Source: Cymbomonas tetramitiformis (taxonomy: Eukaryota; Chlorophyta; Pyramimonadophyceae; Pyramimonadales; Pyramimonadaceae). Taken from it: 64,000 bases of DNA. Both the position numbers and the translations under genes were made by a program. Under the pieces are notes generated by a model. It ran no database searches, was not told where the DNA came from, and saw nothing but the letters and a program-made list of their open reading frames with translations. The stretch covers positions 1 through 64,000 of the forward strand of contig LGRX02035481.1 of assembly GCA_001247695.2 (NCBI GenBank), in the 5' to 3' direction. Below are positions 1 to 64,000 of the stretch, one piece after another (position 1 is the first letter of the stretch; each line of letters opens with the position of its first letter).

Positions 1-108
1 GATGAGCTCTCTGCCACGTCACCTTCGATGAGCTCTCTGCCACGTCACCTTTGATGAGCACTCTGTCACGTCACCTTTGATGAGCTCTCTGTCATGTCAC
101 CTTTGATG
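1..108. repeat. 26-bp minisatellite, about 4 copies
   Basis: Four head-to-tail copies of a roughly 26-bp unit beginning GATGAGCTCTCTGCCACGTC, with a few substitutions. It begins at or before the window edge, so its full length is unknown. It lies in the presumed intron or 3' flank of the minus-strand gene ending near 348. Confidence 0.85.
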
Positions 109-224
109 CCCCGCCCCATACCCGCACAGGCGCCATCATGCCTGCCGCACCTGCCCAAGTGCCAGCAGGGACTTGGAGCGGCCGCGAGTGCTTTGACCCA
201 GCTTAGCTGCTTCCTTGCGATGAA

Positions 225-368
225 TATACCTGCTCCAGATTACAGATGGAGGGGCGGTGAGGAGTTATACCTGCTCCGAGTTACAGATGGGGGGGAGGGG
301 GTTATACCTGCTGCGAGTTACAGATGGGGGGGCAGTGAGGGTTATACCTGCTCCGGGTTACAGATGTT
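225..368. repeat. 38-41-bp minisatellite carrying splice-donor sequence
   Basis: Four copies of a unit with the core TATACCTGCTCCGAGTTACAG, starting near 225, 266, 303 and 343. On the minus strand each copy contains CAG|GTATA, a good 5' splice site. The innermost copy coincides with the end of the last visible exon of the minus-strand gene, so the array appears to have grown from an exon-intron border. Confidence 0.8.
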
Positions 369-2177
369 GAGCACCCATTCGCCGAAGAAGCTGAGGACTA
401 TTTCGGCGCTCTGAGAATGTTCAAGCTGAGTGAGAGCCCATCGGTGGAACTTGGAGCTAAGTCCGGCGCCTGCGTGGTGGCTGGCGAGTGGTGCCACGCG
501 CGTCACGAACTCCTCCAGTGAGACGAACTGAATCACCTTCTCCAGGAATCGCTCGTACACGTGGAGCATACTGGTTCGATCTTGCTGCTCCCAACCCGGC
601 TCCTGAGGGTTCGGCACCTCCGCTTGGCGGCTGAGACACCCGCCGCCAGGTTGCTGCTCCTTTTCGAGAAAGTGTTTGGATACGACAGAGAGAAGCTGGC
701 CTCGCTCCTTCGGTTTCACCTTCGCCACCAGCCGCATCGTCGCCTCCAGGCCCTGCTCCATCCCCCGCGCATTAGAAGAGCAACCGGCGGAGCAGGCTGC
801 AGTGAGAATCTGAGCGACCCGGCAGGACACCAACACAGACGGACAGCAACTCCTGTAAACGGCTGCACACGCCAGGGGAACCAAGCCCTCCCGGTGAATG
901 GTTGGGATCACAGCCGGCCTCAAACCTGGTTCATCATATTGCTGGCCTTTTCGACATGTTCCAAGCTCGCCAGGAAGTTGCTGAGGTGGAGGCACTGCTG
1001 CTTAGTCAAGGCCGGGCGCGCCGGGTCCCCCAGCACCGCGTCCAGCGCGCGCAGGAGGCTGAGAGCAACGCTAGGCTGCGGCTCGTGCAGCACCACTTCC
1101 CCTAAAAGCACCCTCTCGACCACCCAGTGCTGGTCAACACGCAGCAAGGCGCCGATGAGTCCCTGATGGCTGTTCATGAGCTCAGGCGTGAGGAAACCGC
1201 GCTGAAGCAGCTCCCTCGCGAGTTCCGCGGCGTCGTCATTCATGTCCACAAGTGTCTCCAGCAGCTCGCAGGTGTCCTTCTTGGACCAGCCAAGGCCGCA
1301 CACGTTGGCCGGTGCGAGCTGCGCTGCCTTCGTGGGACGGAGGGATCCCCAAAGGGGGCGCATGCGCTGTAGGGTCTCTCCCGAGAGCGCGGGGCGGCAG
1401 GGGGACTGCCAGTAGCTGAGGAACTGAAGTCCAAACCACTCTTGCATCTGTGGTTACAAAACGCGAAGCGCTAAGGATAACAAGAAGCCAGGGCCTTGGC
1501 AGAGCCTTTAAAAGCTTGTTGCGGTGAAGGAGGCGACGGGACGGACGAACCGCCTCTGATAAAAGCAAAAGTAAGGGGACTGGAAAGCATTTTCAAGGCC
1601 CAACTGATTGCAAGCGGGAAAACACGGTCCACAAGGCGGGTTGGGGTGTTGCACCTCGCCATCATCGATATGTTCCCGTAAACTCAGTATGAGCTCGAAG
1701 TCGGGGAGGTGCAGCCAGCGTGGGGGAACACTGCGCGTCCGAAAGTAGTGGGCCAGCGCCTGCAGCCGTTTATGGCTCACTTCGAAACCGGTGGCGCGCA
1801 GCTTCTCGTATGCCAGGTGCAGCTGCATTCCTCGATGCTTCACGAGGATGCGCACAAAGATCTGGTTCGCGAAGCTGGGGAATACGGTGGCGATTTCCTG
1901 GAGTACCGAGTCAAGCTCGTTTGTAGGGCAGGTCTTGGCGCGCTGAAAGTACTGTGGAATCGCAAATTTGCTCCGGTCAGGCGCTCCCCATGCCACCGAG
2001 TTTTGGATGACAATCGTATTTCGGGTTGACATTGGATCGCAAACAGACGCATAAATCAGCAAGTTGAATTCGATCTGGCTCGCTCAAGTCACTAACCAGG
2101 AGCATCTCAACGAGGGTCAAGAACTCAATATTATCGGCGGGCAGCGCAATACAGCACACGGAGCGAGTGGGCCACAT
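348..2177 (-). CDS. Spliced gene of unknown function, helical protein, 3' end beyond the window
   Basis: I do not recognise this protein. Four minus-strand exons join with every intron in phase 0: 2097-2177, 1655-1951, 926-1447 and 348-809. Introns are 1952-2096 (GTTAGT...CCACAG), 1448-1654 (GTGCAA...CCACAG) and 810-925 (GTTTGA...GCTCAG), 116-207 bp long. The last exon ends at CAG|GTATAA, so the gene continues beyond position 1. The product is Leu/Glu/Arg-rich and looks largely alpha-helical (for example LLETLVDMNDDAAELARELL), with no transmembrane segment or catalytic motif that I can see. It could be a helical-repeat RNA- or protein-binding factor, but that is a guess. The Met at 2177 may be internal, because an upstream exon cannot be excluded. 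Confidence 0.6.
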
Positions 2178-4479
2178 TCATCGAAAATACGCCCTGGTAA
2201 GAAGATAGGTGTCACCTGAGCTGGGGAAAACTCAGATGTGGGAATGGCATTTTTCGTGGCCATAGCTGGCATTTATGTCCGTGTGCTTCTTCGAGATTTG
2301 GGAGGATCTGGTAGGTTAGCACAGTGTGAAAGGAACGCGAGTGTTCAAAAAGTACAGCGACAGTGCACTGATAAAGCAGGCGTCCCAAAACGACAGCCTT
2401 TCAGAGGTCGCTGCAGGGTATTCGTAAACAAGAGCCGTGAGGTGGCTCAGTCTCAGAGTAACGTTGGCGAAAATTGAATGATTTTCGAGCAGATGCAATA
2501 AAAGATGCCTGTTTTGTCAGGTATCGCTGCACAAAAAAGTTCGTTGAAAAGAAGAGATGAATAAACCCGAATCGCAACCGAAGTGGATATCCGAATGTCC
2601 CAAACCACCAGCGTAATTCTGGATTCAGAATCTCGATGCGTCCGGGACTTGGTTGGGTCATCGCGGGGAGGACCGACGCGAGATCGCCGGCAGGTCGCGT
2701 CTGGCGGGTCCCATCCGACGTGGGGCATTGTTTTTCGAGCGGATTCCGCAAGACCTTCGATGGAAATGTACGTGGCAGATCAAACTGGGTCGGAAAAATA
2801 TGGACCCGGACGTGATTGGCGCCAAAGTGTCCATATTGGGCATTTCGTGGATTGCCTTAAATATGGTGTGTTTGGAGTCTTGAAAACGGGGCTTCCAAAA
2901 TTGGCTCCATCTTTTTCGAGTTATAAATGCATTTGGAAGATCATTTTTAGTTACCAAAAAACTTTTGGGGTCGAAATTCGATGTCCGCGGAGCATGTCAA
3001 ACTCGATATCGTGGTTTGGGATATTCGGTGGATATCATCTCCTCAAGTTACAGTCGAGTCTCGAGTGTCACAGCTCAACAGCGCGGCACTCCGATCCCGG
3101 GATGATCTGAACTCCTCCGCTCGATAATTATCGATACCTACTATTAGCCTCGGTTGCTCGGTTCACTCGACTGTAGTCTGTATCACCATCCGATTTCCGA
3201 TATTTAAAATCAATTTGATATCGATATGAATATCAATATTGAATATGTAAATATCCTTCGACCTTGTCCTTGAGGGTCTTTCTCTTTGACAGGCGAGGGG
3301 ACAGCACAGGGCAGAACCGAGAAGGACACGTGGTGAGAATACCATAGAGCTCTATCGTATGTGACACCTGGAGAGGTGCAGGTGACACGAATGCGCACGA
3401 GTGCTCGAACTGTTCGGTGCAAGGGGAATAAACTAGTTCATTCCCCTTGGTTCGGTGTGACGCAGAACGATGGCCATCACATGGGATGGGTGCAGTGGCA
3501 CTCTGTACTGTGATACTGTTGATCCTGCGGATTCCCCGTAAATCGGATGGCCGCCCAGTCACCTTGTCCGATCCGCTCCCGTTGGGTAGGAATGGTGAGA
3601 AAAAGAGCGGAAAGTAAGGCGAAGCCGCAAGGCAGCACTCCAGCGTCAGATCGGAGCCCGAGTTGGAGAACCCAATTTTAAGGGTGGGCGGGCGGGAAGA
3701 AAAATTGCGTTAGGAAACGAAGAAGAAAGACGCAGCGGATCGTCGGCAGGTAGGAAAAGTGAAGTATTTTCACTAATTCCCGACTTAAGAGCGACACCAT
3801 GCGACACTTGGACTCCGAACGAAGCTGGAGGTGAACAACCACTACGCGATCCTTCATTTCTTCGATCCGGGGAATGAGATCAGACGATCCGCCTCCTGAA
3901 TGACGGTCATCACTGGTCAATCGTTTCTCGTCCATGAATCGGGTTGTGCTCGTTAACATATCCGGGAGGTGGTGAGTGATCGCGGAAGAATCCTCCAAAG
4001 ATCATTGGTCGAAAATCGACAGAATGGGTGACTGGAGAAAATTTTCAGAGGTGTGTCACATGGTGGTAATGACTTATGTCGGCCCGGGCCTCATTTTGGC
4101 GACTCGGGTCGGCCCGGGGCCGGCCAATCGGGGTAAGATATGTTCCCTGTGTCACGGAGGTCGGCGGGAGGATCCGCCGTGATGACTATAGACAAACATT
4201 TGCTCCTGGAGACTCGGTGATTTCGGGGAGATACTTTGAGTGGGCGGATCCAAACGTGCGAGATACATACACCTTAGATACTAGCAAGAAGTGCTTAATT
4301 CCGTGTGAAGCCGTACTAGCATGTGATGTTCGCCTAGTTAAGAGGGGGGACGTGCACATGCTACCCCTGAGGGAGCATGAGCGGTTGTTGGCACTTCTGT
4401 GAGATTCTAGTGTTATGTATATGTATATGTATATATTGTATATATTGTAGATATTGTTATGTTGCTATGCATATTGTTA
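2178..4479. other. Gene-poor region with a degenerate inverted repeat and a short ORF remnant
   Basis: No supportable gene. Near 2584-2625 and 3010-3035 there is an imperfect inverted repeat around the core TGGTTTGGGATATTCGG, possibly the ends of an old MITE. 3165-3260 is AT-rich with repeated ATCGATAT-like words. A 108-codon plus-strand ORF at 4076-4402 ends just before the copia element; its second half (…KKCLIPCEAVLACDVRLVK…) looks protein-like but is unrecognised. 4410-4480 is TA-rich (TATGTATA repeats). Confidence 0.5.
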
Positions 4480-4484
4480 TGACC

Positions 4485-4740
4485 TGCTGAGATTCGGTAG
4501 TTCAGTATCACGTATGACGTATGACAGTGACAGTGACAGTACAGTGACTTCCTACCTGTACTCAGTAGTTCGACTTCGGTAGCTTAGACTGTGACACACG
4601 ATATGATTGCCTAGTGACGGCCTCAGAGCTTAGATAGCCTGAGAGTCGTGTATTCATTTCTATCTTTTGATATACCCGATTGCCTCGCTCAAACCCTACG
4701 GCGTTCAGCGTTTTCACTGTGTCACTAGGACATTCTAGTA
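4485..4740 (+). repeat. 5' LTR of the copia element
   Basis: 256 bp, differing by eye at one base from the copy at 14573-14828. It contains short internal direct repeats (CGTATGACGTATGACAGTGA) that could be promoter elements. The preceding TGACC at 4480-4484 is the target duplication. Confidence 0.96.
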
Positions 4741-5409
4741 GGCTATAGGCCCACCACTTGCCTAAAGTGGTTTTGATTCAAAGCCACTAAATGGCTGGCT
4801 AAAGCTGTAGAGGGGCGAGCGTGGCTGAGTAGGTAGAATGTTGCGGGGTGCCGCGTTTTCGCGGCACAACTGACTGCGTGGATGGAGAGGTAAGCGCGAC
4901 GAGTGGCGGAGGAGAGTACGGAGAAGATGGGTCAGAGAGCGCTGGGGCCCCCGATGGTATGCAGCATTGCGCAGAGTTTGGTACTGAGTGGTTCGCGACA
5001 CGTTAAAAAGGCCATGACCTCGGACATCGACAAGCGCGGAGACCTCGACCCTACTCTCCTACTTTCCGCCCACCCCCGCCGCTCCGCATTTTTCCTCACT
5101 ACTCTATACGTCTTTACCCGTATCATTTTACCTTAATTTGCCACGCTTGCCGCTTGTTTGTGAACTTTGAGCGGATCTTGAAATCTTGCGGGCGACTTGG
5201 CCGTTTTTGACCGCTTATAACTTGCGGACCACTTGAGCTCAGACATTTTCCTTTGGAGGGTGTTTTTACTTCACCATTACCGGCCGTGTTACCGAGTTTC
5301 GTGGGCATCGGAGCAGATTTTGAATTTATCTTGGATTTGGCCCCTTCCTTGAGGGGGCTCACCCTTATCGTTAGGGTTTCATCCCTTCGGTGCTTCGCTT
5401 ACGGTTGCC
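4741..5409. other. Copia 5' leader
   Basis: The 669 bases between the 5' LTR and the gag start should hold the primer-binding and packaging signals. The bases after the LTR (GGCTATAGGCCCACCACTTG) are not an obvious match to the usual initiator-Met tRNA primer site. No ORF in it looks real. Confidence 0.6.
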
Positions 5410-6125
5410 ATGGCTGCCGTGGATCCTTCTGATGGATTCACCACTCCGGTTCCGGCTGGGATCGACACGCGGAGGGCGCTTCCCTTCAGCGACGGCCCTG
5501 AGGAGCCTGTGCCCCCTACACCTGTGAAGAATCGCCCACTTGCGGGTGATGAGACAGGCGGTGCTGTGATTGTCAGGGAGTTCCTTAAGGACTGCCAGAC
5601 TATTCTCCGCGAGCCTGGTCACCGAGCCAGCATCATCCAGCAAGTTCGTGACCAGTGCCGGCCCACTCACATCAAAGCCTCGGAGTGGGTTTTCGACATC
5701 GACAAGATCAAAGGCCAAGTGCCTCGGGAAATTGCTTTGGACCGCTTCACTCAAGCGGTAAAAACCCAGCTAACTGACTTCAATCTCCAGTTTGCCACGG
5801 TATTCCACCCGACAGACCTCACCACGACTGTTCTTCCTGAGGCCACTCGTATTCTCTACCGCATCCTGACGTCATTGGTGCGTGGATCATGCCTTCGGCT
5901 CATTGAGGAGTCGGCTACGGTGTCTCCGGATGATGGGCGCCGTGCATGGCTCGTCATCTGCCGGGCCGTTGCCAGGCGACGCAGGCCGTGGGTTTCCCAT
6001 GGCTACCTGTTCGAGACGGCTCCGGCGATTGAGCTGCTGGAGGATGTTGACCCCGAGCCCTATATTAAGGGTTTCATGCAGCACCACACCGCTGTCCGGT
6101 CCGAGCTCAGACCTGGTGTAGAGCC
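5410..6125 (+). pseudogene. gag: Copia gag, N-terminal part, interrupted by hAT
   Basis: Begins at an ATG in good context (GCCATGGC). About 236 codons are genuine gag, up to the target duplication GTAGAGCC (6118-6125). The frame then runs into hAT DNA and stops at 6342, so the last roughly 74 residues of this frame are not retroviral. The sequence is mostly helical, as expected of a capsid region. The second copy of GTAGAGCC at 7562-7569 lies in the same codon phase, so the original gag frame continued directly into the downstream gag-pol ORF. As it stands, this copy cannot make a continuous Gag-Pol. Confidence 0.9.
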
Positions 6126-7561
6126 CAGTGTCGCAATCGGTTGCAAACCGATCTCGATGGGACCTGATGAGCATATCCTACCAACAGTGCCGGTTTGCCT
6201 CGGTTTAACTGGTGCCATCTACTTGACGGTATCGGTCCCGGACGGTTTAATGCTGGATGATGTCCTATCGGTATCGGTTGCTTACGGATCAACGTGCTGT
6301 AATATATCGGGAAGATCGGTTCTACGCGGCTCTAAAGTCTAAATATACCGATACTATCGGTTCTACACGGTTCAAAAGTCTAAATCTACCGTGAATGTCG
6401 TGTGAATATATTGTGTTACAATATGACATCATACTAGTCACACACACCGAAATACATAATGTATATTAGGCAGAATTAATGTTATGCATGCAAGCTGCAA
6501 ATATTAAGATTGTCCTGCACATAAGTTAACGTCATACGAATGTGTTCACTCACACGCTATCAGAGTCAGACTCCTCTCGCCGCTGTCTTCTGGAGCAGTG
6601 GCACCATAGTTCTTTTGGTACCTCTCTAAGATCTGTTCAGTTGAGGGACGCAAAACGGTAAACTTCCAATTGCATATAATGGTCATGTATGCCTCTAACA
6701 AATCACTGCCTAGATTATTGTGGGCATGAAAATCTGCAAGCAGGCTACCGGCACTACTAAACATGCACTCAACATTTGACGAGGCTGCATTCAAGCAACC
6801 CACATCTGCACGAAAGCACGCGCAGTGCACTCGCAGAGCTGCTCGATGATCTCGGAGACCACGACGTACACGCATGCCAGCGAAGACAGCCAGGCAACAG
6901 ATATTTGAACGAAAGGAAACACGCCGGCAGTCGAATAAAATAACATACATGTGACTACACTTGGGGACATACTTGTAAACTTCGATTCGTGCCCTTTGAT
7001 GGTCCTCCTCGTCGGTACCGTCTTCATTGTCAGGTTGTTCAAGCACCTCCACAGAAGGAACGGCCTTGATGAAACGAGTATCGGCATCTACTTTGGACCT
7101 TTTATCGATTTTAATTCCAAAATGAGGTTTATAGAGTAATTGCTACAAAAAAGTAACAGGTGCAGATTTCGGTCGTGAGTTAATTTTTCTTTTTTTACTT
7201 TTAGGTTTTAACTTTTCGTTTTTCAACGGCTCCGAATTATATAATTCCTACTATTTTTTCTACATTTTTGGCTCTCACAATTCTCATCGGCGTCCTCTTC
7301 GGCATACAGTATCGAGAATGCGAGCACGGTTCATCGATGGCTAACACACCATCGGGATCGGGACAATGCGGTTCAATTTCGGGAAAATCTCATCGGGATC
7401 GGGATGAGACGGATCAAAATTTCTCAACCCCCCGTCGGGATCGGTGCCGTCCAGATTGAAAGCACCCAGGGTCCTGTCGGGGACAGTCGATGACGGATCA
7501 TCGAGCAGGATTAAAACCGTCGTCGGTATTTCGGTTTCAACCGAAACCGATTGCGACACTG
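6126..7561. mobile_element. hAT-superfamily DNA transposon, non-autonomous, nested in copia gag
   Basis: A 1436-bp insertion bounded by a perfect 17-bp terminal inverted repeat, CAGTGTCGCAATCGGTT, and its complement ending TTGCGACACTG. It is flanked by an exact 8-bp target duplication GTAGAGCC (6118-6125 and 7562-7569). An 8-bp TSD with a CA(G/T)-type TIR is the hAT signature. Subterminal DNA is rich in short ATCGGT/ACCGAT/TCGGGATCGG words, as in other hATs where such motifs bind transposase. Only a C-terminal transposase remnant is present (6546-7052, minus), so it must depend on a transposase encoded elsewhere. Confidence 0.95.
6546..7052 (-). pseudogene. hAT transposase C-terminal dimerisation remnant
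   Basis: Residues 86-131 of this 168-codon frame (about 6660-6797) contain SSNVECMFSSAGSLL followed by a Leu-rich helix ending ICNWKF. This matches the hAT C-terminal dimerisation domain pattern (S..ER.FS.AG..., then L....... .l..N). The N-terminal zinc finger and the catalytic DDE region are absent; the upstream part of the frame (7052 to about 6800) does not resemble transposase and may be intron or scrambled DNA. It is likely non-functional alone, consistent with the short non-autonomous element around it. Confidence 0.7.
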
Positions 7562-10500
7562 GTAGAGCCTGACGATGTGTGGGGTGTGGGGTTCGCCTTG
7601 GACCTCCTCACCCTTCGCATGTGCCCTCTGTATTATAAGGATCTTCTGCAGGAGTGGAGTTCTAAGACGGCCGAGGGCAGAGAGAAGCGGGCTCTCGGAA
7701 TTCAGCAGTTCACGTTGGCTGTGAAAGCCTTTCACCAACAGAAAACAGAGGAAAAGAAGCTGCTTAAGGAGAAGAAGAAAAAGGATGGGGTCTCCGCGTT
7801 GGCGGCCTCACTTCTCTCTGGGGAGTCCCCTTCTGCCGCCCTTCTGGCCCGTGCGGGCATCCCGCAGACTCGCATCGTTGGTGGCCGCAGGCGTGACGAG
7901 CCCAGACACCCGCCACAGACTCGGGATGCTCAGCCGCAGGCATCCGGACAGGGTGCTCACCGGTCTGGGGGCGACAGGGGTACAGCTCCCCGCGCCAGAC
8001 CGGCCCGTGGCGGGAAGAATCGACAACAGAACATGAAGGGGCACAGGAAGGGCTCTCACCCTTCCCCTCATGCCCCTCCACCGCGGACTCAGGGGCAGCG
8101 GCAGCCTGCGTCCGGTGGTTCACCGACTGCCTTGCGGGTGACCCGAGATGCACAGGGCCGCCACACGGTCCAGTGTTGGGACTGTGGCGGCCCTCACTTC
8201 CGCCGTGATTGCCCTGGGGGGGTGCAGAGTGCGCATGTGGCGGGGTTCCACCCCGAGGGCACGCCTATTGCAGACATCCTGTCAGAGCTGGATGCGGCTT
8301 TCCTCGATCCGGAGGAGGAGGTGTATGAGTCATGCTTATACTCTTACTCATTGGAGCTCGGGGAGGCACCGCTTGACCTCCCCGCGGCCCAGGCGGCTGC
8401 CGTTGTGCCGCACTCTGCCGTTGACAGTGAGGAGCCGTGGACTGAGTCGGAGTGGGCTATCTGGGACTCATGTGGCCGCTCGGAGGAGCAGTACTACGAC
8501 GCTGTCAGCCGCTTCAACTCGTACCAGGACCCTGACGATGGGGACTGCCCCGACGGTGAGATGACACCTACTCAGCTCCATGTTGCCGTGCACCAGCCTT
8601 CGGACCCTGCAGTGTCTCTGCAGCACTTCAGTGTTGAGCCACAGCAGCCAGCGGTGCCGGCAGCCGACGTGCAGATCACAACAACCAACACCGAATTCCC
8701 TGGAGCTGTGCAGCTGGTGAGCACGGCACCGCAGCCCCGGCCCAGGGGTCCGGGTGGCCCGGGCCGCAGGCCCTATGGGACGGGTCACTTCATGTACATG
8801 AGTCTGCTATGCATTATGGCATTCTCTGGCACGGCAGATGCGGTGCAGTCTGGTGGTGCCTCCGGTGCTGTGCTGGAGGTGCACCCACGGGCTCTGATGC
8901 TTTGGCATGCTATCACCTGGGGTCTGGCTATCTCGGCTTGTCTTCCTGCCGTTGGTGCCAGGACTCCCGTACGCACCTGGCGACACCTTGTCAACCGGCA
9001 GTCACCAGCGGGCGGGCCCCAGCCCTCAACAACCCAGCCTCCGGCGGGTGAGCCCCGTACCTCTCGCCGCTCCTCACCAGTCTGGACTGCTGTTCTGGTC
9101 ATCTGTAGCCTGGCCCTGTGTACCTCGGCACTGCTATTTGGGTACTCTCTGGGTCTGCGGCAGTCAGTCAGGCAGTCAGTCAGTCAGTCAGTCAGTCAGC
9201 TTACCCCGCCAGCAGGGGGGTCCGTCGGCCGTTCTGCTGGTCAGCTTCTCTCAGCTGATGGACTGGCTACCGGTGATACCGGCTTATGTCTGGTCTCTGG
9301 TTATGCTGTGGGTACGTATGCTTCTGTGGAGCTTGGTGTACTGTCTGGTCAGCTTGGGTCAGTTACAGTGGTCTACCCTCTGGTACCCGCTGGCTATACT
9401 GGTATTCTGGTCTATGGCAGGGCAGAGTCAGTTCCGTTATATGTGCCCGACGAGGAGTGGGCTGCTTCTGGATTCAGCTCTCTGGCCAGTGCTGTCCCTG
9501 CACCCGTCCGGGTTGACAGGGGCATCGTGTGTGACTCTGGTGCCACATGTGTCATGTGCGGGGACCTGTCGGCCTGCACCGACGTGGACTACACCCGTAC
9601 GGTGGCCTTCACCATGGTCACGGCTGGGTCTCACAGGACGGATGCTACTGTGACATTCCATCTGTATGGGGTCTGTATCCAGGACGGAGCCATCGACCAC
9701 TTCGTTCTCCCAAACTCACACTATAATGCCGGCTGCCGCACTCTCCTGTCTTCTCGGGTTATGCTTTCCCTCGGCTTCGGGTCCCCTGACCTTGTGTCCC
9801 TCACTTACACCCACCTGCCTACTGGCCGTGTCTATCGGATCATTGACTCTGGCACAGACTATATGTGGGCGGAGGTCCCTGAGGGGGCGGCCAGTGCACT
9901 CACCCAGACTGTCTCACGTGTCCGCACCGGTGAGATCTGTGACTGGATGTGGGCACGCTCAGAGTATGCCAAGTGGGCTTTCCTGAAGGGCTCGCCTGCT
10001 GCCCTGGCCAAGACCGGGGAACACAACTTTGACATCTCCCTCTTCGGAGACGACCTCCCCCCCGGCGTGGGTAACAACCAGACCTGCCCAGTCAGGTATT
10101 CACTGTCTGATTCCTGCTGGGGTCACCTCTGGGCCGGTGCCTATATATATGGCAACCCGCCTTTTGACAGACTCACCTGTGAGCGGATGCTCAAGAAGGC
10201 CAACCGAGACTTTGCAACCGACCCCGAGCACACGGTATTCCTCTTCCTGATTCCCCAGTCACACCTCAGTACCTTCAGGCAGCACCTTATTCACTGGGAG
10301 GTGCTACATGTGTATCCGGCTGGCACGGAGGGCATATTCAGCTACCGTCGTGAGCACACCTATGCTGGACGGCCCCTTCAGTCGGCTGGCTCGGAGGGCG
10401 GGGGGGACCGTGTCTTCATTGCTGGTACCCCGTTCCCGGTGGCTATCATCTACCGTGATCAGTACACGTCCATGAGGTTCACCCCTGAGAGGTGGTGCCA

Positions 10501-13500
10501 TTCCGCATATGCTCATGCTCATGGTCTCAGGCTTGCTCAGCTCATGGACCTTGGTGTTGACATCGCCCGACCTGGCACTACGGTTACCCGGGAGCAGCTG
10601 CTGGCTCACAGGACCTGTGCTGAGGCCTGTGCTGTGTGTGCCCGTATGCGGACAGTACAGCCGAGTCCGAAGCACCCTCCGGCTGACAGATACAGGGCTC
10701 AGAAGCCTGGATCTATGTGGGCGGCTGATGCCACAGGCCCGATCACGCCTATTGGCTATGACGGGTCGAGGTACCGCTGGACCTTTGTGGAGTTCACTGT
10801 GAGGTTTGCACTTTGCTACTTCTCTGCTGAGAAGTCGGCATACAGCTTCGTTCTGGCTCAGCTCCTGGCAGATGTTGTTCATCACGGCTTTGCCTGCACT
10901 GGCCTGGTTCTCCGCACTGATTGTGCCCCGGAGCTGTGTGACCCTGCAGCGCAGGCTCTGTACAAACACCATGGCATCAAACACCTGCAGTCGTCACCCG
11001 CCCTGCACTGGCAGAACTTCATGGCTGAATATGTGATTGGTAAGATCTCGTCGGTCTCCCGTGCACTCCTGGAGACGGCCGGTATGGACCTCACCTACTG
11101 GCCTCTTGCAGACAGTCATGCCTGCCTGCTGTGGGATATCCTGCCTCATGGGCGGGACGCCGTGGTGCCATTCTATCACCTTATGGGCTATCACTTTACC
11201 TATTCCCGTATCGAGATATTCGGCACCCTGTGCACTGTGGCCATGGATGCTCAGCAGATGCGGGCCCGCCATCCGGGGGTCTCCAAGAAGCGGACCCCCC
11301 GGGCCTGGCAGGGACGGTTTGTGGGCATCAGCCTCAGGTCCTCGGCCTACAAGGTACTGGACCTGGAGAGGAACAAGGTTGTTTCCGAGGGCCGGCCAGA
11401 CTTCATCAGAAACTACTCAGAGTTCGGGCAGGTGATGTCATCGTTCCCTGCCCCCGCTCCCGACGAGCAGCACTCCGCACCCGTGCCCAGTGACAGGCCG
11501 GAGCCGTGGAGGGACTACACCACTGACATGGTGGTGACGGTCCATTCCGTGGCTGCCTATTATGACACCCGGGACGGTGAGACCTATGCCACCGTGCAGA
11601 TGCTTGACACTGATTCAGCAGACACATTCTGGACTACCGCCCAGCAGTATGTCATGGCTGACCCTGCGGGCACTGCTTGGTTTGACTTGGTCCACTGGCT
11701 GGACCGCCGCAGGGTCATTGACTGTGTCAATCAACACTACCCGCTCTGGACTCTGGCTAAGGCTCAGGAGGCCCGCGGTGATCCGCTGTATCCGGCACTC
11801 ATTGTGTCCACGGACATGAGGCGGTCCAGGTCCTATGGGGTGCTCTTCCGGCCTATGGCCTACGGTGATGTGACTGCCCCACGTGCCTATGCCATGGACC
11901 TCCGTGCCAGTCTGGTGGTGTTCCCTGATACCCACAGTGCTTGCCACCTTCCCTTCTCCGACCACCCGGAGCAGGACCAGTGGCTCCTTCCGCACTATGT
12001 GGTCCCACCAGAGGACACGGTCGGTACATTGCCTGCCAGCGGCACACTCAGCTTCTGTCATATCTCTGCTGACCTCGCCGAGCGCCTGTACCACACTGCA
12101 GCTCCTGATCTGCCGCTGCCAGGTGGGTACCGCCAGGCACTGTCTATGCCTGATGGGGCTCAGTGGGAGGAGGCTATTACCGGTGGGGAGGTGCAGCCTC
12201 TGATTGACCAGGGTAAGATAGAGCCGGTGGAGGTGCTACCCGACGGTGAGATCGCCACCAGCACCATCTTTGTGCTGAATAAGCCCTGGAAGCCACGGGA
12301 TGGTCTACCGCCCGTCCAAATTCATAAAGCTCGGATGGCCGTGGCTGCCACATGGCACTGGGGCTACACCCAAGCTGAAACCGCATGCACGGTAGCAGAC
12401 CTGCCCACCTTCCGCCTTCTCTTCATCCTGTCTATTATCTTTGCTGGTATGGGGGTTATGGTCTATCACTTTGACGTCAGTCAGGCCTTTGTTCATGCCC
12501 GTCTGGAGGTTCCTATATATGTGCGGTTCCCCTCTGGGTATATGTATAAGGGCAGATATGGCTATGCCAAGCTGCTCTATGCTCTCTACGGGCTACGGAC
12601 GGCTGGTGCTTCCTGGCAGAAGCTGGCCAACAAATTCATGAAGTCCTTCACCTATCAGGGAATGCACTTCACCCAGTCCACATATGACCCGTGCCTATAC
12701 TATATTGTGACCTCTGTGTTCGTGGCCTTCGTGGCTGTCTACGTGGATGACTTCGGGCTGACATGTGATGATGCCTTCCACCAGGCTTTCTGGGCAGCTT
12801 TCCAGGCGGCATTCAAGAGCAAGAATCTTGGCCGTATGACAGCCGTCCTGCAGCTTGCGGTTGACTATGATCGGTGGGGCATTGCACTGTCCCAAACCAG
12901 GCAGATCAAGGAGCTCATGTCCAAGTTCAAGCTTCCGGCCAAAACCTTTCACAATCCGATGGATGTGAACCTCGTTATCCAGAAGCCGGAGCACCCTGAT
13001 CTCACCCTTGTCACCCCGTCCCTGCTGTGGATTGCACGGTGCACCAGGCCAGATGTGTATTACTCAGTCATATATCTGGCACAGTTCTCCTCATGCCCCT
13101 CGGCTCAGGCCTGGGAGGCACTTCAGAGAGTGGCTCAGTATCTATACTTCACACGGCACTACCGTATCCGTTATGCTTACCCCAGTGCACCGCTTTCTGT
13201 GCTCACAATACAGGTGTATTCGGATGCTGACCATGCTCGTGACAAACTCAACGGGTGTCTCTCCTACTCGGGAGGCATTGTGTTCCTCAACGGCATGGTC
13301 CTTCATTGGGTATGTGCCCGCCAGACTGATGCTGAGATGTCCTCCACTGGATCTGAGTATGTGGCCGCCTCTGTGGTTGGGCAGCGGGCCATGTCTGCTA
13401 TCCATATGATTGTGGAGATGTTCGGCTTTATCAGAATTACGCAGCAGGAGCCGGGTGTGTCTGCTCTGGCTCTGTCTACGGCCTTCCCTGCAGCTGACAC

Positions 13501-14029
13501 TTCTTGGATGCAGAGGGCGGCCACGTTCTTCGAGAATCATGCTATGGGTCATGGTCAGATGGGCCCCGCCTCCCCCCTACACTACCGGGAGGCTGAGCCT
13601 GTTCCTGGCAGCAGCCTGTATGCCCTGCCTCACGCGGTGCCAGTACCATATGATGGCACGGGCTACGAGGACGGTCCGCGGGAGTACCACTCTCAGCGGT
13701 CTGGCATGTATGGTACCTCTGGACCCTTCATTCCCAGGCTGGAGCTCCCGGTGGCTGTCATGATTGACAACCAGGCGGCCTCCTCCATTCTGAGGAATGT
13801 CATGCTATCCACCAAGATTAAGCATGTGTTGATCCGTTTTCACTGCTTTCGGGGGTGGGTGTGTGCTGGGTACCTAGTGCCTGTTTACATCAACACTTTA
13901 CTCAACCTGGCTGATATCTTCACCAAACCTCTTCCTGGGCTCAAGGACAAGGTGCGGGTGATCATCAGCATGATCGAGTCCTTCATGGACGTGATCCGCC
14001 CGCACCCCAGTGGTGCGGGTGACTCCTAG
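7562..14029 (+). CDS. pol: Copia Gag-Pol polyprotein, from mid-gag to RNase H
   Basis: The open frame runs from 7490 to 14029; genuine element sequence starts at the target duplication at 7562. Residue numbers count from 7490. A gag zinc knuckle CWDCGGPHFRRDC (229-241) has C-x2-C-x3-H-x4-C spacing, one residue shorter than usual in the middle. Three hydrophobic segments follow (about 434-455, 470-488, 533-556). The protease has DSGAT at 682-686. Integrase has an HRTC...C..C zinc region near 1040 and a catalytic triad D1080, D1144, E1180, an exact D-D-35-E. RT has YVDD at 1751-1754 and SLYGL-like ALYGL. RNase H has D1912 (DADH), E1956, D2093 (DNQ) and the copia hallmark ADIFTKPL near 2141. There is about 100 extra residues between E1956 and D2093. 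Apart from the hAT break I see no stop or frameshift. Confidence 0.95.
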   Translation, partial: VEPDDVWGVGFALDLLTLRMCPLYYKDLLQEWSSKTAEGREKRALGIQQFTLAVKAFHQQKTEEKKLLKEKKKKDGVSALAASLLSGESPSAALLARAGIPQTRIVGGRRRDEPRHPPQTRDAQPQASGQGAHRSGGDRGTAPRARPARGGKNRQQNMKGHRKGSHPSPHAPPPRTQGQRQPASGGSPTALRVTRDAQGRHTVQCWDCGGPHFRRDCPGGVQSAHVAGFHPEGTPIADILSELDAAFLDPEEEVYESCLYSYSLELGEAPLDLPAAQAAAVVPHSAVDSEEPWTESEWAIWDSCGRSEEQYYDAVSRFNSYQDPDDGDCPDGEMTPTQLHVAVHQPSDPAVSLQHFSVEPQQPAVPAADVQITTTNTEFPGAVQLVSTAPQPRPRGPGGPGRRPYGTGHFMYMSLLCIMAFSGTADAVQSGGASGAVLEVHPRALMLWHAITWGLAISACLPAVGARTPVRTWRHLVNRQSPAGGPQPSTTQPPAGEPRTSRRSSPVWTAVLVICSLALCTSALLFGYSLGLRQSVRQSVSQSVSQLTPPAGGSVGRSAGQLLSADGLATGDTGLCLVSGYAVGTYASVELGVLSGQLGSVTVVYPLVPAGYTGILVYGRAESVPLYVPDEEWAASGFSSLASAVPAPVRVDRGIVCDSGATCVMCGDLSACTDVDYTRTVAFTMVTAGSHRTDATVTFHLYGVCIQDGAIDHFVLPNSHYNAGCRTLLSSRVMLSLGFGSPDLVSLTYTHLPTGRVYRIIDSGTDYMWAEVPEGAASALTQTVSRVRTGEICDWMWARSEYAKWAFLKGSPAALAKTGEHNFDISLFGDDLPPGVGNNQTCPVRYSLSDSCWGHLWAGAYIYGNPPFDRLTCERMLKKANRDFATDPEHTVFLFLIPQSHLSTFRQHLIHWEVLHVYPAGTEGIFSYRREHTYAGRPLQSAGSEGGGDRVFIAGTPFPVAIIYRDQYTSMRFTPERWCHSAYAHAHGLRLAQLMDLGVDIARPGTTVTREQLLAHRTCAEACAVCARMRTVQPSPKHPPADRYRAQKPGSMWAADATGPITPIGYDGSRYRWTFVEFTVRFALCYFSAEKSAYSFVLAQLLADVVHHGFACTGLVLRTDCAPELCDPAAQALYKHHGIKHLQSSPALHWQNFMAEYVIGKISSVSRALLETAGMDLTYWPLADSHACLLWDILPHGRDAVVPFYHLMGYHFTYSRIEIFGTLCTVAMDAQQMRARHPGVSKKRTPRAWQGRFVGISLRSSAYKVLDLERNKVVSEGRPDFIRNYSEFGQVMSSFPAPAPDEQHSAPVPSDRPEPWRDYTTDMVVTVHSVAAYYDTRDGETYATVQMLDTDSADTFWTTAQQYVMADPAGTAWFDLVHWLDRRRVIDCVNQHYPLWTLAKAQEARGDPLYPALIVSTDMRRSRSYGVLFRPMAYGDVTAPRAYAMDLRASLVVFPDTHSACHLPFSDHPEQDQWLLPHYVVPPEDTVGTLPASGTLSFCHISADLAERLYHTAAPDLPLPGGYRQALSMPDGAQWEEAITGGEVQPLIDQGKIEPVEVLPDGEIATSTIFVLNKPWKPRDGLPPVQIHKARMAVAATWHWGYTQAETACTVADLPTFRLLFILSIIFAGMGVMVYHFDVSQAFVHARLEVPIYVRFPSGYMYKGRYGYAKLLYALYGLRTAGASWQKLANKFMKSFTYQGMHFTQSTYDPCLYYIVTSVFVAFVAVYVDDFGLTCDDAFHQAFWAAFQAAFKSKNLGRMTAVLQLAVDYDRWGIALSQTRQIKELMSKFKLPAKTFHNPMDVNLVIQKPEHPDLTLVTPSLLWIARCTRPDVYYSVIYLAQFSSCPSAQAWEALQRVAQYLYFTRHYRIRYAYPSAPLSVLTIQVYSDADHARDKLNGCLSYSGGIVFLNGMVLHWVCARQTDAEMSSTGSEYVAASVVGQRAMSAIHMIVEMFGFIRITQQEPGVSALALSTAFPAADTSWMQRAATFFENHAMGHGQMGPASPLHYREAEPVPGSSLYALPHAVPVPYDGTGYEDGPREYHSQRSGMYGTSGPFIPRLELPVAVMIDNQAASSILRNVMLSTKIKHVLIRFHCFRGWVCAGYLVPVYINTLLNLADIFTKPLPGLKDKVRVIISMIESFMDVIRPHPSGAGDS

Positions 14030-14572
14030 GTTCTCTGGTCCTCTGTCCGGCTGAGCTGCAGGCCTATGAGCCGGCAGCGGTCGGGCAAGGGGTCTTTCTG
14101 GTCTGACTGGATTGATGCCCTTTGACGTGGTGCCCTTCTGGACTGGACTTTGTGTTCGTGGACAGACTGGTACCTATGACCTGCCCTATGAGACCTTAGA
14201 CACCGACAGCTCTACTCTGACCTTAAGCACATCTGACTGGATTCTGGCCTTTGACTACATCCTGTACCTCTTTGACATCTTCTATGACCTCGAGTACTGG
14301 TTGACCGTCGAGCTGAGCAGCATCAGATGAGAGTATCTATCGGGGAGCGAGATCTGGCGGAGACCAGTCACTATTTTCATGTTCATGTGGCAGTCCACCT
14401 AGTTGGCATGCATATACTAGTACTTTAGCATTCGGTTTAGAGGGTTAGCCGGAAGCGGGGATGGCGGCAGGTCGGCCCTTTGGTTGATGTTGTCCTGATC
14501 CGTGGACGGGGACCTCTTAGTTTGCATTAGCTACCTGTTTCACATTCTTGTGCCAGCTCAGCCGAGGTGGTG
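14030..14572. other. Copia 3' untranslated region
   Basis: 543 bases between the pol stop and the 3' LTR. A 72-codon frame at 14112-14330 is acidic and aromatic-rich but has no recognisable domain. The bases before the LTR (GCCGAGGTGGTG) are the only purine-rich candidate for a polypurine tract, and a weak one. Confidence 0.6.
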
Positions 14573-14828
14573 TGCTGAGATTCAGTAGTTCAGTATCACG
14601 TATGACGTATGACAGTGACAGTGACAGTACAGTGACTTCCTACCTGTACTCAGTAGTTCGACTTCGGTAGCTTAGACTGTGACACACGATATGATTGCCT
14701 AGTGACGGCCTCAGAGCTTAGATAGCCTGAGAGTCGTGTATTCATTTCTATCTTTTGATATACCCGATTGCCTCGCTCAAACCCTACGGCGTTCAGCGTT
14801 TTCACTGTGTCACTAGGACATTCTAGTA
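14573..14828 (+). repeat. 3' LTR of the copia element
   Basis: 256 bp, nearly identical to 4485-4740. It is followed by the target duplication TGACC at 14829-14833, which is also the start of the flanking 174-bp satellite unit. Confidence 0.96.
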
Positions 14829-15347
14829 TGACCTGTACATACTTCGAATAACTTCTCCGTATCCTTCACATATCTCACGCACCCGCAATATATGCAATTT
14901 CTGCTTTGCAGCCCTTTTTACAGACGAAATTAGCTCCCCAGCACCCCGTGAATATGGCCCGATGTGAAATTTCGCTTCTCATTGCCTAGGTATGACCTCT
15001 AAATACTTTTCGCCACTTTTAATAACTTCTCCGTATCCTTCACATATCTCACGCACCCGCAATATATGCAATTTCTGCTTTGCAGCCCTTTTTACAGACG
15101 AAATTAGCTCCCCAGCACCCCGTGAATATGGCCCGATGTGAAATTTCGCTTCTCATTGCCTAGGTATGACCTCTAAATACTTCTCGCCACTTTTAATAAC
15201 TTCCCCGTATCCTTCACATATCTCACGCACCCGCAATATATGCAATTTCTGCTTTGCAGTTCTTTTTACAGACGAAATTAGCTCCCCAGCACCCCGTGAA
15301 TATGACCCGATGTGAAATTTTGCTTCTCATTGCCTAGGTATGACCTC
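14829..15347. repeat. 174-bp satellite array, three units
   Basis: Three tandem units begin near 14829, 14991 and 15165. Each starts TATGACCTCTAAATACTT (the first is diverged and shorter) and ends CTCATTGCCTAGG; the last two are 174 bp long and almost identical. A fourth unit starts at 15339 and is split after nine bases by the foldback element. No coding potential is seen. Confidence 0.9.
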
Positions 15348-15679
15348 CACTCACGTAACGAAAATCCTGTATGTTCCTTGAATTCAAAGCATATATAGGA
15401 TTTTCAAGGATATTTCAAGGGATATATCGTGATATATCGTGATATATCATGATATATCGTGATATATAGGGATATACAGGATTTTTCAAGGATACGTTGT
15501 TCAAGGAGACTCAAGGACACAACAAATATCCTTGAAAAATCCTTGAACAACGTATCCTCGAAAAATCCTGTATACCCCTATATATCACGATATATCACGA
15601 TATATCCCTTGAAATATCCTTGAAAATCCTATATATGCTTTGAATTCAAGGAACATACAGGATTTTCGTTACGCGAGTG
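15348..15679. mobile_element. 332-bp foldback MITE, CACTA-like ends
   Basis: The element is almost entirely two inverted arms. The left arm begins CACTCACGTAACGAAAATCC and the right arm is its near-exact complement ending TTTCGTTACGCGAGTG; a short spacer lies near 15500-15530. Internal GATATATCGTGATATAT repeats are also palindromic. It interrupts a satellite unit: CTC at 15345-15347 is repeated at 15680-15682, and the unit then resumes (CTCTAAATAC). A 3-bp TSD and CACT- ends fit the CACTA (EnSpm) superfamily, though CTC is too short a duplication to be conclusive. Confidence 0.85.
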
Positions 15680-16006
15680 CTCTAAATACTTCTCACAACT
15701 TCTAATAGCTTCACCGTATCATTTTCATATCTCACGCTCCCGCGAGACATGCATTTTCTGCTCCGCGGCCCATCTGCGACTTGTATAGCAGCCGTGTGGC
15801 CACAGTAATTATCGAAAATGTGAAATATTGCCTTCGGGTGATTTCTTATAACTTCTACCATGTTCTTGAAACTTCTTGCGATTTCTTAATGCCATTTTCA
15901 TTGATTATGCAATTTATAGTGCAAGCCTGTCCACCTAGCCGTGCTACATACCTGCTGCCTTTTTTCAAGATCCGTCGGTGACGGATGGGGCCGGAGCCTG
16001 AGCAAA
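15680..16006. repeat. Diverged continuation of the 174-bp satellite, then unique DNA
   Basis: 15680 to about 15830 is an older fourth copy of the 174-bp unit (CTCTAAATACTTCTCACAACTTC...). After about 15830 no repeat or gene is apparent. Confidence 0.6.
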
Positions 16007-16690
16007 TTAGCGATCCGTGGACGGGTTACGGGTCGGACCCGGACCCGTTGTCGGCACTGTGAAAGAACCAGCACATGCAGTCTCGAAGAGGAATCGGCCG
16101 GCGACGAGCTTAGGGTCCTTAGAACGCTGCCACGTCTGCGGATCCAGTTTCATGAAACAACTCCAAGGACGGAAGTGTCCAGCAGTTGGCTTATATATTA
16201 CCCCTGGTAGCAGTGGCACGAGCAGTTCTTCAACAAGCTCTTCACCGATAATCGGTTGCACGTCGGCAGATAAGTCGAAAGCCTGAGAGAACGAAATCGA
16301 CGGGAACCGGTGATCCGGTGTAGGGTGCTTTCTCCGATTTAACCTTGATTACGTTCACAGAGGTCGACTGTCCCGCGCTGGATGATTTGAATGATTCGAA
16401 CGAGGCTTTACGAGGTGAGAGCGACTCGGTTAAGTCAGTGATATAACTTGTTTGTCTCATCTGAGATCGAGGTGGAGAAGCGGATGCTTGGGAAGATTCG
16501 CGAGTTACGGGATGGAACGCCCGAACATTGGGTTTCACATCTTCATTATTTTCCGCCACAGCGCCGATGACAAGTATAACGGAACCGTCCGGAAACACGG
16601 TACCTAATTCCACAGTTTCTATACGGAATCGGCGGAATGCATACGTAGAAGCATGGGGGTTTCGGAAATGGAAGGAAACATGACTTATAG
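16007..16690 (-). pseudogene. Unrecognised coding fragment, probably frameshifted
   Basis: One minus-strand frame is open from about 16690 to 16242 and contains a strand-like stretch (FRRFRIETVELGTVFPDGSV) followed by a Ser/Arg-rich linker. A second frame continues from 16261 to 16007 (IIGEELVEELLVPLLPGV...). Composition suggests former coding sequence with a frame change near 16250, or two exons (donor-like ATCG|GTGAAG at that point). No domain is recognised. Confidence 0.3.
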
Positions 16691-17215
16691 TAGTTTAAGG
16701 GAGATTAAAACATCATGAGGAACATCAACAGCATGATTACCGAACCGAAGGGATGTTGGCATGGTCAATGAACACTGCAAGAGAAATGTATATTTTAATG
16801 ATTCCAACCTTTATACAGACTTGTTACAGGGCATATTGCTAATTTAATCAACTAAATATACGCCGTCTTCTTCGTCCATGTCTTCTTGACACATGAAGAA
16901 CTCGTGAGAGCACCGCACGCATGCGTGATGGTCGGTGTAGGCATTTATTGCAATAAGGTAGCATGCGTTGACAACTTGGAGGGGTAATGTGTTAACTATG
17001 GGCAAACTTAAAATTTCGCGTAACATCCTTAAGTGTGGGCTTAAGTATGGCGACCCTATTTTGGCGTCTTTTTTCATTTCGATTTCGACGCAAAATGGGC
17101 CGGCCGGGCGGCCGGCCGAGTCGTCGGCCCAAAAGCAATCCCCGTGGGAAGTGCGTGTGCAATAACACACACACCCCCCCACACAAATATATACAAGTTG
17201 CATAAGTGTACGCCT
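16691..17215. other. No gene seen
   Basis: Unique sequence with a GC-rich palindromic patch near 17095-17125 (GGCCGGCCGGGCGGCCGGCC-like) and a short CA/C run at 17165-17185. ORFs here are short and lack protein-like composition. Confidence 0.5.
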
Positions 17216-17900
17216 TCATGATTGTAAATGATGTGTAATACACGCGCGAGCGCTTATCGTTTGATGGGCGCGCTCAAACCTCAAAGTCTGGTACTGCCGT
17301 ACTTGCAACGCGAGCATGCCCACTCCAAAGACTACGTTCGCTAGAGCGATGCAATTCAACGATGCGCGCTTCGTGCGCGCCATGAGCAGGCCTACGGTGC
17401 CGGACATGACGCTGAAGGCGTTCACAACGAGCGTGTTACGGTGCATCTCGACCTTCAAACGGCAGTCGTGCGAGGTGCACGTGTAGAACGTCAGCACGAC
17501 TGTCGCGGCGCACAGCGACTACCGGTACATGGCAAGCGCGTCGGCGCCCGCGTAGTACAGCACCGGAGCGTGATGATGCAGGCCAGCAAGTTGGCCACGG
17601 AAGCCACAATGGCGTAGGTTTGAATGTCACATTTCATGGTTGTTACACGTTCCACGGAGCTATGTATACCGATCCATGACTGACGAGCGATCACATCGAT
17701 CCCATCATCATGTCGCCTCCTTGGTACACGTGCGAGTACGTCACCGCCTCCAAGTACTTGCTGAGGCCTTTGCGCACCTTCCCGCAACCGGGGCAGACAC
17801 GCTCGCCCCAGTGGACGGTGTCGAGTGGCACGCGGTCCAGGCCGCCGGTCTGATAGTTGTACTGCGCCTGATGTTCTTCTGCACCGGTTGCTCAAAGTAC
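17216..17900 (-). pseudogene. Multi-pass membrane protein pseudogene
   Basis: Reading the minus strand, a segment containing VCPGCGKVRKGLSKYLEAV (about 17715-17855) is followed by a stop, a region beginning MKCDIQTYAIVASVANLLAC, a frame change near 17570, an in-frame TAG near 17535, and then TLVVNAFSVMSGTVGLLMA and VVFGVGMLALQV. Together these give about four hydrophobic segments and a CPGCGK zinc-like motif upstream. The stops and frame changes indicate decay, unless several unseen introns intervene. The family is not recognised. Confidence 0.45.
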
Positions 17901-17949
17901 GGCGCGTCACCGTCATCACCAGAAATCTGCCGTCGGCACGAAATTTAAC

Positions 17950-19348
17950 GCATGCGAAATCGCAGATACGTCAAACTCGCTCGCAACTTGTAGAAGTTGC
18001 ATATCGGATGCATGCCTCTGTTGCTTGATACAATGGGTGCGTGGTGGTAATAATGAGCCCGAGTGACTACTATTCTGTACTCTAATCAAAGCACGCGCAG
18101 TGCTGGTAAAGTATCTGTTTAATTTCGAACGACACTTGGAAAGTCAGCTCAACACTCGTCTTTATAATAACTCTCTGAATTCGCTTCAGCCATCAGAATT
18201 TGAATCTGATTCCTTGTGCCACCGCCTCACTGGATACCGCAAACTCGCATCTCTGTATGTAGCTTCCTCGTAAGACCAGTGATGGATTAATCATCAATAC
18301 GTTACCATCTGATTATCACAACATCTACCCATAGTTCAGTTTCACCCATACTGTTCGGTTTTGACATTGTATAGAATTCCCGCTGTAATCACAACTATTC
18401 CTATCAATTATTTGAACCGATTCCATGATACTTTTTGCTGCTCACGACTCTCTCTCTCTCTCTGCAGTGTCCTGTCAGTTCATATTCATCGTGCCATGCT
18501 TGGTGATGGCAGTTGGCATGCGTCTGAACTAAGCCCCCTAGTTCACTCACTAAGCTGGATCAAGATTCACATAATTCTAGTGCATATCATAAACACGTTC
18601 CCGGATTAGGATGAATAAGAAATGAGGACGAACTACCCTCACAAGGTGTTTTTTACAGCGCTGCGGATTTCAAAGGGTTTATATTCATCCAGATCACCAT
18701 TTGTGTCAAGTGAGTAGTGTGTTCCGTTTGCTTCACATGTGCAATCAAGGCGGCATTCTCTGCTGATTGATTGTTGGAAGTTGGATTGCAGGTTGTATGC
18801 ACAGTATCGTTGTTGCTAATACGACAACAATGCTGCGTCCAACTGAGTGTATGATGCAGACACTGAACGTAGATGCATGCTTTATGATTATGCCAGCGCC
18901 CAGGTCTTACAGACCACCATTTATCTAACACTGCAGCGCCTTTTCGGTCGCTGATAGGTTTATCACCTTAATTCAAAATGCTGAAAAAGACTACATCGTT
19001 TGTTGTGGAGCGCGATGTAACTCCTGAACAAAAAACGCACAAGTAGTATAATAACCCCTACAAACTTGAAAAGTAGACAATTGTGAGGGATCAGTGGCAG
19101 ACGGAGGCAGATGAAGCACACTGGTTCCCCACTGAAAGCCCTCGTCACACAAGTATTTCATCGTGAACAGTATGTTGCGGTCGGTACATCCATTTGCCTT
19201 GGCCCACAGTAGGGCCGGGATGAATTTGCCCGAACGCCCGGTGGGCGTAATTTTTCTTTTCTTTTCTTTTCTTTTCTTTTCTGTTCTGTTCTCTCTTTTG
19301 CTTTTTCATCCATTCGCCAAATGGTCGTGATATATGCATGACAAATTA
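17950..19348. other. 3' flank of the SAM gene; no gene seen
   Basis: AT-rich unique sequence with a short TC microsatellite at 18449-18466 and a CTTTT repeat (19253-19282). No convincing coding frame on either strand; the minus-strand 3' UTR and poly(A) site of the SAM-domain gene should lie here. Confidence 0.5.
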
Positions 19349-19776
19349 TCAAGATGATAGCCGGTCTGGATACTGGTCATCCAATGCGCGCATCATTTTT
19401 TTAGCGTGCAGCCGTTTCAATTGAAGATCGTTTGTGAGATCCTCCATGGTCAGCTCCGACAGCAGTAGTCCATTCACCTCATTCGCCTCGAATGCAGCGG
19501 AAGGAAGTCCGAGATCCTCGACAAATTTACAAACATCGTTTACAGTGTACGCACCCAGCGGTTTGGCACTAGTTGCAGGTGGCGGCGCGTCTCTTTGATT
19601 GGCGTACATATTTCGCAAGTTTGCTGCCGACTGTGCTTGAATTTTTTGCTTGATTGGTGCGGGAATTGCAGCATCCTCAGAATCATCTGATGAGGATGAA
19701 TCGTCTGACGATGATGAAGGCGGTGTTCTGGAAGCAGTTTTTTTCTGGCTCTGCTTTTTCTTAGCATTGTTCATCC
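19349..19776 (-). CDS. Last exon: SAM (sterile alpha motif) domain
   Basis: Begins after acceptor GCAACAG in phase 1 and ends at a TGA stop. It encodes about 142 residues: a Lys-rich start, a Ser/Asp low-complexity stretch (SSSSDDSSSSDDSEDAA), then about 60 residues matching SAM: YTVNDVCKFVEDLGL, ...F..NEVNGLLLSELT.EDL, and LKRLHAKKMM. SAM domains mediate homo- or hetero-oligomerisation, often under a membrane receptor. Read alone it also has an upstream in-frame ATG (19792), so a separate small SAM protein is the alternative. Confidence 0.8.
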
Positions 19777-22700
19777 CTGTTGCATCAGTCACACACGAGC
19801 AATTATCTACTAAGTCTCACAACAACAAAAAGTCGATATCTGGCTTTACAGCGGATGGAATGGTGATGCAATTAGACAACATGAAATGGTAGGGAAAATA
19901 GAAGAAGTTTAGGAATGCTCTCAGATGGCATGCCTCTCTAGTGGTTAAGAGTGTGCAGCCGGCATGCAGGCCGCTAGGATGCGACCGGGGCGAATACACA
20001 ACTCTCTCATGCAGCCGCCACCCTGCTCGTCTCTGGATTGATCTTATTTATCTGCACTCTTGAGCACATACCGTGTTTCTGCATTGACTTAGCGGCAGCA
20101 TCATTATCCGCCAGCTCAATTCCAATTTTGTCTGGGCCAAGGGGATCCTCCTGGCCGAGCGGGTTGTCGTAACTCTTGAAGCCGTCTGAAACACTGCACC
20201 GTGGTTGCATTGCGATCGATGCCGGCTCCGGCATTGCCACCGGCACTTCATTATCGGAGTGCCGATGACCAGAAGGTGGTTCAATGTTGCAACCGCCTTC
20301 CACACCAAACTTGTCATTATCTGTTTATTGCACCCAGCGCCGCCCGCCCACGAAGCATACCATTCATCACACAGAACTACAGCACCGCTTCATCATGCAT
20401 GATGATATATGCTGTGGGGGCTAGACATCTCCATTACACCCAGCAGTTTGGGGGTAGACATATGATTTTATGTGTAGTTTCTTAGGGGATAGACAATTGA
20501 AAAATAAATCCAGATCGGGGGTAGACATTTCAATTATATTTAGATTGGGCCCATCAGTATAAGTGCGCGGATCCGATTCTGTTAAACGGTCGCAGTTACA
20601 CATTCGATTGTCATTCAGTAAATAGCCTGATACACATGCACACCAAATTCTATGGTGGGTACGGCGGCTCGATACAGCATGTACTACGCGACGGTGAATT
20701 GCCGCAAACGATAAGTTCATTATCTTTCGAAGTCTTCTATCTGCAATCTGTTTCACGTGGGGGTTTCACTCGAGTACCGTTGCGCCATACAACAAGATAG
20801 ACACCTCCAACTCCTTTCCAAGACCACACTACCTACAATGCAAGTGGGACACGGCTACCACCACCCACGCGTGGTGTGGTGTGGGGCTCACAACGCCAGC
20901 ACTCGGTGGTCAGACCCCCCTTGACCCGAAAAGTATAGCTAGCGGAGGGAGGGAAACAGGTTCCGACCCTTGACCCGAAAAATATGTCTGCGGGGGTGAA
21001 GGGGGTCCGGGCGAGGGGGGGCTGAGGGGGGTCTTGAGCCCTCAGGCCTCCGGGCTGGGTTTAAACGCCTGCCCCCCTTCCCCCCCTTGTGCAATGGATC
21101 TCTCCCCCATTGCACATCACATTGTAGGTGCTATGCGCCACCACCAGGGAGGGCGGAGGTACTTTGTTGCCTCTGTCTCGTTGCTGTCAGGTGCTGTCCC
21201 AAGCCATGATTCAACGGAGGTGGGCCCTCTGCTTGCATTGGTCTATCCCGGATCGAGTGTTGCGGGTGGCACACATTTGGCGCGCCCTGTCCACCGGGCT
21301 GTGGGTGACTTTCGCATGGTTCGGCTGGATGGAACGTGCCTGTCTGGGTTTTCCTGCATGACCTTGGCACTAGGACTCCAGTTCTCCATCTGCTCGAGGC
21401 TCCACACCTGGCCCTTTGGGGCAGGTATGGATGAGATAAGATTCTTCTTCCGGGAGGAGTGCGTGTTCGGGAGCCTGGGCTGCAGGATACATATGCATGA
21501 ATGGTGTGGATAGAGTCGATGTTTGAAGCTGAGCAGCAAGGTGCAGCGTAGTAGGTCGCCGGTCAGGCATTCGCAATCTTGGGAGGCAACCGATGGCAGT
21601 GCTCATCGGTGCATTGGGAGGGCTCCTTTCTCAGCGGATAACAGCTCTACTCCATGCCGCTTGTGCCGTAGCTTGGTAGGCAACACCCATTTCGCCAAAA
21701 GGCACAACCTCAAACCAAAACCCTCCCAATACAGATAATGATGATGACTACGACTAATGAGAACAACGATACGCCGCCCAGGGGCGGAACAACTAGAACA
21801 ACTAACGAGAGCGAGTAGTAGAGCGAACAACAATATCGCGGCGAGCACATCAGCGATGAGCCGGGCGACAACTAGATCAGCGAGCATAGCAGCAAGTGTC
21901 ACACGGGCAGGCAGAGCTATGGTTGGGCCTGCGCAGGGAGCGAGCGCTCCGCGAGCATAACTGGCGTGAACAGGTCGATGAGATCGACGTTAGCGGATGA
22001 GACCGTCACGGGGCGGGGGGCAGGAGTGAGGGCAGGTGAGGCCGCAGCTGGGGTGACGACGAGGTCGGCAAGCAGAGTAGCGTGGGTCAGGTGGGCGGGG
22101 GTGAGCAGGTGTTTGATTACCAGGTGGAGAGGTCGGGCCGGCGGGTGGCGCAGCAGGCGGTGAAAACGGGTTACAGGAGTCAGGTAGCATGTAGGCGGCT
22201 CGGGCAGGGGGCACGGCAGCGTGAGCACTCGATGGAGGCGCTCTCTCTAAGGGGGGAGTGAGCAGGTGGGGGGAGCGGCAGAGGTAGGGGTACCACCTTG
22301 GCCCTTGAGCCAGGTGGTGGTGGAGGTGCAGCCTTGCTGGGTCGCCGGCTGCAGGTTTGGTGGTCAAGTGAATGCAGGAGTTTCCCGGGGGTGGTCCATG
22401 CTTGGGAGCCTTGGAGTGGGCGACATGTGGTAGTGCGATATGATGATGGGGATGAGGTGGGGTATGCTTTGGATGACGAGCAAGTGGAGTGGTTTGATTG
22501 GGGGGGAACAAGCGGGTGGCGGGCCTGGAGCTGCGGAGTTATCGACTCCCACGGCGCCCCAGAGAGAGGGGGCGGGCTCAGCTGCTTGGTGATGGACCCT
22601 CAGACGGTGAGGTATGGGCACGCCCCCTTTGCCGGAAGGTTTGGCTGCGTTGCTTGAGACACCCGGAGCTGTGTCGGTTTTGTCTGAGGCGGTGGTGGAG

Positions 22701-25700
22701 CCTGAGGGCCATGGGGGTGATGCGGTGAGTGGCTTGTGGCAGTTGGATGAGGCAGGTAGCGTGGGGGACAGGGGGCCTGAGGGACACTTGGGTGAGGGTG
22801 TGCAGCAAGATGTGGGCGGTGGAGGGAGGTGTGAGGAGGGAGGTGCGGTTGAGAATGACGACGGTGGCGAGGAGCGCGGCGACCTGAAGGCTTGGACAGC
22901 CCAGAAGCCCTTGCGTGTTTGGGGGGGTGCCTTCGAGGACCACGGTGGCGCTGACGTGCGTGGCCAGCCAAAGCAGGTGGGTGTGGCGGAGAGGCAGGCA
23001 GAGGGGGGTCGGGGAAGTAAGGGTCTCTCCCGCAGGCGTATTGGAGGCCTTGAGCACGCCACGGTCCTCACCGGGGAGGGAGCGGCAGGCATTTGTAGGG
23101 CCGCGCTTCCAGCAGGTAGGTGGTGAGGGGTGCGGCCATACAGTATCATGAGCTGTATGCCGCCCACAGACATCATAGCGGCCGATGGTGAGGCTGCCAC
23201 GTTCTCTCGGATCTTTTGTCCGATGATCCTGGAAGCAGTCGGGTGGGAATCTGCGTTTCCGGGCTTGCCAAGGGTTGCTGAATGGACTGCGCTGGCAGGA
23301 AGGATGTGTGACGTTTAATTTTCCACGCACGGCGGCGGCAGGAGGAGCTTATTGTGCTTGATCAGACTGTGAGGCAGGAGATCCAGCTAACATGGTAGCG
23401 GCTGCCCGGCGGGAGCTGAGTTCGCTTGGACGCTTGCCGGAGGCGGAGGGGAGCAGGGGGTACACGTGGCCTCGTGGGTCGGAGCTGGTGGGGCCCCGGA
23501 TTCGCTTGTGCTACATCAACGACAGCCGAGGGGCGTGGGTGGGGGTGGTGACGGAGTACGTTTCCGGGCCACGTGGCTCGCACCTTGTGCAGTTTGACGA
23601 TGATGGCAGCTAGCCAGTGAACCTCATCAGCTGCAGGTACGCGGTTGAGTACCTCTCCGTCCAGTGACGGCGAGACGGTGTTATCGCGGCGGGAGAGACG
23701 AGGCCGTGAGTCGGGCAGGCGGTCCCCGTGTCACCATGCCAGCCCGGATGGGGCAGGCTCTGCTCCGTCCCATGGCAGGCAGCCCCGGACCTGGTGAGGT
23801 TCGGGGCGTCCAAAACGAGACTGTGCCGGAGGCATGTGAGACCCCTGCGGTGGATGGGGGAGTAGAGGAGGGTGTACGAGTGGAAGAGGTTTGTTTGCCT
23901 GTGGGGGAGGCAGGACTCTATCTTGCCCGAGGCATGTGAGGCCCCTGTTGTTGAAGGGGGAGAAGGTGGGGAGCACGCCCTGCTCACACCATCGGCGCTG
24001 GAGGCGTACCTGAGAGGGGCTAGCAGCAGCAACACACACATGGTCACGAGGCAGGCAGTGGATCGCGACTTGAGTGCCGAGGAGCTGCGGGTGCTGGACA
24101 GGGTCCTTTTGAGGCCGGAGCAGGTGGTATATGATAGGGCGCAAGCGTTCCTTGGAGTGGGGGAGTGGGCAGACCATCCTATTGAAGAAGGCGCCGTGCA
24201 AGCAGCATTCAATGCGGGGTTGGTCGGGGATGAGGGTGTCTTGCTGGCCCCACCGCCGCTTAGAGAGGCCATGTTTGAGGAATCGGTTCAGCATGCTAAG
24301 AGACTTGGGGTTGCAGAGGCGGCAACGGCATTGCCTGCGGAGGCTGCCTGAGCGACGTATGATGAGGTGGAAGAGGCTGGCGAGGGCAGACGTGGGTATG
24401 TTTGCAGTAGTGTGCCCCAGGTTGCTGACGGTTGACATTCCATCTGCCAGGTAGCCCTAAGGGTATGTTGGGGAGGCGTTCACGATGTGGCCGTGCAGGC
24501 ATCCCACCCACCAGACATGCGGTGCAAGATGGTTGATATAGGATGTCGCTTGTCCCTTGTGCCGTACTCGATTGCTTGCCGCACCTTTGGCGGGTGAGGG
24601 GCACAAGACAGCGACTGGTGGCCTCCCTTCCGCGGTGCATCGCTCAGCATCCCCAGCAGTGCGGCCACCGCAGACGCAGCTGTCACAGCTGTCGCAGCCA
24701 CTACCGGAATGGCCGCAGCAACAACAATGACATGCGCAGCAGGAGGCGCGGAAGCGGCAACAGGGGGAGCGGCGTGGTGTGGGGGCCTAGCTTCGTCGAC
24801 AGCGTGAGAGGCCGGGGGCGCGAGTGCTTATCCCAAGGATATGGCGAATGCGGAGGGGAGTGGCGGCTCATGACAGTGCCCCTCCCCCAGGGGAGGACGG
24901 CCACGCATTCAGGTGTCTGGTTTGCTCTGAGAGGACTGCCCCCCACCCAGTCCAGATGGCCCGTCCTTTGTGGCACACCCACCGGCCAGATGACTATGCA
25001 GGGGTGGACTTGCCGGCATTTGGGTGTGCGGTGTGCCCCTCCTGTGATGTGGCTTTTGCTTGCGGGGCGGAGCTGACTAACCACCATAGCACATGCCAGG
25101 AAAGAGGCAGCGGAGCCGGGACTGGCGGTGGGGCGACGGCGAACAGAGCGTAGCAACGGGTGGACTTGGTCAACCCGGCTGTAGCTGAGGCGTCGTGAGA
25201 GTGACTGCGGAGTCTCCCGCTCTCAGAGATCTATGCATGCCCATTTTCATATGCCCGGCATGCCCCGAAGCATGCGAGAAATGAGTTGCTGGTATCATGA
25301 GGTGGGTGATGCGCAGTCTTAGTGAGGATAATGATGATTTTAGGCGGTTGCTGGCTGTGGCGCCGCGGCTCTTGCTTGCTCCGTCCCCAGCCCGGGGCTA
25401 GGAAGAAGTTCATTCCTGCGGAGCTTGTGCAGGAGAGGGTTGCGAGGATGTGTGTGGGTGAATGGGATGCCCTCTATCGGGTAGAAGATGGAGCACCCGC
25501 CATCAAGCACGCATGTGCGCAGCTTGTGTCTAATAGGGTGCCCGGATCGATCCTGCCTTGGCTCATGGGTGCCTGTCTGGTTGCACTCCTCAAGCCTGGA
25601 GGTGGAGTGCGTCCTATCGCTTGTGGCGAGGTGCTGAGAAGGCTGACTGGCAAGGTGGTCTGTAGGCAGATGCGGATGCGCTTTGCGGCCCATTTTGGGG

Positions 25701-28700
25701 CGCCATCGGAGGAGGGAGCTGCTTCATCGGCGGCCCAGATGGGGGTCGGGGTGCGTGTAGGGCGGCGCGGAGGTGTGTGTGCATACGGTACAGGCGCTAA
25801 TTGGGACGATACCCTCTTGGTGTACCCTCCAGTTGGACTGCAAGAACGCCTTCAACACGGTGTGTACTGTAGGGGAGCGATTTACCAGGCGGTCTACAAG
25901 GACTTTCCCGAGCTGCTGAGCATGACATAGAGCTGCTTCCGCAGTGATGCGCAGCTTGGCTGGCGGGGGGCTAACGGGGAGTTCCATTGGGTGCACTCAT
26001 CAGCGGAGGGTACTCTGTCAGCAGGGGGACCCATTGGGTCCGTTCTTTATGGCAGCTCCATTGCATCCGGTGCTACGTGCTGTGCTGCGGGCGCACCCCG
26101 AGGTGTACGTGATTGCCTACCTTGACGACATCCACATTTTGGGTGAGCCGGACAGTGTGCGGGCGGCCTATGACACAGCGGTTCCCCTCCTTGTTGGGAT
26201 TGGGTTGGAGCCGAACGTAAAGAAGAGCGCCGTCTTTATTTAGCCCGGTGGGGACATGCGATGTTTTCAAGATGTGGTGGATGCGAATGGTGATCCAATC
26301 CCAGGTGTGTGCTGCTGGAGGGAATCAAGGTGCTGGGGATCCCATCCAGTGGGCTCAGACGCGTGGGTGGCGAGTCAATGCGTTGAGATGGCAAGCACGG
26401 CCGGAGCTACCCTACCCAAGCTGGGGAGGCTTAATGACCCACAGGTCCATCTTCTACTTCTCCGGTTTTGCGCCCACCCCCGCTTCATGCACCTGGTGCG
26501 GGGTGTCCAGCCCCGCTTGCTCATGCAGGGTGCGCTTGAGCATGACTTGGCCATCCAGCGGTGCTTGAAGGAGGTGGCAGGCAGCCCATACCCGCTCGGT
26601 GGGGAGGCAGTAGCTCTGAGCCAACTGCCGACCCGGTGGGGAGGGCTTGGTTTGACCTCGGCTCAGCGTCTGGCCCCAGCTAGCGGGGTGGTTGGGGTCT
26701 TGGGCGCACGTGTGGAAGCGCACGACGGTGCTGTTTTTACTTGTGAGGGGCTTGTTCCCGCACCTGGGCGCGCCGGAGGGCACAGACACGGAGGGGAATC
26801 TACTAGTGGCGAGCTTAGTCTCGGCAATGCAGGATGTGAGGGGCGCGAGGAGGCGTGTTTTGGAGGCGGAGGCGAGCGATCGCGCGAGCACGTAGTGCCG
26901 GAGGGGTTACGGATCTTGGAGGAGGCACCTAGCTGGATGGGGGAGTTTTGGTGACACCCAACCGGCGAGTCAGAAAGAGCTAACAATTTGTCAACATGTA
27001 TGGTTCAGACTGGCTTTGGTTGTTTGATGTTGCAAATCCCACGGTCCAGGAGAGGCTGCTCAGCCTTTCTCAGGATGGCGCCACATGCCACCTGAATGCT
27101 TTGCCGGAGCAGGGGGGATTCCGTCTCAAGCCCATCGCCGCGGCGATCTCACTGTGTCTATCTGCAGCTAGGGGTCACTCTCCCCTTGATGTGGGAGGTT
27201 TCTGCAGTGGGGACGGACTGGAAGATGTGCATGTGGAGGGGAGGTGGACCATCCAGTTTGCTTGGGTACCACTACTTGACATGCAACCGGCGCGGGATGT
27301 TCACTTACCGTCACAGCGCTGTGCAAGACGTGTTGGTGGAGATGTTGCGGAAGGTGTTCGATCCAGCCTCGGTGAAGAAGACGCATGTGTACCATCGCAG
27401 CTATTCCCGTCGGTGGAGGCCGGACATCACGGTCCTCAACTACGACGGGCGAGGGCGGCACCTCATCATCGACGTGGTCGTCGGATTCCCGTGCGCCTCG
27501 TCCTTTGTGGGGAGGGCATCTCGGGAGCCATTGCATACTGCAAGGTGGAGGAGTGGCAGAAGGTTGCCTTATATATATGGCGACGTCTCTTCGCATAGGC
27601 TGGTGCCTTTTGCGGTGGAGGCATTTGGGGGGTTGGATGGGTGCGCAGGCCAAGAAGTTCCTGGAAGAATGCGTGGAGCAACGCCAAGATCGGCGGCTTG
27701 GTCCCGAGATCATTTCTGCGACGTGGTACACCCCGACGTGCATGTCGTACTGGGGGCAGAAGATCATGATCGCGCTTCAAGGAGCACAAGCCTTCGGGCT
27801 GCACAGCAGAGCGCTGGAGGATTTTCCGCAGTAAATTGCTTAGCGATGATCGAAATGATCAGTGAACAGAATGAGATTCGCCTTGCAGTTAGTAGCAAGG
27901 TCTCTGTCTCGAGATGTTAGGAGATTTCTTGTGGGATTTGGTGCGTGTGCTTGGACCTGTAGATAGGAGTTATCCTTCTTGGCTTGCTTTTGGACCTTTG
28001 GACTGTTGCACTCACGCAAGGATATTCCTGTATAATCCTGTATAATCCTGAAATTTCAGGATTATACAGGATTATACAAGATCATACAGGATCATACAGG
28101 ATCCTGCGGCGCTTGCCTTAGGATCCTACAGGATCTTGCGGTGTTGGCCTTAGGATCATACGGGATCCTGTGGTGCTTTACAAGATCCTAATTTGTGGCT
28201 CTAGCATCTTAAGTCGTGCTGATAAGTTCGTGCAGGAAATTGATGTTGGCGGATAAGTTCCTACGAATAACTGAGCTTATAAGCTCAATCAATGGACGGC
28301 ACTATCACTCATAAGGCAGGGATCTTGCAGGAACTTAACATGAGGTAGCTAAGATCTTGCAGGAACTTGACAAGCGAAGCTAATATCTTGTAGGAACTTG
28401 ACAAGGGTACCCAATATCTTGCAGGATTGAACCCTTTGAACATTTATTCTAAAATAGCATTGCAATTCAAATACCCCCCTGACCCGAATCCTTAAAAGTA
28501 TATCTAAGGGGGGTCCGACCCCCCTGTTCACCTGTACTGAAATAAGATCTAGCATCGATGCTCTTTTACTGATAGGCGCGATTCTTCTGAAGGTAGGGGG
28601 TCACGCCAGGCGCACCTGTACTAGTATAATTGCGCCTGGCGCACTTATACTGAAATCGGTACACATATATATGTGCACCGCGCACCTACACTATAATATA

Positions 28701-31700
28701 TGTAGCTAAGTATATACATATATATATATACATACAACAAACGTTGTTTACATATATATATATGTATACTTAGCTACATACCCAATTACGCATGCCGGGG
28801 ATGAGAGAATTCAGCAATCAGCATACACTTACATGTATGTGTTTTCTGTGCTAATAACTAACGGTAGACTTCCTTGCTTGGTGACACTATGAAAGTACTC
28901 AAAAGATAATGAAATAATTGGAAACAGTTAGGACAATCTGCGCGCATCCAATGAAGCTGCCGGCGTACCCTGCACCGCTTGCCAGTCTGCATGCATGCAT
29001 GTATGATTGTGTGTACGTGGATCGAGAAAGTGTGACGTGTATCCATGATGTGCAATATACATGCAAACGTAGTGTGCAATATAAACTCAAACGTGATATA
29101 CAATATAAATGCAAATACAACGACTCCTGCCTTCTACATCTGTGGCAAAAATCCTGGACTGAGGAATCCCCTAAACAAATGATAAGTTGATCACGCACCT
29201 TTCTTTTTGACTTTTTGTCGCCGATACATTACAAGACTGCCGATGATGCAAATTGCCATAAATGCTGCAGCAACGCCGCATACAATTCCTACCACCGATG
29301 AGCCATTATCCGCATCATTCCCGCCACTATCGTCATCGCTATCAGTTGATGAGGAAGTATCAACATCCAAGACTAAATCGCCTCGATATGTTTCCACTGA
29401 TGACGCCTCTGGATCCATTGTCAAGCCGGTATTTGGCAGCCCATTTGAAAAAGCTGTCTCTGCCAAAACTCCTGTAGAATTATTTTACACAGACAAACAA
29501 TAATTCACTGTAGTCTGCTCAAACTCAAGTGATTGGCACTCAAAGATACCACTATGTGACACAAATGTACCCATTCAGCGAAGTTTGCTTCCATGCATGC
29601 CACATATAGCGATCGAATAATGTAGATATGCTTATTACCTGTGTCCGCACTATATTGCATGGCATCTTTTGCCTTGGCTGCTTCACTGGTGTGTGCAAAT
29701 CCAACCACTTCGACGGTGATAAGTACTACCAATGCATCCCGAATCTCTGCTAAAATCATTCTCTTTGCAGACGGAACTTCAGCATTTTCAGATTCAGAGA
29801 TCTCATTGGAAATATCTGAAATCAATGTTCTGCTTCCTGATATCCCAAGAACATCACTCACTGATTTCTGCATACAGTAGTCACCCAGCACCAGCAGAAT
29901 AGTGTCAATCTTATACCCGCCCGCTTATTACTTCTGGTTATTAGCACACTGGTAATTATAATAATATGAGATGCTATTATGTTTTCAGCAAGAGCGAGGT
30001 AAATGGATGTTACCTGGCAAATGCCTTTGGCGGAGATTTCATCAATTTTTTGTACCATATTAGCCATATAGCCACATAGCCATATTACAGTCATGTTAGC
30101 CATATAGCCACATATAGCCACACACTGAACGGCATGAGATCGGCCAACAAAAGCCAGCCCACCATCATCCCAGTGGATGTGAGAAGCAAATCAGGAGCAG
30201 GGCGGGGCCGTGACAAGATACCACAAACTCATACATGTTCCCAACCCTGATGCAAAGCAGCATGGAAAGATGAAACGATGTGACCGATCATCGCCCAACA
30301 ATTGTTGGTCTCTGGGTAACGGAGTAAGCGGACCCTGCTGGCATGCCCCCCAGTGGCTCCCGGTCGATGGATGGGACCTGTTGGTCCATGGTTATGTCAT
30401 GAATGCAGTCACACCACACAGCATGGACACCCCATGTCAAAAAGGAAACATGCGGGCACCTAAGTGCTCCCCACAAAATTCAAGGGAGAACACAGAAGGT
30501 GTACATCACCACCTTCTGCCTCTCCTCGCAGCACGACAGACGAATCTACCGAGCTCTCCAAGAGGCAGTGCCCGCCAGAATGGCACCACAGGGATAACCG
30601 CCTCCCAAAACCCACTTCCACCCGGCGGTCGTCCCCGTTCACAGCGATCCGTCAGTACTTCATATCAAGGTCAAAGAACGCAAGTCCCCCGGCATGTGTA
30701 ATAACCATGAGCACTGTACACGGAGAGGGAGCTAGCGTCAGACGAATCCAAGACACTCCCAAAAAGCGAGCCGTAGACGAATCCCCGACGCACTCAAAGA
30801 GGCAGTACCCATCAGAAGGGTACCACAGGGACAGCCACATCCCATCATCCAAATCATTCCAGTGGCCGTCCCCGTTCACAACGAGATGCCAGTACCCCAT
30901 AAAGTGGGTATCGATCACCAGTCCCCCGGCAGGTGAAAAAGCCCCAAGGCACTGGACAAAAATAGAGCCAGCCGCAGACGAATCCCCGACGCCCTCAAAG
31001 AGGCAGTACCCGCCAGAAGGGTACCACAGGGACAGCCACATCCCATCATCCAAATCATTCCAGTGGCCGTCCCCGTTCACAGCGATCCGCCAGTACCCCA
31101 TAACGTGGCCGCCACAACCAGTCCCCCGGCAGGTGAAAAAGCCCCAAGGCACTGGACATAAATAGAGCCAGCCGCAGACGAATCCCCGACGCCCTCAAAG
31201 AGGCAGTACCCGTCAGAAGGGTACCACAGGGACAGCCACATCCCATCATCCAAATCATTCCAGTGGCCGTCCCCGTTAACAACGAGATGCCAGTGCCAGT
31301 ACCCCATAAAGTGGGTGTCGATCACCAGTCCCCCGGCAGGTGAAAAGCCTCAAGGCACTGGACATAAATAGAGCCAGCCGCAGACGAATCCCCGACGCCC
31401 TCAAAGAGGCAGTACCCGTCAGAAGGGTACCACAGGGACAGCCACAATCCCATCATCCAAATCATTCCAGTGGCCGTCCCCGTTCACAACGAGATGTCAG
31501 CACCCCATAACGTGGCTGTCAACCACCAGTCCCCCGGCAGGTGAAAAAGCCCCAAGGCACTGGACATAAAAAGAGCCAGCCGCAGACGAATCCCCGACGC
31601 CCTCAAAGAGGCAGTACCCGCCAGAAGGGTACCACAGGGACAGCCACATCCCATCATCCAAAGCACCCAAGTGGCCGTCCCCGTTAACAGCGAGATGCCA

Positions 31701-34700
31701 CAACCCTATGGCGAGACGTATTCCCGGTCAGCTATGATGGCCCGAACTCCCACCCATTCAGACCTCGCACAATGACACCGTCACGTAAGTCCCCCAGCTT
31801 ACGCCTGACGCGCGAGATCCAGCAGCCCGGACCTCGTTTATCATACAGACCGGGCCTCTCCACCATAAAGCGCCGCAAAAAGCCCCACAAACGCCTGCTG
31901 TGGTAACCCTTTTGTGTCATCCTGTGGAAAACAAGAGCTATGTTGTAAACAAAGTCTTGCCAAAGGACACATCTCTCAGCGAACCGATGCAGTTGGCTCG
32001 TGACAATCCCATACTTAGCTTCCCACATATAGCCACACACACACAACCACTGAGTGGCATGAGATCGGCTGACAAAAGCCAGCCCACATTCATCCCAGTG
32101 GAGAAGCAATGCAAAAACAGGTCGGGGCCGTGACCGCATGCATACACACACACTAAACGGCATGAGACCGGCCAACAAAAGCCAGCCCACCATCATCCCA
32201 GTGGATGTGAGAAGCAAATCAAGAGCAGGGCGGGGCCGTGACAAGATACCACAAACTCATACATATTCCCAACCCAAATGCAAAGCAGCATGGAAAGATG
32301 ATACGATGTGACCGATCATCGCCAAACAATTGCTGGTCTCTGGGTTACGGAGTGAGCGGACCCTGCTGGCATGCCCCCCAGTGGCTCCCGGTCGATGGAT
32401 GGGACCCGTTGGTCCATGGTTATGTCATGAATGCAGTCACACCACACAGCATGGAGACCCCATGCATGTCAAAAAAAGGAAAACATGATTGTGGGCATCT
32501 AAGTGCTCCCCACAAAAATCAATGGAAAACACAGAAGGTAGGTGTACTTCACCACCTTCTATCTGCCTCTCCTTGCAGCAAAGGCAGACGAATCCACCGA
32601 GCTCTCCAAGAGGCAGTGCCGGCCAGAATGGCACCACAGGGATAATAACCGCCTCCCAAAACCCACTTCCACCCAGCGACCGTCCCCGTTCACAGGATAA
32701 GCACACTGAACGGCATGAGATCGGCCAACAAAAGCCAGCCCATCATCATCCCAGTGGATGTGAAAAGCAAATCAAGAGCAGGGCGGGGCCGTGACAAGAT
32801 ACCACAAACTCATACATATTCCCAACCCAGATGCAAGGCAGCATGGAAGGATGATACGATGTGACCGATCATCGCCCAACAATTGTTGGTCTCTGGGTAA
32901 CGGAGTGAGCGGACCCTGCTGGCATGCCCCCCAGTGGCTCCCGGTCGATGGATGGGACCTGTTGGTCCATGGTTATGTCATGAATGCAGTCACACCACAC
33001 AGCATGGACACTCACACACACTGAACGGCATGAGATCGGCCAACAAAAGCCAGCCCATCATCATCCCGGTGGATGTGAGAAGCAAATCAAGAGCAGGGCG
33101 GGGCCGTGACAAGATACCACAAACGCATACATATTCCCAACCCAAATGCAAAGCAGCATGGAAAGATGATACGATGTGACCGATCGTCGCCAAACAACTG
33201 TTGGTCTCTCAGTTACGGAGTAAGCGGATCCTGCTGGCATGCCCCCCAGTGGCTCCCGGTCGATGGATGGGACCTGTTGGTCCATGGTTATGTCATGAAT
33301 GCAGTCACGCCACACAGCATCTACACACACACTGAGCGGCATGAGATCGGCAAGCAAAAGCCAGCCCACCATCATCCCAGTGGATGTGAGAAGCAAATCA
33401 AGAGCAGGGCGGGGCCGTGACAAGATACCACCAACTCATACATATTCCCAACCCAGATGCAAAGCAGCATGGAAAGATGATTCGATGTGACCGATCATCG
33501 CCCGGCAATTGTCGATGTCGTCCAGGTGGCGTCAAGTGTCGAGGATATCTTGAATGAGTGGGAGGACCTTTTGTCGCCGGGCCTGGAGGGTGGGATCTGG
33601 ACTCAGGAGCAGAGTGGGCCTCGCCGGAGCAAGCAATGGCCTTGGCTGAGGGAGGGGTGGCCACCTTGATGGGGGCGAGCAGGCGGGTGGCCGGCCTTCT
33701 TGGGGGGGTTGCTGGCATGGGGGGAACTGATGAGGATGACGGGGGAGATGTGGGGAGGTCCGCGGGTGGAGATGACACACGCCGGGCCCCTCAGAGCCCG
33801 GGGGCCCATCCTGGCAGCGATGACCACTTACAACAGGTTGCACGGCAGCATGCGGCATCTCATCAGCTTCCGTGCCCATCGGGCGAGGTTGCTGGCCGTG
33901 CCGGAACTAACAGTGAGCAGCTGTCGGGAAGGCGACGACTGGGTGGTGAACTATCGGCCACCGGGAGGGCTTGGGACACACAGGCAACTGTGGGGATGGG
34001 ACCCCAAGTAGGAACAGTGCGGCGTGACAGTTACAGCGCAAGTGTGGAGCGCATTGCTCAAATTCGCGGCCACCTCGCAGGGCAATTAGCGCAAGGGCTC
34101 CAGTCACGGGGAGTTGGTGCTGGGGGTAGAGGGCTACAGGCGCAAGTTGGTGGCGGATGCGCAAGTTTGGATGAGGGCAACCCAGTTTATCATTCTCAGC
34201 CCCTTGGGACAGCGCTTGGGCATTCTGGCCGTGGCGTGGGTGGGCAAGCTCTCTTGAGACCATGCTGGAGGCGGCAGCGGGGTGATGTGGGATGTGGGCT
34301 TGGTGGTGGAGGGGTGGCTCGCGCAGATCGGGGGGCAGGGATGAACCGGCTTCAGGCACAAGGCGGCAGTGCGCTGGTGGTGCAGATGCAGAGGGGCTCG
34401 GGTGGCTTAGCGAGGCTTAGGGGGTCCCATTCTTCACTAGTGAGCTCCGGAGAATCCGGATGAGTGTCCCGAAGTGTGTGCTGAATCCTTTGATCCCCGG
34501 CGTGGGTACATAGTGCAGTCTCCTGTGGCTACGGGGTGCCAAAGGATTCGCAAGGATAAGCATACACACTGAACGGCATGAGATCGGCAAGCAAAAGCCA
34601 GCCCACCATCATCCCAGTGGATGTGAGAAGCAAATCAAGAGCAGGGATAAGCATACACACACACACACATCAGGCGGGCTGTGGGGCGGTGTCCGGCCGG

Positions 34701-37700
34701 AAGTGGGTGGCGTTGGGCTGCTGGCGGAGGGCGTGTGAGAGGAGGCATGGGCCCGGACCTGGATCAGGGGGAGGCGGACCGACGGGAAGGGGCGGAGGGG
34801 TTCGCGCTGATGGACAGAGCGTGGGAGGGCGTGTTCGAGGAGACAGACTATGCTACGCAGGATGGATTTGGCGGTGGGACGCAGGAATCTGAGGGAGCGC
34901 AGCGTGAGCGGTCTAGGCAGGCTTCCGGTGGGGCATGCGAGGCAGGCGCGATGGCATCGAGGCTTTTGGAGAGCATGGAGGATGTGCGGCGGGAGGCGGA
35001 GCATCTAGGCACTATGGAAGGTCAAGGAGGGGGCACCGCCGAGGCACAATCTGGAGGGGCGCGGGCAGGCATATATAGGCGAGCCCAGCCAGGCGGCGTC
35101 AAGTGTCGAGGATATATATCTTGAATGAGTGGATGGGATGACCTTTCGTCGCCAGGCCCGGAGGGTGGGGTCTATCTGGACTCAAGAGCAGAGTGGGGCC
35201 TCGCCGGAGCAAGCAATGGCCTTGGCGGAGGGAGGGGTGGCCTCCTTGATGAGGGCGAGCAGGCGGGTGGCCGGCCTTCTTGGGGGGCGGGGTTGATGGC
35301 ATGGGGGGAACTGATGATGAGGATGACCGGGGAGATGTGGGGAGGTCCGCGGGTGGAGTTGACACACGCCGGGCCCCTCAGAGCCCGGGGGCCCATCCCG
35401 GCAGCGATGACCACTTACAACAGGTTGCACGGCAGCATACGGCATCTCATCAGCTTCCGTGCCCACCGGGCGAGGTTGCTGGCCGTGCTGGAACTAACAG
35501 TGAGCAGCTGTCGGGAAGGCGACGACCGGGTGGTGAACTATCGGCCACCGGCAGGGCTTGGGACACACAGGCAACTGTGGGGATGGGACCCCAAGTAGGA
35601 ACAGTGCGGCGTGACAGTTACAGCGCAAGTGTGGAGCGCATTGCTCAAGTTCGCGGCCACCTCGCAAGGCAATCACAGCAAGGGCTTCAGTCACGGGGAG
35701 TTGGTGCTGGGGGTAGAGGGCTACAGGCGCAAGTCGGTGGCGGATGCGCAAGTTTGGATGAGGGCAACCCAGTTTATCATTCTCAGCCCCTTGGGACAGC
35801 GCTTGGGCATTCTGGCCGTGGCGTGGGTGGGCAAGCTCTCTTGAGATCAGGCTGTAGGGGGCAGCGGGGTGATGTGGGATGTGGGCTTGGTGGTGGAGGG
35901 GTGGCTAGATTGGCGGAGGTGAGCCGGCTCCAGAGACACAGCAGCAGTGCGCCGGTAGGACAGCCGCAGAGGGGCTCAGGTGGCCCAGTGAGGCTTAGGG
36001 AGCAGAGGGGTGGTCTTGCGCGTGGGCTTGGTGGCGGAGATATGGCTCGCGCAGCTCGGGAGGCAGAGATGAGCCGGCTTCAGGCACAAGGCGGCAGTGC
36101 CCTGGTGGTGCAGATGCAGAGGGCGGGGCTCAGGTGGCTCAGCGAGGCTTAGGGGGTCCCATTCTTCACTAGTGAGCTCCGGAGAATCCGGATGAGTGTC
36201 CTGAAGTGTGTGCTGAATCCTTTGATCCCCGGCGTGGGTACATAGTGCAGTCTTCTGTAGCTACGGGGTGCAAAAGGAGTCGCAAGGATACGCATACACT
36301 GAACGGCATGAGATCGCCCAACAAAAGCCAGCCCACCTTCATCCCAGTGGCTGGATGTGAGAAGCAAACCACAAACAGGTAGATAGGGCGGGGCCGTGAC
36401 AAGATACCACAAACGCATACATATTCCCAACCCAAATGCAAAGCAGCATGGAAAGATGAAACGATGTGACCGATGATCGCCAAACAACTGCTGGTCTCTG
36501 GGTTACGGAGTGAGCGGACCCCGCTGGCATGCATGCCCCCCAGTGGCTCACCGTCGATGGATGGGACCCGTTGGTTCATGGTTATGCCATGAATGCAGTC
36601 ACACCACACAGCATGGACACCCCATGTCAAAAAAAGGAAAACATGTGGGCACCGAAGTGCACCCCACAAAAATCAAGGGAAACACATACAGAAGGTGTAC
36701 TTCACCACCTTCTGCCTCCGCCTTGCAGCAAAGGCAGACGAATCCACCGAGCTCTCCAAGAGACAGTGCCTGCCAGAATAGCACCACCAAGGATAAGCAT
36801 ACACACTGAACGGCATGAGGTCGGCCAACAAAAGCCAGCCCACCGACCATCATCCCAGTGGATGTGAGAAGCAAATCAAGAGCAGGGCGGGGCCGTGACA
36901 AGATATATACCACAAATGCATACGTATTCCCAACCCAAATGCAAAGCAGCATGGACAGATGAAACGATGTGACCGATCGTCGCCAAACAACTGTTGGTCT
37001 CTGGTTACGGAGTGAGCGGACCCTGTTGGCATGCCCCCCAGTGGCTCCCGGTCGATGGATGGGACCTGTTGGTCCATGTTTATGCATGTCATGAATGCAG
37101 TCACACCACACAGCATGGATACCCCATGTGAAAAAAAGGAAACATACAAAAAAGGCATACACACACACACACACACACACATAGTGCAGTCTTCTGTGGC
37201 TACGGGGTGCCAAAGGATTCGCAAGGATAAGCATACACACACACTGAACGGCATGAGATCGGCCAACAAAAGCCAGCCCACCATCATCCCAGTGGATGTG
37301 AGAAGCAAATCAAGAGCAGGGCGGGGCCGTGACAAGATACCACAAACTCATACATATTCCCAACCCAAATGCAAAGCAGCATGGAAAGATGATACGATGT
37401 GACCGATCGTCGCCAAACAATTGTTGGTCTCTGGGTTACGGAGTGAGCGGACCCTGCTGGCATGCCCCCCAGTGGCTCCCAGTCGATGGATGGGACCCGT
37501 TGGTCCATGGTTATGTCATGAATGCAGTCACACCACACAGCATGGACACCCCATGTCAAAAAAAGGAAACATGCGGGCACCTAAGTGTCCACACAAAATT
37601 CAAGGGAAAACACAGAAGGTGTACATCACCACCTTCTGCCTCTCCTCGCAGCACACACACACACACACACCGAGGGCAATGACCGGGTGGTGAACTAACT

Positions 37701-40700
37701 GCCACCGGGAGGGCTTGGGACACACAGGCAACTGTGGGGATGGGACCCCAAGTAGGAACAGTGCGGCGTGACAGTTACAGCGCAAGTGTGGAGCGCATTG
37801 CTCAAGTTCGCGGCCACCTCGCAAGGCAATCAGCGCAAGGGCTCCAGTCACGGGGAGTTGGTGCGGGGGGTAGAGGGCTATAGGCGCAAGTCGGTGGCGG
37901 ATGCGCAAGTTTGGATGAGGGCAGCCCAGTGTATCATTCTCAACCCCTTGGGACAGCGCTTGGGCATTCTGGCCGTGGCGTGGGTGGGCAAGCTCTCTTG
38001 AGATCAGGTTGTAGGCAGCAGCGGGGTGATGTGGGGTGTGGGCTTGGTGGTGGAGGGGTGGCTCGATTGGCGGGCGGGGGTGAGCCGGCTCCAGAGACAG
38101 CAGCAGTGCGCGCCGGCAGGACAGCCGCAGAGGGCTCAGGTGGCCCAGTGAGGCTCAGGGAGCAGAGGGGTGGTCTTGCGCGTGGGCTTGGTGATGGAGA
38201 TATGGCTCGCGCAGATCGGGGGCAGGGATGGACCGGCTTCAGGCACAAGGCGGCAGTGCGGGTGGTGCAGATGCAGAGGGGTTTGGGTGGCTCAGCGAGG
38301 CTTAGGGGGTCCCATTCTTCACTAGTGAGCTCCGGAGAATCCGGATGAGTGTCCCGAAGTGTGTGCTGAATCCTTTGATCCCCGGCGAGGGTACATAGTG
38401 CAGTCTCCTGTGGTGACTGGGGAGATGTGACGGGGGAGATGTGAGGCGGCTTGCAGGTGGAGATGACACACGCCGGGCCCCTCAGAGCCCGGGGGCCCAT
38501 CCTGGCAGCGATGACCACTTACAACAGGTTGCACGGCAGCATACGGCATCTCATCAGCTTCTGTGCCCACGGGGCGAGGTTGCTGGCTGTGCCGGAACTA
38601 ACAGTGAGCAGCTGTCGGGAAGGCGACGACCGGGTGGTGAACTATCGGCCACCGGGAGGGCTTGATTGGGACACACAGGCAACTGTGGGGATGAGACCCC
38701 AAGTAGGAACAGTGCGGCACGCCAGGTGTAGGGCAAGTGTGGAGCGCATTGCTCAAGTTCCCAGCTTCCTCGCAAGGCAATCACAGCAAGGGCTTCAGTC
38801 ATGTGGAGTTGGTGCTGGGGGTAGAGGGCTACAGGCGTAAGTTGGTGGTGGCTGGGTGCGCAAGCTCGGATGAGGGCAAGCAACCCAGTTTATCATTCTC
38901 AGCCCCTTGAGACAGCGCTTGGACATTCTGGCCGTGGGGTGGGTGGGCAAGCTCTCTTGAGACCAGGCTCTAGGGCGTGTAGGGGGCAGCGGGGTATTGT
39001 GGGATAGATGTGGACTTAGTGGTGAAGGGGTGGCTCGATTGGCGGAGGTGAGCCGGCTTCAGAGACACAGCAGTAGATAGTGCGCCGGCAGGGCAGTCGC
39101 AGAGGGGCTCAGGTGGCCCAGTGAGGCTCAGGGAGCAGAGGGGTGGTATTGCGCGTGAGCTTGATTGGTGCATGGTGGAGATATGGCTCGCGCAGCTCGG
39201 GGGCGGGGCGGGCAGGGATGAGCCGGCTTCAAGCAAAAGGAAGCAGTGCGCTGGTGTTGCGGATGCAGATGGGTTCGGGTGGCTCAGCGAGCGAGGCTTA
39301 GGGGGTCCCATTCTTCACGAGTGAGCTCCGGAGATTCCGGATAAGTGTCCCGAACGAAGGGTGTGCTGAATCCTTTGATCCCCGGCGTGGATACAAATCA
39401 TAGTGCAGCTGGTCTTCTGCGGCTACGGGATGCCAGGGGAGTTGGTACATAGAAGGATAAGCACACACACATCGCAGCCGGTCTTCTGCGGCTACGTACG
39501 GGATGCCAAAGGAGTCACACAAGGATAAGCATACACACACGCACACGAACGTGCGCAAGTCGGTGGCGGATGCGCAAGTTTGGATGAGGGCAACCCAGTT
39601 TATCATTCTCAGCCCCTTGGGACAGCGCTTGGGCATTCTGGCCGTGGCGTGGGTGGGCAAGCTCTCTTGAGACCAGGCTGTAGGGGGCAGCGGGGTGATG
39701 TGGGATGTGGGCTTGGTGGTGGAGGGGTGGCTCGATTGGCGGAGGTGAGCCGGCTCCAGAGACACAGCAGCAGTGCGCCGGCAGGACAGCCGCAGAGGGG
39801 CTCAGGTGGCCCAGTGAGGCTCAGGGAGCAGAGGGGTGGTCTTGCGCGTGGGCTTGGTGGTGGAGATATGGCTCGCGCAGCTCGGGGGGCAGGGATGAAC
39901 CGGCTTCAGGCACAAGGCGGCAGTGCGCTGGCGGTGCAGATGCAGAGGGGCTCGGGTGGCTCAGCGAGGCTTAGGGGGTCCCATTCTTCACTAGTGAGCT
40001 CCGGAGAATCCGGATGAGTGTCCCGAAGTGTGTGCTGAATCCTTTGATCCCCGGCGTGGGTACATAGTGCAGTCTCCTGTGGCTACGGGGTGCCAAAGGA
40101 GTCGCAAGGATAAGCATACACACTGAACGGCATGAGATCGGCCAACAAAAGCCAGCCCATCATCATCCCAGTGGATGTGAAAAGCAAATCAAGAGCAGGG
40201 CGGGGCCGTGACAAGATACCACAAACACATACATATTCCCAACCCAAATGCAAAGCAGCATGGAAAGATGATACGATGTGACCGATCGTCGCCAAACAAT
40301 TGTTGGTCTCTGGGTAAGCCACACACTGAACGGCATGAGATCGGCCAACAAAAGCCAGCCCACCATCATCCCAGTGGATGTGAGAAGCAAATCAGGAGCA
40401 GGGCGGGGCCGTGACAAGATACCACAAACTCATACATGTTCCCAACCCTGATGCAAAGCAGCATGGAAAGATGAAACGATGTGACCGATCATCGCCCAAC
40501 AATTGTTGGTCTCTGGGTAACGGAGTAAGCGGACCCTGCTGGCATGCCCCCCAGTGGCTCCCGGTCGATGGATGGGACCTGTTGGTCCATGGTTATGTCA
40601 TGAATGCAGTCACACCACACAGCATGGACACCCCATCACACACACACACACATCACTCATCAAGTTCGCAGGTAGCTCGCAAGGCGATCAGTAGTGCGAG

Positions 40701-42080
40701 GGCTTCAGTCTCACAGTGTTGGTGCTGGGGGTAGAGGGCGGCAAGCACAAGTTGGTGGTGGGTGCGCCAGAGGTGGGTTGGCTTCAGAGGCGCAGCATAC
40801 AGTGCTCCGGTAGGGCAGCCGCAGAGGGATTCAGCGGGTCATGCATGTGGGGCTCGCTCGGGGAGCAGAGAGGTGGCCATGCGCGTAGGCTTTGTGGTGG
40901 AGACAGCGCGGGCATTATGGTTGAATAGACTTCAGCGGCACAGCAGTAGCGTACCGATGGTGCTAGGGCAGAGGGTCTCAGTTGTCTCAGCAAGGCTTAG
41001 GGGGTCCCATTCTTCACGAGTGAACTCCGGAGATTCCGGATGATAGTGTCCCGAAGTGTGCGCTGAATCCTTTGATCCCCGGCGTGGGTACATAGTGCAG
41101 TATCCTGTGGCTACGGGGTGCCAAAGGAGTCGCAAGAATACGCATACACATACATACTGAACGGCATGAGATCGGCCAACAAAAGCCAGCCCACCATCAT
41201 CCCAGTGGATGTGAGAAGCAAATCAAGAGCTTCTCAGCCAGTCATCATACTTATGGAATCTACCCGATCCGAGTGGGCGTTTTGTGCCTCGTTCGCACAG
41301 GCCGCACAGGGAATGTAATCAGGAGCATCATTCAAGAAGGGGGAGAGAGCCATGGGAGAGACTGGTGGGAGAAGAGGGGGTGAATGCGAAGAGAACGGGA
41401 GAGAGCAAAGGAGAGTTACCGAACCTCAAGATACCTAGACACAGACCCATGCCACAGCTTGACTGCCAACGGGACCCCCCTGCGGCCCTTCCGTGTTTAA
41501 TATACCGTTAGCCAAGGAGAGCTTAGCAGGATTCGAGAACTCTAGGCCAGTAAGCCAGAACTGCGCACCTGCACTTGATACCTTGGGCGCGGACTCGGCC
41601 TTGCTCTTGTGGGAAGGGCATATGGATGGTGGTTGCTTGGGTTGCGGGTGTGAAGAGGGGTATGCTCCGGTCTTTACTCCGGGTGTCTGTCGTCTGACAG
41701 CTCAATCAGCCTTCAGACTAGTGCAAAGGGGTAAGAATGAGAGAGAATAGTCGGAGCACACAAGGCCGGCCGTGAGTCATCTCGCATACACTGGATGGCA
41801 TGGGATCGGCCAACAAAAGCCAGCCCACCATCATCCCAGTGGATGTGAGAAGCAAATCAAGAGCAGGGCGGGGCCGTGACAAGACACCACAAGCGCATAC
41901 ATATTCCCAACCCAAATGCAAAGCAGCATGGAAAGATGATACGATGTGACCGATCGTCGCCAAACAACTGTTGGTCTCTGGGTTACGGAGTGAGCGGACC
42001 CTGCTGGCATGCCCCCCAGTGGCTCCCGGTCGATGGATGGGACCTGTTGGTCCATGGATACACATACATACATACATACA

Positions 42081-42116
<36 letters not shown>

Positions 42117-44394
42117 TATAGGTATGTATACAGTAGTGCACATATATACGCTCATCAGTAGTGATACGCAGATCTCAGATATTGCAATTTGTTAGCTGGA
42201 TGGATGGGTAAAATTGCATACCTTGAACACTACTTGTCTCTGAGCAGTAAAACCTTCTTGGTTGTATCCATATAGAGACATTACTGATCTCACTGAATAA
42301 TATCCAGTGTTGCCTTTGCTAGTGCAATAACCATTATCAACTGCCTTACAACAAGTTGCCGCCACGTCCCAAATACATAAGTTATGAGGCCATATCCCAT
42401 CGCATGCACCTTCTGATTCTTCCTGAACACAAAGCGAGTTATAACTGGTCGGAGGATTATGCGGATGATGCGGTGGACCGGGCGGTGGTGAGGGTGATGA
42501 GGGCGGTGGGGAGGGTGGAGGGAGGGGGGTGATGGTTGTGAAGGCGGTGGTGATGGTTGTGAAGGCGGTGGTGATGGTGGTGATGGGGGTGATTGTGGAA
42601 TGGGTGTCAGCAGTGGTGGAGATGAAACTTGCAGTGGTGGTGGGCTGCTGCTGGAGAAGGGTGGAGCTCCAATGCAAATGGATTCCGGCACACAGTGACA
42701 TCCAACTGCCAAATTCCAGGAAGTGTCTAAGTATTCTTTGTCCCATGGTCCCCATTTATTGGCCCAGACATACCTGCTCGATTCACAACATAATGGGATT
42801 GTTATTAGCACAACGAGGTTGAACGTCACAAACACAGGCTTCGGGATTAGATGGGAAATGACAAAAGTGAGGGATTTGTTCAGACATGCATGTATATATG
42901 CAACCACTTTGTGCATTGATATATATGATATATATATATCGATCTATATATGCCGATATTATGATTTGATGAGGTATGTATGCATCATGTGGCGTATGAT
43001 TGTATTGTGCATATTGATCAAGCACGCAACGGTGAGATTATTGAGCGATCGGTAGGACTAATGGACAAGCAACCTGCACATTGCGATGTGCAGTATAGTA
43101 GTGGCGCGCTCACTAACCCTGCACACAAATGGGCACTTAAAGTGTGGGCCATTACCCGGTAAAAGTGTCACCATCAGATTCACCAGATCCATCGTTTGCC
43201 CAGCCCAAAGAGGCAGTATATCCCATCTCGAATAATGAGTTCCTGTCCACATATAAATGTATGTGTATATATTAGTGCAAGTAAGATACAACACGCAGCT
43301 TAAAACGAGTAATACAAGAATAAAGATATACAATAATACATACATGCAGTTTTTATCAGATGAGCCACGTGGTATGCTCTGCACACCGCCGTTCAATGCC
43401 AATAGAAGTAACACATTGCTTGATTGCCAGGGAAGCTAGCTACGTACTCTATCTATCTCTTGAATGTTCTCCTGATATCTATATCTATAGATATAGATAT
43501 ATAGATAGTCTAGTGCTTACTCCTCATCATATGCGTACTTGATATCATGTGTGCCATCTCATGTGTGCAAGCAATGTTGGGGTACCTCAATCCAGATGTG
43601 AGAGCATACTCCAGATTATGTTTTTCACCGCAGCTGCCATATTCAATTTCAAACGCCTGATAGTCATCAGTGACTTCCACGCTTGTTGTTGCACTTAAGC
43701 TGCCTTTGATATCTGCGTGTAGGAAGACCTGTGAAAACAGACCCACCCACTATCCACTAATATACCTTAGCTATTATTATCGATTAATACCAATGGGCCC
43801 AACTTTGTTGCGGAGACAAGGGAGTAGGAATGGAAGGTAGGGGATTCTCTCGCCGGCCCCTCGCTCCCATCCCAACAATAGTGGGTTTAACAACACTACT
43901 TCGTTCTCCATTTGGTTATTTACTAATCACAATTATATATATATCTATACAAAAATATGCAATGCAGTTAAAACGCAAACGCATAATAGATAGGGTGGTT
44001 ATCTACATACCTCAGTAGTCAGGGTCGAGCTTGCTTCAGCAACGGCAAGTGCAGCAGAAGCCCAAATACCAATTGCAATATATGGTTTCAATGCTATATC
44101 AACAGCTGCAACCACTTCTCCCTGATGAAGTGTCGATCGATGGGTGCTATAGATTACGTCAGTAAAATGTCGAACGCTCGAAATTGAAGGTTCACAAGTA
44201 AGCATTACAAGTAAGGAGTAGTGGCCCCAATTACAATACAAATGATCTCGAGAACTCTCCGTGTATGTTTTGCATGCATGTATGGTATCATCATCATCAT
44301 CATCTATCACACTTATCAAAAGCTTATGTCACCTGGATGTTGGTAGGATGCGCAGTGTATGTGGTTGAACTGTCTTGAGCAAATGTGACTGGTC
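19349..44394 (-). CDS. Single-pass membrane protein with cytoplasmic SAM domain, giant introns (5' end unresolved)
   Basis: Nine minus-strand exons fit together by splice motif and phase: 44333-44394, 44011-44121, 43586-43728, 43156-43242, 42222-42906, 29639-29867, 29199-29471, 20072-20185, 19349-19776. Order in the protein: beta-rich extracellular segment, Cys-rich part, SPPP hinge, second Cys-rich part (SLCVQEESEGACDGIW), a helical segment, an acidic Ser/Asp stalk, one transmembrane helix, a tail and a SAM domain. The 42.2-29.9 intron (12.4 kb) is phase 0; the next two, 9.0 kb and 295 bp, are phase 1. Exon 42222-42906 carries two single-base frame disruptions that cancel out, so this allele or assembly is imperfect. 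The first exon needs one more base from upstream, so the gene starts further 5', possibly in the 46-51 kb locus. A surface receptor or adhesion protein is the inference; no ligand or family name is recognised. Confidence 0.65.
20072..20185 (-). CDS. Exon: juxtamembrane cytoplasmic tail
   Basis: 114 bp between acceptor TTTCAG and donor CACG|GTATGT, phase 1 to phase 1. It encodes GFKSYDNPLGQEDPLGPDK and onwards, an acidic segment without hydrophobic stretches, as expected between a transmembrane helix and SAM. Its phase matches the transmembrane exon 9 kb upstream and the SAM exon downstream. Confidence 0.65.
20186..22297. other. Intron DNA of the SAM gene, with an EGF-like scrap
   Basis: Part of the 9-kb intron. 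Near 20590-20690 (minus) there is a C-x-C-x2-GY-x2-N-D-x3-C pattern (CACVSGYLLNDNRMC) typical of the end of an EGF-like domain, without clear splice sites. 20860-21060 is G-rich. 21550-22290 is a purine-rich plus strand (AGCGAGCA-type words) that may be the 5' region of the LINE. No gene is supportable. Confidence 0.45.
22298..22510 (+). pseudogene. Tudor-like module 1
   Basis: The frame contains GRRLQVWWSSECRSFPGVV and HVVVRYDDGDEVGYAL, the pattern of a Tudor/Agenet-like barrel (G..V.VWW.....W..G.V..., V.YDDGDEE...L). Such modules bind methylated ligands or nucleic acid; in a LINE they might tether the element to chromatin. Assigned from the motif only. Confidence 0.5.
23395..23667 (+). pseudogene. 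Tudor-like module 2
   Basis: A second barrel-like stretch: GPRIRLCYINDSRGAWVGVV followed by HLVQFDDDGS, then a TAG stop, then NLISCRYAVEYLSVQ. The layout matches module 1 (strand, W.G.V, V.FDDG), with a nonsense change inside. Confidence 0.45.
23872..24351 (+). pseudogene. LINE ORF, helical N-terminal segment
   Basis: A 159-codon open frame rich in Ala/Glu/Leu (for example DLSAEELRVLDRVLL) between the Tudor-like modules and the zinc fingers. No family is recognised; it is included because composition and position fit the same decayed ORF. Confidence 0.4.
24824..25153 (+). pseudogene. LINE zinc-finger region
   Basis: Contains FRCLVCSERTA with histidines about 14-24 residues later (…HPVQMARPLWHTH), then FGCAVCPSCDVAF followed by LTNHHSTC. 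These are C2H2/C2HC-type fingers just before the RT, the position of the DNA-binding fingers of R2-like elements. The frame closes at 25153 before the RT frame opens. Confidence 0.6.
25322..26243 (+). pseudogene. LINE reverse transcriptase, frameshifted
   Basis: The first part has GACLVALLKPGGGVRPIACG (RT motif with the RPI signature). Motif A reads LDCKNAFNTV near 25832-25862 in a different frame, then RGAIYQAVYKDFPELL resumes the earlier frame, which stops at 25930. Motif B (QGDPLGP, about 26022-26042) and the catalytic YLDD (near 26115-26130) lie in a third segment ending at 26243. Key residues are present but are spread over frames, so no active enzyme can be made. Confidence 0.85.
26256..26954 (+). 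pseudogene. LINE post-RT (thumb/linker) region
   Basis: A 232-codon frame containing HLLLLRFCAHPRFMHLVRGV and QLPTRWGGLGLTSA. The LP.R.GGLGL phrase is common after the RT domain in non-LTR elements of several algae and plants. It connects RT to the endonuclease region. Confidence 0.65.
27096..27834 (+). pseudogene. LINE restriction-like endonuclease
   Basis: Contains YHYLTCNRRGMFTYRHSAVQ (Cys/His cluster) and, about 45 residues later, RRWRPDITVLNYDGRGRHLI then IDVVV, i.e. R-P-D...D, the PD-(D/E)XK core of RLE LINEs. The frame shifts near 27560; the last part is GAQAKKFLEECVEQRQDRR... ending at 27834. The endonuclease would have chosen the target site; here it is broken. Confidence 0.75.
27835..29198. 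other. Intron DNA with short tandem repeats and a hairpin
   Basis: No gene. 28021-28190 is built of CCTGTATAATCCTG / CAGGATTATACAGG words that are partly self-complementary, preceded by CACTCACGCAAGGATATTCC, which resembles the end of the foldback element at 15348. 28577-28660 has GCGCCAGGCGCA-type inverted words. 28795-29190 is unique. Confidence 0.55.
28699..28780. repeat. AT-rich inverted repeat (hairpin)
   Basis: Two arms of about 38 bp (TATGTAGCTAAGTATATACA... and ...TATGTATACTTAGCTACATA) around ACAACAAACGTTGT. It could be a small MITE or a cruciform-prone site. Confidence 0.7.
29199..29471 (-). CDS. Exon: acidic stalk and transmembrane helix of the SAM protein
   Basis: Acceptor TTCTACAG, donor AAAG|GTGCGT, phase 1 to 1 (273 bp). 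It encodes a segment beginning VLAETAFSNGLP, an acidic Ser/Thr/Asp stalk (STDSDDDSGGNDADNG), the hydrophobic helix SVVGIVCGVAAAFMAICIIG and a basic stop-transfer RRQKVKKK. The TGA after the donor lies in the intron, so the protein continues into the tail exon. Confidence 0.75.
29639..29867 (-). CDS. Exon: extracellular membrane-proximal domain
   Basis: Acceptor TGTATGCAG (phase 0), donor ACAG|GTAATA (phase 1), 229 bp. It encodes KSVSDVLGISGSRTLISDIS and a helix AEIRDALVVLITVEVVGFAH, then ADTG. The alternation of strands and helix next to the membrane is reminiscent of SEA-like folds, but this is only an impression. Confidence 0.65.
30610..31720. repeat. About 200-bp tandem repeat, five units, coding-like on the minus strand
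   Basis: CGTCCCCGTTCACA landmarks recur near 30641, 30868, 31068, 31268, 31477 and 31676, about 200 bp apart. On the minus strand the first two junctions keep one frame (67 residues per unit, NGDGHWNDLDDGMWLSLWYP then GYCLFEGVGDSS); later units shift frame. Family A units contain a diverged form (NGDGRWVEVGFGRRL...), so the array is an amplified piece of family A. Confidence 0.75.
31735..32060 (-). pseudogene. Reverse-transcriptase C-terminal fragment, protein end intact
   Basis: The minus frame contains AKYGIVTSQLHRFAERCVLW, then KGYHSRRLWGFLRRFM, and ends at a stop after EFGPS. The phrase (K)YG(V/I)(V/I)TSQLHRF..., a helix and then KGY.RR.L...FRRF is, in my memory, the C-terminal region of a retroelement RT lineage common in algae (Penelope-like or related). 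Only this end is present, next to family A DNA. Confidence 0.4.
42059..42122. repeat. CATA tetranucleotide microsatellite
   Basis: A run of about 12 CATA units followed by TATATATA, directly after a truncated family A copy and about 100 bp from the 3' end of exon 42222-42906. Confidence 0.9.
42222..42906 (-). CDS. Exon: Cys-rich ectodomain with SPPP hinge, two frame breaks
   Basis: Starts in phase 2 after CACAAAG and ends AAG|GTATGC in phase 0. It encodes CVCDVQPRCANNNPIM, then (other frame) YVWANKWGPWDKEYLDTSW and VGCHCVPESICIGAPP, a Ser/Pro hinge (QSPPSPPSPPPSQPSPPP), and, back in the first frame set, SLCVQEESEGACDGIW and CTSKGNTGYYSVRSVM. One surplus base near 42790 and one missing C in the C-run near 42530 are needed to read it through; their sum is zero and total exon length fits both flanking phases. 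Hydroxyproline-type SPPP hinges are typical of green-algal surface proteins. Confidence 0.6.
42907..44394 (-). CDS. Four short exons: beta-rich ectodomain of the SAM protein
   Basis: Exons 44333-44394 (GPVTFAQDSSTTYTAHP), 44011-44121 (GEVVAAVDIALKPYIAIGIW), 43586-43728 (VFLHADIKGSLSATTSVEVT) and 43156-43242 (NSLFEMGYTASLGWANDGSG). Junction phases are 0, 0, 2 and 2 and agree on both sides. Donors are GTGACA, GTATGT, GTACCC and GTAATG. Introns are 211-343 bp. The alternating hydrophobic pattern suggests beta strands; no named domain is recognised. Confidence 0.6.
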
Positions 44395-44545
44395 CTGCAT
44401 GTCAGGAATCCACGCACACCAACGTAACTATATATCAAATTCTATCTCACACTGGCATCACTGGCAGCAGCAATGGTTGATATAAAAAATGAATACAGTG
44501 ATAATATGTATACCGCCGCTTACATAACATTATGGGGGGGGGGAG

Positions 44546-45482
44546 GGATACACACACTGAATGGCACGAGATCATCAGCAGCCGACAAAAGCCAGCCCAT
44601 GCATCAGCATCCCAGTGGATGTGAGAAGCAATTCAGGAACAGGGTGAGGCCGTGACAAGATACCATAAAAGCAGAAATACCCCCAGCCCATCCCATATGC
44701 AAAAGCAGCATGGATAGAATATACGATGTGACCGATCATCGCCCAACAACGAATTGTTGGTCTCTGGGTAACGGAGTTAGCGGACTCTGCTGGCATGCCC
44801 CCCAGTGGCTCACGGTCGATGGATGGGACTCGCTGCTGGCTGGATGGCCCATAATTATATCATAAGTAGATAGTGCAGACCCACCACACGGCACATACAC
44901 ATTGAATAGGATGAGATCAGCCGACAAAAACCAGCCCACCATCATCCCAATGGAGTGAAAAGCATTCAGAAACAGGGCGGGGCCGTGGCAAGATACCATT
45001 CTCTTCGACACATCCCAGACCAGACCAGGCGCAAAGCAAACCCACCACAAACACAGCTCACAGCCAAAAATGTGGGGCAGTTGGTAGCTTTCCAGCTTTG
45101 GCACGTACACACACACTGAGTGGCATGAGATTAGCTGACAAAAGCCAGCCCACCTTCATCCCAGTGGAGAAGCAATGCAAAAACAGGTCGGGGCCGTGAC
45201 CGGATACCGTCAACTCAGACATACCCCCATGCATCCTAGATGCAAAATAGCATGAATGGATGAAATGATGTGGTGACCGATCATCGCTAAGCAATTGTTG
45301 TAAACAATTCCTGATTCCTGGGCAACGGAGTAAGAAAATCCTGCTGGCATGCCCCCCAGTAGCTCTCGGTCAATGGATGGGACTCCTCGGTCCATGAATG
45401 CACACCCACCATATGTCTTGGACATCTGACGGGAGAAGACAAAAAATATATGCGGGCACCTAATAAGTGCTCGTACATGTCT
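44546..45482. repeat. Three diverged family A copies
   Basis: Units start at the GGCATGAGAT-like or GGCACGAGAT-like word near 44560, 44905 and 45119, in the same orientation as the big array but older (many differences). They lie between the last exon of the 46-51 kb locus and the first exon of the SAM-protein chain. Confidence 0.8.
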
Positions 45483-46119
45483 TTCGGGTTGTGCACTCGT
45501 AGTGCAGCGTTTGTTCCGTCTTGTAGCTCAATAACACAAATGATGATCGTGATGCGTCTTCATTCAGGCTCGCTCAGGCGCAGGTACATACGGTTCTAAA
45601 TTTTAGGTTTTGGCTTTTGTCTATGACTCAGCATATATACACACAGCGTGTACTTCACCTGTATCATATGTGTATGCGTAACCGTATTGCATATGCCATG
45701 TCATGTCAAATCCGGTTTCCGCCTATGCATATCACCCCCGTGCACACTTTCTCAACAAATCAATTCCATGCATGCATGTATGCAACAAATATACAACTTT
45801 GTGCATTACTCTATCTCACACACGCACACAAACAATTAGAATTGCAAAGTAGTCAGGCAGGTACCGCCCATCCAGATGTGAGTTCAGGCAGGCAGGAACG
45901 GGAGATGATAACTGAATATGATCAAGTGCACCTGGATTGTGATGATCGATCATACATCAAAATGAATATGAAGTAGGCGAACAATAATCATCGCGGCCGC
46001 AATTCAGGGAATGGAAAGGGGAGGGGGCAAATGGTAAACTATGTTTACGGCTGCAGTGCGTTTTCTTTCCACGCTCCCTTCATCTTCAACCCCCTTCTGC
46101 ACAGCCAATCAAGCGCTAT
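45483..46119. other. No gene seen
   Basis: Unique sequence with short CA/TG runs. No exon with suitable splice sites and phase was found that would join 46120-46363 to 44333-44394. Confidence 0.45.
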
Positions 46120-49100
46120 CTAGATAGAGGACTTTATTTTGGCAGCAGCGAATGTTTCGGTGATGAGCAGGCGTGCGTGGGCAGCGGCAGGTGGCCAAAC
46201 ATACAGCACCTCAAGTTCTGCGTCCACTTCAACCTCAGTGATCATGTCGAGGGTAATCATGTATCCGAGCTTGAAGCCTATGCCCAGGAGTTCAATTCCA
46301 ATGCATGCGGGAAAAATACACAATCTTGTAATCAAATTTACGGTATCCGTCCTACGTAGGTACCTGCAAGCAACATATAATACAACAACTGTACAATCCA
46401 GAGTGACAATAGCAGTACTATAGTACTGCTAGCTATCGTGCTATGGTACTGAATGAATATGTGTTTGTCAGGCTCAGGAGTAGTAGTAATTTGTCAGCAC
46501 CGACCCATCGCTCACTGTATGTATGCATGTCCAAATATATAAGATGCCAAAGATGATATGTGATGAGAGGTCCAAAAGTCCACATCAATCCAAACAAACA
46601 TGAAATTCCCAAATATCCTAAGACAAAGAAGTCCTCAACAAATCTTCTAGCACAAATAGATTCACTGCAGGGGAGGGATTTACGCTGTGGCACGGAGTAA
46701 AAAGTCTGCGTTCAGCTTGAAATCTGCCGTCACTTCTGCTGCCACCTTATCGAATCCTCGAAGTGGATCCGTTTCATAGTCAATTATTAGAGTACCATCA
46801 GAAACCCCAAGATAGCAATCTGGGCATGTTATGTCCAGTGTTACAAGCATTTCCGAGTTTTCGGTTTCCTCCTCAAAAGACCAACTGTACAAGGGAATAC
46901 TGTGCAAGGCGTTGCCAGTTGATGGATCATAGTTCCAAAGGGCGAGCAGTGTGCCATCGCCTCCATTATTATCAGACTGAGGCACACCTGTCTGTTCTTT
47001 CGCTTCATCGATTAAGTCATCAACTGTCCATGTCTGAGCGGGGTTCTCAGAAATGAATGGCTCTGGTTTGGTTCCCGTGAGTTGACTACAACCTCTGCAT
47101 CTCAGTGTGAAGGTAGTATCTTTAAAGGTATTCAATGTTAGCAAGGGGTCAGACTGTTCAAAATCCTCAGGAAGTATCCACTTGTCACCGAGACTGTCGT
47201 CACTCCATCCAGTGTCATCATCCCATTCCCAAGCTCCAACCCGAATTCCTTGGCCAATGGCAACGGCCCCAATCTGAAATGAATATTCATACGTTCTCCC
47301 AACTTCTTGAACGCATGGCAGACCAACAGCACGTTCTACCATCTGGTTTTCTAAGTGATCAAACGTTGAGCTCCACATGTACACTTCGGCAGTGCCCTCC
47401 CCAAAGTCAATTCCCTCTCCCTGGCGGTGTACGTTTGTTTTCATTTGAATCGATACAAACTCAATTACTGCGCGGCCTTGAGAATCAAACACCTCTGCTG
47501 TTGCAGTCCCGCAGTCATCGAAGGCACGTGTTCCATCATCCAGGTTCCCATCGTTATTGCAGTCAACGCAGTCCATGCAAACCCACTTAAAATCGAGTGC
47601 ATTATAGAAATGCGATGAGCTGCACAGGCCTCTGGGTCCACAATGGGAGTCATATACACACTCTTGACAACTTGTACCAGTGTTCCCCTCATATTTATGC
47701 AGACCTGACATGCAAGAAGTGCAGTGCCCAGATCCGTGGCCATTGCAGGTTGCACAACTTTCATGGCATCGCAAGCACTGGTACGTTTCATAAGCATCAG
47801 AAGTCCGGTCTTCAAAGTTGCAATAGCGGCCAGCTGTGCAGTGGTTTTGTTCTTCCCATTTGTCGGTGCATTCTGCACAATATTCGTATCCATACCATGT
47901 GTATCCATGTGGAGAATTTCCATGACAGGTTGTGCATTTACTTGGCCCCGATCCATCACACGTGCCACATGTACTGTGACAACTTTGGCACAGCCAACCA
48001 CTGGAGATGCTCGATCCAGTATCCTCGTAATTGCAGTACTCACTGCTCCCGCAATGTCCATAATACTTCCAGTTTTCGGTGCACTGCTCACAGTGTCCGC
48101 CATCTGTGAGATGCTTTCCGCTCTTACAGCTTGAGCAGTCGTCAGCACCGCCTCCCGTACAGCTATCGCAAGAACTGTGACAACTTTGGCACAGCCAATC
48201 ACGGTAGGTGCTCGATCCAGTATCCTCATAAGTGCAGTACTCACTGCTCCCGCAATGTCCATAATACTTCCAGTTTTCGGTGCACTGCTCACAGTGTCCG
48301 CCATTTGTGAAATGCTTTCCGCTCTTACAGCTTGAGCAGTCATCATCGCCGCCTCCTGTACAGCTACTGCAAGAACTGTGACAACTTTGGCACAGCCAAT
48401 CACTGGCGATGCTCGATCCAGTATCCGCATAAGTGCAGTACTCACTGCTCCCGCAATGTCCATAATACTTCCAGTTTTCGGTGCACTGCTCACAGTGTCC
48501 GCCATCTGTGAAATGCATTCCACTCTTACAGCTTGAGCAGTCATCACCGCCGCCTCCTGTACAGCTACTGCAAGAACTGTGACAGTCCTCACAAATCGTT
48601 TTGAAAGCCCAACTTGCACAACCATATAAATAGCCTTCTTCGCAACATGTGTCGCAGCCATTATATGTATAGCTATATCGATAATCATCACCATAATTGC
48701 AACTTTGATATGAGCAACTACATTGTGAGGATGTGGTTCCCATCAAGTGTCGCCTGCCACCTCGCAACGAACCCTCAACAGACACTGTTGCTGAGACTGA
48801 GACGGTCCCATTCACTGCACCATTCCAGGGGATTTCTTCGTCTTGACTTGCTGTAGCAGCCGCTAGCCTCCCAGTCTTAACTTTATTCTCCATTTTGTCT
48901 CCTGCAAGTCCTGATAAAGATGGTGCAACCAGCACTGGTTCACTGATTGTTGACGTTGTCGAGATCGTCGAGACTACTGACTCACCGTCATTAGTATAAG
49001 ACACTTTATTTGTTGTTGCAGTAGTAGCACCCGTAGGCTCAAAGTGTGCTGATGACTGTCCTTTGGTGTCATTAAGACTGGACACCTTAGTAGGTGTTTC

Positions 49101-51023
49101 AAAGTCTGTCGCAATACTTTGATTGCTCCTGGATAAGCTTTCATTCTTTTGCGTGCGACTCCAAAGGTTCTTGACTGCGGCATCTGTATCCTCTTCCGGA
49201 CTGCCGATATGATAGCGTAGTTTCACTTTCTCAAAGCATTCCTTAGAGTCAACAGATTGTGTGAGTATGGGCACGCTGAGTATTACTGAGACTGGGTTGC
49301 CATCATGTGGAAGACTGATGTGCCCATCACTGCCAAGTCGTTTGCCATTGTATAGAACACACCCATCTTCGAGAAGGTTTGTAGATTTTGCTTTCCCTGG
49401 TAGTGGTGGAGCTCTCTTTGAACTGCTCGCTTCGAATAAGTGGGAAAAGTTTGACATTTCATATCCAGGAGATGCGCAACCAAATATCTTTTCATATACT
49501 GGTGCGGCTTCTCCAGCCGTGTTGCTCTTCTGTACACCTGCTCTGTTAAGTTGAATGCGAGGGCAACCCCAACTCTTGGAGGCCACCAATATAGTTCCAG
49601 GTTGCAGCCATTCTAAAAGTTGCAAGCTTCTTTGAAACACCGTACCGTCTTGTCGAGACTGTGCGAATGACTGTGACGGGTTGCCGGTCATATCGCTCGT
49701 CGAATTTGAAGTTGCGCTGATGTTGATTTTAAGAAAAAGGACGTTGTATGCCTTTCTCCCTGATGACGTTTCTGACTTCGGCAAGGTATTGAAGTGACAT
49801 TCCAAAGAAAGAATATGGTTTCCAATGTGCTTTTCAGAGTCCAGCGAGTGCAACTCTTCGGGAACATGCATCTGCAAAATATAAAAGTCTCAACGGTTGT
49901 CAGAACAAAAAATAAAATCAAAACAAGAAGTGCAACACCTTTCTTCTAAGGTCCGCTACGCCCATGACCCTAAATAAACTGACAACTCCGTTATTTTGTT
50001 CTGCCTTCCATAAAGCATTGAACCCTCTGAGGCGGCCCGGTCAGGAACACTTCGGAAGATGCATTTCCAAGCTAGGATGCTGTTTTACGACCCTCGCCGA
50101 GGAGTCAGATGCTTCCATTATGTTCATCACTACTTCAGCCAGTGTTTCAGAGTGCTGCTGTGCGATACGGTCAACTTCGACTTACCCTAAATCGGCCCCA
50201 AATCTAACAGCCCATTACGCCAGGTGAGGGCAGTCTTCGAAGACTTTGATACTGCAGGATTTGAGGTGCTTCCGGCTCTAGGCTACCTTTCTCTTTCTTT
50301 AGTTTTCCACTGAAATTGAAGCCGAATGTTACCACACGTAGAACGTCTTTGTTGCAGAAGGGGAAAGCGAGAAGCCCCGCGGCACTGCTATATTCATCGC
50401 AGCGTGTGCTATTGACGCCGGCCTTCGAACAAGAGCGTTCTCAAGCATCTAGTATTCTATTGATGCGTTCAGGATCAGTTACACATATTACATGCAGGCG
50501 ACCAAAGATATTTGCGTTCATAGAGGTTTTGTTGCACCACGCGTGGACTCCAGATATCAAATTTCACAGTCTGACAACAAAACCGTCTCAGGGTGGTGGG
50601 TCTCCCCAACTCTCTCCACTGAATTTTAAGAAACGCTATCCTCCGAAATATGAAAGAACATGGCTACAATCAACGGACCTCGTAGGAGAAGTTCAGCCGT
50701 TTGCCACTTTTCACAGTGTGGGCGAAATCTTGCCGATACACTCGTTGCGACGCAGCCTCATTGTCATCACTAGAACTGTCCGGCGGTGAGGCAAACGGTT
50801 GACTGCTTCCCTCATGTCCCTTGTATTCGAAGCTGCGCCTGGGAAGAATCGTCTCACCAAGTTTCTCTATTCTACGTTGAAGGAAGGCGGCCTCCTCAGG
50901 CTCAACCCATGCTACGCAAGCTGGCAATGAGTGCAGCACAAGTGTCAGAGGCAACGTGAGGGAGAGCATCAGTGTCAATGCTGATAAAGCTGCACCTCTC
51001 GGCTCCGAATGAGATAAACTCAT
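46120..51023 (-). CDS. Secreted or ectodomain protein with signal peptide and three 67-residue Cys-rich repeats
   Basis: Three minus-strand exons: 50679-51023, 46684-49871 and 46120-46363. Donors are GAG|GTCCGT (phase 0) and AGC|GTAAAT (phase 2); acceptors are TTTTGCAG and GCTTGCAG. The product is about 1143 residues if it ends at the TAG at 46120. Start Met MSLSHSEPRG is followed by a Leu-rich signal peptide; an upstream in-frame Met (51203) is less likely. A Ser/Thr-rich region follows, then from about 48740 a Cys-rich part with three near-identical units spaced 201 bp (SCKSGKHFTNGGHCEQC...CGSSEYC), resembling furin-like/growth-factor-receptor Cys repeats, then two diverged units, then a beta-rich domain with GAWEWDDDTGW. 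The extracellular role is inferred. It may continue into the 44.4-kb exons instead of stopping: GCT|GTATGT inside the last exon is a strong alternative donor. Confidence 0.7.
48000..48600. repeat. 201-bp in-frame tandem repeat inside the Cys-rich exon
   Basis: Landmark CCATAATACTTCCAGTTTTC recurs at 48058, 48259 and 48460, spacing exactly 201 bp (67 codons). The units differ by only a few bases, mostly silent or conservative (SGMHF/SGKHF/SGKHL), so the expansion is recent and kept in frame. Confidence 0.9.
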
Positions 51024-53048
51024 CTCTAGCGGAGCCAGTATGATCCCCTGAGAGAAGGCCCTCTGCGATGTGAAAATTATGCTAGCGTGCCGGTCCGGTG
51101 TCCGCGCGCTTTCAAGAAAGAAAATTGGAATGCTTCGAGCAACAAACAGTAACTTCATACTGAATACTGATACTCCTGCGCTGGAAAGTGCGATTTCACT
51201 CAAATCAATCCCAATCGGAATGTGACATTCTTGACTCTCTCACTGTAGAGCCCTAACAGTAGGTACAAGGTAGGTTGTGCCTATCGCTATGCCCGATTGC
51301 CCGTCCGCTTCGCTTCGCTTGCGTTGCATTCGGCAGGTCCCATCTCCAGTCGCCGTGAGTATTCGACGCACATTTTCGAAATGCTAGCTCCAAGTTGTCG
51401 AAAAGTTATCCAAAATCCATAATTCATTGTCTACGGTTGCAGCTAGCTAACGTCACCTTGCGACAACTCTAGCCTCTTGAAGTGAGGCAAGACTTTGCCC
51501 TTTCCCGATTGCTTCGCTCACGCCCTCACTGCGCAACTCATGGAACATCTCGCTCACCCTTCACACGTTCTTCGCGTTCACCTGGAAACGGCAAGTGATG
51601 TAGACTCTTTGGAGACCATGGAAATTCTGAAAATAAATACAGTATAGACCAGAGGTCTGATACTTCGCATGGCGGTGTTCGCAAAGCGTTTGTCAGTGTT
51701 GAGTACCTTGCTTGTAGTGCACGGCATCAGCTCAGAACACGAATCCTTCGGAGCACTCCTACTCCGCGAGAAAAGTGATGAATTATGCAACGTTTTTCAT
51801 TTGGTCCCCTTCGATAGCCTCACTACCACTGACCCTGACGTGGAGCAGGTGGTGAGAAGCGTGGTAAGCTTGTCGGACCTGATCATCTTTTTGCACCCCG
51901 CTCCTTTTCGCTTTTTTTTCACTCAAAACTTTCTGGCGCTTATTTCCCGACGTATCTCCTGCACAGCTACTTGAGCTAAACTGTACCTCGCCGACGTGTT
52001 CACTCTTGAAAGTTGTCGCGGCGTTCAAGAAACCGCCCTCGGTGTTTCACGTCACTCTGCAGGTTTCGAGAATCACTAACTCATCTCTGCTCCACAATGC
52101 CACATATTTGATAATGCCTTCTCACACCACGTCTTCTTACCGCATCGTTTACTGCCCGACGCTGGTAAACAGCAATTGCCCGAGACGCTATCTTAGGCAC
52201 ATGCTGTTGGTCACTCGACCCAGTGGTTCGTTTCCTTTGCGGCGCGGCTCGGGCGCGGTGCATCTGCGTTCTTTGTTCTGCTCCGTTAGGTTGCCAAGTG
52301 GACCAAGCTCTCTGCCGGTTACGCCGCTAGCTGCCACCGCTAAGAATAAGAACACACACGGTGTCGTATGCCACTCCACTTGCCGTGACCCCCTCAATGT
52401 GTCCACCGCGGTACGGCATGTGCGCAGGTGGAAAGAACGTTCACGCGGAATGCAACAATAGAGACAATTCAGGTATTTCTTTCCGTCGCGCTTTAAGTAT
52501 CGTTTCTGCATCACCTTTCTTCAGCTTGGTCTGTCGAGCTATAAGCTCTTAATGCCGTATCGTTTCCGCCTTCACTGCTTCCGCCTTGGTGTGTCGGACA
52601 GGCTGAGGTCATAGTCGGGCTGCGTGGCATCGAGCACGTGTGCTCCCTTGAGCTGCTCACCCCGCAGGTGACACCCGCACTCAACTCCTTTCCTCACTGG
52701 AGACGCGAGCGCCGACCTGCACTTTTGGCAACTCGTCCCGTGGGCTCCGCGCGGCGGCTGCCAGTCGTCAGCGCGTGCTGGAAAGTGCGGCGCGGCAGCT
52801 TCCGAGAGGAGCGCCACCCCTTGCCTCATCTTTGCCAGCGATTCACAGAAAGCTGTCAGCGCGAGCGTTGGTCCCCGTTGGAGTGTCAGCCGTCGAAGGA
52901 CCGTTCGTTGACGACAGCCTGCGGTACTCCTGGCCCGCCTGCAGGAGCCTCAACGAGATCCCCGTACATCACGGCGCATCTTACAGACGCAGACGACCCG
53001 GGCGGAAGCTGGGAGCGTGAAATGCAGCGATCGCGCACAGCATGGCAG
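51024..53048. other. Shared upstream region of two divergent surface-protein genes
   Basis: About 2 kb between the minus-strand signal-peptide exon and the first recognised exon of the plus-strand beta-helix gene. Small ORFs occur on both strands (for example minus 52188-52514 with a hydrophobic VFLFLAVAASG stretch), none with a recognisable domain. First exons and promoters for both genes probably lie here. 51290-51330 has CTTCGCTTCGCTTGCG-type words. Confidence 0.4.
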
Positions 53049-53195
53049 CGGCGGGGCCTGGAGGGACTCGCGCGGGAAGTCCTGCGCAGACTACGCCGCG
53101 TTGCGCTACTGCACCCCCGCCGGCGGATATGGCGTCGGCTGGAAGGACATTCTCCTTCCTTTCCAGATGTTTGCTTCCTCGCAGGAAGACGCCAG
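53049..53195 (+). CDS. Exon: WRDSRGKSC...Y motif
   Basis: Encodes GAWRDSRGKSCADYAALRYC followed by TPAGGYGVGW; 147 bp, phase 2 at both ends (acceptor ATGGCAG, donor CCAG|GTTGGC). The motif (W.DS.G.SC..Y....C...GGYG.GW) recurs in extracellular proteins of algae and other protists. It is placed in the beta-helix gene by position only. Confidence 0.5.
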
Positions 53196-56100
53196 GTTGG
53201 CGCACAGCCTTTCATCATCCCCCTGAAACAGTTTTAAAACCTGCATGAGGTCGCATCTCAGCTTGTGCTTGCATTGACGCATGCCTGACCCACTGGTGCG
53301 CACCTCCCTGACTCGAGACCGCGGCTGCAGGGCGCGCGGTGCCGGCTGACTTCGGTGGCCGGAGCGGGCCTAGCGACGATTTGTAGTGGTTGGGGATGTG
53401 CTGGCAGGTGGGCCTGCGGTGCAGGTGACGATGGGAGATCTGGGGGCTGGTGTTGTGGTTGCAGGTGGGCTTGCTGTTCATGTGGCGGGGGCGAGACTGC
53501 CGGCGGCGCGCCCACCACAGGGGAGACCATCGTGGTGGAGGGCTCTTCAGTGAATATCTCCTCGGTGAATCGGAGTGCCGCGGGGCTGGAACTTTGGGCG
53601 GCAGTGGGGAACATCGCAGTGAACACCGTCCTGCTCAACGTGTCTGTGACGCTCACAGAGCCGCTCCCTCTTGTGACGCGCGCCCTGCAGGTTGCCTGCG
53701 TGCAGCAGGTGTGTGACACGCGCCCTGCAGGTCGTCTGCGTGCAGCAGGTGTGTGACGCGCGCCCTGCAGGTTGCCTGTATGCAGCAGGTGTGTGACACG
53801 CGCCCTGCAGGTCGCCTGTTTGCAGCAGGTGTGGGGCGCCTTCGGCACCACTCCTTCCAACCTGCGGATTTCCACTCCGCATTTACATCCCGTGCCGCTT
53901 GAGCGCCCTTTCTGCTCCAGGAACTCACGAGAGGCGCCGGACCGATGCCGGCTTGCGCCTCACGGGAGAGGGCTGCGAGGTGGAAACGGCGCGGCAGTTT
54001 ATGCGCGTAGTCAATCTGCACTCTTGGAGTATAGCACCGCGTGACAAAACCACCGCACTCTGCTGCGAGCGTCTAGAGCCAGGGCCCTCGCATTTGTGGT
54101 GAGGGAGCCTATCGGAGGTTCGAACAGCCCATGGGGCCCTCGTGACCCGGTGCTATGCTCATCGTTGTGGGGGCCTTGGGCAGGGGTTGGCGAGCTGTGT
54201 CATCGACGCCGACGGCCGCTTCGGGATCTTCACTGTAGCCGGAGGCAGCGGGGATCTGCTGCTCAGAAACCTCAAACTGACCAACGGAGCGGCTGCGTTC
54301 GGCGCGGCCGTCAGCGTCGACGACGGAGCTTACGCCACGCTGCAGGTCGCACAGCGCATCGTGCCGCTCCGCACTTTTTGCTCCCCACTTGCGCACGCTT
54401 CTCACCCTCGCTCCTCACACCGCGCAAGCTGATGCGGCACTGCATACGCTGACGTGGCACCACACGCCCGACATCCTGTCGACACTATATACGCTGACAT
54501 GGCACTGCCACTTTGCACTCTGGCGCTGCCCGGGGGCCTCCCTCGAGCATGGGGCGCTGCCACTTTGCACTCTGGCGCTGCCCTGGGGGCCTCCCTCGAG
54601 CATGGTGCTCTGCCATCGGACGTTTGCCTTGAGCTTATGGTCAACTTCTGGTAGCCCTCTTCGTCCCAAGGTCATCGCGGGCCGTGTAGGCCCCTTCCAA
54701 TTAAACCCACGACGCAGCCCCACAGGTGGTACGCGATGCCCAAGCACTGTGAGCAGTATGGGGCACCTAATTTCGCCAAGGTGGTAAGATGTCCAGCTCA
54801 GCCAGTGGTGGGAGGCTCCCTGGCTCGTGACAGGCATTCATCCCTGGCAGGGGGTACGAGCCGTCAAGGCCTGCGCAAGGTTTCCGATATGCAACCTGGG
54901 TGGCAGGGGCGGACGGAGACTGAGGGCGTCCGGCTGGGATGGTGCTAACGGCAGGGGTGCCACGCCGCGAACAATTCTGCGGAAGAGGGTGCGCGGCGTC
55001 CCCCGCCTTCCCGGGCTCTGCTGCGGCCCTCCTTGCATTGCAGGAGTCTGCGGCAGCGGGGAGTTCTTTCATAGATTGCCTGTTCGCACATGCACCGCTG
55101 CTTGCATCTTTGGGAATACTCGTGTGGTAAATTACATGATGACATAAATTCCACAATTCGCGGTTCAGATTGCCTCTCCTAGGCAAGGCCGGACTCCGGT
55201 GAGTGGTTCAGATTGCCTCTCCTAGGCAAGGTCGGACTCTGGTGAGTGGTTCCGATTGCCTCTCCTAGGCAAGGTTGGACTCTGGTGAGTGGGTAATATG
55301 AGGGCTGGTTATGGTCCATGTGTGGTCGAGCTATATTAGGGTTGCGGTTAGGGATTTTTGTCGCAGTGGCATGGCATGTGGCCAGGAGCAATGATGACTG
55401 GGATTGCCGATCCAAACCCAAGGTTAGGTTTTGGGTGCGGGGTGGGAAGATGTGGGCAGAGTAAATTATGCTTCGCCCTATCGGGCCACCATGGGGTTAG
55501 GGTTTTGTTGCAGTGGGGTAGAATGTGGCCCGGGGCATTGACGCCTTGGCGCCTCGGCACTGACAGCCTACCCGAGGTAGGGTTAGGGTTTGGGTGAAGT
55601 GGGATATCCTATGGCTACAATTAGGCCCGCTCTGCATCCGCCATCCACCTGAGGTTAGAATATATTCGCACTGGGGTCACTCTAACCGGGGTTAGCGAGG
55701 CCTCACACTGACAGGCCACCGCAAAGCCAGGTTTGGCCGCTGTACGGCGTATTAAGAGTGTAATGAAAAGCGCGATGGATTCTTGTTTGATTCCTCAGAT
55801 GCGAATTATATATTTCATTGCTTACAAATTCCGAACAGCCGTTCGATTAAATCGGAAGGACATCTAAGCCGTTATCGAAATCACACCGGTATCTTTCTGG
55901 AATCTGTCCGCTTCCGTTCGCGCTTCTTAAGCGCTTTACACTGTGAAAACCTAGTGCGGCAGGGTAGATTAATGAAGAGATTGACATGTCTTCGCGATAT
56001 ATTAGAAGCGAATAATGTTTAATATAAGGTATCATGAACGCTAGGAAGCATCCCCGCACAGATTCGGTGACTGGAAGCAGATCCCGGAGTCCCCGCTTCG

Positions 56101-59100
56101 TGTGGCGGAAGCGGGAACCGGCATCCGCAAAACGGCATTCCCTTCGGTATCTTGCCGAAGGGAATGCTAATAAATAGTAATAACAACGACTGAAACATAT
56201 TTTCAACGTTGTATGTTTTCATCTGTGTTTCATTTGGTCATTTGGTTCACACGCTTCGAGCCCCGCGGCACATCCGGGATGGCGCGTGTAAGTTACTAAA
56301 TTCGCAAACCAACGCAGGAAGTACGTCCATATGGGCTGTTGAACAAACGTTACTTGGGGTTTTGCGAGAAACCGATGGGAACAGCTGCATTCGTACATCT
56401 CTAGAGATGATGTAAAGAAGTAGCATGCCAAATCTTTGGGAGAAATTGGATTCACGCAAATCCCCAAAGTACGATTGTGAGGACCTAAGCCCTCGACTAC
56501 CTCAAACCTTCAGAATGCCCTTTCGACAAAGTTTGTTATGCTTTTTCTGCACCTGCACGTTCCGGGGCGGCTGCATATAAGCAATCCCAATATTAAGGCT
56601 ATAAGTATTTTATTTTTAATTAAATCCATCGCGTTTTAAGATATGATCTTCATACGCCGTACGTTGTGGGTTTTCGGAGAGGCGGATTTCCTCCACGGTG
56701 CGCTGAAAAAAGACGGCGGCGCTTCGATTGTGTTTGGATGGGACGGGCGCAGGTGGCGGCGTGCTGTTTGCACTCTACGCACAGGATGTGACCCTGGAGG
56801 GCTGCATGATGAGCGGGAACCGTGCTTCGGGGGCGACTGGTGGGGGCGCGGTGCTTGCGCTCGCGGGAGAATCGGGAGACTTCACGGATGCCGCTGCAAA
56901 CCGCACGGTGTGCTTGGACGGGGTGGTGAGCCTGTCTGGCTGTAACGTGACCGGGAACCACGCCTCTCAGGTGCGTCCCGTGTGAAAGCAGTGACAGGGA
57001 ACCACGCCTCTCAGGTGCGTCCCGTGTGAAAGTAGTGACAGGGAACCACGCTCTCAGGTCGTCCGTGTGGCAGTGACAGGAGACCCGCCTCTCCCAGGTC
57101 GTCCCGTGTGAAAGTAGTGACGAGAACCCCGCCTCTCAGGTGCGTCCCGTGTGAAAGTAGTGACAGGGGTCCCTTACTCTCAGGTGCGTCCCGTGTGAAA
57201 GTAGTGACAGGGAACCACGCCTCTCAGGTGCGTCCCGTGTGAAAGTAGTGAAGCCTCACAGGTTTGCCCCTGGCGAGCGCAAAGCCTCCCAGGCGCACCT
57301 CAGGAGTGGATGAAGGAACCTCATGTGCACGCTAGATGAAACCGGCGAGCCCTTCAGATGCATCTCTGACCTTCGGATGAAATCGGCGAGCCCTTCAGAC
57401 GCATCTCTGACCATCGGATGAAACCGGCGAGCCCTTCAGATGCATCTCTGACCTTCGGATGAAACTGGCGAGCCCTTCAGACGCATCTCTGACCTTCGAT
57501 GAAACCGGCGAGCCCTTCAGACGCATCTCTGACTGGGACGAACTCCCCAAAGTGCACGTGCGGTTGGAAACGAATGTTTCTAAGGTGTGATCCTCGGTGA
57601 GGATGAAGCCTCCCAGCCGCATCCATGGTGAAATACTGCAGATTCACAACAGCGCTGCTGAGTGAAGTATCATTGGTCTTAGGAGAGCTGTAAATGTCAG
57701 GACAACGGTGGAGCAGGTTAGGGTTTTCGACGGGGGGATTAATTGCAAATGCTAGGGCAGCAGTGAATCAGTTCGGATTTTAGGGTTTTCGGCGGGGGGA
57801 TGAGCTGCAAATGCCAGGGCAGCGGTGGAGCATTGAGAGCCAACTTCAACAGCACAGTGAACATTATCAACAGCTCGCTAACTGGCAACTCCGCCTCCGA
57901 TGTAATCGCACACACAACAGCCTCCCCAAGCATCGCTCCAAGGCGCCCGGCTGTGCCACTGCAAAACCATCCAATGGTGGCCGACGTCTGACTTTCGAGG
58001 GCTGGGACGGTCTGCATGGCTGCAACTCGTTCGGACTGCCACATGAGCTGGCGCATGGGTGCATCTCAGGATGAGCCATTCGATCGGACAGTGGCGGGTG
58101 AAGGGGTTGCCTTGAGATGCTATTCCCACATGTGCCCTTGTGAAGGTTGTGGCTACTCTCAAACCAAGGCTTCCGGCAAACCTCAAGCTTGTTGCGCGCC
58201 GCAGACCTCCACTAACCTTGTTGCGCGCCAGAGCAACTCCCCGGCCTTCGCCCGTTAGCCCCCCGCCACTCCTGCAGAGCAACTCCCCGGCCTTCGCCCG
58301 TCAGCCCCCCGGGCACGCAGAGCAACTCCCGGCCTCGCCCGTCAGCCCCGCCACCCTGTGAGCAACTCCCCGCCTTCGCCCGTCAGCTCCCCCGCTACTG
58401 CAGAGCAACTCCTCGGCCTCGCCCGTCAGACCCCCGCCACTCCTGCAGAAAGCAACCCACGGCCTCGCCCGTCAGCCCCCTCCCGCCACTGCAGAGCAAC
58501 CTCCCGGCCTTCGCCCGCTCAGCCTCCCCGCCACTCCTGCAGAGCAACTCCCGGCCTCGCCCGTCAGCTCCCCCGCCACCCCGCAGAGCAACTTCCCCGG
58601 CCTTCGCCCGTCGCCCCGCCACTACTGCAGAGCAACCCCTCGGCCTCGCCCGTCACCCCCGCCACTACTGCGTAGCAACTCCCCGGCTCTCGCCTGTCAG
58701 CCCCCCGCTACTGCAGAGCAACCCTCGGCCTCGCCCGCCCCGCCGCTATCGTAGAGCATCCCCGGCCTTCGCCCTCACAAAGGCCCCCTGCCACTCCTGC
58801 AGAGCAACTCCCTGCCTTCGCCCCGTCGGGGCCCCCCGCCACCCCGCAGAGCAACTCCGGCCTCGCCCGTCTGCCCCCCCACTACTGCAGAGCAACTCCC
58901 CGGGCTTCACCTCCTGTCAGCCTCCCGCTACTGCAGAGCACCCATGGCCTCTACACCAGACCTCCCACTACTGCAGAGCAATTCCACAGCCTTCGCCTGT
59001 CAGTCAGCCCCCCCCGCTACTGCAGAGCAACTCCCCGGGCTTCGCCTGTTAGCTCAGCTCCAAACCGGCAGAGGGCTGCCGGCATCCGAGGGCGGAGTGT

Positions 59101-62100
59101 GAGGGTGGGGGCAGGCGGGTGGAGGTGTTCACGGCGCGGGACATGGTGTGACTGTCATTATGAACACGACCACGCTTGAGGCGAACTCGGCAGCGGTCTC
59201 CCCTTTGCCCCACCTCTCCGTTCGCGCATCTAGGAGTGCAACTACGCCAGCTGGGCGCACTCCAGCTCACGGGCATTGAACTGCTTTGCACATTGAGCCT
59301 TCGACTGCACGGGTTGCCCCACCCCATTCAAGAGGCTCGGCATGCAAGGAAACCTCCATATCCATCCCCCTCAAGCTCTCCCCACAACTCTTCACACTCA
59401 GTTCCTCACCCCGTACTCCAGCCCTCCAACGTACCCTCAAGCTCTCCCCCATCCCTCCACCTCAACCCATCAAGCTCCTATGGTCCTCCACCCAGCCCAC
59501 CAAGCTCCCTCTCTGGTCCCTCCACCTCAGCCCACCAAGCTCCCTCCGGTCCTCCACCTCAGCCCCATCAAGCTCCCTCTGGTCCTCCACCTCAACCCAC
59601 CAAGCTCCCTCTGGTCCTCCACCTCAAACCCATCAAGCTCCCTCTGGTCCTCCACCTCAGCCCACCAAGCCCCCTCTGGTCCTCCACCTCAACGCGCACT
59701 GGCTCCCTCCTCGTCCTCCACCTCAACCCATCAAGCCCTCTCTGAGTCCTCCACCTCAGCCCACCCAGCCCTCCCCAAGTCCTCCACCTCAGCACATCAA
59801 GCTCCCTCTTGGCCTTCCACCTCAGCCCACCAAGCTCCCTCTGGTCCTCCACCAGCCCATCAAGCTCCTCTGGTCCTCCACCTCAGCTCACCAAGCTCCT
59901 CCTCAACTCTCTCCACTAGCCCATCAAGCCTCGGCCCACCCGCCACTAAGCCCAGGGTCCTCCACCTCAGCCACGGAATTCAAGTGGTTGAGGTGGAGGA
60001 CCAGAGGGAGCTTGATGGGTTGAGGTGGAGGAATGGGGGAGAGCTTGAGGGTACATTGGAGGGCTGGAGTACGGGGTGAGGAACTGAGTGTGAAGGGTTG
60101 TTGGGAAAGCTTGAGGGGGATGGCTATGGAGGTTGCCTTGCATGCTGATCCTCTTGAATGGCCGCGCCTGGAGCACCCGTGAGGACCTTCCTCAGCTCTG
60201 ATGGCTGCCGCGCCCAAACTAGGCGTGTGTATGATTGGGCGCGGTTGATTGGTGCAGAGGGGTGGCGCTCTGGCGGTGCTGAGGGAGCAAGACCAGTGTG
60301 ATTCAATGACCACGACTCACGTGACGGTTACCCTCGTAGACACGGAGCTCCGCAGCAACAGCGCTAGTCAGGTATCTCTGGCCTAAGCGAGCAGTGCGCG
60401 GGCAGCTTCTGCCAGAGCTCGCTGGTCTGGGCCGCACCGAAGCTGCCACGGGCGGCTTGGCGATAAGCTGCGGAGGGGAGCTGACGCGTGACGTACGGGG
60501 CGCGCGGGCGCTTTGCTAGGTGGCCTGCTGTGGCTGGCTCAACCCTGGGCGAGGCCAATGCAGATATGCATTGACACATTGCCCCAGGCCACATTTGGGC
60601 TGACTCGGGCCGATGGGTGCGGGGGTGGGGGGGGTGGATACGTGGTGTGGCAGCTGGGCGGCGCGGTGTGCCTGATGTTCATGGGCGGCCTGGTGGAGAT
60701 TCTGGGCTGCACATTCTCGCGCAACTTGGCACCCTTCGAGGTGCTGCGGCCTCGCTCCCTGGCGCGGTAGGCGCTGGATGGCCGTGCGTTGGCCTGCGAG
60801 GCCGGGCCCAGCTGCTGTTCAGAACAGACAGCTGGCGGGCCGCTCACGATTGGGTCAGCAGGGTGACACAGTGAAGAAGTCGGATGATGCGTGGAGTCGG
60901 ATGACGCGCAGGCGTTGAGCCAGAGTGGTACGCAGGGTGGCTCAGCTCCTGCGGAGGGTGATGCAGGGCGGTATCAAGAGCGGCAGCGAGAACGGCGGAG
61001 GTATCAGCGTCGCCACCACAGGTGCAGGGCGTCTCGAGCTGCGGAGCAGCACGTTCTCGGAGAATGCCGCAACGGTGCGTCCCGCGCCTCTCAGCAGGGC
61101 GAGGCGGCGTGGGCGTCCTGCGCCTCCCAGCAGGGCGTAGCGGCGTGGGCGTCCTGCGCCTCCCAGCAGGGCGAGGCGGCGTGGGCGTCCTGCGCCTCCC
61201 AGCAGAGCGAGGCGGCGTGGGCGTCCTGCGCCTCCCGGCAGGGCGAGGCGGCGTGGGGTTGGGGCCCGCAAGGACCGTCTGCTGGCTTCCTGAGGGCACC
61301 CATCTACGCTGAGGTAGGCGGATTCGTGGGCCCCAGACGTGGTGACGTCCGCGTGTGGAATGCTTGGAGCGGCCTGGGAGCATCGGTGCGGCAACAGAGC
61401 ACACAGCAGCGCCAGCGTCGAGCGGGGTGTGCTGCACCAGTGTGTCCGCAGATACCGCCGTTTGAACACCCTGTTGCAACACACTCCAGTAGTAACGCCC
61501 CGGTTGACTTCGGCGTGCCCACCCCACACCCGTGCGCACCCCTGGTTGCGCAGCATAGCCCTTGCCATCGACTGAACGTAGCTCAGCTCTCAAAGCAACG
61601 GTGGAGTCTCACGTGCTCAAGGAATGAGGCTCGCGCAATTTGGGTGTGGGTGGACCGGGGAGGGATGTTGGGAGAGCGGGGGGGTATCAGCGTGGGGGTA
61701 TGTCGGTGTCCGGAGGGATGGTGGTGAGCATGTCGGATGTTCTCATGTCCAGTAATCGCGCTGCTCTGGTGCGTTGACCCCTCCGTCCCCCCTTCTTCCT
61801 CCCCGTCTTCCCGTCCTCGTCTATCTTAGGCTGGGCCCCTCGTCAATCCGCGTTTGTGTGCTGCCGCTGCCCAGCCCAAGAAGTGCCCGCGGAGGCTGGT
61901 GCCAAGCAGCTGCGCGTGTGAACACTGCTGAGCTCCGGAAGTGCCGGCAAATGTTTGGAAGGCTGTGCCGGTGGCGGTGCACGGCTCGAGCTCGAGGGCG
62001 CCATGGGCATCTGTGGTGAGCACGAGGGGGCGAGGTTCATATGAATTGCGTCGACTTTGTTTCCTAGTTTGAGGCCTGCTCAGGAGTTGCGGTCGCCTTC

Positions 62101-63837
62101 TTTTAGCGGCGGTGCACCCTGCGCCCCACTTCACAAGCGCCGGATGGAACACCCAGCGCCCCATGGCGCGGCATATGGTCAGCTTTGTCACGAATTGGAA
62201 AGCGGACAAGTGGCGCGCGCGTGGCAGCTCGCGAGCGCTGCAGTGACTGCCCAGTGTGTGGTATATAGAGGGGTAGAGAGCAAGCTGCGTCAGATGGATA
62301 TCGAAGTTTGTACCCCTGGCCTTCATTTTCCTGGATCCCACTCGACTTGTTCAAGCAGACACCCCATCACCATCTCCGTGGCTGAGCTGGCTCTGTGGGC
62401 ACCATGCCAGGTTGGCGCGGCGCTTGTACTCCAGATGGTCCATGCGCTGGTCATGTCCGACAGTATTCTGCGGGGCAACACCGCCTCCTTCGAGGTGCAA
62501 TGCGTCTAACCCGCCCCCCCCTCCAGTTTCCCTCTTTGGCATCCCCCGCTTGAGGTGGTTTAGCGTGCTTTAGGTGTTAGGGGGGTGCTGATGACTCAAC
62601 ACGAATCTCTGAAACTTTTGGGTAAGGCCGCTGGTGGCACTAGAACTGTTTCACTTCCCTCGCTTTAGATGACGTGGCGGTGGCCGTCTTGGTGTCGCGC
62701 GATGACCGATGCGGCCCGCTCCCTAAGCCCCACTCCTAGCACAGGCCGCTGCAGTGCTCTTGTAGCCAGATGACGCATTGTTCGCGCTTGTCGGGGGCTC
62801 GGCGCGGCGATGTACGATGCGCGGCGATGCGGGTTGGCCGGAGTAGGCCTCCGCTCGTAATGATGTGGGCGTGGGCTCTGGCGTGGGTGCTGGCTGCACA
62901 CTCCAGCGCTCGGGGCACCAGCATGGAGGCGCCCTCTGCATTCTGAGCGAGGCCAGGTTGGAGGGTCACTTCTCCATTCTCCGGAGCCAGCTGCTCGGCA
63001 ACAGCGCTGCGACGGATGGTGGCGCGGTGAGGCCTTCCCCCCGTCCCTCGCCTTCCCTTCGCATCGATCTCACCCTCGGGCCCGCGATGCTCGTCCACTA
63101 CGAGAAGGGGGAGCGCAAACAAGAACGAGGGGAGGGAATGACACGCCTGGAATTGGGCGCCGCCATGAGCGCGCGTCAGATCTTTTGTCAGTGCTCACAC
63201 TGCCGCCACGTCACACGGGAAGAACCAAAGCCTACACGATATCGCATAGCTTCGTCAAACCGTGATTGCCGCGCCCCCTAGCGGACTACATACGGCCTTT
63301 CTTTTGTGGCAGAAGGCGGTACATGGCTGCTTCCGCCACCTGGCGCCATGAGTATGCTCTCCGCATCATAACCTGGAGCCGCTGCTCGCTGTGTCTCAAT
63401 GCTGAGGCTCCGGACGATGGACCTCGCTATATCTTGTAACGGATAACCCCGGACCATGCGCTGTTGTTACCTCGTTGCGCTAGTCCGGCTTCGTCTGTTC
63501 TCGAGCACCGCCCAGCAACGCACGAAAAAATCGACCTCGACGGCCATTCACCGCCAGTCTGGGGGGCTTCCGCCAATCCGCCACGAGCGCGTGGCATGCC
63601 AGGGCGAGGAGATGTGTGACGTACAGGCTGCTTTAGCTGACGCCCTGGGCTCTCCTTGGGGGTGGGGGGCTCGTGGGGGTCCAGGTTGCCTGCATTCTGT
63701 GCGATGGTGTGGTCATCGCGCTGGAGGGTTGCGTGCTAGGAGGGAACGCCGCCACTGAGGGGCACGGAGGCGTGGTGAACATGGATGGCGGCGCCTTGAG
63801 CATCTCGGGCAGTTTCGTGAGCAGCAACAAGGCGCAG
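53049..63837 (+). CDS. PMP-like parallel beta-helix surface protein, many exons, runs to or past the window end
   Basis: Exons recognised: 53049-53195, 53521-53672, 54184-54345, 56753-56970, 57818-57901, 59115-59195, 60258-60371, 60654-60740, 60967-61074, 61691-61768, 62411-62494, 62922-63026, 63685-63837. Most are multiples of 3 with phase-0 borders (AG| and |GT). Each beta-helix exon encodes one or two repeats of the form GGA(V/L)..., hydrophobic strand, then S.N.A., the polymorphic-membrane-protein/right-handed beta-helix pattern known from bacterial autotransporters and from algal and oomycete surface proteins. The first exon carries a W-x-D-S-x-G-x-S-C-x2-Y motif seen in algal extracellular proteins. 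No signal peptide or 3' end is seen in the window. A large adhesive or wall-associated protein is the inference. The join between the first two exons is not in phase, so an exon is missing or a border is wrong there. Confidence 0.7.
53521..53672 (+). CDS. Exon: N-terminal beta-helix segment
   Basis: Encodes GETIVVEGSSVNISSVNRSA followed by GLELWAAVG and a strand ending LTEPLPL. Acceptor CCACCACAG, donor CTT|GTGACG; the donor is the first base of a 40-bp minisatellite. Confidence 0.55.
53672..53832. repeat. 40-bp minisatellite at a splice donor, 4 copies
   Basis: Unit GTGACGCGCGCCCTGCAGGT plus TGCCTGCGTGCAGCAGGTGT, four copies with a few differences. It starts at the donor of exon 53521-53672, so each copy carries donor-like and CAG|GT sequences. 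Confidence 0.85.
54184..54345 (+). CDS. Exon: beta-helix repeat
   Basis: 162 bp, phase 0 on both sides. It encodes CVIDADGRFGIFTVAGGSGD then LLLRNLKLTNGAA and GAAVSVDDGAYATLQ, a classic L.L.NG.A...GAAV.V beta-helix unit. Confidence 0.75.
54346..55742. other. Intron DNA: imperfect duplications and telomere-like motifs
   Basis: 54500-54605 holds two copies of a roughly 60-bp unit (CTTTGCACTCTGGCGCTGCC...). 55155-55290 holds three copies of a roughly 43-bp unit (GATTGCCTCTCCTAGGCAAG). 55330-55690 is sprinkled with GGTTAGGGTTTTG-type words resembling degenerate telomere repeats. No coding exon is recognised. Confidence 0.55.
55743..56661. mobile_element. TIR DNA transposon, about 0.9 kb, non-autonomous
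   Basis: Ends are inverted over about 40 bp with some mismatches: left TACGGCGTATTAAGAGTG...GCGCGATGGATT; right AATCCATCGCG...CATACGCCGTA. A TA dinucleotide at both outer edges would be the Tc1/mariner-type target duplication, though GTAC at both ends leaves the exact edge open. The interior (AT-rich against GC-rich flanks) has no recognisable transposase. It contains a perfect 13-bp stem hairpin at 56138-56171 (GCATTCCCTTCGG...CCGAAGGGAATGC). Confidence 0.65.
56753..56970 (+). CDS. Exon: double beta-helix repeat
   Basis: Encodes GGGVLFALYAQDVTLEGCMM, SGNRAS, GGGAVLALAGESGDF, then VVSLSGCNVTGNHASQ. The donor CAG|GTGCGT starts a 44-bp minisatellite whose unit copies the exon end. The acceptor choice (GGGCGCAG, phase 1) is less certain than the donor. 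Confidence 0.7.
56943..57255. repeat. 44-bp minisatellite spanning an exon end and donor, about 7 copies
   Basis: Unit GGGAACCACGCCTCTCAG|GTGCGTCCCGTGTGAAAGTAGTGACA. The first copy is the true end of exon 56753-56970; later copies repeat the same exon end and donor. Some copies have small deletions. Confidence 0.9.
57334..57535. repeat. 41-bp minisatellite, 5 copies
   Basis: Unit GATGAAACCGGCGAGCCCTT plus CAGATGCATCTCTGACCTTCG, nearly identical copies. 57700-57800 contains further short duplications with TTAGGGTTTTCG(A/G)CGGGGGGAT. Confidence 0.9.
57818..57901 (+). CDS. Exon: beta-helix repeat (28 codons)
   Basis: GSGGALRANFNSTVNIINSS then LTGNSASD; acceptor AATGCCAG, donor GAT|GTAATC, phase 0. 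Confidence 0.7.
58222..59055. repeat. About 44-bp minisatellite, about 18 copies
   Basis: Unit GAGCAACTCCCCGGCCTTCG plus CCCGTCAGCCCCCCGCCACTCCTGCA, with many one-base length changes in C-runs. Proline-rich ORFs here are by-products. Confidence 0.9.
59115..59195 (+). CDS. Exon: beta-helix repeat (27 codons)
   Basis: AGGGVHGAGHGVTVIMNTTT then LEANSAA; acceptor GGGGGCAG, donor GCG|GTCTCC, phase 0. Confidence 0.65.
59324..60161. repeat. 155-bp inverted repeat enclosing a minisatellite
   Basis: 59324-59478 (CCATTCAAGAGGCTCGGCAT...ATCAAGCTCC) and 60007-60161 (GGAGCTTGATGGGTTGAGGT...CTCTTGAATGG) are reverse complements with about 90% identity by eye. Between them is a roughly 33-36-bp minisatellite (CACCAAGCTCCCTCTGGTCC plus TCCACCTCAGCC), about 14 copies, whose unit is part of the arm end. 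Confidence 0.85.
60258..60371 (+). CDS. Exon: beta-helix repeat (38 codons)
   Basis: RGGALAVLREQDQCDSMTTT then VTVTLVDTELRSNSASQ; acceptor TTGGTGCAG, donor CAG|GTATCT, phase 0. Confidence 0.7.
60654..60740 (+). CDS. Exon: beta-helix repeat (29 codons)
   Basis: LGGAVCLMFMGGLVEILGCT then FSRNLAPFE; acceptor GTGTGGCAG, donor GAG|GTGCTG, phase 0. Confidence 0.7.
60967..61074 (+). CDS. Exon: beta-helix repeat (36 codons)
   Basis: GSENGGGISVATTGAGRLEL then RSSTFSENAAT; acceptor GGTGATGCAG, donor ACG|GTGCGT, phase 0. A 36-bp minisatellite begins at the donor. Confidence 0.75.
61075..61257. repeat. 36-bp minisatellite at a splice donor, 5 copies
   Basis: Unit GTCCTGCGCCTCCCAGCAGG plus GCGAGGCGGCGTGGGC. 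The first copy starts at the donor GTGCGTCCC of exon 60967-61074. Confidence 0.9.
61691..61768 (+). CDS. Exon: beta-helix repeat (26 codons)
   Basis: RGGMSVSGGMVVSMSDVLMS then SNRAAL; acceptor GGTATCAG, donor CTG|GTGCGT, phase 0. Confidence 0.65.
62411..62494 (+). CDS. Exon: beta-helix repeat (28 codons)
   Basis: VGAALVLQMVHALVMSDSIL then RGNTASFE; acceptor CCATGCCAG, donor GAG|GTGCAA, phase 0. A possible further exon at about 61955-62015 (GGGARLELEGAMGIC) is too weak to list. Confidence 0.7.
62922..63026 (+). CDS. Exon: beta-helix repeat (35 codons)
   Basis: HGGALCILSEARLEGHFSIL then RSQLLGNSAATDGGA; acceptor GGGCACCAG, donor GCG|GTGAGG, phase 0. Confidence 0.75.
63685..63837 (+). CDS. Exon: double beta-helix repeat (51 codons)
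   Basis: VACILCDGVVIALEGCVLGG, NAATEGHGGVV, then GGALSISGSFVSSNKAQ; acceptor GGGGTCCAG, donor CAG|GTGAGT, phase 0. The strong donor here, and GCTAACAG as the last bases of the window, suggest that the next exon starts just outside. Confidence 0.75.
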
Positions 63838-64000
63838 GTGAGTGGCAAGAAGGGAGGGGATTGGTCGAAGGCCTGATGGATACTCGCCGGGGCGTACACG
63901 TATTAGAAGGGCCATGGTCGCGCCCGCGCGGATGTGACGCGTCGCAAATCTAAGGCACCGCCGCAAACCACCACACCTATCGGCTCGGAGGCGCTAACAG

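Follow-up and report, generated by a model that had tools for sequence, protein, structure and literature searches.

SAM-based receptor architectures are best known from animals, and the locus described here raises the question of whether a green alga encodes one. A sequence-only reading of a single genomic stretch of 64,000 nucleotides (contig LGRX02035481.1, positions 1 to 64,000; hereafter the window) had proposed that nine exons between 19349 and 44394, spread over introns of about 9 kb and 12 kb, encode a membrane protein with a cytoplasmic SAM domain. The source organism, Cymbomonas tetramitiformis, has been described as a phago-mixotrophic, bacterivorous prasinophyte of the Pyramimonadales (PMC5741210; PMC10675990). 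Its published long-read assembly combines Nanopore and Illumina reads, with genes predicted by BRAKER2 from transcriptome and protein evidence, and the genome is reported to be tetraploid. We found that the proposed gene is real and had been incompletely drawn, being more complete than that reading had it, and that paralogues, a colinear and uninterrupted homologue, and the deposited model of one paralogue all lend good support to a type I membrane protein that spans the membrane once and carries its SAM on the cytoplasmic side.

Exon structure of the gene

All nine exons proposed earlier were recovered on the minus strand with GT-AG borders, as part of a model of the SAM-tail gene that comprises 13 minus-strand exons from 51,023 to 19,349 (5,885 bases, about 1,962 codons). 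Its features are given below, together with their support from the deposited gene model CYMTET_55049 and from a homologous open reading frame (ORF) on another contig of the genome, C24961.

e1, 50679..51023, minus strand: ATG and hydrophobic N-terminus, by eye a likely signal peptide
e2, 46684..49871, minus strand: 1,062 codons in an open frame; a series of repeated Cys-rich modules, followed by the first part of the ectodomain
e3, 46210..46363, minus strand: ectodomain; 38% to the C24961 ORF, E 2e-9
e3b, 45659..45722, minus strand: present in CYMTET_55049; 60% to the C24961 ORF, E 3e-9
e4, 44333..44394, minus strand: first exon of the sequence-only reading; reads PVTFAQDSSTTYTAHPTNIQ (PVTFAQDSS...); matches the C24961 ORF at E 0.003, a short piece
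e5, 44011..44121, minus strand: in CYMTET_55049 and the C24961 ORF
e6, 43586..43728, minus strand: in CYMTET_55049 and the C24961 ORF
e7, 43156..43242, minus strand: in the CYMTET_55049 reading and the C24961 ORF
e8, 42222..42773, minus strand: end of the ectodomain, SPPP hinge and Cys module; one frame change
12-kb intron, 29868..42221, minus strand: between e8 and e9
e9, 29639..29867, minus strand: ectodomain module; phase-0 join to e8
e10, 29199..29471, minus strand: acidic stalk, single hydrophobic helix, basic stop-transfer and phase-1 donor, from hydropathy
9-kb intron, 20321..29198, minus strand: between e10 and e11
e11, 20072..20320, minus strand: cytoplasmic tail NDKFGVEGG...SYDNPLG...; start corrected
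e12, 19349..19776, minus strand: Ser/Asp-rich linker, SAM domain and stop

The gene had been thought to begin at 44394, but this position belongs to an internal exon: the exon at 44333-44394, taken to be the first, has e3b (45659-45722) directly upstream, and the start lies at about 51,023, reached through the 1,062-codon exon at 46684-49871. The last 121 codons of that long exon match the C24961 ORF at 38% (E 3e-23), and both matches in a protein search with e2 were deposited Cymbomonas tetramitiformis proteins; the protein homologue searches scored the 7,989 to 7,996 candidates with most words in common. An extension of e3 to 46205 without e4 was considered and is ruled out by the support that CYMTET_55049 and the C24961 ORF give to e3b, e4 and e5. 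At the other end of the gene the tail exon had been started at 20185, where the window does offer an AG in the same phase, but this AG is missing in both of two paralogous loci (on contigs C15918 and C22047). The AG at 20320 is kept in all three loci, and CYMTET_45892, the deposited model of the C22047 locus, uses the equivalent start.

Phases out of e1, e2, e3, e3b, e4, e5, e6 and e7 are 0, 2, 0, 1, 0, 0, 2 and 2. The matching phases described earlier hold for the joins from e8-e9 to e11-e12, which are 0 (in the second frame of e8), 1, 1 and 1; they fail inside e8, where the frame breaks once. Three such agreements had been judged unlikely to arise by chance; each join agrees by chance one time in three and several sites are possible, and we dropped any strong claim from phase agreement alone. 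The phase argument is weak by itself, and it is the relatives of the gene that settle the exon joins.

CYMTET_55049 covers parts of 42222-51023, starting 18 codons downstream of the e1 ATG, and supports e3b, e4, e5, e6 and e7. It reads the Cys repeats of e2 in a different frame, leaves out the last stretch of e2 and the beginning of e3 (of e3 it holds the second part only), and ends inside e8 without a SAM domain, which counts against a one-gene reading; the model looks misannotated. The single frame change of e8 falls within the SPPP stretch, where six C follow one another near 42,527, and errors beside homopolymer runs are common in assemblies from Nanopore and Illumina reads. Because the SPPP stretch of the C24961 relative is in one unbroken open frame, the change in e8 is likely to be an assembly error or a recent mutation.

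Ectodomain and the join across the 12-kb intron

When the e8b-e9 protein was searched against the organism's own genome, seven places were returned, namely the two window exons and five on other contigs (C3584, C1886, C1993, C24961 and C12700; 27-32% identity). The e8b-e9 junction lies within one frame in all five of these contigs, the match in C1886 beginning 22 residues later. Ten exon pieces of the window match the single ORF on C24961 (647 aa in the fetched stretch) in their proper sequence, from e2-end through e3, e3b, e4, e5, e6, e7, e8a and e8b to e9 (E 3e-23 to 0.003); an eleventh match, of the tail exon to the SPPP part (E 0.002), is off-order and of low complexity. The proposed joining of exons over the 12-kb intron is upheld by this uninterrupted colinear ORF and by the shared junction frame. 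As for the intron itself, 94% of its DNA is shared with other fetched contigs (48 loci, 283 kb), 13 of the 48 loci being matched, and the corresponding figure for the 9-kb intron in the same set is 6%. Six ORFs of the long introns gave no Pfam match.

Five pieces of the ectodomain, which covered the Cys module of e8 rather than its first half, were scanned with Pfam and showed no family above cut-off; sub-threshold matches occurred in e2 and e9, and none in the other three. The best match to PF14843 (growth-factor-receptor-type Cys-rich repeats) reached 12.9 bits against a cut-off of 29.5 and is a resemblance only. A comparison of e2 with PDB sequences returned no match, and a structure model of the ectodomain (pLDDT 42.4, pTM 0.29) was too poor for a fold search. 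Algal proteins of the pherophorin type are hydroxyproline-rich and likewise have an SPPP rod between extracellular modules; the window protein differs from them in being membrane-anchored with a SAM tail, and its scanned Cys module is without a Pfam match.

Transmembrane exon, tail and the join across the 9-kb intron

The acidic stalk, hydrophobic helix and basic stop-transfer that had been read from the letters were located at 29199-29471 by hydropathy, the helix of e10 having a mean of 2.58 over 20 residues and being followed by six K/R. A strict scan for such transmembrane (TM) exons, requiring an acidic stalk, a hydropathy of 1.5, three K/R and a phase-1 donor, returned e10 and one other place on the minus strand of the whole window, with none on the plus strand and none within either long gap, which makes e10 more than a chance find. 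When the stalk was ignored, a looser scan picked up hydrophobic stretches at 21848 and 24704 in the 9-kb gap and another four in the 12-kb gap. The tail exon of both paralogues is directly upstream of the SAM exon and is itself preceded, at about 6 kb in C15918 and 4-5 kb in C22047, by a stalk, a single helix, basic residues and then a phase-1 donor. The claim that the exons are joined over the 9-kb intron is sustained by these two loci, which repeat the order TM-tail-SAM in phase 1, and by CYMTET_45892, which joins all three in one deposited model. The best match of the C15918 TM exon in the window is e10 (29343-29203, E 0.001), and that of the C22047 TM exon is elsewhere (E 0.022). At 29.4-30.7 kb of C22047 (L027) we also noted that a small part of the tail and linker exons is duplicated in tandem, both copies being used by the deposited model.

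Relatives of e8b-e9-e10 also occur with other endings. Among C3584, C1993 and C12700, the tail was followed to its end in the first two (L048 and L050), where the TM exon ends in a short, SAM-less tail of its own; because of these, the SAM tail is by sequence comparison one among several tails in the e8b-e9-e10 family. The dN/dS between the window and the two paralogues is moderate (0.51 and 0.29 for the tail, 0.53 and 0.53 for the SAM), and between C15918 and C22047 it is 0.19 for the tail and 1.29 for the SAM (e12). The moderate values, as well as the 1.29 between the paralogues, are counted against the explanation that we prefer below.

Identity, fold and charged faces of the SAM domain

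The earlier assignment of a SAM domain to the last exon was confirmed by a Pfam check, in which e12 matches PF00536 (SAM_1) at 33.2 bits, above the cut-off of 23. Its AlphaFold2 model has five helices and the SAM fold (pLDDT 80.6). The best 50 solved matches in a Foldseek search include the SAMs of Ph/PHC3, Scm, Shank2, SARM1 and DGK-delta, which are self-associating or polymerising, alongside SAMs that are not known as polymers; all have a probability of 1.00, with weak E-values (best 3.2e-3, none at or below 0.001). The Shank2 SAM is in addition a weak sequence match to that of the window. Shank, Polyhomeotic/PHC3, DGK-delta and SARM1 are cytoplasmic or nuclear proteins whose SAMs are near in fold to the window model, in which the mid-loop is acidic and the start of helix 5 basic; the window SAM, in contrast, belongs to a membrane protein's tail, and its self-association is a prediction.

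These charged faces recur in all three tail SAMs (window and two paralogues), with -6 to -8 in the mid-loop and +3 to +5 at the start of helix 5. Among the kinase SAMs described in the next section, nine of which were aligned from ten loci (L031 was left out), helix 5 stands at 0 or below in eight, and the ninth, L032, has +4 at a point where its sequence diverges. Judged by charge only, the tail SAMs could chain and the kinase SAMs could join them through the acidic face. These results are compatible with the earlier prediction of a receptor or adhesion protein at the surface that oligomerises through its SAM, since the SAM model is nearest to self-associating SAMs and ten TM-SAM-kinase loci are present in the genome.

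Related candidate receptors and SAM kinases in the genome

The SAM exon matched 14 places in its own genome, consisting of the window itself, the paralogues at 86% and 78%, ten places at 42-53% and one at 26%. A Pfam SAM_1 search of the genome returned 13 places, three of which are the window and the two paralogues. At L002:988-2073 and L006:1105-2136 a SAM lies within an open frame that, judged by eye, has extracellular-looking flanks, an odd site for a SAM.

The window and its paralogues share the tail and differ in what lies upstream. C22047 has a different Cys-rich module, and in C15918 (31.4-48.0 kb; L021-L022) an SRCR exon (117 bits) and a Cys-rich exon, with phase-1 borders, precede the TM exon. 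We infer, rather than observe, the SRCR-SAM join of C15918, because the SRCR and Cys exons are separated by an 893-aa ORF on the same strand. SRCR was matched at 18 places in the genome, none of them on the window's contig; of the contigs concerned, C15918 alone was also returned by the SAM searches. For Chlamydomonas reinhardtii, the number of genes with SRCR and/or C-type lectin domains is given as more than 30 (PMC8226300). Such proteins, from Chlamydomonas and Edaphochlamys, resemble the Cymbomonas paralogue with its upstream SRCR exon in being green-algal with animal-like receptor modules, but the passage on them mentions no SAM (PMC8226300), and the window's contig itself is without an SRCR match.

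Sequence with flanks was retrieved for the ten SAM loci at 42-53% and for three more (n=13). A match to the window's SAM is present in 11 of the 13, and in 10 of these 11 the open frame that holds the SAM also encodes a hydrophobic segment upstream of it, the exception being L041, which lacks one; a kinase match follows downstream on the same strand in all ten TM-SAM loci:

TM-SAM-kinase loci L029-L038: contigs C2724, C12885, C8268, C9445, C15113, C4379, C2349, C7007, C19755 and C8194

The TM, SAM and kinase motifs fall within one frame in six of the ten loci, and the ectodomain piece of L029 is matched by eight of ten. Pfam recognized a protein kinase in all but one of the five ORFs tested (the exception ends before the kinase) and in four of four deposited proteins. 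The SAMs of the kinase loci score below Pfam cut-offs, with one match reported (SAM_2, 13.7 bits, P0006), so that their designation as SAMs rests on similarity to the window's SAM. With the ectodomain-TM-SAM region of L029 as query, four proteins were retrieved, three from Cymbomonas and one in EukProt. The Eph receptor tyrosine kinases of animals are likewise surface receptors that cross the membrane once and end in an intracellular SAM. They have their kinase between TM and SAM, however, where the window gene has only the tail exon and linker and no kinase, and the order TM-SAM-kinase of the Cymbomonas SAM kinases is the reverse of that in Eph; no Eph-type ectodomain was found by Pfam in the window pieces scanned.

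Proposed function and alternative explanations

We consider it likely that the 13 exons belong to a single gene, that its product is a plasma-membrane protein of type I with one membrane pass and a C-terminal SAM domain, and that this SAM would drive clustering after ligand binding. After a cleaved signal peptide, the predicted protein would present Cys-rich repeats, ectodomain, SPPP hinge, Cys module and acidic stalk on the outside, followed by one helix and then, on the inner side, by a short tail with the SYDNPLG motif and the C-terminal SAM. Binding of a ligand at the ectodomain would gather molecules, and the acidic mid-loop side of one SAM may then meet the basic start of the last helix of another, giving head-to-tail joining and thereby clusters. 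These clusters could also admit TM-SAM-kinase proteins, the SAMs of which keep the acidic face, mostly without the basic one. Computation establishes the exon joins, the topology from hydropathy, the identity and fold of the SAM and the common tail; placement at the surface, oligomerisation, recruitment of kinases and any part in prey contact are inferred. The architecture is well supported, and the mechanism is plausible; the best reading would be a clustering surface receptor or adhesion protein, perhaps acting in prey contact.

The same exons could instead be divided between two genes, a receptor that ends after e10 in a very short tail (KVKKKGA, then stop) and a separate tail-SAM gene whose own TM exon lies elsewhere or has been lost. 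Such a division is suggested by C3584 and C1993, which hold a stalk, TM and complete SAM-less tail in one exon, by the length of the 9-kb gap and the two bare hydrophobic stretches in it, by the end of CYMTET_55049 short of e10, and by the C22047 TM exon, which is without a match to e10. We nevertheless regard it as quite unlikely, given that the strict scan offers no second stalk-TM-donor candidate in the 9-kb gap, that the C15918 TM exon finds its best window match in e10, that in both paralogous loci the tail exon is preceded by about 4-6 kb by a TM exon with its phase-1 donor, and that CYMTET_45892 joins TM, tail and SAM in C22047. It is also unlikely that the family is intact while the window copy is a decaying paralogue, i.e. 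a pseudogene: the frame change in e8, the moderate dN/dS and the spare copies expected of a genome reported as tetraploid would agree with decay, but the remaining exons are open with intact splice borders, and the change in e8 adjoins a C run in an assembly built from Nanopore and Illumina reads.

Two further explanations accept the membrane SAM protein as genuine and concern what its SAM is for. The SAM might be a docking site for one partner rather than a clustering module, in keeping with the many SAMs that are monomeric or bind a single partner and with the one-sided look of most kinase SAMs in this genome; we hold this to be tentative and somewhat unlikely, as all three tail SAMs show complementary charged faces and several of the nearest folds belong to self-associating SAMs. 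A far broader proposal, to which we assign a low probability, is a Cymbomonas-specific modular recognition system of phagocytic receptors that arose independently of animals. Ectodomains (Cys-rich, SRCR and others) would in that case be swapped by phase-1 exon shuffling onto a shared TM-tail-SAM cassette, the SAM tails would polymerise and recruit TM-SAM-kinase proteins via the acidic SAM face, and contact with bacteria would lead to clustering, signalling and finally engulfment.

On our preferred reading, i.e. one gene for a clustering receptor or adhesion protein, a SAM-based receptor architecture would be present in a green alga, and a family with swapped outer parts, a common SAM tail and matching SAM kinases would provide named candidates for prey recognition or adhesion. 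In the open-access papers searched, nothing spoke against the earlier view that such a SAM receptor architecture is undescribed in green algae, which is weak evidence. The analysis also corrects a truncated gene model.

Two other features of the window lie beyond the low-coordinate end of this gene. The plus strand at 7460-14029 carries an open frame of 2,189 codons from a Copia-type retroelement, in which a reverse transcriptase was matched and an integrase was matched below threshold, and at 16242-16694 on the minus strand, downstream of the SAM gene and on the same strand as it, there is an open frame of 150 codons.
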